A stretch of DNA of 37,723 bases from an uncultured Magnetospirillum sp. (GTDB lineage Bacteria > Pseudomonadota > Alphaproteobacteria > Rhodospirillales > Magnetospirillaceae), in NCBI RefSeq assembly GCF_903853455.1, contig NZ_CAINTR010000022.1, forward strand, positions 1-37,723, read 5' to 3'. Positions within the stretch are counted from its first letter, which is position 1; each line of letters begins with the position of its first letter. The position numbers and the translations under genes are program-made. Below, in pieces: positions 1 through 37,723 of the stretch. Under the pieces are notes generated by a model. It was given only the letters and a program-made list of their open reading frames with translations, made no database searches and was not told where the DNA came from.

Positions 1-55
1 GAACCTGGAAAACAGACTTGGCGAGGTCAAACCCGATGGTGCTAATCTGGCTCAT
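1..55 (-). CDS. IS110-family transposase, N-terminal fragment (runs off window)
   Basis: Reading leftwards from an ATG at 55-53, the window holds only the first 18 codons, MSQISTIGFDLAKSVFQV, before it ends. This start, with Asp inside G-x-D-x-A-K, is the hallmark N-terminus of IS110/IS1111-type DEDD transposases, where that Asp is the first catalytic acid of the RuvC-like domain. The rest of the enzyme lies outside the window, so intactness cannot be judged. The short upstream leader suggests the IS1111 branch, whose guide-RNA region lies downstream of the gene, but this is inference. It sits about 190 bp from the end of fliN. Confidence 0.75.
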   Translation of the reverse strand, partial: MSQISTIGFDLAKSVFQV

Positions 56-130
56 GGACGGCCCCCTCTATGTGGCGTGTTGATAACGACCACTTTGGCG
101 CATTGCGACGCCGGTGAGCAGGGGCCGTCC
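56..130. mobile_element. Probable end region of the IS110-type element, with inverted repeat
   Basis: GGACGGCCCC at 56-65 is repeated inverted as GGGGCCGTCC at 121-130, enclosing the short region upstream of the transposase start. IS1111-type elements carry short subterminal inverted repeats, so 121-130 could mark the element end. A perfect palindrome ACTCCGGAGT follows at 143-152. The exact boundary cannot be fixed without the other end. The element lies next to a hairpin repeat (174-237), a type of target that IS110 relatives are known to favour. Confidence 0.4.
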
Positions 131-173
131 ACCTCATCACTGACTCCGGAGTGGAGCGACTATGCCCGTTGAG

Positions 174-237
174 GGCGCGCGGCACATGCCGCGAAAGCCA
201 AGCCCCACGGAGTGGGGCGCCCGGCGACTGAGGGGCA
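174..237 (-). repeat. Hairpin repeat, copy A
   Basis: One of five copies in the window of a GC-rich dispersed repeat. It contains two perfect hairpins: CGCGGC-ACAT-GCCGCG (178-193) and CCCCAC-GGA-GTGGGG (203-217). They are joined by the shared core GAAAGCCAAG (193-202) and followed by the shared tail CGCCCGGCGACTGAGGGG. The second stem differs in sequence from the other copies but still pairs fully. The copy lies between the IS110-type element and the 3' end of fliN, and its distal part may have been lost to that insertion. Confidence 0.7.
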
Positions 238-246
238 GAAAAGACT

Positions 247-534
247 CTAATCCGCCGCGCGCTTGAGTACTTCGGTGATGGTGACGGCCAGGTGGTCTTC
301 GACCACCACCACTTCGGCGCGGCAGACGCGCTTGCCGTTGACGTAGAGATCGACCGGGTCGTTGACCCTGCGGTCCAGTTCCACCACGGCGCCACGGCCC
401 AGCTTCAGCAACTGGGCGATGGGGAGGCTGGCGGTTCCCAGCACGGCCGAGACCTCGACCGAGACGTCGTAGACCGCTTCCCGGTTGGCTCCGATCCCGA
501 GGGCTGCGTTGATCGCGTCGTCGCTGTCGGCCAT
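247..534 (-). CDS. fliN: Flagellar motor switch protein FliN
   Basis: This 95-residue protein consists almost entirely of one SpoA (surface presentation of antigens) domain, residues about 22-92, with the typical pattern V-S-V-E-V-S-A-V-L-G, LLKLGRGAVVELDR and a C-terminal V-x-I-T-E-V-L. FliN forms part of the cytoplasmic C-ring and helps set flagellar rotation direction together with FliM and FliG. The short length, without the N-terminal extension of enterobacterial FliN, is usual in Alphaproteobacteria. The ATG at 534 is preceded by TAGGAAAT at a suitable distance. In relatives fliN sits in a fliF-fliG-fliH-fliN-flbD type cluster. Here the downstream side is taken by a hairpin repeat and an IS110-type element, so any downstream partner such as flbD is separated or absent. 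Confidence 0.88.
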   Translation of the reverse strand: MADSDDAINAALGIGANREAVYDVSVEVSAVLGTASLPIAQLLKLGRGAVVELDRRVNDPVDLYVNGKRVCRAEVVVVEDHLAVTITEVLKRAAD

Positions 535-688
535 ATTTCCTACCCTGTCCGCTCCCAGGTGCCGGAGCAGTCCAAGCTATAGCACAGAGAGTGTTAACAG
601 GGAGTGGAGAAACGCCCTTTCCCCTTTGCGGAGGTTGCGGCGAGGCGATGCTCGCCGCTATGATCACGGCGGCAACGGGACCGGCGCG

Positions 689-1012
689 ATGACAACCGAA
701 ATCTATATCTGCAAGGACGGCCAGGAGCTCAAGCAGGGGAAGCTGGTCTATTCCGACGACGTCGTCGACCGGGAGGGCGCCGAGGAGGATGCCATGCGTC
801 GCTGCAAGGGCGACCCGACCATCAAGAAGGTCGCCTATTACAAAGTGACGGCCAGCGGCGATTTCCGGGTGTTTTTCTCCTACACCAACCCCAATTGTAA
901 GCCGGCTCCCAAGCTGCAAACCGGCGCGCCCCCGAAGAAGAAGCCGCACGTCGCCAAGAAAAAGCCGCCGCCCAGCCTGCTGGAACGGCTGAAACGGAAG
1001 ATCGGTCTTTAG
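689..1012 (+). CDS. Hypothetical protein, 107 aa, with Lys/Pro-rich tail
   Basis: I do not recognise this family. From the ATG at 689 it encodes a small soluble protein. Residues 1-65 are mixed and acidic (MTTEIYICKDGQELKQGKLV at the start). Residues 70-95 are rich in Lys and Pro (PPKKKPHVAKKKPPP), and a short basic amphipathic end (LLERLKRKIGL) follows. The start was chosen because the open frame upstream of 689 has unlike composition and overlaps the divergent fliN promoter side. There is no signal peptide or membrane segment. The basic linker could contact nucleic acid or a membrane surface, but that is speculation. It is followed at once by the hydrolase gene, which starts 26 bp downstream, so the two may be cotranscribed. 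Confidence 0.6.
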   Translation: MTTEIYICKDGQELKQGKLVYSDDVVDREGAEEDAMRRCKGDPTIKKVAYYKVTASGDFRVFFSYTNPNCKPAPKLQTGAPPKKKPHVAKKKPPPSLLERLKRKIGL

Positions 1013-1038
1013 CCTCTGACCTAGGAATATCCCGCACA

Positions 1039-1839
1039 TTGGAACTTGAACTTCTGTACTGCCGGTCGACGGCCCCCTCGCCCGCCGAACGCCCCCCCAT
1101 CCTGTTCGTTCACGGCTCGTATTGCGGCGCCTGGGTCTGGGCGGAATATTTCATGCCCTATTTCGCCGAAGCCGGCTATTCCAGCCATGCGGTGTCCCTG
1201 CGCGGCCACGGCGACAGCCAGGGCCGCTTCAACCAGGCGACGCTGGAGGATTACGTCAGCGACGTGCGCTCGGCCATGGACAATCTGGGCGGACGCTGCA
1301 TCCTGGTCGGCCACTCCATGGGCGGTCTGGTGGCCCAGCATTGCCTGACCGGCACGCAAACGGTGGAGGCGGCGGTGCTGATGTCCAGCGTGCCGCCGTC
1401 GGGTCTGGCCTCCTCGGCGCTGTACCTGTCCATGTTCTCTCCCGACGTCTGCCTCCAGTTGAGCCTGCTGCAAAGCTTCGGCCCCTCGGCGGTGAAGAGC
1501 GAGGTCATCCGCCGGGCGCTGTTTTCCAACGCGACCCCGGTCGAGACCGTCGCCCACCTTTTGCCCCGCTTCCAGCAGGAGTCGCAAAGCATCTGCGTGG
1601 AATTGCTCAACCCCGTCCGCCCTCCCCTGCCCCTGCCGCAGGGCAGCCTGCCGATCCTGGTGATCGGCGGCGACCGCGACGTGCTGGTTCCCAGCTTCGC
1701 GCTCTACGAGACCGCCTCCTATTTCGACGCCGAACTGGAGGTTCTGCCCGGCGCGCCGCACGGGCTGATGCTGGATACGTCGTGGTGGAAGATCACCGCC
1801 GACAAGACCCTGGCATGGCTGGAAAGCAAGGGATTCTGA
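1039..1839 (+). CDS. Alpha/beta hydrolase family protein
   Basis: A 266-residue alpha/beta hydrolase fold enzyme. Residues 21-30 (ILFVHGSYCG) hold the HG oxyanion-hole motif. GHSMGG at 91-96 is the nucleophile elbow with Ser93. The likely acid is Asp214 in GGDRDVLVP, and the likely base is His241 in PGAPHGLML. Length and motifs fit serine hydrolases or esterases of the AB hydrolase-1 type; the substrate cannot be read from sequence. The frame opens at a TTG (1039) with AGGAA at 1023-1027. No ATG in frame would keep the first beta strand, so the TTG start is favoured. There is no signal peptide, so it is probably cytoplasmic. It follows the small gene at 689 in the same direction. Confidence 0.82.
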   Translation: MELELLYCRSTAPSPAERPPILFVHGSYCGAWVWAEYFMPYFAEAGYSSHAVSLRGHGDSQGRFNQATLEDYVSDVRSAMDNLGGRCILVGHSMGGLVAQHCLTGTQTVEAAVLMSSVPPSGLASSALYLSMFSPDVCLQLSLLQSFGPSAVKSEVIRRALFSNATPVETVAHLLPRFQQESQSICVELLNPVRPPLPLPQGSLPILVIGGDRDVLVPSFALYETASYFDAELEVLPGAPHGLMLDTSWWKITADKTLAWLESKGF

Positions 1840-2001
1840 GCAGAGTCGCCAATCCGGCCGCTCAAGACGTCCGACAAAAACACCACCCGTCCTATTCTTG
1901 CGGTTACTTGCGATGCACCATACGGTGGTCACGACGGACTCTCGGCTATGACGCAAGGCATAGGCAGACTTTCCAATTCGTGGGCGGTCTCTTGAAATCG
2001 C

Positions 2002-2030
2002 TTCAAATTTTCGGGTAATCGCGCTATCTT
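2002..2030 (+). promoter_or_regulatory. Candidate promoter in the 1840-2072 gap
   Basis: The 233-bp stretch between the hydrolase and the next gene holds no convincing ORF. TTCAAA (2002-2007) and TATCTT (2025-2030), 17 bp apart, resemble a sigma-70-type promoter reading towards the gene at 2073. A short inverted repeat TTGAA-N5-TTCAA (1992-2006) overlaps the -35 element and could be an operator. Sequence match only. Confidence 0.3.
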
Positions 2031-2072
2031 GAAAGGTGGATTAGTCTAGGTTCATTCTATCCGAGTAGTGAG

Positions 2073-2495
2073 ATGGCACTGAGTACGCGTCAGGTTGGGT
2101 CGGCAACGGCGTCAGGAATTGCGGCGGCAACAGCCCGCGTCGGCAATGGCGGCCGTAATGTCGCGTCCACCACGCGCGGCGACGTGGAGAAGATGGATTT
2201 CTCGCCCCATCTGGGGGTCAACGAGGAATCGGTCCTTCGCTTCCAGCAGGAAGGCCAGCTCAACCCCGACGGCCGCCGCCAGCAGCAGCGCGACCAGCGC
2301 GACGGCTTCACCCCCCTGCTGGCGCGCAACGCCTACAGCACCAACATGGACTCCACCGACGAGACCAATGCCGACGGGTCGCCCAAGCTTTTCCTCAACG
2401 ACGTCATGCGCGGCATCGGCACCTACGAGGAAAACATGCGCGTCACCTCGCCCGCCGCGGTCAAGCCGGGCAGCGTGATGAACTACCTGTTCTGA
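2073..2495 (+). CDS. Hypothetical protein, 140 aa, low complexity N-terminus
   Basis: I do not recognise this family. The N-terminal 40 residues are rich in Ala, Gly, Ser, Thr and Arg (ALSTRQVGSATASGIAAATA at the start). The middle is Gln/Arg/Asp rich (RRQQQRDQRDG about residues 68-78). The C-terminal half is better ordered, ending KPGSVMNYLF. There is no signal peptide, membrane span or cysteine. The polar, disordered-looking N-terminus and the compact tail suggest a small structural or adaptor protein, but no function is assigned. It has its own candidate promoter and is followed by a palindromic repeat, so it looks monocistronic. ATG at 2073. Confidence 0.6.
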   Translation: MALSTRQVGSATASGIAAATARVGNGGRNVASTTRGDVEKMDFSPHLGVNEESVLRFQQEGQLNPDGRRQQQRDQRDGFTPLLARNAYSTNMDSTDETNADGSPKLFLNDVMRGIGTYEENMRVTSPAAVKPGSVMNYLF

Positions 2496-2529
2496 CAGGC
2501 CCCCCTCCTGATGGAACAAGCTTTGCGTC

Positions 2530-2633
2530 CGTCATGCCCGGACGTGTTCCGGGCATCCACGCCGTTCCGTACCGTAACCGTTTGAGCTTGTCGCACCGCG
2601 TGGATACGCGGGACAAGCCCGCGCATGACGACG
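2530..2633. repeat. Palindromic intergenic repeat pair (alphaproteobacterial type)
   Basis: Two imperfect palindromic units face each other. The first reads CGTCATGCCCGG ... CCGGGCATCCACG (2530-2561). The second reads CGTGGAT ... GGGACAAGCCCGCGCATGACG (2599-2630). Units of the form CGTGGATGCCCGGGACAAGCCCGGGCATGACG are common between genes in many Alphaproteobacteria. They lie between convergent genes (2495 and 2682) and may act as a bidirectional terminator. This family is distinct from the other hairpin repeat in the window. Confidence 0.65.
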
Positions 2634-2681
2634 TCGGGGGATCTGCTTCCGTCTAAACGGGAACCGCTCCAACTCCCCCCG

Positions 2682-3212
2682 TCACGGCATCCGCGAATTC
2701 AGGGTGATGGTCTCGCCGTCCACCGCGAACGTCCCATAGCCGTGGTGATGGATGGTCTTGGGATGGGTCTGGGCCGGATCGATCCAGGCCTTGACCACTT
2801 CGAGGACGAAGAGGTTGTAGCGGTCCACCAGGGTCTTGTCGGCGACCTTGCATTCGAGATTGGCGAAGCACTCGGCCACCAGCGGCGCCGCCACCCGCTT
2901 GGCCGGCAGCGGCGTCAGGCCGAACGCCGCGAACTTGTCGGTATCGCGGCCCGAGGAATTGCCCACTTCCACCACCTTGGCCGCCAGGTCCACGGCGGGA
3001 ATGGCGATCACGCATTCCCCCGTCGCCCGCAGCGCCGCGAAGCTGTAATCGCGGCCGCTGACCACGCAGGCCACCAGCGGCGGGGTGAATTCCACCATCA
3101 TATGCCACGACATGGTCATGACGTTGGCGCGGCCGTCTTGCGCCGTGGTCAGCAGCACCACCGGTCCCGGCTCCAGCAGCCGATAGACCTCCGACAGGGC
3201 AAGGTTTTTCAT
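2682..3212 (-). CDS. Flavoredoxin-like FMN-binding split-barrel protein in the nir operon
   Basis: A 176-residue member of the flavin reductase-like/flavoredoxin family (FMN-binding split barrel). The pattern LLTTAQDGRANVMTMSWHMM followed by FTPPLVACVVSGRDYSF is typical of these proteins, which bind FMN and take part in electron transfer or flavin reduction. It has no membrane span and is probably cytoplasmic. Its ATG (3212-3210) overlaps the nirJ stop in an ATGA, so it is translationally coupled as the last gene of the heme d1 operon. It is not one of the classical nir genes. A role as electron donor to the NirJ radical SAM step or another redox step is an attractive inference from position alone. 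A generic flavoprotein is the alternative. Confidence 0.8.
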   Translation of the reverse strand: MKNLALSEVYRLLEPGPVVLLTTAQDGRANVMTMSWHMMVEFTPPLVACVVSGRDYSFAALRATGECVIAIPAVDLAAKVVEVGNSSGRDTDKFAAFGLTPLPAKRVAAPLVAECFANLECKVADKTLVDRYNLFVLEVVKAWIDPAQTHPKTIHHHGYGTFAVDGETITLNSRMP

Positions 3213-4351
3213 GGGAGTCCGATCTCCTCGTCGCTGAGGTAACAGCCGGGGTCTTCCGCCCATACGTTACCGCTGATGCGCTCGGCGCGCACGCGGGTAT
3301 TGCCGTTGCAGGCGGCGAGATGGACACAGGCGGCGCACCGCCCCTCCACCGGCCGGGGATGGCGCTTCAGCCCCGCCATCAACGGGTCGGAGACATCCGG
3401 CCAGATGGCGGAGAACCGCCGCTGCCGCACATTGCCCAGGGAGTGGTTCCACCACATGGTGTCGGGATGGACCTCGCCCAGGTTGTCGATATTGGCCACG
3501 TTGACCCCGGAGGCGTTGCCACCCCACTGCGCCAGCTTGGCGGCGACGTGATCGACCCTCTCCGGCTGGTGGCGGCGCACCCAGGACAGGAAATAGGGAC
3601 CGTCGGCATCGTTGTTGCCGGTGACGAATTCCCGCGCCCGCCCTGCCTGGGCATGCTCCCAGGCAGTGTCGAACAGCAGGTCCATGGCGTCGCGGGTGAT
3701 CTGCATCGTGGCGTCGTCGAGGCGGTTCTTGTTGCCGCGTCCGGCATAGTTGAGGTGGGAGAAGTAGAACTTCGCCACCCCTTCCGCCTCCATCAGCCCG
3801 ATCACCTGGGGCAGCTCGGCGGCGTTGTCCATGGTCATGGTGAAGCGCAACCCCACCTTGACGCCGCGCGCGACGCAGCGGCGGATGCCGGCCAGGGAGG
3901 CGGCGAAGGCGCCGTCCCGCGCCCGGAAGCGGTCATGGGTGGCGCCGATGCCGTCGATGCTGATTCCCACATAGTCGAAGCCGGTGGAACCGATGCGGTC
4001 GGCGGTCGCCTCGTCGATCAGGGTGCCGTTGGTCGACAGCGCGGTGTAGAAGCCCATGGCCTTGGCGCGGGCGGCGATGCGGAAGATATCGGGACGCAGC
4101 AGCGGCTCGCCGCCCGACAGGATCAGCACCGGCACCTTGAATTCCCGCAGATCCGTCATCACCGTGAACACCTCGGCGGTGGTGAGTTCGCCGGCAAAGT
4201 CCTTGTCGGTGGAGATGGAATAGCAGTGCTTGCAGGCGAGGTTGCAGCGCCGGATCAGGTTCCAGATCACCACCGGGCCGGGCGGATTGCGGTGCGGCCC
4301 CACCGGGCTGGGAGCCATAAGCTCGTGCATGAACTGGGAGACACGGAACAT
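3209..4351 (-). CDS. nirJ: Heme d1 biosynthesis radical SAM protein NirJ
   Basis: A 380-residue radical SAM enzyme. C36-x3-C40-x2-C43 (RRCNLACKHCYS) binds the SAM-reactive 4Fe-4S cluster, and SGGEP at about 79-83 is the SAM-binding GGE motif. A C-terminal cysteine set (C339, C342, C348, C370) resembles SPASM-type auxiliary cluster ligands. NirJ removes propionate side chains from 12,18-didecarboxysiroheme during synthesis of heme d1, the cofactor of cytochrome cd1 nitrite reductase. Context settles the assignment: it follows nirF, D, L, G and H in the order known from Pseudomonas. It starts at 4351, directly abutting the nirH stop (4352), and overlaps the flavoredoxin-like gene by ATGA. The length is usual for NirJ. 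Confidence 0.93.
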   Translation of the reverse strand: MFRVSQFMHELMAPSPVGPHRNPPGPVVIWNLIRRCNLACKHCYSISTDKDFAGELTTAEVFTVMTDLREFKVPVLILSGGEPLLRPDIFRIAARAKAMGFYTALSTNGTLIDEATADRIGSTGFDYVGISIDGIGATHDRFRARDGAFAASLAGIRRCVARGVKVGLRFTMTMDNAAELPQVIGLMEAEGVAKFYFSHLNYAGRGNKNRLDDATMQITRDAMDLLFDTAWEHAQAGRAREFVTGNNDADGPYFLSWVRRHQPERVDHVAAKLAQWGGNASGVNVANIDNLGEVHPDTMWWNHSLGNVRQRRFSAIWPDVSDPLMAGLKRHPRPVEGRCAACVHLAACNGNTRVRAERISGNVWAEDPGCYLSDEEIGLP

Positions 4352-4924
4352 CTAGAGCCTCAATCCCGTCTTCTTGAGAATGCGCGAACTGAACAACACC
4401 AGATGGCCGGAGGACAGCGGCCCCAGCGTCGCGGCGATCCTCGCCACCAGGGCGTCGGCGGCAACGCGCTCCTTGGCGTGGATCATGGCGAACAGCGAAT
4501 AGGGCCAGTCGGGCAGGGCGCGCGGCCGGTGGTAGCAGTGGCTGACGAAGTCCAGCTCCCCCACCAGACGCCCCGCCTCGGAGACGTCGCCGTCGGCCAC
4601 ATCCCACACCGTCATGCCGTTGAAGCCGTAGCCCAAGGCGTAGTGGTTGGGCACCAGCCCGATGCGGCGGATCACGCCCGCCGCCAGCAGCCGTTCCAGC
4701 CGCTCCATCACCTCCTCGGGAGGAATGCCCACCGTTTCGGCGACGGCGTGGTATGGCCGCTCCACCAGCGGTAGCCCATCCTGGGTGGCCTTGACGATGG
4801 CGCGGTCGATGGTGTCGATGATTTGTCCCTCAAGCGCCGGGCGCGCGCCTCCGCGCGCTTGGCTTTCCTCCGCTAAAGCTCCGGGTCGCTCAACGCTCCC
4901 GCGCTCGCTTTGCTCGATCTTCAT
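4352..4924 (-). CDS. nirH: Siroheme decarboxylase subunit NirH (Lrp/AsnC-type), repeat-extended N-terminus
   Basis: A 190-residue member of the AhbA/AhbB/NirDLGH family, an AsnC/Lrp-like fold. With its sister subunits it decarboxylates siroheme to 12,18-didecarboxysiroheme. The helix-turn-helix-like part (about 36-85, with LPLVERPYHAVAETVGIPPEEV) aligns with NirD residues 1-50, and the ligand-binding half follows with the family pattern CYHRPRALPDWPYSLFAMIH. Compared with NirD, about 35 extra residues precede the domain. Residues 18-34 (EESQARGGARPALEGQ region) are encoded by copy C of the hairpin repeat. The ATG at 4924 overlaps the nirG stop in an ATGA. A TTG or GTG start inside the extension cannot be excluded. 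Confidence 0.88.
   Translation of the reverse strand: MKIEQSERGSVERPGALAEESQARGGARPALEGQIIDTIDRAIVKATQDGLPLVERPYHAVAETVGIPPEEVMERLERLLAAGVIRRIGLVPNHYALGYGFNGMTVWDVADGDVSEAGRLVGELDFVSHCYHRPRALPDWPYSLFAMIHAKERVAADALVARIAATLGPLSSGHLVLFSSRILKKTGLRL
4823..4871 (+). repeat. Hairpin repeat, copy C, inside the nirH reading frame
   Basis: Shares with the other copies the edge TTGTCCCTCAA-GCGCCGGGC and the core CTTGGCTTTC. Its variable hairpin is GCGCGCG-CCTC-CGCGCGC (4841-4858), a perfect 7-bp stem whose sequence differs from copies A, B and E. The copy is open in the nirH frame and encodes residues 18-34 of that protein. The second hairpin seen in copies A, B, D and E is not conserved here; the following 50 bp encode the first 17 residues of NirH. 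Confidence 0.75.
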
Positions 4925-5364
4925 GCCTCGAACCTCAAGCCGACGAAGAACTCCTCGATCTTGGGCATGTCGTGGACAGCCAAGCCGGTGCGGGCTTCGA
5001 TCTCCGCCAGGACCTCGGCGATGCGCTCGGGCCGCTCGGTGGCAACCACGAACCACATGTTCAGGGCATGGTCGCGGGCGTAATTATGCGCCACTTCGGG
5101 GAAGGAATTGACGATGGCCGCCACATCGTCGAACCGCTCCGCCGGCACGCTCATGGCCGACAGGGTCAGGCCGCCACCCATCTTCTCGGCGTGCCACAGG
5201 GGGCCGAAGCGGCTGATCACACCGTCGTCCCGCATGGCCTTGATCCGGGCCAGCAGATCGGCCTCCTCCAGCCCCAGCGCCTCGGCGGCGGCGGCGAAGG
5301 GCCGCTCGGCAATGGGAAAGCCGCCTTGCAGGGCGTTGACGATGCGGCGGTCGGTGTCATCCAT
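4921..5364 (-). CDS. nirG: Siroheme decarboxylase subunit NirG (Lrp/AsnC-type)
   Basis: A 147-residue NirDLGH family protein, matching the usual NirG length. An N-terminal winged-helix-like part (residues 1-55, FPIAERPFAAAAEALGLEEA) is followed by the substrate-binding half with EVAHNYARDHALNMWFVVAT, the motif seen also in NirD (EVNHNYQREHRLNLWFVVTA). NirG and NirD are the AhbA-like partners that carry the conserved HNY...H motif, and they pair with NirH and NirL. The ATG at 5364 lies 4 bp after the nirL stop (5369), and the gene ends in an ATGA overlap with nirH. The longer open frame upstream is a shadow of nirL. Acts in the cytoplasm in heme d1 synthesis. Confidence 0.9.
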   Translation of the reverse strand: MDDTDRRIVNALQGGFPIAERPFAAAAEALGLEEADLLARIKAMRDDGVISRFGPLWHAEKMGGGLTLSAMSVPAERFDDVAAIVNSFPEVAHNYARDHALNMWFVVATERPERIAEVLAEIEARTGLAVHDMPKIEEFFVGLRFEA

Positions 5365-5368
5365 GGGC

Positions 5369-5866
5369 CTACTCCGCCGCCAGGGGCCGCCGGCCGTAGC
5401 GGGCGCCGGTCTGCTTGAAGCGCCGGGTCGAGAACAGCACCGCATGGCCATGGGAGGCAAGGCCGTGACGCTCGGCCAGCCCCCGGATCGCCGCCTCCAC
5501 CGCGTCGCGGTCGCGGCCGTGGACCATGCAGAACAGGTTGAACGGCCAATCCGGCAACCGGCGCGGCCGGCGGTAGCACAGCGTCACCTCGGGCGAATCG
5601 CCCAGCCGCCGCCCCAGCTCGCCGACCAGCGGATCGGGGATGTCCCACACCGCCATGGCATTGGCGCGAAAGCCCAGCTCGTGATGGCGGACGATAACGC
5701 CGAAACGGCGGATGATGCCGACCGCGCTCATGGCCTTGATGCGGGCGATCACCGCGTCCTCGGACAGCCCCACCGCCTGGCCGACGGCGCGGTAAGGCCG
5801 GTCCACCAGCGGCAGGCCGTCGGCCAGCACCGAGACCAGATCCAGGTCGGAATCGCTCAACTCCAT
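5369..5866 (-). CDS. nirL: Siroheme decarboxylase subunit NirL (Lrp/AsnC-type)
   Basis: A 165-residue AhbB-like subunit of siroheme decarboxylase. The N-terminal helix-turn-helix-like region (LPLVDRPYRAVGQAVGLSED, residues 18-37) is followed by the ligand-binding half with CYRRPRRLPDWPFNLFCMVH, the same motif as NirH. The start overlaps the 3' end of nirD by 10 bp (5857-5866), which indicates translational coupling. In some denitrifiers nirD and nirL are fused into one gene; here they are separate. The order nirF-nirD-nirL-nirG-nirH follows the Pseudomonas arrangement, and this is why the four paralogues can be told apart. Confidence 0.88.
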   Translation of the reverse strand: MELSDSDLDLVSVLADGLPLVDRPYRAVGQAVGLSEDAVIARIKAMSAVGIIRRFGVIVRHHELGFRANAMAVWDIPDPLVGELGRRLGDSPEVTLCYRRPRRLPDWPFNLFCMVHGRDRDAVEAAIRGLAERHGLASHGHAVLFSTRRFKQTGARYGRRPLAAE

Positions 5867-6306
5867 TTAAGGTCGAACCCCAGGTCAATGTGGAAATGCT
5901 CCAGCAGCGGCAGGTCCAGCACAACAAGGCCGGTCCGGGCGGAAATGTCGGCCAGCACCGCCTGCACCGCCGCGTTGGACGGCGCGGTGACCACGAACCA
6001 CAGGTTCAGCCGGTGCTCGCGCTGGTAATTGTGGTTGACCTCGGGGTAGGCGCTGACCAGGGCGGCCACCCGCTCCAGCTCCGCGTCGGGCACCGCCATC
6101 GCCGCCAGGGTGCTGCCACCCACCGCATGGGGCCGGAACACCGCCCCCACCCGGCTGATGGCGCCGCCGCGCGACAGCCGCGCCAGCCGGTCCATCACCT
6201 CGTCGGCGTCGATCCCTACCCGTTCCGCCACGGCGGCATAGGGGCGCGCCACCAACGGGAAATCCTGCTGGAATTCGTTCAACAAAGAGCGGTCGATGTT
6301 ATCCAT
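5857..6306 (-). CDS. nirD: Siroheme decarboxylase subunit NirD (Lrp/AsnC-type)
   Basis: A 149-residue AhbA-like subunit, the usual NirD length. MDNIDRSLLNEFQQDFPLVA opens the winged-helix-like domain. EVNHNYQREHRLNLWFVVTA (about residues 91-110) is the conserved motif near the siroheme site of this family. It acts with NirL, NirG and NirH on siroheme, removing two acetate carboxyls. It starts one base after the nirF stop (6308) and overlaps nirL by 10 bp, so it belongs to one polycistronic unit. Despite the Lrp/AsnC fold, a transcriptional role is not expected for these proteins. Confidence 0.9.
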   Translation of the reverse strand: MDNIDRSLLNEFQQDFPLVARPYAAVAERVGIDADEVMDRLARLSRGGAISRVGAVFRPHAVGGSTLAAMAVPDAELERVAALVSAYPEVNHNYQREHRLNLWFVVTAPSNAAVQAVLADISARTGLVVLDLPLLEHFHIDLGFDLKWS

Positions 6307-6307
6307 G

Positions 6308-7483
6308 TCACAGCCCCGTTTTGTGGGCGCGGGCGGAGAAGAAGATGCCGCTGGGCTTGACCGCCGGCAGCTCGGCCACCTGCTCCAGGGTCTCGGTGTC
6401 GTAGACCACCACCTTGTCGGAATCCCTGGCCGAGATCCAAACCCGCTCGCCGCGCGGGGTGAACTCCATGTGGAGGATGGCCTTGCCCGGATACAGGGTC
6501 TTGACCACCTTGCGGCTGGGCACGTCGATCACCTGCACCACGTCGTAGTCGGGCACTGCGAAATTGACCCAGACCTGCCGCCCGTCCGGCCGCGCCATGA
6601 CGAAGACCGGCTGGCCGGCGACATCGACACGGGCGGCTTCCTTCCAACTGGTCTTGTCCACCACCAGCACCTGATGGTGGCCGATGGCGGGCAGCCAGAT
6701 CTCGTTGTCGGCGGCGGCCCAGCCGCGCAGATGCGGCATCTTGAATACCGGCAGCGGCTCGGTGCCCTTGCCGTAATGGTCGAGGATGCGCCGCACCCCC
6801 TGGTCCGGGTTCCACAGGTCGAGCAAGGCGATGCCGTCCTCGCCGAACAGGCCGGCGAGATACCAGCGGCCGTCGCCGGTGACCAGGGCGTCGTAGGGCA
6901 GCCTGCCGATGCCGGTGAACTTGGTCAGCGCCGGCTTGGCCGGATCGGCCAGGTCGGCGATCCAGATCTCGCCGGCGTCGTAGAGGCTGTAGATGAATTT
7001 ACGCCCCGGCAGGTCGGCGATGCCGATCACTTTGCTGGGCTTGCCGTCGGCGGCGATGGCGGGAATGTCGGCCACCAGGGCCAGACTGGCGGTGTCGAAC
7101 ACCTTGATGCCGCCGGGGGTGTAGTTGGCCACCGCCACCAGCGAACCGTCCTGGGAGATGGCGCCGCCGATGGAATTGCCCGACTGCACCACCCGGCCGG
7201 CGATGGTGCCGGTCAGAAGGTCGACCTTGGTCAAGCCGCCGTCGCGGCCGAACACGAAAACATAACGTTCGTCACGGGAATAGACCAGGGCGGCATGGGA
7301 GAGATCGCCCAGGCCGGACACCGTGGACAGGATGGTGGAGCCGGTGCTTTCCACCACCGTGACCCGCCCGTCGGCGCGCTCGACGATCACCCCCAGGTCG
7401 CCGGTGCCGCGTAATTGCGGCGAACAGGCGGCCAGCAGGGCCAGGGCGGCGGTGAATACCGACGAGCGAATGAAGTCCTTCAT
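6308..7483 (-). CDS. nirF: Heme d1 biosynthesis protein NirF, lipoprotein-type
   Basis: A 391-residue beta-propeller protein of the cytochrome cd1/NirF/NirN type, lacking a heme c motif. The N-terminus MKDFIRSSVFTAALALLAAC is a lipoprotein signal with lipobox LAAC, so the mature protein would be anchored facing the periplasm. Repeated segments such as IKVFDTASLALVADI, VLVVDKTSWKEAARV and VVVYDTETLEQVAEL mark propeller blades. NirF acts in late heme d1 synthesis, proposed as the dehydrogenase or chaperone of the dihydro-heme d1 intermediate. An open frame continues upstream to 7957, but only the ATG at 7483 gives a signal peptide and normal length. That ATG and the next codons lie inside a perfect hairpin of repeat copy B, and no clear Shine-Dalgarno precedes it. 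Confidence 0.92.
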   Translation of the reverse strand: MKDFIRSSVFTAALALLAACSPQLRGTGDLGVIVERADGRVTVVESTGSTILSTVSGLGDLSHAALVYSRDERYVFVFGRDGGLTKVDLLTGTIAGRVVQSGNSIGGAISQDGSLVAVANYTPGGIKVFDTASLALVADIPAIAADGKPSKVIGIADLPGRKFIYSLYDAGEIWIADLADPAKPALTKFTGIGRLPYDALVTGDGRWYLAGLFGEDGIALLDLWNPDQGVRRILDHYGKGTEPLPVFKMPHLRGWAAADNEIWLPAIGHHQVLVVDKTSWKEAARVDVAGQPVFVMARPDGRQVWVNFAVPDYDVVQVIDVPSRKVVKTLYPGKAILHMEFTPRGERVWISARDSDKVVVYDTETLEQVAELPAVKPSGIFFSARAHKTGL

Positions 7484-7570
7484 TCGCTTGGAGTTGCGGC
7501 CAAGGGCCGGCGCGGCTTGTGCCGCGAAAGCCAAGGGCGCGGAGGCGCCCGCCCGGCGACTGAGGGACAA
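7466..7570 (-). repeat. Hairpin repeat, copy B, spanning the nirC-nirF junction and nirF start
   Basis: The fullest copy together with D. On the minus strand it reads TTGTCCCTCAGTCGCCGGGC, hairpin GGGCGC-CTCC-GCGCCC (7550-7535), core CTTGGCTTTC, hairpin CGCGGC-ACAA-GCCGCG (7526-7511), GGCCCTTGGCC, and a terminal perfect hairpin GCGAATGAA-GGAC-TTCATTCGC (7487-7466). The last hairpin contains the nirF start codon at 7483-7481. It fills the 92-bp gap between nirC and nirF, which otherwise would be unusually long for this operon. Confidence 0.8.
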
Positions 7571-7575
7571 CCGAA

Positions 7576-7890
7576 TCATTCCGTCTCTCCCATCAGATAG
7601 GCGGCGATCCAGGTGGCGTCGTCGCGGCTCAGCATGCTTTTCCATGGCGGCATCGGGGTGCCCGGACGCCCTTCCAGGATGGTCTCGACCACACCCTCGG
7701 CGGAGAGGCGCGACAGATCCTCGGGCAGCAGCGGCGAGCCCAGGCCGCCCTTGCGGGTCATGCCGTGGCACGAGCCGCAATCCTGGGCGACCATGTCGCG
7801 CAGCTGATCGCGCCGCCCGGCCGAGGGCTCGGCGGCGGCCGAGGCGCACAGGCCCAATCCGATCAGCACGAGCGTCATCCCCAGTCGCAT
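7576..7890 (-). CDS. nirC: Cytochrome c NirC, heme d1 operon
   Basis: A 104-residue periplasmic c-type cytochrome. The signal peptide MRLGMTLVLIGLGLCASAAA is followed by CGSCH, the heme c attachment site. A distal Met ligand is probable in TPMPPWKSML, and the C-terminal helix (DDATWIAAYLM) is typical of small class I cytochromes. NirC is proposed to donate electrons to cytochrome cd1 or to take part in heme d1 maturation. A longer ATG exists at 7911, but the ATG at 7890 has GGGAGG 6 bases upstream. A DNR box centred 41.5 bp before about 7909 would put transcription start downstream of the longer start. It is the first gene of the operon. Confidence 0.85.
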   Translation of the reverse strand: MRLGMTLVLIGLGLCASAAAEPSAGRRDQLRDMVAQDCGSCHGMTRKGGLGSPLLPEDLSRLSAEGVVETILEGRPGTPMPPWKSMLSRDDATWIAAYLMGETE

Positions 7891-7943
7891 CCCCAGCCTC
7901 CCTATGGCCATGACAGGGATAGCATCGTTGGCAAAGCCACGGC

Positions 7944-7957
7944 TTGACGTTGGGCAA
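7944..7957 (-). promoter_or_regulatory. DNR/FNR-like box for the nirC operon
   Basis: TTGACGTTGGGCAA matches the Crp/Fnr-type consensus TTGAY-N4-RTCAA at nine of ten specified positions. Its centre (7950.5) lies about 60 bp before the nirC ATG at 7890. If it acts at -41.5, transcription starts near 7909 and leaves a short leader carrying the GGGAGG site. Such boxes are bound by DNR/NnrR proteins in response to nitric oxide, or by FNR under low oxygen. The neighbouring regulators are likely candidates. Confidence 0.55.
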
Positions 7958-7974
7958 GAGGCGCGATTGGAACC

Positions 7975-7988
7975 TTAACCAACGTCAA
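7975..7988 (+). promoter_or_regulatory. DNR/FNR-like box for the divergent regulator gene
   Basis: TTAACCAACGTCAA matches the same consensus with one mismatch (A at position 3). Its reverse complement shares TTGACGTTGG with the box at 7944. Its centre (7981.5) is about 60 bp before the regulator ATG at 8042, the same geometry as the nirC side. The symmetry suggests that regulator and nir operon are induced together and that the regulator controls its own gene. Confidence 0.5.
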
Positions 7989-8041
7989 GGCTCCAATCAT
8001 TAACTTGCTGCAATGTTCGGCATGGACATGGGGAGTGAGCG

Positions 8042-8734
8042 ATGAAGTCCAGGGCTGTGCGCGCGCTGAAGAGAAATCCGCTATTCGCGGCGCTGCCGTT
8101 GTCGGAGATCGACACCCTGCTGCACGGACATGATCCGCGGACGGTCGCGGAAGGCGCCGAGCTGTTCCGCGAGGCGGAACCCGCCGGGCAGCTGTTCCTG
8201 ATCCTCGACGGCGAGGTGGTTCTGCTGTCGCCGGCCAACGGCGGCGGCGGGCAGCCCGTGGTGCAACTGGGCCCCGGCGACACGGTGGGCGAGGACGCGG
8301 TGCTGACCGGTACGCCCTATGGCGCCACGGCGCGGGCCACCGCCCCCACCACGGTGATCGCCATTCCCGCCCAGGCCCTGATGGGCATCCTCGAATCCCA
8401 CTTCGACTTGGCCATCGCCATGATCTCCAACATGGCCGCCCATCTGCGCGAGCAGGTCAAGGAGATCACCGAACTCAAGATGCAATCCACCGCCGAGCGA
8501 CTGGCCAGCTTCCTGCTGACCCTGGCCGGCACCGCCACCGGCCGCGCCGTGGTGCGTCTTCCCTATGAGAAGCGGCTGCTGGCCGACCATCTGGGCATGG
8601 ACCCGGCGACCCTGTCGCGGGCCTTCGCCAAGCTGCGCGACAAGGGCGTGGTCGCCAATCGGACGGACAAGGTTGAAATCGAGGATATCGGGAGGCTGAG
8701 ACTCTATGGCGACGGCACAGCGATCGCTCCTTAA
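8042..8734 (+). CDS. Crp/Fnr family regulator, DNR/NnrR-like
   Basis: A 230-residue Crp/Fnr protein: cyclic-nucleotide-binding-like beta roll (about 12-130), dimerisation helix (about 125-150) and a C-terminal winged helix (about 165-225) with the recognition helix around DPATLSRAFAKLRDKG. It contains no cysteine at all, so it cannot hold an FNR-type iron-sulfur cluster. This points to the DNR/NnrR group, whose members sense nitric oxide through heme and activate nir, nor and nos genes. It lies divergent from the nir operon across a region with two matching boxes and overlaps the next regulator gene by 29 bp. Assignment to DNR is by motif absence and context; binding is not shown. Confidence 0.82.
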   Translation: MKSRAVRALKRNPLFAALPLSEIDTLLHGHDPRTVAEGAELFREAEPAGQLFLILDGEVVLLSPANGGGGQPVVQLGPGDTVGEDAVLTGTPYGATARATAPTTVIAIPAQALMGILESHFDLAIAMISNMAAHLREQVKEITELKMQSTAERLASFLLTLAGTATGRAVVRLPYEKRLLADHLGMDPATLSRAFAKLRDKGVVANRTDKVEIEDIGRLRLYGDGTAIAP

Positions 8735-9533
8735 GGACACAGCCGAAAGCGGCCAGGTGCGCTGCCCTTGCCGGCCGGCCTGCGAAGGGCCGACGGTGGA
8801 TTGCGACCGGACGCTGTCCACCCCCGCCCGGCTGTTTCGCGGGTCGCAACCGGCCCAGGAGGTGATCGCCGCCTTGCCGCTGTTCGACGGCATTCCAAGC
8901 GCGGTGCTCAACCGCCTGCTGGGCGACGCCAACACCATCACCCGGCGCCGCAACACCTTGCTGTTCGGCGCCGGCGACGAGGCCGACTGCTTCTACATCG
9001 TCCTCGACGGCGGGGTGAAGCTGTTCGCCCTGACCCAGGACGGCCGCGAGAGCATCGTCGAGATCTTCGGTCCCGGCACCTCCTTCGCCGAGGCCGCCAT
9101 GCTGTCCACCGGCCGTTTCCCGCTCCATGCCGAGGTGATCGAGGACGCCACCCTGATCCGGGTCGGCCGCCGCGCCTTCCTCCACACCCTGCATTCCGAC
9201 CACGCCTTGGCCTATCGCATGCTGGCGGCGCTGGTGGCATGGAACCACCGGCTGGCCTCGGAGATCTGGGACCTCAAGGAGCTGACGCCGTGGCAGCGCG
9301 TCGCCGAATTCCTGCTGGCCCAGACCGCCGCCACCGAAGGCAAGGCGGTGGTGGCCCTGCCCTTCAACAAGGAAGTGCTGGCCAGCCGGGTCGGCATCCG
9401 CCGCGAAAGCCTGTCGCGGGTACTGGGCCGGCTGCGGGTGCTGGGGGTGCGGACCTCGGGCAATTCCGTCCATATGGACGACGTGGCGCTGTTGCGCCGC
9501 GCCTGCCAGGAGGCCGGCAGCGGCAGGGCCTGA
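8706..9533 (+). CDS. Crp/Fnr family regulator with N-terminal cysteine cluster
   Basis: A 275-residue Crp/Fnr protein. An extra N-terminal segment of about 45 residues carries four cysteines at 20, 22, 26 and 33 (C-P-C-x3-C-x6-C). This is followed by the beta roll (about 50-165, LLFGAGDEADCFYIVLDGGV), the dimer helix, and a winged helix (about 205-265) with recognition helix RRESLSRVLGRLRVLG. The cysteine spacing is not that of enterobacterial FNR but could bind an iron-sulfur cluster or metal. The ATG at 8706 lies within the end of the previous gene, implying coupled translation, and a strong terminator follows. If the start were further downstream (no ATG is nearby) the cysteines would be lost. 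Confidence 0.82.
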   Translation: MATAQRSLLKDTAESGQVRCPCRPACEGPTVDCDRTLSTPARLFRGSQPAQEVIAALPLFDGIPSAVLNRLLGDANTITRRRNTLLFGAGDEADCFYIVLDGGVKLFALTQDGRESIVEIFGPGTSFAEAAMLSTGRFPLHAEVIEDATLIRVGRRAFLHTLHSDHALAYRMLAALVAWNHRLASEIWDLKELTPWQRVAEFLLAQTAATEGKAVVALPFNKEVLASRVGIRRESLSRVLGRLRVLGVRTSGNSVHMDDVALLRRACQEAGSGRA

Positions 9534-9538
9534 GCGAC

Positions 9539-9573
9539 AAAAAGCCCCCCGGCGGAGTGCCGGAGGGCTTTTT
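9539..9573. terminator. Bidirectional rho-independent terminator
   Basis: AAAAAGCCC-CCCGGC ... GCCGGAGGGCTTTTT forms a GC-rich stem with a short loop (GGAGT) and has A-tract and T-tract on either side. It lies between the convergent second regulator gene (ends 9533) and the DsbA-like gene (ends 9594), and can stop both. Confidence 0.85.
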
Positions 9574-9593
9574 CATTCCTGGCCGAACGATGT

Positions 9594-10364
9594 TCAGCCC
9601 TTGTTGGGGGCAGCCTTGCGGGCCACGTCGATCAACTGCTTCAAGGTGCTCTGGTCGAGGGCGCTGGCGAGGATGCGGTCGCCGACGATGAAGGTCGGGG
9701 TGCCGCCGATGTCCAGCGTATGAGCCAGGTCCGAGGTCTTCTTCAGCTGACGGTCGATGTCCGCCGCGTTGATGTCCTTCTTCAACTGCTCCACGTTGAA
9801 CCCGGCCTCGCCGGCCAGACGGAAGATGGTCTTCTCGTCGAGGCGGCCGCGGAACTTCATGAAGGAGCGGTGGATTTCGTCATACTTGGCCTGGCTCTGG
9901 GCCTTGGCCACCAGGGCGACGCGGGACGCGATCACCGAATCCGGCCCGAGGATCGGGTATTCCTTCAGCACCACCCGGGTCTTGCCGTCGGCCTTGACCG
10001 CATCCCACATCGCGTCGAAGGTCTGCTTGCAGAAGCCGCAATTGTAGTCGAAGAACTCGACCACGGTGACGTCGCCCTTGGGATTGCCGGCGACCGGATC
10101 GTCGGGGCTCTTGAGGATCTCGTCCTTGCGGGCTTCCATCATCCGCTGGGCGTCGGCCTCGGCCTGGGCCCGCATCTTCTCGCGCAGGGCCTCCAGCGCC
10201 TCGCCCAGCACCTCGGGATGCTCCATGAGATAGTCGCGGACGACCTTCTTCACGGCATCGACCTGCTTGGGCGACAGCGGCATGTTTTCCTGGGCGGCGG
10301 CGGGAGTGGCGGTGAACGCGATTCCCAGCGCGAGGAGGGCGGCGGCAAGAGTCTTGGCGATCAT
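9594..10364 (-). CDS. Periplasmic DsbA-family thiol:disulfide protein (Com1-like)
   Basis: A 256-residue secreted thioredoxin-fold protein. A signal peptide (about 1-24, ending PAAAQ) is followed by an Ala/Glu/Arg-rich helical region (40-85). The DsbA-like domain has the active site C109-G-F-C112 within VVEFFDYNCGFC, and the cis-proline loop GGTPTF (Pro about 223). The family (DsbA_Com1_like) oxidises or isomerises disulfides in periplasmic proteins, and the N-terminal helix often serves for oligomerisation. It lies 75 bp downstream of yacG on the same strand and ends at a shared terminator. Whether it serves cytochrome c maturation for the neighbouring nir system is not shown. Confidence 0.87.
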   Translation of the reverse strand: MIAKTLAAALLALGIAFTATPAAAQENMPLSPKQVDAVKKVVRDYLMEHPEVLGEALEALREKMRAQAEADAQRMMEARKDEILKSPDDPVAGNPKGDVTVVEFFDYNCGFCKQTFDAMWDAVKADGKTRVVLKEYPILGPDSVIASRVALVAKAQSQAKYDEIHRSFMKFRGRLDEKTIFRLAGEAGFNVEQLKKDINAADIDRQLKKTSDLAHTLDIGGTPTFIVGDRILASALDQSTLKQLIDVARKAAPNKG

Positions 10365-10439
10365 CTGAGGACAGAACCTTTGACCATGGCGAAGCCGGCA
10401 TATTGGCCGAAGCCGGGCGCGGGAGCAAGCATGCTGGAA

Positions 10440-10616
10440 CTATTGCTCGGGTTCGCCCTCGTCCGCCGGCTCGTTGGTCTCGACCCGGTAGACCCCGCCC
10501 AGCCAGCGATGCAGATCCACATCGGAACAGCGGGCGCAGCAGAACGGCTTGTATTTGGGATCGGCCGCCGGCTTGCCGCAAATGGGACAGGGTATGGTCC
10601 CCAATGATTCGCTCAT
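10440..10616 (-). CDS. yacG: Zinc-binding DNA gyrase inhibitor YacG
   Basis: A 58-residue protein with a four-cysteine zinc site: C10-P-I-C13 and C26/C27-x2-3-C30 (FCCARCSDVDL), followed by the conserved LHRWLGGVYRV and an acidic tail (EPADEGEPEQ). E. coli YacG binds GyrB and inhibits gyrase. The ATG overlaps the upstream RNase gene stop in an ATGA at 10613-10616. In Alphaproteobacteria yacG often follows the rng-like gene, and this pair is normally near infA and maf; here infA-maf is about 6 kb away. The length is usual for the family. Confidence 0.92.
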   Translation of the reverse strand: MSESLGTIPCPICGKPAADPKYKPFCCARCSDVDLHRWLGGVYRVETNEPADEGEPEQ

Positions 10617-11734
10617 ATCGTCACCTCCTCGATCAACACATCCTCGCGGTCCCGTCCCGGCTGGGAACGCACCACCAGCGTCCGGCCCAGCCGCCGTTCG
10701 GTCTCCGCCACCGCTCCGCCCAGCCGGGCCAGGGCCGTGGCCACTTCCGGCGCGGCCACCAGCGCCAAGGCGGCGCCGGGCCGGGCGTCGGCCTCGGCCA
10801 GCACCCGCCGCAGCGCCGCCAGCGCCACCGACTCGGCGGTCAAGTCGGTGGAGCGCCGGCACAGAATCTCGGCCAGCGACGGGCCGCGCCGCTCGCGCGT
10901 CAGTTCCACCATGCCCAGCGGCGTCACCCCGAAGACATGGGTCGGCACCGGATCGGCCGCCACCGCCCGCTTCAGCGCCGCCGCCAGCTTGTACGGCGTT
11001 CCCTTGGGACCGGACACGAAATCCACCGTGATCTGGCCGCCGATGCCGCGCAGGCGGATCTGGCGGGCGATGGCGGCCACCGCCTCGCGGTTGGCCTCGA
11101 CCGGCCGGCCGGCGCCGGAATCCACGTCCATGGCGGTCAGCGCCGCCGTCGCCTCGATCACCAGCCGCCCGCCCGAGGGCAAGACCACCACCGGCGCCAG
11201 CGCCTCCTCCAGCACCTCGTCCACCTCGGGCAGCGGGCGCCGCGCCGCCGCCGCGAACCACCGCCGCGCCTCGGCCAGGGCGGCGGCATCGTCCACCACC
11301 ACCCGGGCGACGGCGGGATGGGCCGCCAGCAGCCGCTCCAGCACATGCGGCCGCCACAGCAGCGCCGGCGGCTTGGCCGTCGCCAGGCCGGCCAGGACGT
11401 CCTCGGGACAGTCGCGAAGGTCGGCCGACAGCTTCGGCCCCTTGCCGCCCCTGGCATCGGCGCGAACCTGCACCACCAGGGCGGCCCCTTCCGACAGGTC
11501 CAGCGCCGCCGCGCCAGGCAGGAAGCCCGGCCGCTCACCGGTGCCGATCTCCACGAAGGCGGCGTCGAGCGAGCGGTCCACCGTACACACCCGCCCCAGG
11601 AACACCGCGCCGGTCAGCCCCTCCGGCCGCTCGACCACCACCTCCACCGGCCGGTCGCCGGCCAGCAGCAGCAGACGCGACTCGCCCGGCCCCCACGACC
11701 ACAGAATCTCGGTGATGTCGGAGGGCGGGGGCAT
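10613..11734 (-). CDS. rng: Ribonuclease G/E family protein, short form
   Basis: A 373-residue RNase E/G catalytic-type protein. A short S1-like segment (about 38-75, GAVFLGRVCTVDRSLDAAFV) precedes the catalytic region with TAMDVDSGAGR and QITVDFVSGPKG. The two Asp residues there correspond to the metal-binding acids of RNase E/G. It is shorter than E. coli RNase G (about 490 residues) and lacks the long RNase E scaffold, as is common for the second alphaproteobacterial paralogue beside yacG. It would cleave single-stranded RNA 5' ends in rRNA or mRNA processing. ATG at 11734; the 255 bp upstream hold no gene. A full RNase E is expected elsewhere in the genome. Confidence 0.85.
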   Translation of the reverse strand: MPPPSDITEILWSWGPGESRLLLLAGDRPVEVVVERPEGLTGAVFLGRVCTVDRSLDAAFVEIGTGERPGFLPGAAALDLSEGAALVVQVRADARGGKGPKLSADLRDCPEDVLAGLATAKPPALLWRPHVLERLLAAHPAVARVVVDDAAALAEARRWFAAAARRPLPEVDEVLEEALAPVVVLPSGGRLVIEATAALTAMDVDSGAGRPVEANREAVAAIARQIRLRGIGGQITVDFVSGPKGTPYKLAAALKRAVAADPVPTHVFGVTPLGMVELTRERRGPSLAEILCRRSTDLTAESVALAALRRVLAEADARPGAALALVAAPEVATALARLGGAVAETERRLGRTLVVRSQPGRDREDVLIEEVTI

Positions 11735-11960
11735 GGGGGGAGCTTTCGAGGGTAGGCCGTTCAAGGGCTTTCGTGCGGATCCGCGTGGATCGCCGGGACA
11801 CCTCCGACCTCCAAATCCACCCCCCGGAGTATGCGGGTTTCCGGGGATAGTGGTAACCCCCAAAACACCCCCACGAAGGATCGGAGGCCGCCACAGCGGG
11901 CCGAAAGCTTGCCGTGGCGCAACCTCTGGACCTCGGGGATGCGGCTGGGCTACCATGGTT
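11735..11960. other. Gene-free divergent region between rng and the toxin-antitoxin pair
   Basis: No supported ORF. It contains an inverted repeat CCCCGGA (11822-11828) and TCCGGGG (11840-11846) and several C-rich runs. It should hold the promoter of the rng-yacG-dsbA-like unit on the minus strand and that of the antitoxin on the plus strand, but no convincing -35/-10 pair stands out. Confidence 0.4.
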
Positions 11961-11980
11961 CCAGATTGGAGCCGATCTGG
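11961..11980 (+). promoter_or_regulatory. Probable operator of the toxin-antitoxin operon
   Basis: CCAGAT-N8-ATCTGG forms a perfect 6-bp inverted repeat ending 9 bp before the antitoxin ATG. FitA/VapB-type ribbon-helix-helix antitoxins bind such inverted repeats upstream of their own gene and repress it together with the toxin. Confidence 0.5.
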
Positions 11981-11989
11981 AGCCGCGCC

Positions 11990-12226
11990 ATGCCCGTCAA
12001 CTTGTCCATCAAGACCGTCCCCGATGAAATGCTCCGCCGCCTCAGGGGGCGGGCCGAACGTCATCACCGTTCCCTCCAGGGAGAACTGATGGCGATCCTG
12101 GAGGAGGCGGTCCATGACCCCGCACCGCTGTCGCCCGAGGACGTCCTCGCGGAAATTCGCCGTCTCGGCCTGGCGTCGCCCAGTGAATCCGCGCTGATGG
12201 TGCGCGAGGCTCGCGATGACCGTTAA
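11990..12226 (+). CDS. FitA-like ribbon-helix-helix antitoxin
   Basis: A 78-residue protein opening with MPVNLSIKTVPDEMLRRLRG, a typical ribbon-helix-helix (Arc/MetJ-type) DNA-binding motif in which the first beta strand (NLSIKTV) pairs in the dimer. The following RAERHHRSLQGELMAILEEA matches the FitA/StbC antitoxin pattern. The C-terminal part (about 50-78) would wrap around the toxin. It overlaps the PIN-domain gene by 11 bp, the classical antitoxin-first arrangement. The ATG at 11990 lies just after a perfect inverted repeat. The pair is isolated between two unrelated minus-strand units, as expected of a mobile module. Confidence 0.88.
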   Translation: MPVNLSIKTVPDEMLRRLRGRAERHHRSLQGELMAILEEAVHDPAPLSPEDVLAEIRRLGLASPSESALMVREARDDR

Positions 12227-12588
12227 GGTCGTCGATGCTTCCGCCCTTGCCGCGATTCTGTTTGGCGAACCGGAAGGGGAGGCCATAGCCGGCCGCATGA
12301 CGGGCGCCGAACTGGTGGCCCCGGCCCTGCTGCACTTTGAGTTGGCCAATGTCTGTCTGATGAAGATGCGCCGCCATCCCGCGGACCGGGACAAGCTTGT
12401 CTCGGCCTTTGAATTGCTGGCGCGCATGGGAGTCCGGACCATCGACGTCGATCATCTTGGCGTCTTGGAATTGAGCGAACGAACGGGCCTGACCGCCTAT
12501 GACGCCAGCTATCTGTGGCTGGCGCGGCGGCTTGACGCCGATCTGGTGACGCTGGACCGCAAGCTGGAGGCGGCGTGGGCGACGCCGC

Positions 12589-12608
<20 letters not shown>
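12216..12608 (+). CDS. PIN-domain ribonuclease toxin (VapC/FitB-like)
   Basis: A 130-residue PIN-domain protein with the expected acidic residues of the metal-dependent RNase centre: Asp7 (VVDASA), Glu42 (HFELANV), Asp96 (TAYDASYLWLA) and Asp114 (TLDRKL). VapC/FitB toxins cleave tRNA or rRNA when the antitoxin is degraded. All catalytic positions are present, so the toxin looks active. The start codon lies inside the antitoxin gene, so translation is probably coupled. The 3' end overlaps the end of the convergent histidine kinase gene by 20 bp, which suggests that the module inserted very close to that gene. Confidence 0.9.
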
Positions 12609-13979
<1,371 letters not shown>

Positions 13980-13983
<4 letters not shown>

Positions 13984-14708
13984 GCCGTCTCCACCTCGGC
14001 GGTGAACAGATAGCCGCCGCCGCGCACCGTCTTGATCAGTTGAGGGTCCTTGGCGTCGTCGCCCAGGCGACGGCGCAGGCGGCTGACCTGGATGTCGATG
14101 CTGCGGTCGAACGGGATCGCCGACCGCCCCCGGGCGAAGTCCAGCAACTGGTCGCGCGACAGCACGCGGCGGGGATGCTCGACGAAGACCTGCAGCAGGC
14201 TGAACTCGCCGGCCGACAGGCTGACCATCACGCCGTCGGGCGAGGTCAGGTCGCGGGTGGCGAGGTCGAGGCCCCAGCCTTGGAAATGCAACCTGGCCCC
14301 GTGGGACGGGGCGGCGATTCCGCCGTCGGCGACCGACTGCACCCGGCGCAGCACCGCCTTGACGCGGGCCAGCAGTTCGCGCGGATTGAACGGCTTGGCG
14401 ACGTAGTCGTCGGCTCCCATCTCCAGCCCGACGATGCGGTCGGTGTCCTCGCCCATGGCGGTCAGCATGACGATGGGCAAGTTCGAGCGTGCCGCGCGCA
14501 GCCGCCGGGTCAGCGACAATCCGTCCTCGCCCGGCAGCATCAGGTCCAGCACCACCAAGTCGATGCGCTTTTCATCCAGCAGCTTCATCATCTCGACGCC
14601 GTCGCGCGCCGTGGTCACCCGCAGGCCGTGGCGGGTGAGGAAGCGCGCCAACAGGTCGCGGATTTCGCGGTCGTCGTCGACCACCAGGATGTGAGCATTC
14701 GAGTCCAT
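13980..14708 (-). CDS. OmpR-family response regulator
   Basis: A 242-residue two-domain regulator. In the receiver domain (about 7-120) the acidic pocket is DDD at 11-13 and the phosphoacceptor is Asp55 ([13 protein letters not shown]), with the conserved Lys in AKPFNPREL. The C-terminal winged helix (about 145-238) carries [11 protein letters not shown] and the recognition region [19 protein letters not shown]. It is the cognate partner of the overlapping kinase gene. A GTG start at 14729 would add seven residues; the ATG at 14708 places the receiver domain at the usual distance. The upstream region contains a GGTAAC direct repeat spaced for this protein family. Confidence 0.9.
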
Positions 14709-14749
14709 ACTGGTGTTATACCCCGGCACGCCTTCCGCGTCGGTTGCTA

Positions 14750-14768
14750 TTCGGTAACCGAAGGTAAC
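14750..14768. promoter_or_regulatory. Candidate OmpR-type operator between the response regulator and hisG
   Basis: GGTAAC occurs at 14753-14758 and again at 14763-14768, one helical turn apart, and the first copy is embedded in a palindrome TTCGGT-A-ACCGAA (14750-14762). OmpR/PhoB-type regulators bind direct repeats with a 10-11 bp period. The site lies between the divergent response regulator and hisG genes, so autoregulation is the simplest reading. An effect on hisG is possible. Confidence 0.4.
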
Positions 14769-14852
14769 AGGCGCCCTGCGCCCGGGGCTTTAATGAAACC
14801 ACACACTGGTGCGCCGCCGCGAAACCCTGTAGATGTTTCAGCCCCCGCAGGA

Positions 14853-15527
14853 ATGAGTTTCAAGACCGTGCGCCCTGAAGACAAACTGGTGATCGCCCTG
14901 CCCAAGGGCCGAATTCTCGACGAAGCCATGCCGTTGGTGCGTGCCGCCGGCATCGAACCCGAAGCCGCCTTCGACGATCCGAAGAGCCGGCTGTTGCGCT
15001 TTGCCACCAACCATCCCCATATCGACATCATCCGGGTGCGCTCGTTCGACGTCGCCACCTTCGTCGCGTTCGGCGCCGCCCATCTCGGTATCGCGGGAAA
15101 TGACGTGCTGATGGAATTCGATTACCCCGAAATCTACGCTCCGCTCGACCTCGGCATCGGCAAGTGCCGCCTGTCGGTGGCCGAGCCCGACGACGTGGCG
15201 GCCGGCGACGACCCCCGGCGCTGGAGCCATGTGCGCATCGCCACCAAATACCCCGAGGTGACCCGGCGCTACTTCGCCGCCCGCGGCGTCCAGGCCGAAT
15301 GCGTCAAGCTGAACGGCGCCATGGAACTGGCGCCGTCGCTGGGCCTGTGCTCGCGCATCGTCGACCTGGTCTCGTCGGGCGCGACGCTGGTGGCCAACGG
15401 CCTGAAGGAAGTCGAGGTGATCGCCGAGGTGACGTCGCGCCTGATCGTCAACCGCGCCGCCTTGAAGACCCGTTCCGACGAGATGACGGGCTGGATCGAA
15501 CGCTTCCGCAAGGCCTGTCAGGCATGA
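14853..15527 (+). CDS. hisG: ATP phosphoribosyltransferase, short form (HisG)
   Basis: A 224-residue enzyme of the short HisG type, which lacks the C-terminal regulatory domain and needs HisZ for activity and feedback control. It catalyses the first step of histidine synthesis, ATP plus PRPP to phosphoribosyl-ATP. Typical segments are [15 protein letters not shown] near the start, [16 protein letters not shown], and [20 protein letters not shown], the PRPP-binding region. A longer start at 14793 ([20 protein letters not shown] added) is possible; the ATG at 14853 gives the common length. No hisZ is seen in the window. The gene ends in an ATGA overlap with hisD. Confidence 0.92.
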
Positions 15528-16822
15528 AGGAGCTGCTGTCCACCGATGCCGGCTTCGAGGCCGACTTCGCCGCCTTGCTGAATATGAAGCGGGAGAACGA
15601 CGAGGACGTCGATACCCAGGTCGCCGCCATCCTGGCCGACGTCAAGCGCCAGGGCGACGCGGCGCTGATCAGCTACACCGCCCGCTTCGACCGGCTGGAG
15701 CTGACCCCCGCCACGCTGCGCATCACCGCCCAGGAGGTGGACGAGGCCGCCGCCTCCTGCGATCCCGAGCTGATCGCGGCGCTGACCCTGGCGGCCGAGC
15801 GCATCCATGCCTTCCATATCCGCCAGATCCCCGAGAACCACCGCTACGTGGACGCGGCCGGCGTCAAGCTGGGCCTACGCTGGACGGCGGTAGAGGCCGC
15901 CGGCCTCTACGTTCCCGGCGGCACCGCCGCCTATCCGTCCTCGGTGCTGATGAACGCCATTCCCGCCAAGGCGGCGGGGGTGGAGCGGCTGGTGATGGTG
16001 GTGCCCTCGCCCGGCGGCAAGCTCAACCCGCTGGTGCTGGCCGCTGCCAAGATCGCCGGTATCGACGAGATCTACCGGGTCGGCGGCGCCCAGGCGGTGG
16101 GCGCCCTGGCCTACGGCACCCAGACCATCCGGCCGGTGGACAAGATCGTCGGCCCCGGCAACGCCTATGTGGCCGCCGCTAAGCGCCGCGTGTTCGGCAC
16201 GGTCGGCATCGACATGATCGCCGGTCCGTCGGAAATCCTGGTGGTGGCCGACGGCGGCAACGATCCCGGCTGGATCGCCGCCGACCTGCTCAGCCAGGCC
16301 GAGCACGACACCGCCGCCCAAAGCATCCTGATCACCGACGACCGCGACTTCGGCCGGCAGGTGGCCCTGGCGGTGGAATCCCACCTCAAGACCCTGGCCC
16401 GTGCCGCCATCGCCCGCGAAAGCTGGGACCGCTTTGGTGCCGTCATCGTGGTTCCCGCCATGGACGACGCGGTGGCGCTGATCGACCGCATCGCGCCGGA
16501 GCATCTGGAACTGGCGGTGGCCGATCCCGAGGCCATGGCCGCCAAGGTGCGCAATGCCGGCGCCATCTTCCTCGGCCGCTACACCCCCGAGGCCATCGGC
16601 GATTATGTGGGCGGCCCCAACCACGTCCTGCCCACCGCCCGCTCGGCCCGGTTCTCGTCGGGTCTGGGGGTGCTGGACTTCATGAAGCGCACCACCCTGC
16701 TGGGCTGCGACGCCGCCTCCCTGCGGGCCATCGGACCGGCGGCGGTGACCCTGGCCGAAGCGGAAGGGTTGGGAGCGCACGGATTGTCGGTCTCGGTGCG
16801 GCTCAATCCAGGGGAGGCTTGA
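15524..16822 (+). CDS. hisD: Histidinol dehydrogenase (HisD)
   Basis: A 432-residue enzyme for the last two steps of histidine synthesis, oxidising histidinol to histidine with NAD and zinc. Conserved parts are [73 protein letters not shown] (zinc-binding Gln/His), IAPEHLEL and [13 protein letters not shown]. The full length is present and no key motif is missing. It begins within the hisG stop (ATGA at 15524-15527), and its own stop overlaps the start of the UPF0262 gene. The hisG-hisD-UPF0262 order is a common alphaproteobacterial arrangement. Confidence 0.96.
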
Positions 16823-17295
16823 TGCCGCATCGGCAGAAGCTGATCAGTGTCCAACTCGACGAGAAGACCATGGTGCGCCGCGCCGCCGAGGTGGAACACG
16901 AGCGCGCCGTCGCCATCTACGACCTGCTGGAAGAAAACTACTTCGCCCTCAACGGCGACTTCACCGGCCCCTACGCCCTGCATATCCGCCTGGAAGACAA
17001 CCGGCTGATCTTCGACGTCCGCACCCAGGATGGGGTGCCGCTGACCCAGGTGCCGCTGCCGCTCAAGACCTTCCAGTCGGTGGTCAAAGACTACTTCATG
17101 GTCTGCGAGACCTATTACGCCGCCATCACGAAGCTGACGCCATCCCAGATCGAGGCCATCGACATGGGCCGCCGGGGCCTCCACAACGAGGGCTCCGAAC
17201 TCCTGCGCGAACGGCTGCACGGCAAGGTCGACATCGACTTCGACACCGCGCGGCGGCTGTTCACCCTCATCTGCGTCCTGCATATCAGGGGGTAG
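16822..17295 (+). CDS. UPF0262 family protein
   Basis: A 157-residue conserved alphaproteobacterial protein of unknown function. Recognisable segments are HERAVAIYDLLEENYF, GPYALHIRLEDNRLIFDVR, FQSVVKDYFMVCETYYAAI and IEAIDMGRRGLHNEGSELL. Its usual place is between hisD and a low-molecular-weight phosphatase, exactly as here. The ATG at 16822 shares its A with the hisD TGA stop and is preceded by GGGGAGG at 16811-16817, a strong ribosome site that decides the start. The predicted protein is soluble and has no signal peptide. Confidence 0.9.
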   Translation: MPHRQKLISVQLDEKTMVRRAAEVEHERAVAIYDLLEENYFALNGDFTGPYALHIRLEDNRLIFDVRTQDGVPLTQVPLPLKTFQSVVKDYFMVCETYYAAITKLTPSQIEAIDMGRRGLHNEGSELLRERLHGKVDIDFDTARRLFTLICVLHIRG

Positions 17296-17297
17296 AC

Positions 17298-17741
17298 TTG
17301 GGCGAATTGCCGTCCTCCGTCCTGTTCTGCTGCACCATGAACGCTGTGCGCTCGCCCATGGCGGAAGGGCTGATGAAGCGCTTCCACGGCAAGCGCATCT
17401 ATGTCTATTCGGTCGGCGTGCGCCGAGGCGAGCCCGATCCCTTCGTGGTCCAGGTCATGGACGAGATCGGCATCGACGTCTCCAAGCACCGCCCCCGCAT
17501 CTTCGAGGAGTTGGAGGACGACAGCTTCGACGTGGTGGTCTCGCTGTCGCCGGAGGCCCAGCACAAGGCGGTGGACCTCACCCGCCACAACGCCTGCGAG
17601 GCGGAGTACTGGCCGACCTTCGACCCCACCCTGATCGAGGGCAACCGCGAGACCATGCTGGACGCCTATCGCAAGGTGCGCGACGAGTTGGAGCGTCATA
17701 TCCTCAAACGCTTCCCCATGCAGGGGATGGCGAGGGAGTAG
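17298..17741 (+). CDS. Low-molecular-weight protein tyrosine phosphatase-like protein
   Basis: A 147-residue LMW-PTP/ArsC-fold protein. The phosphate loop is C12-T-M-N-A-V-R18-S, fitting C-x5-R-S with Asn15 in the usual place. Asp109-Pro110 (TFDPT) is positioned like the general acid. It may dephosphorylate proteins; in the absence of the arsenate reductase cysteines, arsenate reduction is less likely. The start is a TTG at 17298 with AGGGGG at 17287-17292; the next ATG would cut the active site. It lies 2 bp after the UPF0262 gene and so is part of the same transcript. Confidence 0.85.
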   Translation: MGELPSSVLFCCTMNAVRSPMAEGLMKRFHGKRIYVYSVGVRRGEPDPFVVQVMDEIGIDVSKHRPRIFEELEDDSFDVVVSLSPEAQHKAVDLTRHNACEAEYWPTFDPTLIEGNRETMLDAYRKVRDELERHILKRFPMQGMARE

Positions 17742-17748
17742 TTTCGGG

Positions 17749-17862
17749 TGCCCCTCAATCGCCGGGCGGAATGCGTCCCGCATCCCTTGGCTTTCGCGCC
17801 ATGTGGCGCGGCGGCCTTTGGCCTTGCCTCCCGACGAATGAATGGGTTCATTCGTCGGGAGG
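17749..17862 (+). repeat. Hairpin repeat, copy D, with a perfect 16-bp terminal hairpin
   Basis: In order: CCCTCAATCGCCGGGC; variable hairpin GGAATGCG-TCC-CGCATCCC with one mismatch (17768-17786); core CTTGGCTTTC; hairpin CGCGCC-ATGT-GGCGCG (17795-17810); GGCCTTTGGCC; and a perfect 16-bp stem CCTCCCGACGAATGAA / TTCATTCGTCGGGAGG around TGGG (17827-17862). The last hairpin shares CGAATGAA-N4-TTCATTCG with copy B. It fills the gap between the phosphatase gene and infA. No T-tract follows, so it is not a typical terminator. Downstream, 17863-17960 should hold the infA promoter, but only weak matches (TTGACC, TTATCT) are visible. Confidence 0.8.
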
Positions 17863-17960
17863 TACAATCCGGTTGTTGCGGCGCGAAAACGCTTGACCAA
17901 ACACCGCCCAGCGCTCACTTATCTTTCCTCGCGGAAGAAGAAGCCCTGAATGGAGGACCA

Positions 17961-18179
17961 ATGGCGAAAGAGGATGTGATCGAGTTTTCGGGCACGGTGA
18001 CGGAACTGCTGCCCAATGCCATGTTCAGGGTTAAGCTCGACAACGAACACGAAATCCTTGCCCACACGTCCGGCAAGATGCGCAAGAACCGCATTCGCGT
18101 GCTGGCCGGTGATCGGGTCAACGTGGAAATGACGCCCTACGACCTGACCAAGGGCCGCATCACGTTCCGCTACAAGTAA
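17961..18179 (+). CDS. infA: Translation initiation factor IF-1
   Basis: A 72-residue S1/OB-fold protein: [20 protein letters not shown], then [20 protein letters not shown] and [23 protein letters not shown]. This is the full and highly conserved IF-1 sequence. IF-1 binds the ribosomal A site during initiation together with IF-2 and IF-3. The ATG is preceded by GGAGG at 17952-17956. Located between repeat copy D and maf, the arrangement normal for Alphaproteobacteria. Confidence 0.98.
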
Positions 18180-18183
18180 CGCC

Positions 18184-18783
18184 ATGAGCGGCCTCGTCGA
18201 GAGTCCGGCGCTGGTTCTGGCGTCGGCTTCGCCCCGCCGCCTCGACCTGCTGCGCCAGATCGCCGTCGTGCCCGGGATCGTCGATCCCGCCCATCTGGAT
18301 GAATCGCCCGCCAAGGGCGAACTCCCCGTTCCCCATGCCCGCCGTCTGGCCGAGGAAAAGGCCCGCGCCGTCCTGCCCCGCCATCCCGGCTGCTTCGTCC
18401 TGGCCGCCGACACGGTGGTGGCCTGCGGGCGGCGCATCCTGCCCAAGGCCGAGGACGCCGCCACCGCCCGCCAATGCCTGACCCTGCTGTCGGGCCGCCG
18501 TCATCGCGTCCATGGCGGGGTCTGCCTGATCGCCCCCGACGGCAAGGTCCGCCAGCGGCTGGTCACCACCATCGTCACCTTCAAGCGCCTGACCGCCGCC
18601 GAGATCGCCGCCTATGTGGAATCGGGCGAGTGGGACGGCAAGGCCGGCGGCTACGCCATCCAGGGGCTGGCCGCCCGCTTCGTGCGCGCCCTCTCGGGCT
18701 CCTACTCCAACATCGTCGGCCTGCCGCTGTTCGAAACCACCGCCCTGCTGGAAGGCTCGGGCTTCTTCCGGTCTTCCCCGTGA
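18184..18783 (+). CDS. maf: Maf-like nucleoside triphosphate pyrophosphatase
   Basis: A 199-residue Maf/HAM1-fold protein. LVLASASPRRLDLLRQI near the N-terminus is the substrate-binding SxSPRR motif, VLAADTVVAC holds Asp76, and GKAGGYAIQGLAARFV and GSYSNIVGLPL are typical C-terminal motifs. Maf enzymes hydrolyse non-canonical or modified NTPs (dTTP/UTP or m7GTP) and have been linked to septum control. It starts 4 bp after infA, and its stop overlaps the GTG of the next gene. Which Maf subgroup (YhdE or YceF) it belongs to cannot be settled here. Confidence 0.93.
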   Translation: MSGLVESPALVLASASPRRLDLLRQIAVVPGIVDPAHLDESPAKGELPVPHARRLAEEKARAVLPRHPGCFVLAADTVVACGRRILPKAEDAATARQCLTLLSGRRHRVHGGVCLIAPDGKVRQRLVTTIVTFKRLTAAEIAAYVESGEWDGKAGGYAIQGLAARFVRALSGSYSNIVGLPLFETTALLEGSGFFRSSP

Positions 18784-20243
18784 CCCGAGCCGGCCCCTAC
18801 CGCATCACGGTCGTCCTGCTGGCCGGGCTGGCCGTGGTCATGTTCGCCTATCCCTGCCTGCGGGTCGGCGCCGCCTTCGAGATCGACTACAACGAGGGCT
18901 GGAACGCCTATCTGCAGGGGCTGGTCATGACCGGCGCGTCGCCCTATGCCGGGGCGGGAGCGCTGTTCTTCAACAATTACCCGCCGCTGTCCTTCTATCT
19001 GATCGGGCTGGCCGGACTCGTGGTCGGCGATCCGGTCCTGGCCGGACGGCTGTTGTCGGTGCTGGCGGTGGCGGTCATCGCCGCCAGTTCGGGAGTGGTG
19101 GTGCGGGCCAATGGCGGTTCACGCACCGATGCCACCCTGGCGGCCGCCACCTGCGCCGCCCTGTTTTCCGCCTTCGCCACCGATTATGTCGGGGTGGACG
19201 ACCCACAACTGCTGGCGCAAGGCTTCCTGTGCGCCGGCTTCGCCGTCTATGTGAGCGGCAAAGGCGGCCCGGCGCGCATGGCCGCCGTGGCGGTGCTGTT
19301 CGCCCTCGGACTGCTGTGCAAGCACAACGTGCTGGCGCTGCCGCTGGTGGTCACCGTCCACGCCCTGTGGCGGGGCCGGGGAGCCGGGCGCTGGACCTTC
19401 CTGGCGGTCGGGCTGGCCCTGGCCGCCGCCGCCGCCGCGGTCATCGCCGCCCTGTTCGGGGTCGATTTCGTTCACCGGCTGCTGGCGCCGCGCATCTATG
19501 ACGCCACCCGGGGCTTCCTGCTGACCATGGAGGTGCTGGGGCATATCCAGGCGCCGCTGGCCGTCGCCGGGCTGTTCCTGCTGTTGGTCCGCCGGAGCGC
19601 CATCGGCACCATGGTCGCCGCCTATCTGGTCGGCAGCCTGCTGCTGGGCATGGGCTTTTCCGGCGGGGCCGGCGTCGACATCAACATCTTCTTCGACACC
19701 ATGATCGCCGCCGCCATGGGCGTCGGCCTGACGGCGACCTGGCTGCGCACCCGGCCGGGCCTTGCCGCCATGGCTCCGGCGGCGCTGGCGGTGCTGGCCA
19801 ATATGGGCGTGCTGCTGCTGACGCCGCAGGTGCTGGGGCGGATGGTGGTGGACGCCCTGGGCGAATACGCCGAGCGGGAGGAGCTGTTCCGCGCCGACGT
19901 CGCCTATCTGAGCCGCATCCCCGGTCCGGCCGTGTGCGAATCCATGCTGCTGTGCATGCGTGCCGGCAAGGCGGTCACGGTCGATCCCTACAACGTGCTG
20001 CAAGCCAGCCTGACTGGACGGCTGCCGCCCCGCCAGTTGGAAGACATGCTGGCGCGGCGCGAATTCCCCGTGGTCCAGATCAGCAGCAGCCGCGAGCATC
20101 CGCTGGACGAAGCGCCCGGCCTCCAGGTGATTCCGCCGCGCTTCGTCAATTTCAGCGACGGCGTGTTCGACGAGCTGGCCCGCTCCTACACGCTGGAGCG
20201 CGTCGGCCTGTCGGGCCGTTTCTACCGGCCGAAGGACTCGTAA
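18780..20243 (+). CDS. Polytopic membrane protein, GT-C glycosyltransferase-like
   Basis: A 487-residue protein with about ten or eleven hydrophobic segments and a soluble C-terminal part (about 375-487). Near the N-terminus, after the first membrane span, FEIDYNEGWNAYLQGLV carries the acidic motif of GT-C fold, lipid-phosphate-sugar dependent glycosyltransferases (GT39/ArnT/PMT superfamily), and FFNNYPPLSFYL is a companion motif. It probably transfers a sugar to a lipid or protein at the outer face of the inner membrane; donor and acceptor are unknown. The GTG start (18780) overlaps the maf stop (GTGA), so it is translationally coupled with maf, an unusual partner. No ATG lies near, which supports the GTG. 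Confidence 0.75.
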   Translation: MTRAGPYRITVVLLAGLAVVMFAYPCLRVGAAFEIDYNEGWNAYLQGLVMTGASPYAGAGALFFNNYPPLSFYLIGLAGLVVGDPVLAGRLLSVLAVAVIAASSGVVVRANGGSRTDATLAAATCAALFSAFATDYVGVDDPQLLAQGFLCAGFAVYVSGKGGPARMAAVAVLFALGLLCKHNVLALPLVVTVHALWRGRGAGRWTFLAVGLALAAAAAAVIAALFGVDFVHRLLAPRIYDATRGFLLTMEVLGHIQAPLAVAGLFLLLVRRSAIGTMVAAYLVGSLLLGMGFSGGAGVDINIFFDTMIAAAMGVGLTATWLRTRPGLAAMAPAALAVLANMGVLLLTPQVLGRMVVDALGEYAEREELFRADVAYLSRIPGPAVCESMLLCMRAGKAVTVDPYNVLQASLTGRLPPRQLEDMLARREFPVVQISSSREHPLDEAPGLQVIPPRFVNFSDGVFDELARSYTLERVGLSGRFYRPKDS

Positions 20244-20245
20244 TC

Positions 20246-20328
20246 TTGTCCCTCGCCGGGCGGGCGCCTCCGCGCCCTTGGCCGCCGCCTCAATGGCGGC
20301 TTGATCCCGGCGAAAGATTCGCCGGGAT
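20246..20328 (+). repeat. Hairpin repeat, copy E, ending in an 11-bp terminator-like stem
   Basis: TTGTCCCTCGCCGGGC is followed by hairpin GGGCGC-CTCC-GCGCCC (20262-20277), identical to copy B, and CTTGG. Then comes GCCGCC-TCAAT-GGCGGC (20284-20300), and a perfect stem ATCCCGGCGAA-AGA-TTCGCCGGGAT (20304-20328). It sits between the convergent membrane protein gene (ends 20243) and nadV (ends 20334), and the last stem may act as a shared terminator. The core lacks the TTTC of the other copies. Confidence 0.7.
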
Positions 20329-20333
20329 ATAAA

Positions 20334-21734
20334 TCACCCCTCCGCCCGGCTCCTGACTTCGGCGAAGGTGGTGGTGGACAGCACCCGGCCGTCGCGGAAC
20401 ACCGGCCGCAGCCGGTTGTCGGCCTCGGCGCAGCTGTCCTGGGGCACCGTCTTCCATCCCGCCGCCGCATCGAAGGTCAAGGCCAACCGGCCGCGCTTGG
20501 AGCCCTTGCCCTGATCGGTGACCGGCTCCTTGTAGACGTCGCGCCACTGACCGTCCACCTGGATGGCCGAGGCCTTCATGGCCCAGGAGAAGGTGTCGCG
20601 GTCGACCTTCTGGAGCAGGGCGCCGCCCATGCCGAAGGCGATGTTGTCGATGGCGAAGCCGTCCGCCTCCATGCGGGTCAGGATGGCGCGGATGGAGTGG
20701 GGATTGACGCCGTCGCCCTGGATCACCCGCACCGCCGGATTGAGGACGTGGAAGCCCTTGGCGTTGCGGCTGGTGCCGAAGGCGTTGGCCGCCAGCTTGA
20801 GCACCTGGGAGACCACCTCGACCGGCTCGCCGGAATCGGGACGGATCACCAGGGTGCCGCCCATGTCCAGCACCTGCGCCCGCAGTTGTTCCCCCCACAG
20901 CTTTTCCACCGCATGGAACACGTCGTAGGAATCCGACACCACCGCCACCAGCTTTCCTGGCCCGCCGAACTGGCTGAGCATGTTGGCATAGGCCGCCAAT
21001 TCGCCGTCGCGGCCCCAACTGGTGATGGTGGAATGTTCCGCTGCCGGAATGGAAAACCCGGCCATTGCCTCACCGTAATATTCGTCGGCGGCCAGCAGGG
21101 CCTCCACCGTATCGGTGCCCTTGAAATTGACCAGATGGGCCATGCCGCCCAAGGCGGCGCTCTCCCCCGAGGACGCGCCCCGCGCCCCGAAATCGTGCAG
21201 CTTGAAGTCCAGTATCTCGACCGGCGCGTCGGAGGTCCGCTCCCAGAATTCCCGCAAGATGCCCTTGACCGCCCAGGACACCGTCGCCACCGTCGAGGCG
21301 TACCACACCGCCCGCTGCAAGCCGGTTTCCAGGTAGGAGGTCAGCCAGAACGCCTTGGGGTCGGTGTTGACCAGCTGGATCACCGCATTGCCGAACGGCA
21401 CCACATGACCCTCGGCGACGGCGCGGATCTCCACCGGCAGGCGGCCGTCGTGGCGCTCCAGGATCCAGCGCCAGCCCTCCGCGTAGAACGGCACGCCATG
21501 GGCGCCGAACACCGCCGCCGCCTTGGCGATGTCCGCCTCGGTGACGGGAGTCTCGGCCAGCCATTGCAGATAGGGCTGCAAGCCGAAGAACACCGCGCCG
21601 GGCAGATCCAGGCCGCTGTTGTTGGAGCGCGCCTCCACATAGGAGGACACGTATTGGGTCCCCTCGGGATACTGCCATTTGTGGCTGGCCTTGTAGCTGT
21701 CGACCGCCAGGATGGGCGAATTGGCCAGACTCAT
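20334..21734 (-). CDS. nadV: Nicotinamide phosphoribosyltransferase (NadV/NAMPT type)
   Basis: A 466-residue enzyme of the NAMPT family, converting nicotinamide and PRPP to nicotinamide mononucleotide in NAD salvage. Diagnostic parts are AVDSYKASHKWQYPEGT at the start, FKLHDFGARGASSGESAALG, FSIPAAEHSTITSWGRDGE, GTLVIRPDSGEPVEVV and IAFGMGGALLQKVDRDTFSWAMK. The length is that of bacterial NadV and human NAMPT, longer than most nicotinate enzymes. The start (21734) overlaps the stop of the bacteriohemerythrin gene in an ATGA, so both proteins come from one message. Most bacteria deamidate nicotinamide instead, so this direct route is a less common feature. Confidence 0.93.
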   Translation of the reverse strand: MSLANSPILAVDSYKASHKWQYPEGTQYVSSYVEARSNNSGLDLPGAVFFGLQPYLQWLAETPVTEADIAKAAAVFGAHGVPFYAEGWRWILERHDGRLPVEIRAVAEGHVVPFGNAVIQLVNTDPKAFWLTSYLETGLQRAVWYASTVATVSWAVKGILREFWERTSDAPVEILDFKLHDFGARGASSGESAALGGMAHLVNFKGTDTVEALLAADEYYGEAMAGFSIPAAEHSTITSWGRDGELAAYANMLSQFGGPGKLVAVVSDSYDVFHAVEKLWGEQLRAQVLDMGGTLVIRPDSGEPVEVVSQVLKLAANAFGTSRNAKGFHVLNPAVRVIQGDGVNPHSIRAILTRMEADGFAIDNIAFGMGGALLQKVDRDTFSWAMKASAIQVDGQWRDVYKEPVTDQGKGSKRGRLALTFDAAAGWKTVPQDSCAEADNRLRPVFRDGRVLSTTTFAEVRSRAEG

Positions 21735-22180
21735 GATGACGTCGTCCCCTCGTTGAATGCCTCGGCGATCATCGCCTCCTTGCCGATCAGCGCCGACCGG
21801 TACAGCTTGTCCTCGGCGGCGATATGGCCAACCCACCAGTCCACCAGATAGGACAGCAGGCCACCCGTGTCGATGTCGTGTTCGGCGTCCCGGGCATGGG
21901 CCACATAGCTGCGGAAGCTTTCATGGCGCGCCCGGTGCTGGTCCAGATGGGGATAGCCCGCCGCCGCCAGCATGCGCTCCTCGCGGTCGAAATGGTTGTT
22001 GGAGTAGTCGGCGATGATGGCGATTCCCTCCACCACCACCCGCTCGTCCTGTTGCAGCAGGAAAGCCTCCTGCAAGCGGGCGATGAACTGGAGGATGCGC
22101 TTGTGGTCGTCGTCGATGGCGGCATGGCCGATGGACAGGTCCTCGCTCCAGAACTCCCACTGCAACTTTTCCGGCTTCAT
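21731..22180 (-). CDS. Bacteriohemerythrin (oxygen-binding di-iron protein)
   Basis: A 149-residue single-domain hemerythrin. All di-iron ligands are in place: His26, His63, Glu67 (NHFDREE), His78 and His82 (PHLDQH), His119 and Asp124 (GHIAAED). Such proteins bind O2 reversibly and serve storage, delivery or sensing in microaerophiles. It is freestanding, with no chemoreceptor or cyclase domain. It is the first gene of a two-gene operon with nadV, with a good promoter 50 bp upstream. The link between oxygen binding and nicotinamide salvage is not explained by known biology that I can cite. Confidence 0.93.
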   Translation of the reverse strand: MKPEKLQWEFWSEDLSIGHAAIDDDHKRILQFIARLQEAFLLQQDERVVVEGIAIIADYSNNHFDREERMLAAAGYPHLDQHRARHESFRSYVAHARDAEHDIDTGGLLSYLVDWWVGHIAAEDKLYRSALIGKEAMIAEAFNEGTTSS

Positions 22181-22230
22181 TCCAACAACACCTGAACTGC
22201 CTGTTTTTTCGCCAGCATCGGCGAGCGCCC

Positions 22231-22260
22231 ATTATATGGGCCGGCGGCCGATCCCAGCAA
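22231..22260 (-). promoter_or_regulatory. Sigma-70-type promoter of the bacteriohemerythrin-nadV operon
   Basis: On the minus strand TTGCTG (22260-22255) and a perfect TATAAT (22236-22231) are 18 bp apart, about 50 bp before the hemerythrin start. The -10 lies in an inverted repeat GCCCAT-N3-ATGGGC (22227-22241), which could be an operator. This is one of the strongest promoter matches in the window. Confidence 0.55.
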
Positions 22261-22350
22261 CATTCTCGGCCCCAAGGCGGCTGAATTCCCGGTTCCCGCT
22301 CCCACCTGGATGGAGTAGTTATAAACAAGCTGCTCCGGCGGAGTGCGGAC

Positions 22351-22980
22351 ATGGGTCCCCTGACGTCCAACGTGTTGGTCCGAGCCTATGCCATGGGCGT
22401 CTTCCCCATGGCGCGCTCGCGCGACGACCCCCGGCTGTACTGGATCGACCCCGAGCAGCGGGGCATCCTGCCGCTGGAGGGGTTCCACGTGTCCAAGCGG
22501 CTGCGCAAGACCCTGCGCCAGGGCGGGTTCGAGATCCGCTGCGACACCGCCTTCGAGACGGTGATGCGGGCCTGCGGCGAGCCGACCGACGACCGCCCCG
22601 ATTCATGGATCAACGAGGAGATCGTGCGGCTGTTCGTCGAGTTGTTCCGGCTTGGCCTGGCCCATTCGGTGGAAACCTGGCGGGACGGCCGGCTGGTGGG
22701 GGGGCTCTATGGCCTCGGCCTGGGAGCCGCCTTTTTCGGTGAAAGCATGTTCTCGCGCGAGACCGATGCCTCCAAGGTGGCGCTGGTCCATCTGGTGGCG
22801 CGGCTCAAGCACGGCGGATTCCTGCTGCTCGACACCCAGTTCGTCACCACCCATCTGCAGCAATTCGGCGCCGTCGAGATTCCCCGCGACGACTACCAGG
22901 ACCGCCTGTCCGCCGCCATCGACCGACCCGCCCAATTCGACCGCGGCCCCGGCGTGAACTGGGAAGAGGCCCTCGCCTGA
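22351..22980 (+). CDS. aat: Leucyl/phenylalanyl-tRNA-protein transferase
   Basis: A 209-residue Aat enzyme. It transfers Leu or Phe from tRNA to the N-terminal Arg or Lys of proteins, marking them for ClpS/ClpAP degradation (N-end rule). Recognisable segments: LVRAYAMGVFPMARSRDDPRLYWIDPEQRGILPL, CGEPTDDRPDSWINEEIV, GGLYGLGLGAAFFGESMFSR and LLDTQFVTTHLQQFGA, all given in shortened form. The length is normal for short alphaproteobacterial Aat. Start ATG 22351 is preceded by GGCGGAG. It is divergent from the hemerythrin operon. In Alphaproteobacteria aat is often near the DUF2155/NDUFA12/mlaD genes, as here. Confidence 0.93.
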   Translation: MGPLTSNVLVRAYAMGVFPMARSRDDPRLYWIDPEQRGILPLEGFHVSKRLRKTLRQGGFEIRCDTAFETVMRACGEPTDDRPDSWINEEIVRLFVELFRLGLAHSVETWRDGRLVGGLYGLGLGAAFFGESMFSRETDASKVALVHLVARLKHGGFLLLDTQFVTTHLQQFGAVEIPRDDYQDRLSAAIDRPAQFDRGPGVNWEEALA

Positions 22981-23063
22981 AGAATGGCTGCCATCTCCGC
23001 CCTTTCGCTGAGGGCTGCCATTGGATATGCTGCGCCGCAACAAACCCTCGCACCCGGTGCCGC

Positions 23064-23888
23064 ATGCCGATCTTCTACCTGCGTAAACTCTCAGGGGACA
23101 GACGCACCTCGACCGCCAACAAGCATCTTGGCTGCTCGCTGGCGTTCATCGCCGGCGCGATCAACGCCGGCGGCTTCCTGGCCGTCGACCGCTACACGTC
23201 CCACATGACCGGGATCGTCTCGTCCATGGCCGACTACCTCGTCACCAACAACGTGACGGCGGTGGTCATCGGCCTGGGGTCCCTGGTGGCCTTCGTCGCC
23301 GGTTCCGCCTATTCGGCCATCCTGATCAACTGGGGCAGCCATCATCGCATGCACAGCAAATACGCCTATCCCCTGTTGTGGGAGGCGATGCTGCTGCTGT
23401 GCTTCGGCTTGATGGGCGGCTATCTGGAATTGCACCAGAGCGGGTTCATCCCGGTCACGGTGATGCTGCTATGCTTCATCATGGGGTTGCAGAACGCCAT
23501 CATCACCAAGATTTCCAATTCGGAAATCCGCACCACCCACATGACCGGCATCGTCACCGACATCGGCATCGAGCTGGGCAAGGTCTTCTACATCAACTCC
23601 CAGTCGGAATCGGCCCATTACAAGCCGGTGCGCTCGAACAAGGGCCGGCTGGTGGTGCTGTCGTCGCTGTTGGCGTCGTTTTTCTGCGGCGGCACCGCCG
23701 GAGCGGTCGGCTTCAAGTATATCGGATACTCATCGACGATTCCGCTGGCGGCCTTCCTGGTCCTGCTGGCCATCGTCCCGCTGGTGGACGACGTCCGCAC
23801 CCGCCTGCGGGTCCATATGCGCCATCAGTTCCACGGCCGCCGCGCCGCCCTGCCCTCCCACGGCTTCAAGCAGGCCGATCCGCGTTAG
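23064..23888 (+). CDS. DUF1275 (YoaK-like) integral membrane protein
   Basis: A 274-residue protein with about six transmembrane helices. The family signature is seen in AFIAGAINAGGFLAVDRYTSHMTG near the start and in MGLQNAIITKISNSEIRTTHMTGIVTDIG in the middle, two related repeats with the T-x-H-M-T-G motif (quoted in part). Members are conserved membrane proteins of unknown transport or adaptor role. The C-terminal 30 residues are basic and His-rich (HMRHQFHGRR). It lies 83 bp after aat and ends only 2 bp before the end of the convergent DUF2155 gene, with no terminator visible between. Confidence 0.85.
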   Translation: MPIFYLRKLSGDRRTSTANKHLGCSLAFIAGAINAGGFLAVDRYTSHMTGIVSSMADYLVTNNVTAVVIGLGSLVAFVAGSAYSAILINWGSHHRMHSKYAYPLLWEAMLLLCFGLMGGYLELHQSGFIPVTVMLLCFIMGLQNAIITKISNSEIRTTHMTGIVTDIGIELGKVFYINSQSESAHYKPVRSNKGRLVVLSSLLASFFCGGTAGAVGFKYIGYSSTIPLAAFLVLLAIVPLVDDVRTRLRVHMRHQFHGRRAALPSHGFKQADPR

Positions 23889-23890
23889 GC

Positions 23891-24289
23891 TCAGTGGCTT
23901 TTGCCGTTGCGGCAGTCCAGCACCCAGATGTCGTAGACCGGGTGTTCCATGGCCGACAGCGCCGGGCTGGAGGCGAACATCCAGCCGCGGAACAGGCCGG
24001 TTGCCGGCTGGTCCGGCCGCAGTTCCCAGATGTCGAGGAAAGCGGCGCTTTCCGGCTGGTCCTCGGGCCGGCGCTTCATGCAGGCGCGGGCGACGATCTC
24101 CAGGGCGCCGAAATGCACCGGCTTTCCCACCGGAACCTCGATGGTGACCACCCGGGCGGACACCTTGTCCAACCCCTGGAGAATGGCGGTGTCGAAGGAC
24201 AGGTCGCCGCTTTCCGCCGCCTGAGCCCAGCCGATGCCGGAAAGCCCGACCACCATCAGCGCCGCCAGGATGGGACCCGCCGCCTTCAT
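23891..24289 (-). CDS. DUF2155 domain-containing secreted protein
   Basis: A 132-residue protein with a signal peptide (about 1-24, AALMVVGLSGIGWAQA). The DUF2155 domain contains LQGLDKVSARVVTIEVPVGK, FGALEIVARACMKRRPED, and FRGWMFASSPALSAMEHPVYDIWVLDC near the end (quoted in pieces). Two cysteines (ARAC and LDC) may form a disulfide. DUF2155 is a conserved alphaproteobacterial periplasmic protein of unknown role. It overlaps the mlaD stop in an ATGA and belongs to the NDUFA12-mlaD unit; envelope function is suggested by this company only. Confidence 0.88.
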   Translation of the reverse strand: MKAAGPILAALMVVGLSGIGWAQAAESGDLSFDTAILQGLDKVSARVVTIEVPVGKPVHFGALEIVARACMKRRPEDQPESAAFLDIWELRPDQPATGLFRGWMFASSPALSAMEHPVYDIWVLDCRNGKSH

Positions 24290-24786
24290 TTCTGCGCGGG
24301 GGTCTCGGGCGCCGCGCCCTTGGCGGCGGCCGGCGGCTGATTGTCGGCGGTGGCGAGGAAGATCAGGTTGCCGACCATCTCCTCGATGGACTTGAAGTTC
24401 TTGGTGGGGCCGAGGGCGGCGTCGGCGGCGAGCATGGTGGTGGACTTGCCGGGCGCCAGCTTGACGAATTTGCCGCCCAGCAGCCCCTCGCTGGAGATGC
24501 TGGCGACGGTGTCGTCGGGCAGCTTGATGCCGTGGGCGATGGACAGCTTGACCACCGCGTCGTAGCTCTGGGGATCCAGGGTCTGCGACAGCACGGTGCC
24601 GACCTTGATGCCGTTGATCTTCACGTCGGCGCCGGTGTCGAGGCCGCCGACGCTGGTGAAGGTGGCGGTCAGGGTATAGCCCTCGATCTTGGCGATGTTG
24701 GCGTGGGTATAGGCGAAGACCAGGAAAAAGGCCGCCACCGCCAGCACGACGGCCCCCATGATGGTTTCGATCAGATTGCGTCCCAT
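24286..24786 (-). CDS. mlaD: MlaD-like MCE-domain lipid transport protein
   Basis: A 166-residue protein with one N-terminal transmembrane helix (about 6-28) and a single MCE/MlaD domain (about 36-115: FTSVGGLDTGADVKINGIKV and ISSEGLLGGKFVKLAPG). A low-complexity Pro/Ala tail follows. MlaD forms a hexameric ring in the periplasmic face of the MlaFEDB transporter, moving phospholipids between membranes to keep outer-membrane asymmetry. The MlaE and MlaF genes are not in the window. The length is normal. It lies 17 bp after a second MlaD-like gene and overlaps the DUF2155 gene. Confidence 0.87.
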   Translation of the reverse strand: MGRNLIETIMGAVVLAVAAFFLVFAYTHANIAKIEGYTLTATFTSVGGLDTGADVKINGIKVGTVLSQTLDPQSYDAVVKLSIAHGIKLPDDTVASISSEGLLGGKFVKLAPGKSTTMLAADAALGPTKNFKSIEEMVGNLIFLATADNQPPAAAKGAAPETPAQK

Positions 24787-24803
24787 GATGGGGGGTACCC
24801 TGT

Positions 24804-25295
24804 TCAGTTGGTCGCGGAGGGCAAGGGCTTGTCCAGGTAGCCGCGCTTGGCCTTGGCCTGCTGGATGATCATGTCCAGGAGATCCTCGATCACCACCGTG
24901 TCCTGGGTGTAGTGGATTTCCTGGCCGGGCTTCATCATCGTGTCGTCGCCGCCCGGCTTCAACTCGACGAACTTGGCGCCGAGCAATCCGTCGGTGTAGA
25001 TCACCGCCGCCGTGTCGCTGCTCAGTTGGATGTCGGGACGCACCAGGAAGGTGAGTACCGCCCGGTAGCGGTCGTCCAGCCGTTGCCCGACCACATGGCC
25101 GACCAGCGACCCCGACAGGCGCACCGGACTGCCGATGGAGATCCCGTCGGCCCGGTTGAAGCGAGCGCTGAGCGTATAGCCCTCGGCGGATTCGGTGGAC
25201 TTGCCGCCGATGGCGAAGGCCAAGGTCAGCAGCAACGCCCCGATCACGACGACAGCGCCGCCGGTCATGGTGTCGCGGTCGTCGCGGCTCACCAT
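24804..25295 (-). CDS. Second MlaD-like MCE-domain protein
   Basis: A 163-residue protein: transmembrane helix (about 12-31), an MCE domain (about 40-117: FNRADGISIGSPVRLSGSLV, VIYTDGLLGAKFVELKPGGD) and a C-terminal amphipathic stretch with VVIEDLLDMIIQQAKAK. It is clearly paralogous to the following gene yet diverged in sequence. It could form mixed or separate rings with it. The ATG at 25295 was preferred over the GTG at 25298 because GAGGAAG lies 7 bases before the ATG. It is located between NDUFA12 and mlaD in one transcription unit. Confidence 0.83.
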   Translation of the reverse strand: MVSRDDRDTMTGGAVVVIGALLLTLAFAIGGKSTESAEGYTLSARFNRADGISIGSPVRLSGSLVGHVVGQRLDDRYRAVLTFLVRPDIQLSSDTAAVIYTDGLLGAKFVELKPGGDDTMMKPGQEIHYTQDTVVIEDLLDMIIQQAKAKRGYLDKPLPSATN

Positions 25296-25322
25296 CACGT
25301 TCTTCCTCTCCTCGGCCCGAAC

Positions 25323-25673
25323 CTAGGGCTGCCAAGCCTCGTAATCGCCGGTGGCGCGCTCGCGCACGCCGCCCGCCAGATTGTGGCCGGGCGGCAGATA
25401 AGCCTCGGCCGAGCCGGTCTTGTTGGCCTCGTGCGGCTTTTGCCACGGCTGCTTGACGGCGGCGGTCAGCGGCACGTCGCTGGTGTAGTGCAACCAGACA
25501 TGCCATTCGGGCGGAACCTTCGACGCTTCCGGCTTACCGGCGAACAGCACCCAGCGCTTGGTCCGCCGCCCCTTGGCGGTCTTGCGCTCGGTGTAGTAGC
25601 GGTTGCCGGCGGTATCGGTGCCGACCAGCTTGCCCGTGGTCCAGGTGTACAGCAGGGTGCCGATTGTCGCCAT
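25323..25673 (-). CDS. NDUFA12 family NADH:ubiquinone oxidoreductase subunit
   Basis: A 116-residue protein of the NDUFA12/B17.2 family, an accessory subunit of respiratory complex I in mitochondria and Alphaproteobacteria. Typical features are LVGTDTAGNRYYTER, RRTKRWVLF and PPEWHVWLHYTSDVPL. The alphaproteobacterial gene is usually away from the main nuo operon and next to DUF2155 and mlaD, as here. Start at the second of two adjacent ATGs (25673), 5 bases after GAGGA; the first (25676) is the alternative. It is the first gene of the four-gene unit. Confidence 0.92.
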   Translation of the reverse strand: MATIGTLLYTWTTGKLVGTDTAGNRYYTERKTAKGRRTKRWVLFAGKPEASKVPPEWHVWLHYTSDVPLTAAVKQPWQKPHEANKTGSAEAYLPPGHNLAGGVRERATGDYEAWQP

Positions 25674-25791
25674 CATCGTCCTCACGCAGCAAAATGTCCG
25701 CCGGACTATAGGCAAAACCCCCCCGTCCCGTCCAGTGGGGTTCACTCTCCTTCTGCAAAACCCCGCATTTTGCAATTTTCGTTAAACGTCA

Positions 25792-25856
25792 ACACAATAT
25801 ACGGCAAACACACTGCATCTCGTGGTTAACCTTTGTAAACAGACCATATCTTGTAT
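25792..25856 (+). promoter_or_regulatory. Possible NrdR boxes upstream of nrdJ
   Basis: AGACCATATCTTGTAT (25841-25856) matches the NrdR box consensus ACACWATATATWGTGT at 12 of 16 positions, and ACACAATATACGGCAA (25792-25807) at about 11. NrdR represses ribonucleotide reductase genes through paired boxes. The spacing (49 bp between starts) is not the usual three helical turns, so only the second box is fairly convincing. The 25674-26040 gap also holds the AT-rich probable promoter and the structured leader. Confidence 0.35.
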
Positions 25857-25893
25857 TGTGAACGAGTTATGTCTTGACGTCCTCCGGGGAGCT

Positions 25894-25987
25894 GGCATAG
25901 GCTGCGGTTTCGTCGAGGGAGAGCCACTAGATGTAGTGGTGCGGCGCGGGAGGGGGGAACGTGCCGCAAGGCGCCAACCGCCATGCC
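25894..25987 (+). ncRNA. Structured nrdJ leader, candidate cis-regulatory RNA
   Basis: The leader can fold as a three-way junction. The closing stem pairs GGCAT (25894-25898) with ATGCC (25983-25987) and GCGGTT (25904-25909) with AACCGC (25976-25981). Inside are a hairpin CCACTA-GATG-TAGTGG (25924-25939) and, directly next to it, TGCGGCGC ... GTGCCGCA (25940-25947 with 25961-25968, one G-U) enclosing a purine-rich loop GGGAGGGGGG. It lies 53 bp before the nrdJ start. Pairing was found by eye. Nothing here matches the conserved cobalamin riboswitch core, so the ligand, if any, is open. Confidence 0.4.
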
Positions 25988-26040
25988 TGCGCCCTTTCGA
26001 CCAGAGTCGGTCAAGACCAGTCGAGCCAAGAGGGGAAACC

Positions 26041-29000
26041 ATGCGGGTCCAGCGTCACTACACCAAGACCGGTGAATCAGCCTATAGCGGGATCGAGTTC
26101 CGCAAGGCCGTCAGCGAAATCCGCAACCCCGACGGATCGGTGGTGTTCGCCGCCGACGACCTCGAAGTGCCGAAGGACTGGTCCCAGGTGGCGTGCGACG
26201 TGCTGGCGCAGAAGTATTTCCGCAAGGCCGGCGTGCCGGCCAAGCTGAAGCGGATCGCCGAAAAGGGCATCCCCGAATGGCTGGCCCGCCACGAGCCCGA
26301 TGCCGAGGCGCTGGCCAAGCTGCCGGAGAAGGAACGCATCGTCGGCGAAAAGAGCGCCAAGCAGGTGTTCGACCGCCTGGCCGGCACCTGGACCTATTGG
26401 GGCTGGAAGGGCGGCTATTTCGACGGCGAGACCGACGCCCAGGCCTTCCACGACGAGATGGCCCACATGCTGGCCCGCCAGATGGGCGCCCCCAACTCGC
26501 CGCAATGGTTCAACACCGGCCTGCATTGGGCCTATGGCATCGACGGCCCCGGCCAGGGCCACTCCTATGTGGACCACAAGACCGGCAAGCTGGTCCGTTC
26601 CAAGTCCGCCTACGAGCATCCCCAGCCCCATGCCTGCTTCATCCAGTCCATCGAGGACGACCTCGTCAACGAGGGCGGCATCATGGATTTGTGGGTGCGT
26701 GAAGCCCGCCTGTTCAAATACGGCTCGGGCACCGGCACCAACTTTTCCAAGCTGCGCGGCGAGGGCGAGAAGCTGTCGGGCGGCGGCCGCTCGTCGGGCC
26801 TGATGAGCTTCCTCAAGATCGGCGACCGCGCCGCCGGCGCCATCAAGTCGGGCGGCACCACACGGCGCGCCGCCAAGATGGTGGTGGTCGACGTCGACCA
26901 TCCCGACATCGAGAAGTTCATCTCCTGGAAGGTGCGCGAAGAGCAGAAGGTGGCCGCCCTGGTGGCCGGTTCCCGCCTCGCCGCCCGGACGCTGTCCGAG
27001 GTCATGGCCGCTTGCCGCGAATGGGACGGCGTTGACGGCGAAGGCCGCTTCGACCCCAAGGTCAACAAGCGCCTGAAGGCCGCCATCATCGACGGCCGCA
27101 AATGCGAGATCCCGGAGAACTACATCCAGCGGGTGATCCAGTTCGCGCGTCAGGGCTATACCCAGATCGACTTTCCGGTGCTGGACACCGATTGGGATTC
27201 GGAAGCCTATCTGACGGTGTCGGGCCAGAACTCCAACAATTCGGTCCGTGTCGACAACGCCTTCCTCAGCGCCGTCATCCATGACGCCGACTGGCAGTTG
27301 AAGCACCGCAAGAACGGCAAGGTCGCCAAGACCCTGAAGGCCCGCGAGCTGTGGGAGCAGATCGGCGACGCCGCCTGGGCCTGCGCCGACCCGGGCATCC
27401 AGTTCGACACCACCATCAACGAGTGGCACACCTGCCCCGAGTCCGGCCGCATCAACGCGTCCAACCCCTGCTCGGAATACATGTTCCTGGACGACACCGC
27501 CTGCAATCTGGCGTCGCTCAACCTGCTGTGCTTCCGCAACGACGACGGCAGCTTCGATGTCGAAGGCTATCGCCACGCCGTGCGGCTGTGGACCATGGTG
27601 CTGGAAATCTCCGTGCTGATGGCCCAGTTCCCCTCGCCCCGCATCGCCGAGCTGTCCTACGAGTTCCGCACCCTGGGCCTGGGCTACGCCAATGTGGGCG
27701 GACTGCTGATGGCGTCGGGCATCCCCTATGACAGCGACAAGGGCCGCGCCCTGATCGCCGCCATCACCGCGCTCACCACCGGCGAGTCCTACGCCACCTC
27801 GGCCGACATGGCCGAAGAGCTGGGCGCCTTCGAGGGCTTCGACAAGAACCGCGCCGCCATGCTGCGGGTCATCCGCAACCATCGCCGCGCCGCCCACGGC
27901 ATGGGCACCGGTTACGAGGGCCTGTCCATCACCCCGGTGCCGCTGGACGCCGCCAATTGCCCCGACGCGCCCCTGCTGGCCGCCTCGCGCCAGGCCTGGG
28001 ACGAGGCGCTGGCCAAGGGCGAAAAGCACGGCTTCCGCAACGCCCAGACCTCGGTGGTCGCCCCCACCGGCACCATCGGCCTGGTGATGGATTGCGACAC
28101 CACCGGCATCGAGCCTGACTTCGCCCTGGTGAAGTTCAAGAAGCTGGCCGGCGGCGGCTATTTCAAGATCATCAACCGCATGGTCCCGGAAGCCTTGCGC
28201 ACCATGGGCTATCCGGAAGGCGACATCGCCGAGATCATCCGCTACGCCGTCGGTCACGGATCGTTGCGCGGCGCGCCCTCCATCAATCACGACAGCCTGC
28301 GGGCCAAGGGCTTCGACGACGAGACCCTGGAGAAGATCGAGGCGCAGCTGGAAGCCGCCTTCGACATCAAGTTCGTCTTCAACAAATACGCCCTGGGCGA
28401 GCAGTTCTGCACCGACATCCTGGGCATCCCGGCCGCCAAGCTCAACGACTACACCTTCGACATGCTGGGCTTCCTGGGCTTCTCGCGCGAGCAGATCGAC
28501 GCCGCCAACACCTATTGCACCGGCGCCATGACCCTGGAGGGCGCGCCCTTCCTCAAGGACGAGCATCTGCCGGTGTTCGATTGCGCGTCGCCTTGCGGCC
28601 GCATCGGCAAGCGCTCGCTGTCGGTGGAAGCCCATATCCGCATGATGGCCGCCGCCCAGTCCTTCATCTCGGGCGCCATTTCCAAGACCATCAACATGTC
28701 CAACTCGGCCACGGTCGAGGATTGCAAGGAAGCCTACATGCTGTCCTGGCGCCTGGGCGTCAAGGCCAACGCGCTCTACCGCGACGGCTCCAAGCTCAGC
28801 CAGCCGCTCCAGGCCTCGCTGCTGGACGATGCCGGTGAACTGGCCGACCAGTTGGCCGAGTCCTCCACCACGGTGCGGACCGAGATCGTCGCCGAGCGCA
28901 TGGTCGAGCGGATCATCCAGCAGGTGCAGAGCCGCACCAAGCTGCCCGACCGCCGCAAGGGCTACACCCAGAAGGCCATCGTCGGCGGCCACAAGGTCTA

Positions 29001-29718
29001 CCTGCGCACCGGCGAGTACGAGGACGGCAAGCTGGGCGAGATCTTCATCGACATGCACAAGGAAGGCGCCGCCTTCCGCGCCATGATGAACAACTTCGCC
29101 ATCGCCATCTCGGTGGGTCTCCAGTACGGCGTGCCGCTGGAGGAGTTCGTCGAGGCCTTCACCTTCACCCGGTTCGAGCCCTCGGGCATGGTGGTGGGCA
29201 ACGAGACCATCAAGATGTCCAGCTCGATCCTCGACTACATCTTCCGCGAACTGGCCATCTCCTATCTCGGCCGCAACGACCTCGCCCATGTGGAACCGGC
29301 CGACCTCACCCCCGACGCCATGGGGCGCGGCACCTCGGAAAGCCAGCTCGAGCCCCAGTCGGTCGCCGCGCAGTCCCTGGCGGCCCAGCATCTGGCGGTG
29401 GTGGAGCGGGTCGCGTCCAAGGGCTATGTGCGGTCCAACCTGCTGTTCCTCACCCGTGGCGCCACCGGCCCGACCTCCATGTCGGCCGACATCTCCGGCG
29501 GCATGCAGATGGCGGCGGCGGCCCAGACCGTGGTCAGCGTCGGCGGCGACACCGAGGCCCTGATCCAGGAGTTCGACGCCCGCGCCGAGCAGATCCGCAC
29601 CGCCCGCATGAAGGGCTACGAAGGCGACGCCTGCCCCGAATGCGGCAACTTCACCCTGGTCCGCAACGGCACCTGCCTGAAATGCGACACCTGCGGCGGC
29701 ACGACGGGCTGCAGCTGA
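26041..29718 (+). CDS. nrdJ: Adenosylcobalamin-dependent (class II) ribonucleotide reductase
   Basis: A 1225-residue class II ribonucleotide reductase, making deoxyribonucleotides with adenosylcobalamin and independent of oxygen. The radical-site loop N475-P-C477-S-E479 ([14 protein letters not shown]) is intact. [40 protein letters not shown] and ISKTINMSN are typical motifs, each given in short form. The C-terminal tail (about 1198-1225) has a CPEC ... CLKCDTC zinc-ribbon-like set plus a final Cys, used to re-reduce the active site. The ATG at 26041 follows GAGGGGAAACC; the frame is open further upstream but without family similarity. It is monocistronic, with a strong terminator. A B12-dependent enzyme suits a microaerobic denitrifier. 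Confidence 0.95.
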
Positions 29719-29773
29719 GCTCTTGCCGACACGATCGCGGGTTCGAACTTAATCTCCTCGACCCGCGCTCGAC

Positions 29774-29804
29774 GGGCCGGCCCTCACAAGGGCCGGCCCA
29801 TTTT
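29774..29804 (+). terminator. Rho-independent terminator of nrdJ
   Basis: GGGCCGGCCCT (29774-29784), loop CACA, AGGGCCGGCCC (29789-29799), then ATTTT. A perfect 11-bp GC-rich stem located 55 bp after the nrdJ stop and 19 bp before the end of the convergent solute-binding protein gene. Confidence 0.85.
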
Positions 29805-29822
29805 CGTTGGAAAGAGCGGTTC

Positions 29823-30590
29823 TCAGCGCACCCCCCGCTCCGCTCCGGCCTTGGCGATGATCTCGGCCACCAGTTTGGGGTTCTTGGCCAGCCAGTCGTC
29901 AAACTCGGCGACGATCTCGGGGGCCTTGCCCGAGGACAGCCGGTAGGACTCCGCCACATGGGGCAGGTCGGGGGCGTAGACCAAGGCGTCCGAACTGCCC
30001 AGCACCGTTTCGGCGGCGGTCAGGGCCACCGCCACGTTGACATAGACCCCGTCGATACGGCCGGTCTGCACCTGACGCAGCAACTGCTCGAACCCCGGGT
30101 TTTCCTTCACCTCCACCGAGCCGGCCTGGATACGGTCCTGCCAGGCGTAGGGCGTGAAGCCGGCGACGATGCCCAGGCTGTGAAAGGCGTCCACGCCCCG
30201 GCCGGCATTTTCCCGCCGCACCAGGGTGCCGTCGATATAGGCGATCACCGGCCCGGAATAGGCGATGGGATGGCCCTGGCGGACCGCCGCCTGCCAGTCG
30301 GGGCTGTCGGGAAATTTCAGGTCGATGCCGCCATGGATCAACTCGGCCAGCAGGCGCTTGACGGGAAAGGCCTTGTAGGTCAGCCGATGGCCCTTGGCCG
30401 CGGCGAAAGCGTCGAGGATGGAACGGCCGGCGCCGATGAACTGTCCGTCGCGGTAGCCGTAGACCGGGGTGTAGTCGATGGCCTCGACCCCCACCACCAG
30501 ATCACGGGCCGAAACAGCCGTCATGGGGGACGCCACCGCGACCAGGGCCGACAAGCCCAGCAGCCGGACAAAAGATCTCGCCGTCATCAT
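29823..30590 (-). CDS. Periplasmic solute-binding protein (family 3-like)
   Basis: A 255-residue secreted protein. The signal peptide (MMTARSFVRLLGLSALVAVA, cleavage near VSA-RD) leads to a type II periplasmic binding fold: VVGVEAIDYTPVYGYRDGQF, ILDAFAAAKGHRLTYKAFPVKRLL, LIHGGIDLKFPD, and VQTGRIDGVYVNVAVALTAA (pieces quoted). These resemble amino-acid-type ABC receptors and related sensor domains. No permease or ATPase gene is nearby, so it may be an orphan receptor or work with a sensor protein. Two adjacent ATGs (30590, 30587) follow GGCGGGGGG. It is convergent with nrdJ. Confidence 0.8.
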   Translation of the reverse strand: MMTARSFVRLLGLSALVAVASPMTAVSARDLVVGVEAIDYTPVYGYRDGQFIGAGRSILDAFAAAKGHRLTYKAFPVKRLLAELIHGGIDLKFPDSPDWQAAVRQGHPIAYSGPVIAYIDGTLVRRENAGRGVDAFHSLGIVAGFTPYAWQDRIQAGSVEVKENPGFEQLLRQVQTGRIDGVYVNVAVALTAAETVLGSSDALVYAPDLPHVAESYRLSSGKAPEIVAEFDDWLAKNPKLVAEIIAKAGAERGVR

Positions 30591-30659
30591 CCCCCCGCCT
30601 CTGATCCAGAGAACGGGGATTGAAGCATGACCGGAAAACCCGATCAATCCCCTTGATAA

Positions 30660-30932
30660 TCAACAACGATTCCGGGTAGGGCGCCAGGTGGCGACGAAGC
30701 CGTCGATTCCGGCCTCGTTGATTCCCAGGTCACGCAGGGTCCGGGGGTCCAAACCGTCCAGTTCGGCGCGCAAGGCGCGACGGGCGGCGACAAGTTCCAG
30801 CGGACGGATGATCTTGTGGACGATGAAAGCGGCGACGGCCTGCCCGAATCCCTGGTGCTGGGCGCGAGGGGCGGGGCCGGAAGCGCAAGGACCGAAGGTG
30901 GGAGAAAGCGACATGACGGCCATCCGATACAT
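30660..30932 (-). CDS. DUF1127 domain-containing small protein
   Basis: A 90-residue protein whose C-terminal half (about 45-84) is the DUF1127 (YjiS-like) motif: RRALRAELDGLDPRTLRDLG followed by INEAGIDGFV. DUF1127 proteins are short, Arg-rich and abundant in Alphaproteobacteria; some bind RNA and affect phosphate or stress physiology. The N-terminal part is of unlike, low-complexity composition. Starts at 30932, 30923 and 30914 are all possible, and none has a clear ribosome site. It precedes the solute-binding protein gene by 69 bp on the same strand. The 30933-31076 region is AT-rich and should hold divergent promoters. Confidence 0.75.
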   Translation of the reverse strand: MYRMAVMSLSPTFGPCASGPAPRAQHQGFGQAVAAFIVHKIIRPLELVAARRALRAELDGLDPRTLRDLGINEAGIDGFVATWRPTRNRC

Positions 30933-31076
30933 TTGGAATAAGTTTAATATTCATACGAAATTAGCCCCCTGCCCCGCAACCACTGCCGGCGCATGGCTTG
31001 CCTGCGGAATCGCGAGGCTTTATTCCCGAGCAACGGCGCGCTAGGTTTGGGGCGACCTCAACGGGAGAGTACGATC

Positions 31077-31544
31077 ATGAGCGGAACCATCGCGGCACGC
31101 CTGAAGGACCTCGGCATCGAGCTGCCGCAACCAGCCGCCGCCGTGGCCAATTATGTGCCGTTCGTGGTCAGCGGATCGCTGGTGTTCGTCTCCGGCCAGT
31201 TGCCGCTGGAAAACGGCAAGCTGATGGTCGCCGGCAAGTTGGGCGACAGCGTGACCCTCGAGGATGGCGTCCGCGCCGCCCGCCTGTGCGCCCTCAATCT
31301 GCTTGCCCAGGCCCGCGCCGCCGCCGGGGGCGACCTGGACCGCATCCGCCGGCTGGTGCGGCTGACCGCCTTCGTGGCCAGCGTCCCCGGCTTCACGGAT
31401 CAGCCCAAGGTGGTCAACGGCGCCTCCGACCTCATGGTCCAGGTGCTGGGCGAGGCCGGCCGCCACGCCCGCGTCGCGGTGGGCGCGCCGGCGCTGCCGC
31501 TGGACGCGGCGGTGGAGATCGACGGAATTTTCGAACTGGCGTGA
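31077..31544 (+). CDS. RidA/YjgF family protein
   Basis: A 155-residue RidA-superfamily protein of the longer, YjgF-like subgroup. Recognisable parts are PFVVSGSLVFVSGQLPLENG, AARLCALNLLAQARAAAGGD, RLTAFVASVPGFTDQPKVVNG and RVAVGAPALPLDAAVEIDGI (short pieces). RidA proteins deaminate reactive enamine/imine intermediates from PLP enzymes; the catalytic Arg of true RidA is not clearly placed here, so activity is uncertain. The start ATG 31077 follows GGGAGAG. It is monocistronic, with its 3' end 7 bp from the convergent cyclase gene. Confidence 0.87.
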   Translation: MSGTIAARLKDLGIELPQPAAAVANYVPFVVSGSLVFVSGQLPLENGKLMVAGKLGDSVTLEDGVRAARLCALNLLAQARAAAGGDLDRIRRLVRLTAFVASVPGFTDQPKVVNGASDLMVQVLGEAGRHARVAVGAPALPLDAAVEIDGIFELA

Positions 31545-31551
31545 AAGCCCT

Positions 31552-32736
31552 CTACCCGACCTCTTCGGTCTTGGCGATCAGGATGTCGCCACAGCCGATG
31601 GCGCGGTCCTTGCCGTTCTGCTTGGCGGCATACATGCGCTGGTCGGCTTTTTCCACCAGCTCCGCCCAGGTCAGCACGCCGTCGACGATCCGTTCGGCGA
31701 CACCGATGGAGGCGGTGAGCGGCTTGCCGTCGGGCCGCATGCCCAGACCCGCCGCCCGCATGCGGCTGATGGCGATCATGGCGCCGGAGGGGTCGGTGCC
31801 AGGCATCACCGTCAGGAACTCCTCGCCGCCCCAACGGATCAGGATGTCGCCGCGCCGCAGGACCTTGCGCAAGCTGGCGGAGGCGGCCCGCAGGGCGGAA
31901 TCGCCCTCCTCATGCCCGAATTTGTCGTTGATGGACTTGAAGTTGTCGAGATCGACGAAGGCCAGGGACAGCGGCGCCTGCGACCGCGCGGCGCTGACGA
32001 ATTGCTGGACCAGCATCTCCTCGCCGACCCGGCGGTTATAGGCGCGGGTCAGGCCATCGTGGGAGGATTGGTCCACCAGCTGGCTCATGAAGTGCAACTG
32101 GCTCATGCCCGCCAGGGTGGACACCATGGCCAGCAGCAGCAGCCACTGCGCCCCCAGATGCGACGCGAACGGCAGCAACTGGTAGCCCAGCACGCCGGTC
32201 AGGAAATACGCCGCCAGCAAGGGCAGCGCCAGCAGGGCGCCCTCCACCGCGGTGATGGGGAACACCGACAGGCCGGCGACCATGACGAAGGGCAGGAAGG
32301 CGTAGCCGGCGGCGATGACCTGCTGCGCCGGATCGGTGATGGCGAACTGCCCCAGCAGCGGATGGCTGATCAGGAAGAACACCGTGGGAATCACCAGCAG
32401 CCAGACCAGCGACCACCGCGCCACCACCACGCTGTCGGAACCGCGATAGGACAGGGCCAGCAGAGCAAAGGCAATGCTGGCCAGAACACGCAGCGCCGCC
32501 AAGTACAGGGCCAGCGAGGTCTCGAAGATCACAAGGTCGACGGGTATCCACAGCGGGGTCAGAATGGCGAATGTCGCCGCCACCAGACGCACACGCGAAA
32601 GGATCAGCAAAGCCCGCCGACGTTGAACGAAGGCCGACTGCCGCGTCGGGAGAAACAGGTCGAAAATCTCCGCCATCGCCATTCCGGAGAATACGGTAGC
32701 GAGAACTTTTTTTATAAACTCTTTGATAACAATCAC
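31552..32736 (-). CDS. Membrane-bound diguanylate cyclase (GGDEF)
   Basis: A 394-residue protein with about six transmembrane helices (about 25-215) and a C-terminal GGDEF domain (about 225-385). The active-site motif is RWGGEEF, and the inhibitory I-site RRGD lies five residues before it, matching the PleD spacing, so product inhibition is expected. The domain opens with DGLTRAYNRR and FVDLDNFKSINDKFGHEEGD. It makes cyclic di-GMP from GTP; the membrane part has no recognised sensor domain. The GTG at 32736 was chosen because AAGGAAG lies 7 bases upstream and it opens a positively charged first helix. The ATG codons near 32688 are alternatives. Confidence 0.9.
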   Translation of the reverse strand: MIVIKEFIKKVLATVFSGMAMAEIFDLFLPTRQSAFVQRRRALLILSRVRLVAATFAILTPLWIPVDLVIFETSLALYLAALRVLASIAFALLALSYRGSDSVVVARWSLVWLLVIPTVFFLISHPLLGQFAITDPAQQVIAAGYAFLPFVMVAGLSVFPITAVEGALLALPLLAAYFLTGVLGYQLLPFASHLGAQWLLLLAMVSTLAGMSQLHFMSQLVDQSSHDGLTRAYNRRVGEEMLVQQFVSAARSQAPLSLAFVDLDNFKSINDKFGHEEGDSALRAASASLRKVLRRGDILIRWGGEEFLTVMPGTDPSGAMIAISRMRAAGLGMRPDGKPLTASIGVAERIVDGVLTWAELVEKADQRMYAAKQNGKDRAIGCGDILIAKTEEVG

Positions 32737-32857
32737 CTGGCGGCTTCCTTTTGTTTGAACCACCGGCAACGACCGTAATGCGGGACTGGAATCGTTGCAA
32801 GGGAAAGTCCAGACCAAAGGATCATCCCTGCCTTTCACCACGCCGCCAATCCCGCGA

Positions 32858-32893
32858 TTGACGGGAGACCCGATAATTCGGTATTACAATACC
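32858..32893 (+). promoter_or_regulatory. Promoter with overlapping palindromic operator for paaI-thiolase-paaK
   Basis: TTGACG (32858-32863) and TATTAC (32882-32887) are 18 bp apart. Over the -10 lies a perfect inverted repeat GGTATT-AC-AATACC (32880-32893), 22 bp before the paaI ATG. A repressor bound there would block RNA polymerase. This would suit an aromatic-CoA responsive regulator, but no regulator gene adjoins. The remainder of the 32737-32915 gap shows nothing else clear. Confidence 0.45.
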
Positions 32894-32915
32894 TAATTAA
32901 ACGCGGAGGAAGAGC

Positions 32916-33355
32916 ATGCCTGATCGGCGCAACGCCCAGATCCTGGCGGAGCGGGTCGCCGCCGCCATCGGCGAGCGCGACGCGGTGTCGCGCTTCCTCG
33001 GCATCGCCGTCGACCAGGTCGGCCCCGGCTTCGCCCGCCTGTCCATGACGGTGACCGCCGACATGCTGAACGGCGTCGGCACCTGCCACGGCGGCCTCAG
33101 CTTCACCCTGGCCGACACCGCCTTCGCCTATGCCTGCAACTCCCACAACCGGGTCGGCGTCGCGCTGTCGTGCACCGTCACCTATCCCGCCGCGGCTCAG
33201 TTGGGCGACCGCCTGACCGCCGAGTGCCGTGAAATCCACAGCAAGGGCCGCAACGGCACCTACGACTGCACCGTCACCCGCCAGGATGGCGAGGTGGTGG
33301 CGCTGTTCCGCGGCCAATGCCGGATCATCAAGGGCCATTTCGTCGAAGGAATTGA

Positions 33356-33359
<4 letters not shown>
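32916..33359 (+). CDS. paaI: Hydroxyphenylacetyl-CoA-type thioesterase PaaI
   Basis: A 147-residue hotdog-fold thioesterase. [20 protein letters not shown] contains the HGG active-site motif with the following acidic residue on the central helix, and [20 protein letters not shown] is typical of PaaI. It hydrolyses (hydroxy)phenylacetyl-CoA or ring-modified derivatives and is thought to release trapped CoA. ATG 32916 follows GCGGAGGAAGAGC. The stop overlaps the thiolase start. Together with paaK downstream, this is a small phenylacetate unit; the ring epoxidase genes paaABCDE are not in the window. Confidence 0.92.
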
Positions 33360-34561
<1,202 letters not shown>

Positions 34562-34619
34562 TTTAATTCACATCCGGCGAAGGCTCCGTCAGAGGGCCTC
34601 GCCACCCCGGGAGGAACCC

Positions 34620-35948
34620 ATGTCCAACTCTGCCCACCGGCGCGTCCCGCCGTCCAAGGATCTGCTCGACCCCATCGAATATGCCGGCCGGGACGAGATC
34701 ACCGCTCTTCAGACCAGCCGCATGAAGTGGTCGCTGACCCACGCCTACACCAACGTGGAACACTACCGCAAGAAGTGCCAGGACAAGGGCGTCCACCCCG
34801 ACGACTTCAAGGAGTTGAAGGACCTCGCCAAGTTCCCCTTCACCACCAAGGCCGACCTGCGCGACACCTATCCCTTCGGCATGTTCGCGGTGCCCATGGA
34901 CGACGTGGTCCGCGTCCATGCCAGCTCGGGCACCACCGGCAAGCCCACCGTGGTCGGCTACACCCAGAACGACATCACCATGTGGGCCGGCGTCATGGCG
35001 CGGTCCATCCGCGCCGCCGGCGGCCGCCGCAAGGACAAGTGCCACATCTCCTACGGCTACGGACTGTTCACCGGCGGTCTGGGCGCCCATTACGGGGCGG
35101 AAAAGCTGGGCTGCACCGTCATTCCCATGTCGGGAGGCCAGACCGAGAAGCAGATCCAGCTGATCTGCGACTTCAAGCCCGAGATCATCATGGTGACGCC
35201 CAGCTACATGCTGGCCATCGCCGACGAAATGGACCGCATGGGCGTCGATACCAAGACCTGCTCGCTGGAAGTGGGCATCTTCGGCGCCGAACCGTGGACC
35301 GACGCCATGCGCGCCGAAATCGAGGCCCGCATGGGCATCGAGGCGGTGGACGTCTACGGCCTGTCGGAGGTGATCGGCCCCGGCGTCGCCTGTGAATGCG
35401 TCGAGACCAAGGACGGCCTGCATCTGTGGGAGGATCACTTCTATCCGGAGATCATCGATCCCCACACCGGCGAGGTGCTGCCCGACGGCTCCATGGGCGA
35501 GCTGGTGTTCACCAGCCTGACCAAGGAGGCGCTGCCCATCATCCGCTACCGCACCCGCGACCTGACCCAGCTGCTGCCCGGCACGGCGCGCAGCTTCCGC
35601 CGCATGGGCAAGATCACCGGGCGGTCCGACGACATGCTGATCATCCGCGGCGTCAACGTCTTCCCGACCCAGGTGGAGGAGTTGATCCTGAAGGACTACC
35701 GCCTGGCGCCGCATTACCAGTTGGAGGTCACCCGCGACGGCCATCTGGATTCGGTGACGGTCAACGTGGAGGTCCGCGCCGACCAGCCCTTCGACGACAC
35801 CGCCCTGGAAGCGGCGGCCAAGGATCTGCAACACCATATCAAGAGCTTCATCGGCATCAGCACCAGGGTCAACGTGCTGGCCCCCAACTCCATCGAGCGG
35901 AGCATGGGCAAGGCGCGGCGCGTGATCGACAAGCGCCCGAAGGGATAA
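34620..35948 (+). CDS. paaK: Phenylacetate-CoA ligase PaaK
   Basis: A 442-residue adenylate-forming ligase activating phenylacetate to phenylacetyl-CoA with ATP. The phosphate-binding loop HASSGTTGKPTVVGYT lies at about residues 100-115. YGLSEVIGPGVACEC, DGSMGELVFTSLTKEALPII and YRTRDLTQLL are typical, and the C-terminal domain starts near GRSDDMLIIRGVNVFPTQVE (pieces quoted). Normal family length. ATG 34620 follows GGGAGGA. It is 58 bp after the thiolase gene, with no terminator between, and a GC-rich terminator follows. In anaerobic aromatic metabolism PaaK can feed alpha-oxidation as well as the aerobic paa route; which applies is not visible here. Confidence 0.94.
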   Translation: MSNSAHRRVPPSKDLLDPIEYAGRDEITALQTSRMKWSLTHAYTNVEHYRKKCQDKGVHPDDFKELKDLAKFPFTTKADLRDTYPFGMFAVPMDDVVRVHASSGTTGKPTVVGYTQNDITMWAGVMARSIRAAGGRRKDKCHISYGYGLFTGGLGAHYGAEKLGCTVIPMSGGQTEKQIQLICDFKPEIIMVTPSYMLAIADEMDRMGVDTKTCSLEVGIFGAEPWTDAMRAEIEARMGIEAVDVYGLSEVIGPGVACECVETKDGLHLWEDHFYPEIIDPHTGEVLPDGSMGELVFTSLTKEALPIIRYRTRDLTQLLPGTARSFRRMGKITGRSDDMLIIRGVNVFPTQVEELILKDYRLAPHYQLEVTRDGHLDSVTVNVEVRADQPFDDTALEAAAKDLQHHIKSFIGISTRVNVLAPNSIERSMGKARRVIDKRPKG

Positions 35949-35972
35949 AAGCCCCCTCCCCCACTTGAACAG

Positions 35973-35998
35973 CGCCCGGGCACGGCCGCCCGGGCGTT
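35973..35998 (+). terminator. Terminator-like hairpin after paaK
   Basis: CGCCCGGGC (35973-35981), loop ACGGCC, GCCCGGGCG (35988-35996), then TTCC. A perfect 9-bp GC stem with only a short T-tract, 25 bp after the paaK stop. Confidence 0.6.
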
Positions 35999-36346
35999 CC
36001 TGGACGTCCTGACCTCCAACGCGGCCAAGGGCTCGCATTGGCGCCTATCCCGGCTGGGCGCATCACTGATGATGTTCGAGGTTTGGGAGGTAGGGGCACG
36101 CCTCCGCACGGATGACGGATGCTTCCATTGGAGCAATAGTCGCACTATAGTTGAATATCGCAATATCCGTAGCAGTGCCTATTTTCCCCCTTCGTATATG
36201 CGAGTACAGTCTCCCTATGCCTTTTGGTCTATGCCGTACGCAGCGTGCTCTCCGCTGCGGCAAGACCTCCCCGGGCCAGATCGAGGCGCTCCGCGCCAGC
36301 GCGCTGGCCGTTGCGACGGGGCTGAAACGGCAAAGGGGAGACCGCC
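35999..36346. other. Gene-free region upstream of the chemoreceptor gene
   Basis: About 350 bp without a supported ORF. The middle (about 36120-36230) is markedly more AT-rich than its surroundings, with near-repeats AATATCGCA and AATATCCGT at 36153-36171, and is the likely promoter region. GGAGG ... CCTCC (about 36087-36107) can form a small hairpin. The ribosome site AAGGGGAG (36333-36340) precedes the chemoreceptor ATG. Confidence 0.4.
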
Positions 36347-37657
36347 ATGCCGATGCTTTCGAACCTTCGCATTTCCACTCGGCTTGCTGCGGGCTTCGTG
36401 GTTGTCCTGGCGCTGACGGCCATACTGGGCGTCGTCGGAATAACCAGCGCGACCAGACTGGCCGACCTCACCGTCCGCTTCCACGACCACCCCTTCACCG
36501 TCATCGACAATATCGGCCGCGCCCGCGTCGCCTATCGGACCATGCGCATGTTCACGCGCGACGTCATCCTGGCCGAAACGCCGCAGGAGCTGGCGGCGGC
36601 CGAAGCCGGACTGGCGAGCGAGGAAAAGGTCTATTTAAGTTCCCTGCAAGCGGCCAAGGACGCTTTTCTCGGCGACAAGAGCAAATTCGACGAATCCCTC
36701 GCCGCCTATACCAGCTACAAGGCTGTGGTCGATGACATCACGGCCAAGATGAAGGCCGGGGACCGAACCGCGGCCATGGCGCTTCTACGCGGCAGGGGAG
36801 CCGAGGTGTCGCGCCTGACCGCGGAAAAGAACATGGCGATCTGGGACTTCGCCCAGCAGAAGGCCGACGCCTTCATGGCAACCGCCGCCAGCACCTCCGC
36901 CGAGGTGGTGCGACTTTCCATCGGCCTGCTGGTCGCGTCGCTGATCGCCGGCGGCGCCATCGCGTTTTTCACCGCCCGCTCCATCTCCCGCCCGGTCAAC
37001 GCCATGACCGGGGTGATGAGCGAACTGGCCGGCAACAACCTGACGGTCCAGGTTCCCTTCGCCGAACGCCGCGACGAGATCGGCGCCATGGCCAAATCGG
37101 TGGGCCACTTCAAGGACCAACTGCTGCGGGTCCGGCAGTTGGAAGCCGACCAGGAGGAACAGAAGCGCCAAGCCGAGGTCGACCGCCTCGCCGCCATGCG
37201 CAAGATGGCCGATTCCTTCGAAAGCAGTGTCGGCAAGGTGATCGAAACCGTCACCTCCGCCGCCACCGAGCTTCAGGCGGCGTCGAGCCAGATGGCCGGC
37301 ACCGCCACCGAGACCAGCGCCCAGGCCACCACCGTGGCGGCATCGGCGCAGCAGGCCTCGGCCAATGTCCAGACCGTCGCCTCGGCCACCGAGGAACTGG
37401 CGGCCTCCATCAAGGAAATCGCCCATCAGGTGGAACGGTCGCAGTCGGTGTCCGCCCATGCCGGACAGGAAGTGAACACCACCACCACCCGGGTGCGGGC
37501 GCTGTCCGACAGCGTCAGCAAGATCGGCGAGATCGTCAAGCTGATCAACGACATCGCGGCGCAGACCAACCTGCTGGCGCTGAACGCCACAGTGTCTCGT
37601 TCTATTAAACAAGCACAATTTTCGCCATGGTATGAGCCGATCTCCGTCGCCGCCTGA
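36347..37657 (+). pseudogene. Methyl-accepting chemotaxis protein, truncated by inserted DNA
   Basis: A transmembrane chemoreceptor broken inside its signalling domain. TM1 (about 13-33), a four-helix-type periplasmic domain (about 35-188), TM2 (about 190-212), a HAMP domain (about 213-265, RSISRPVNAMTGVMSELAGN) and the first half of the cytoplasmic signalling domain are normal. After IAAQTNLLALNAT (about residue 415, nucleotide 37590) the expected IEAARAGE hairpin tip is missing. The frame instead reads 22 unrelated residues (starting VSRSIKQAQF) to a stop at 37657. Without the tip it cannot bind CheA/CheW, so it is probably non-functional unless the window end reflects an assembly junction. 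Confidence 0.88.
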
Positions 37658-37723
37658 CGCTGGCCGAAGGGCAATGCGGGATCGATGCCCTGCCCATGAG
37701 GCCGCCCATCATGCCGCCCTGTC
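37591..37723. mobile_element. Foreign DNA joined to the chemoreceptor gene, probable IS end
   Basis: From about 37591 the sequence no longer continues the chemoreceptor, and the first 40 bases are AT-richer (AGTGTCTCGTTCTATTAAAC at the boundary). On the minus strand a frame is open from the window edge to a TAA at 37607-37605, encoding about 38 Arg-rich residues ending in MAKIVLV, possibly the end of a transposase or an accessory ORF. I do not recognise the family. An insertion sequence end is the simplest reading; a rearrangement or contig chimera is possible. Confidence 0.4.

What the first reader, a model, noticed from the sequence alone, without database searches (positions are those of the whole stretch)
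174..20328. A five-copy, multi-hairpin dispersed repeat with covarying stems
Copies at 174-237, 4823-4871, 7466-7570, 17749-17862 and 20246-20328 share an edge (TTGTCCCTCA-N-TCGCCGGGC), and four of them share the core CTTGGCTTTC (copy E keeps only CTTGG). The first hairpin changes sequence between copies yet keeps pairing: GGGCGC/GCGCCC in B and E, CCCCAC/GTGGGG in A, GCGCGCG/CGCGCGC in C, GGAATGCG/CGCATCCC in D (one mismatch). The second hairpin also varies with pairing kept (CGCGGC/GCCGCG against CGCGCC/GGCGCG). Copies B and D extend through GGCC(C/T)TTGGCC to a terminal hairpin CGAATGAA-N4-TTCATTCG. Compensatory change suggests selection on the folded RNA or DNA, not simple duplication. All copies lie at gene junctions. 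REP/MITE-like or palindromic-element families are known, but I cannot match this one.
Basis: partly seen in the sequence, partly recalled or inferred. Interest (0 to 1): 0.7.

Follow-up and report, generated by a model that had tools for sequence, protein, structure and literature searches.

The report
Widespread four-hairpin mobile DNA repeat
The five repeats belong to a large, apparently undescribed family of short multi-hairpin DNA elements in Alphaproteobacteria, which insert at gene ends and whose hairpin stems change sequence freely while keeping nearly perfect base pairing.

Summary
Copies C and D are full elements of about 120 bp, A and B are variants, and E is a chimera sharing 30 nt with C. 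A covariance model finds at least 149 copies in this 5.18-Mb genome and at least one in each of 17 genus genomes. An edge-plus-joint pattern occurs in named Paramagnetospirillum, Magnetospirillum, Roseomonas, Erythrobacter and Sphingomonas records among others. On 34 copies from several genera, 132 cells show compensated double changes against 48 in shuffles. Within this genome the arms of one hairpin are almost perfectly linked, while hairpins 9 nt apart show little or no linkage. Relatives have empty sites, several at a stop codon or a stop/start overlap; at three sites a relative carries a copy in the opposite orientation. Window copies B and C lengthen the reading frame of the next gene in frame. 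Rfam has no match, Y1/RAYT transposase is absent here, and ten literature searches found no description. Best reading: a non-autonomous mobile DNA repeat recognised by shape, mobiliser unknown. The compensation alone does not show RNA-level selection.

The parts
137..238 (-). Copy A: leader, edge GCCCCTCAGTCGCCGGGC, hairpin 1 CCCCAC/GTGGGG, CTTGGCTTTC, hairpin 2 CGCGGC/GCCGCG, then a different 3' module (GCGCCCTCAACGGGCATAGTCGCTCC). Starts 8 nt after the TAG stop of a fliN-like gene.
   Evidence: R1 match 137-238; FliMN_C
4823..4920 (+). Copy B: hairpin 1 GCGCGC/GCGCGC, CTTGGCTTTC, then the CTCCGCTAAAGCTCCGG module. Reversed relative to ahbB and open in frame as 34 extra N-terminal residues.
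   Evidence: G007 and G011 lack it
7453..7573 (-). Copy C, full element: hairpin 1 GGGCGC/GCGCCC, hairpin 2 CGCGGC/GCCGCG, hairpin 3 CGGCC/GGCCG, hairpin 4 AGCGAATGAA/TTCATTCGCT, edge CGTCGGTA. Inserted next to a TGA/ATG overlap and open in frame into the next gene.
17742..17865 (+). Copy D, full element: hairpin 1 GGAATGCG/CGCATCCC (one A-C mismatch), hairpin 2 CGCGCC/GGCGCG, hairpin 3 GGCC/GGCC with TT bulge, long hairpin 4. Inserted at a stop codon that is TAA in relatives, upstream of infA.
20244..20331 (+). Copy E, partial or chimeric: leader, edge without CANT, hairpin 1 GGGCGC/GCGCCC, CTTGG, then two other hairpins. Starts at the TAA stop of the upstream gene.
   Evidence: 30 nt identical to C; E=0.9
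17752..17767 (+). 5' edge of D (CCCTCAATCGCCGGGC), one of the two most conserved blocks
17768..17786 (+). Hairpin 1 of D, variable stem
17787..17795 (+). Conserved joint TTGGCTTTC
17796..17809 (+). Hairpin 2 of D
17810..17828 (+). Hairpin 3 of D with TT bulge
17827..17862 (+). Hairpin 4 of D

Best explanation
The five copies belong to a family of short non-autonomous mobile DNA repeats: a T-rich leader, a conserved edge (CCCTCAnnCGCCGGGC), hairpin 1, the joint TTGGCTTTC, then hairpins 2, 3 and 4. SHOWN: many copies; sites occupied here and empty in relatives; a 5' end that lies close to a gene end in about half of the copies, stop codons being the commonest neighbour; the same gene boundary occupied in opposite orientations in related species; head-to-tail tandem copies; stems that vary as units with Watson-Crick compensation while loops and joints stay fixed. 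INFERRED: copies are moved in trans by an enzyme that recognises the folded (probably single-stranded) DNA and the conserved joints, so stem sequence is free but stem pairing is not. Arms are kept complementary by loss of unpaired copies, by one arm being copied from the other during replication, or by both. After insertion the element serves mainly as a 3' or 5' untranslated spacer; it may also supply a ribosome-binding-like GAGGG (reverse copies) or N-terminal codons (window B and C).
For: Copy number: 149 of 150 scored candidates; 17 of 17 genus genomes. Empty sites: the infA site has only 14-26 nt in 11 of the 15 relatives fetched; G011 carries a different forward copy, G003 a reversed copy, and G014 and G010 other palindromic DNA by eye. 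Two further own sites carry reversed copies in G011 after the same stop codon. Target: stop codons next to the 5' edge are TAG 11, TAA 7, TGA 2 of 20, against TGA 379 of 705 genes (Fisher p=4.9e-5); 28 of 48 5' edges lie 0-20 nt from a gene end, against 11.7% of intergenic positions. Tandem arrays. Covariation: 91.9% of cells paired against 67.4% shuffled; 132 double-change cells against 47.9 (0 of 500 shuffles). The seven strongest column couplings are the seven variable stem pairs tested (normalised MI 0.91-1.00, z 26-37); between hairpins normalised MI is at most 0.17, with 4 of 54 column pairs above z=2. Wobble is rare: in 101 distinct hairpin-1 strings, WC 640 of 674, G-T 2, A-C 12, other 20.
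Against: No mobiliser is identified: Y1_Tnp/RAYT is absent from 13 of 17 genus genomes, this one included. Target duplications are inconsistent: possible CTTT at one site, TA at one, a doubled stop codon at another, none clear elsewhere. No terminal inverted repeats: end-to-end local score 4.86 against 4.69 shuffled in 29 copies. Of 55 copies, 25 have no called gene end within 25 nt of the 5' edge, and there is no stop-type bias on the 3' side (6 of 14 TA-type, p=1.0). Position close to gene ends is also expected if insertions elsewhere are purged. Hairpin 2 to hairpin 3 coupling reaches z=3.5 and hairpin-3 type is weakly associated with the alleles of hairpins 2 and 1 (27 and 46 of 500 shuffles). 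A-C mismatches (12) outnumber G-T (2); on the opposite strand these would be G-U wobbles, so RNA-level selection on that strand is not excluded.
Confidence: 0.55

Rival explanations
1. A structured RNA element of 3' and 5' untranslated regions (stability, processing or attenuation), spread by duplication and kept by RNA-level selection.
For: Strong covariation across genera; 20 of 55 copies sit just after a stop codon on the same strand and so may be transcribed with the gene; conserved loops and joints; A-C exceeds G-T in hairpin 1, consistent with wobbles in the opposite strand.
Against: Occupation in both orientations at the same boundary; total wobble very low; no Rfam match; copies also lie in frame at coding starts; absent from relatives at the same locus.
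Confidence: 0.2
2. A REP/REPIN-type repeat mobilised by a RAYT (Y1) transposase.
For: Gene-border placement, palindromic anatomy and occasional intragenic copies match published REPs (PMC3733652, one section read). Four genus genomes have one Y1_Tnp match each, two of them with 50 or more copies (G013, G014).
Against: Y1_Tnp absent in 13 of 17 genus genomes, including G000, G001, G005, G011 and G016, which have more than 50 copies each; four hairpins over about 120 bp instead of one 20-40 bp palindrome; no GTAG or CGTC head followed by a stem was noticed in the copies compared.
Confidence: 0.1
3. A recombination-site element, attC-like or circle-integrating, in which a folded site recombines at the conserved edge; this would give tandem arrays and trailing partial units.
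For: Tandem units followed by a partial unit that stops in or just before hairpin 1 (G001 array; C145 and C8 trailing edges; L195 and L240).
Against: Only 2 trailing edges among 74 edges in 792 kb (50 with the joint, 22 of other kinds); integrase association was not looked for; no crossover site defined.
Confidence: 0.1
4. Chance GC-rich palindromes or old sequence-identical duplications.
For: The window is GC-rich and inverted repeats are frequent in it (1195 pairs).
Against: 149 model matches, exact edge-plus-joint pattern in many named genera, empty sites, arm-swap controls.
Confidence: 0.02

Closest known systems
GTAG- and CGTC-tagged REPs (Di Nocera et al. 2013, PMC3733652; abstract, outline, passages and section 15 seen)
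   Same: Dispersed palindromes at gene ends, often within 20 bp of ORF 3' ends, sometimes intragenic. CGTC REPs also predominate in Alphaproteobacteria and have no dedicated transposase.
   Different: Those are single 20-40 bp hairpins with an unpaired tag (CGTC stems 8-9 bp). Here four hairpins of about 120 bp are joined by conserved joints. The terms Magnetospirillum, Sphingo and Erythrobacter had no hits in that text, though abbreviated sphingomonad names occur in it.
Rickettsia palindromic elements, RPE (via review PMC10969869, passages seen; original papers not read)
   Same: Alphaproteobacterial palindromic repeats of about 150 bp, some read in frame inside genes, as window B and C could be.
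   Different: RPEs are reported to encode a conserved peptide and nearly half lie in ORFs; here most copies are outside called genes, open frames are no commoner than in shuffles (29 of 29 against 28.3 expected), and no RPE model matched.
MITEs with TA target duplication, such as Correia/NEMIS and RUP (recalled)
   Same: Short non-autonomous insertions at AT-rich sites.
   Different: No terminal inverted repeats and no consistent target duplication.
Integron attC sites (recalled)
   Same: Recognition of folded shape with variable stems is the closest functional analogy.
   Different: Several hairpins per unit; cassette or integrase context was not looked for.

Membership tests
REP/REPIN (RAYT-mobilised) | RAYT/Y1 transposase in the genome | tested here: not met
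   PF01797: 0 in own genome; 4 of 17 genus genomes have one; 5 of 14 control genomes ring
REP/REPIN (RAYT-mobilised) | single 20-40 bp hairpin with GTAG or CGTC head | tested here: not met
   four hairpins over about 120 bp; CGTC occurs after hairpin 4, not as a head; judged by eye
REP/REPIN (RAYT-mobilised) | located at ORF 3' ends | tested here: met
   of 55 5' edges, 20 lie within -10 to 25 nt of a stop codon and 10 of a start
MITE | terminal inverted repeats | tested here: not met
   29 full-length copies: local score of 5' end against reversed 3' end 4.86, shuffled 4.69
MITE | constant-length target duplication | tested here: inconclusive
   empty sites suggest CTTT, TA, a doubled stop codon or none
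Rickettsia palindromic element | in-frame insertion in protein genes | tested here: inconclusive
   2 of 5 window copies are open in frame at N-termini, but the start codon in use is unknown and most copies elsewhere are outside called genes
Rickettsia palindromic element | sequence relation to RPE families | tested here: inconclusive
   no RPE model among NCBIfam matches of the two proteins at E<=1; RPE DNA not compared
Rfam family | match above gathering score | tested here: not met
   window: 0; 13 other loci: five matches (tRNA twice, SRP, terC, suhB), none on the element
attC/integron | integrase and cassette context | not tested
   no search made

The most novel reading that the evidence does not exclude
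A class of mobile DNA recognised by shape, in which each hairpin is an independently rewritable unit: stems are replaced as whole Watson-Crick units by a DNA-level process, so that arms stay linked while neighbouring hairpins approach linkage equilibrium, and an unknown enzyme acts on the folded strand and the fixed joints and inserts it at gene ends, stop codons above all, across Alphaproteobacteria.
Probability: 0.3. Interest if true: 0.8.

Novelty: new variant of a known kind. Interest (0 to 1): 0.62.

Why it matters
Palindromic repeats are common, but a four-hairpin element spread through several groups of Alphaproteobacteria, missing from Rfam and not found in the papers searched, with 105 distinct hairpin-1 strings already in hand, offers a direct test of how DNA palindromes keep their arms complementary. 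It also points to an unidentified mobiliser outside the RAYT system, and it edits gene ends and N-termini.

Tried and rejected
RAYT/IS200 transposase as mobiliser: rejected for this genome. Known RNA family: none. Intrinsic terminator: by eye hairpin 4 is followed by GTCGGTA or similar, not a T run, so not pursued (no terminator scan run). Terminal inverted repeats: none. Coding selection: open frames no commoner than in shuffles. A TA-only target with TA duplication: fits the infA site and one C8 site but not the start-codon sites, so not claimed. Plasmid carriage: two Niveispirillum plasmid records with partial matches; the phages collection was not searched.

Literature: ten searches, including exact sequence strings, gave no description of this repeat. 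Searches listed papers; I opened two (PMC3733652: abstract, outline, passages, section 15; PMC10969869: passages) and saw the rest as listings only. Only open-licence papers are held.

Limits of the counts. The RNAalifold structure of the 25-copy alignment missed hairpin 1 because its length varies. The 34-copy alignment was therefore made from copies with an 18-nt hairpin 1 and a standard hairpin 2/3 layout, 34 of the 38 listed; choosing the layout by eye may favour pairing in hairpin 2 a little, not in hairpin 1. One search dropped 4 of 105 distinct hairpin-1 strings and 2 of 42 hairpin-2 strings with too many non-WC pairs. One search kept the 55 own-genome copies whose hairpin 2 begins GC and ends GC. 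The phylum census shows matches only in the own class but does not print how many genomes of other classes were searched. Gene calls are home-made, so distances are approximate, and the intergenic gaps used as null include those holding the elements.
Full report
OBSERVATION. The five copies exist at the stated places and the repeat finder pairs B, C, D and E independently.

SIZE OF THE FAMILY. Blastn with copy D gives 45 matches in the genome from 40 scored candidates. A covariance model from 25 copies gives 149 matches among 150 scored candidates, so the true number is higher. In 60 genomes, own included, the model matches 36, among them 17 of 17 of the genus with 1 to at least 61 copies each (61 is the cap). 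That these span Rhodospirillales, Acetobacteraceae and Sphingomonadales is my recall of their taxonomy. A second model matches 34 of 289 genomes drawn from the class (27 of 219 genera; only 15 candidates scored per genome) and 15 of 249 drawn from the phylum, all of them in the own class.

ANATOMY. T-rich leader; edge CCCTCAnnCGCCGGGC; hairpin 1 with a variable stem and usually an NTCC-type loop; joint TTGGCTTTC; hairpin 2 (GCGCCATAAGGCGC or CTCGCATAAGCTCGG types); hairpin 3, often GGC-NNNN-loop-NNNN-TT-GCC; hairpin 4; edge GTCGGTA. Some copies have an extra 5' hairpin, some another 3' module, and some a second palindromic element inside hairpin 2 or 3. As single-stranded DNA, D and E fold far better than shuffles (z -5.4, -5.2), C at z -3.5, A at -2.6, B only at -1.3.

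COVARIATION. Over 174 distinct copies hairpin 1 has 105 different strings. Pairing arms of the same copy gives 0.84-0.97 paired positions in the 15- to 18-nt classes, swapping arms between copies of equal length 0.57-0.67; the 19-nt class (8 strings) has no power, 0.953 against a swap mean of 0.869 and maximum of 0.953. On 34 copies from several genera, 10 of 17 pairs carry changes on both sides, with 132 such cells against 47.9 +/- 5.1 shuffled and a score of 0.561 against 0.149; sliding partners by 1-3 columns gives at most 0.152. Two pairs of hairpin 2 are unpaired in 16 of 34 sequences (the CTCGC/GCTCG type). The number of pairs with double changes and of pair types does not exceed shuffles (290 and 473 of 500 reach the observed value).

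HAIRPINS VARY AS UNITS. In 55 own-genome copies the seven highest column couplings are the five tested pairs of hairpin 1 and two of hairpin 2 (normalised MI 0.91-1.00). Columns of hairpin 1 and hairpin 2, separated by 9 nt, reach at most z=1.9; hairpin 2 to hairpin 3 reaches z=3.5 at normalised MI 0.12; 4 of 54 between-hairpin pairs exceed z=2. In 61 copies the hairpin-1 and hairpin-2 alleles are no more associated than in shuffles (308 of 500 reach the observed value), while hairpin 2 and hairpin-3 type, and hairpin 1 and hairpin-3 type, are weakly associated (27 and 46 of 500). In one tandem pair (C145) hairpin 4 and the linker differ by one base, but hairpin 1 is GGCGAAC/GTTCGCC in one unit and GGGATGCG/CGCATCCC in the other, hairpin 2 differs by compensated changes, and hairpin 3 has one mismatch in the second unit. 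Non-Watson-Crick pairs are rare: hairpin 1, 34 of 674; hairpin 2, 4 of 200; hairpin 3, 4 of 96. G-T is 2, 1 and 0 of these. A-C is 12 in hairpin 1, which would be G-U on the other strand, so RNA-level selection on that strand is not excluded.

INSERTION. The infA boundary (copy D) has 14-26 nt in 11 of the 15 relatives fetched. G011 holds a different forward copy, G003 a reversed copy, and G014 and G010 other palindromic DNA there. Comparison with G007 and G002 (30 loci) and with G011 (21 loci) gives further empty sites, several with the insertion at or just after a stop codon or next to a start codon; at other loci one flank did not align and nothing could be said. Two own sites carry reversed copies in G011 after the same stop codon, one of them a triple tandem. 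At one start-codon site own, G011 and G002 carry copies with three different hairpin-1 stems and G007 appears empty; whether that is one insertion rewritten or several insertions is open. Stops beside the 5' edge are TAG/TAA in 18 of 20, against 326 of 705 genes (p=4.9e-5); on the 3' side there is no such bias (6 of 14, p=1.0). Of 48 copies, 28 have the 5' edge 0-20 nt from a gene end, where 11.7% of intergenic positions lie. REPs also sit close to ORF 3' ends (PMC3733652), so this placement is shared with a known kind.

EFFECT ON GENES IN THE WINDOW. Copy B adds 34 residues to the N-terminus of an AhbB-type siroheme decarboxylase if the ancestral ATG is used: own MKIEQSERGSVERPGALAEESQARGGARPALEGQIIDTIDRA, G007 MIDSIDRA; the family model starts at residue 43. 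Copy C leaves the ancestral ATG in frame through the element into a beta-propeller protein gene, with an ATG inside hairpin 4 as an alternative start. Which start is used is not known. In several reverse copies the complement of the edge (TGAGGGAC) lies a few nt upstream of the ATG of the neighbouring gene and could act as a ribosome-binding site; this is inference.

MECHANISM. I favour a non-autonomous mobile DNA repeat whose enzyme reads shape and joints. The mobiliser is unknown: Y1_Tnp is absent from this genome and 12 others of the genus, and present once in each of four. Whether stem pairing is kept by loss of unpaired copies or by templated correction is not decided.

NOVELTY. No Rfam match; ten literature searches found nothing on this repeat, including exact strings. 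It is a new variant of the known kind of dispersed palindromic repeats, with more hairpins, fixed joints and unit-wise stem change.

Noticed in passing
G001:C1:91221-91531 (L318): Head-to-tail array of three near-identical units plus a partial fourth unit that ends inside hairpin 1; similar trailing partial units follow copies in L016, L195, L240 and L280.
   Followed up: partly
L305 (IMGVR_UViG_2833022550_000002) 7555 and 11216: Two element cores lie, outside ORFs of 280 aa or more, on a contig with gene-transfer-agent-like genes (Rcc01698_C, tail sheath, portal); 15 IMG/VR stretches carry the pattern.
   Followed up: partly
own genome C8:90224, C57:9337, C144:84678, C212:22916: A related repeat with an extra 5' hairpin (GTTGATCG-AACC-CGATCAAC type) and edge CGGCGGGC.
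   Followed up: no
L013, L018, L026, L027: Another small palindromic element (GCGCGCAGGCGCG...CTGCCGGCGAAGCCGGCGG type) nested inside hairpin 2 or 3 of this element.
   Followed up: no
G010 at the infA site (L139): A GTCATTCC...GGATGACA palindrome pair resembling a CGTC-type REP occupies the same boundary; the naming is by eye.
   Followed up: no
G016:C1 and G008:C1: Of 92 copies, 31 plus and 17 minus lie in the first half of the contig, 17 plus and 27 minus in the second (Fisher p=0.02; G008 alone 0.03, G016 alone 0.30); possible co-orientation with replication, origin not located.
   Followed up: partly
own genome C64:53632-53776 (-) and C64:132380 (+): A B-type subfamily (CTTGGCTCCTCCGCTGCGCTCCGG), partly in tandem, next to CTCATTG start-codon-like boundaries.
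   Followed up: no
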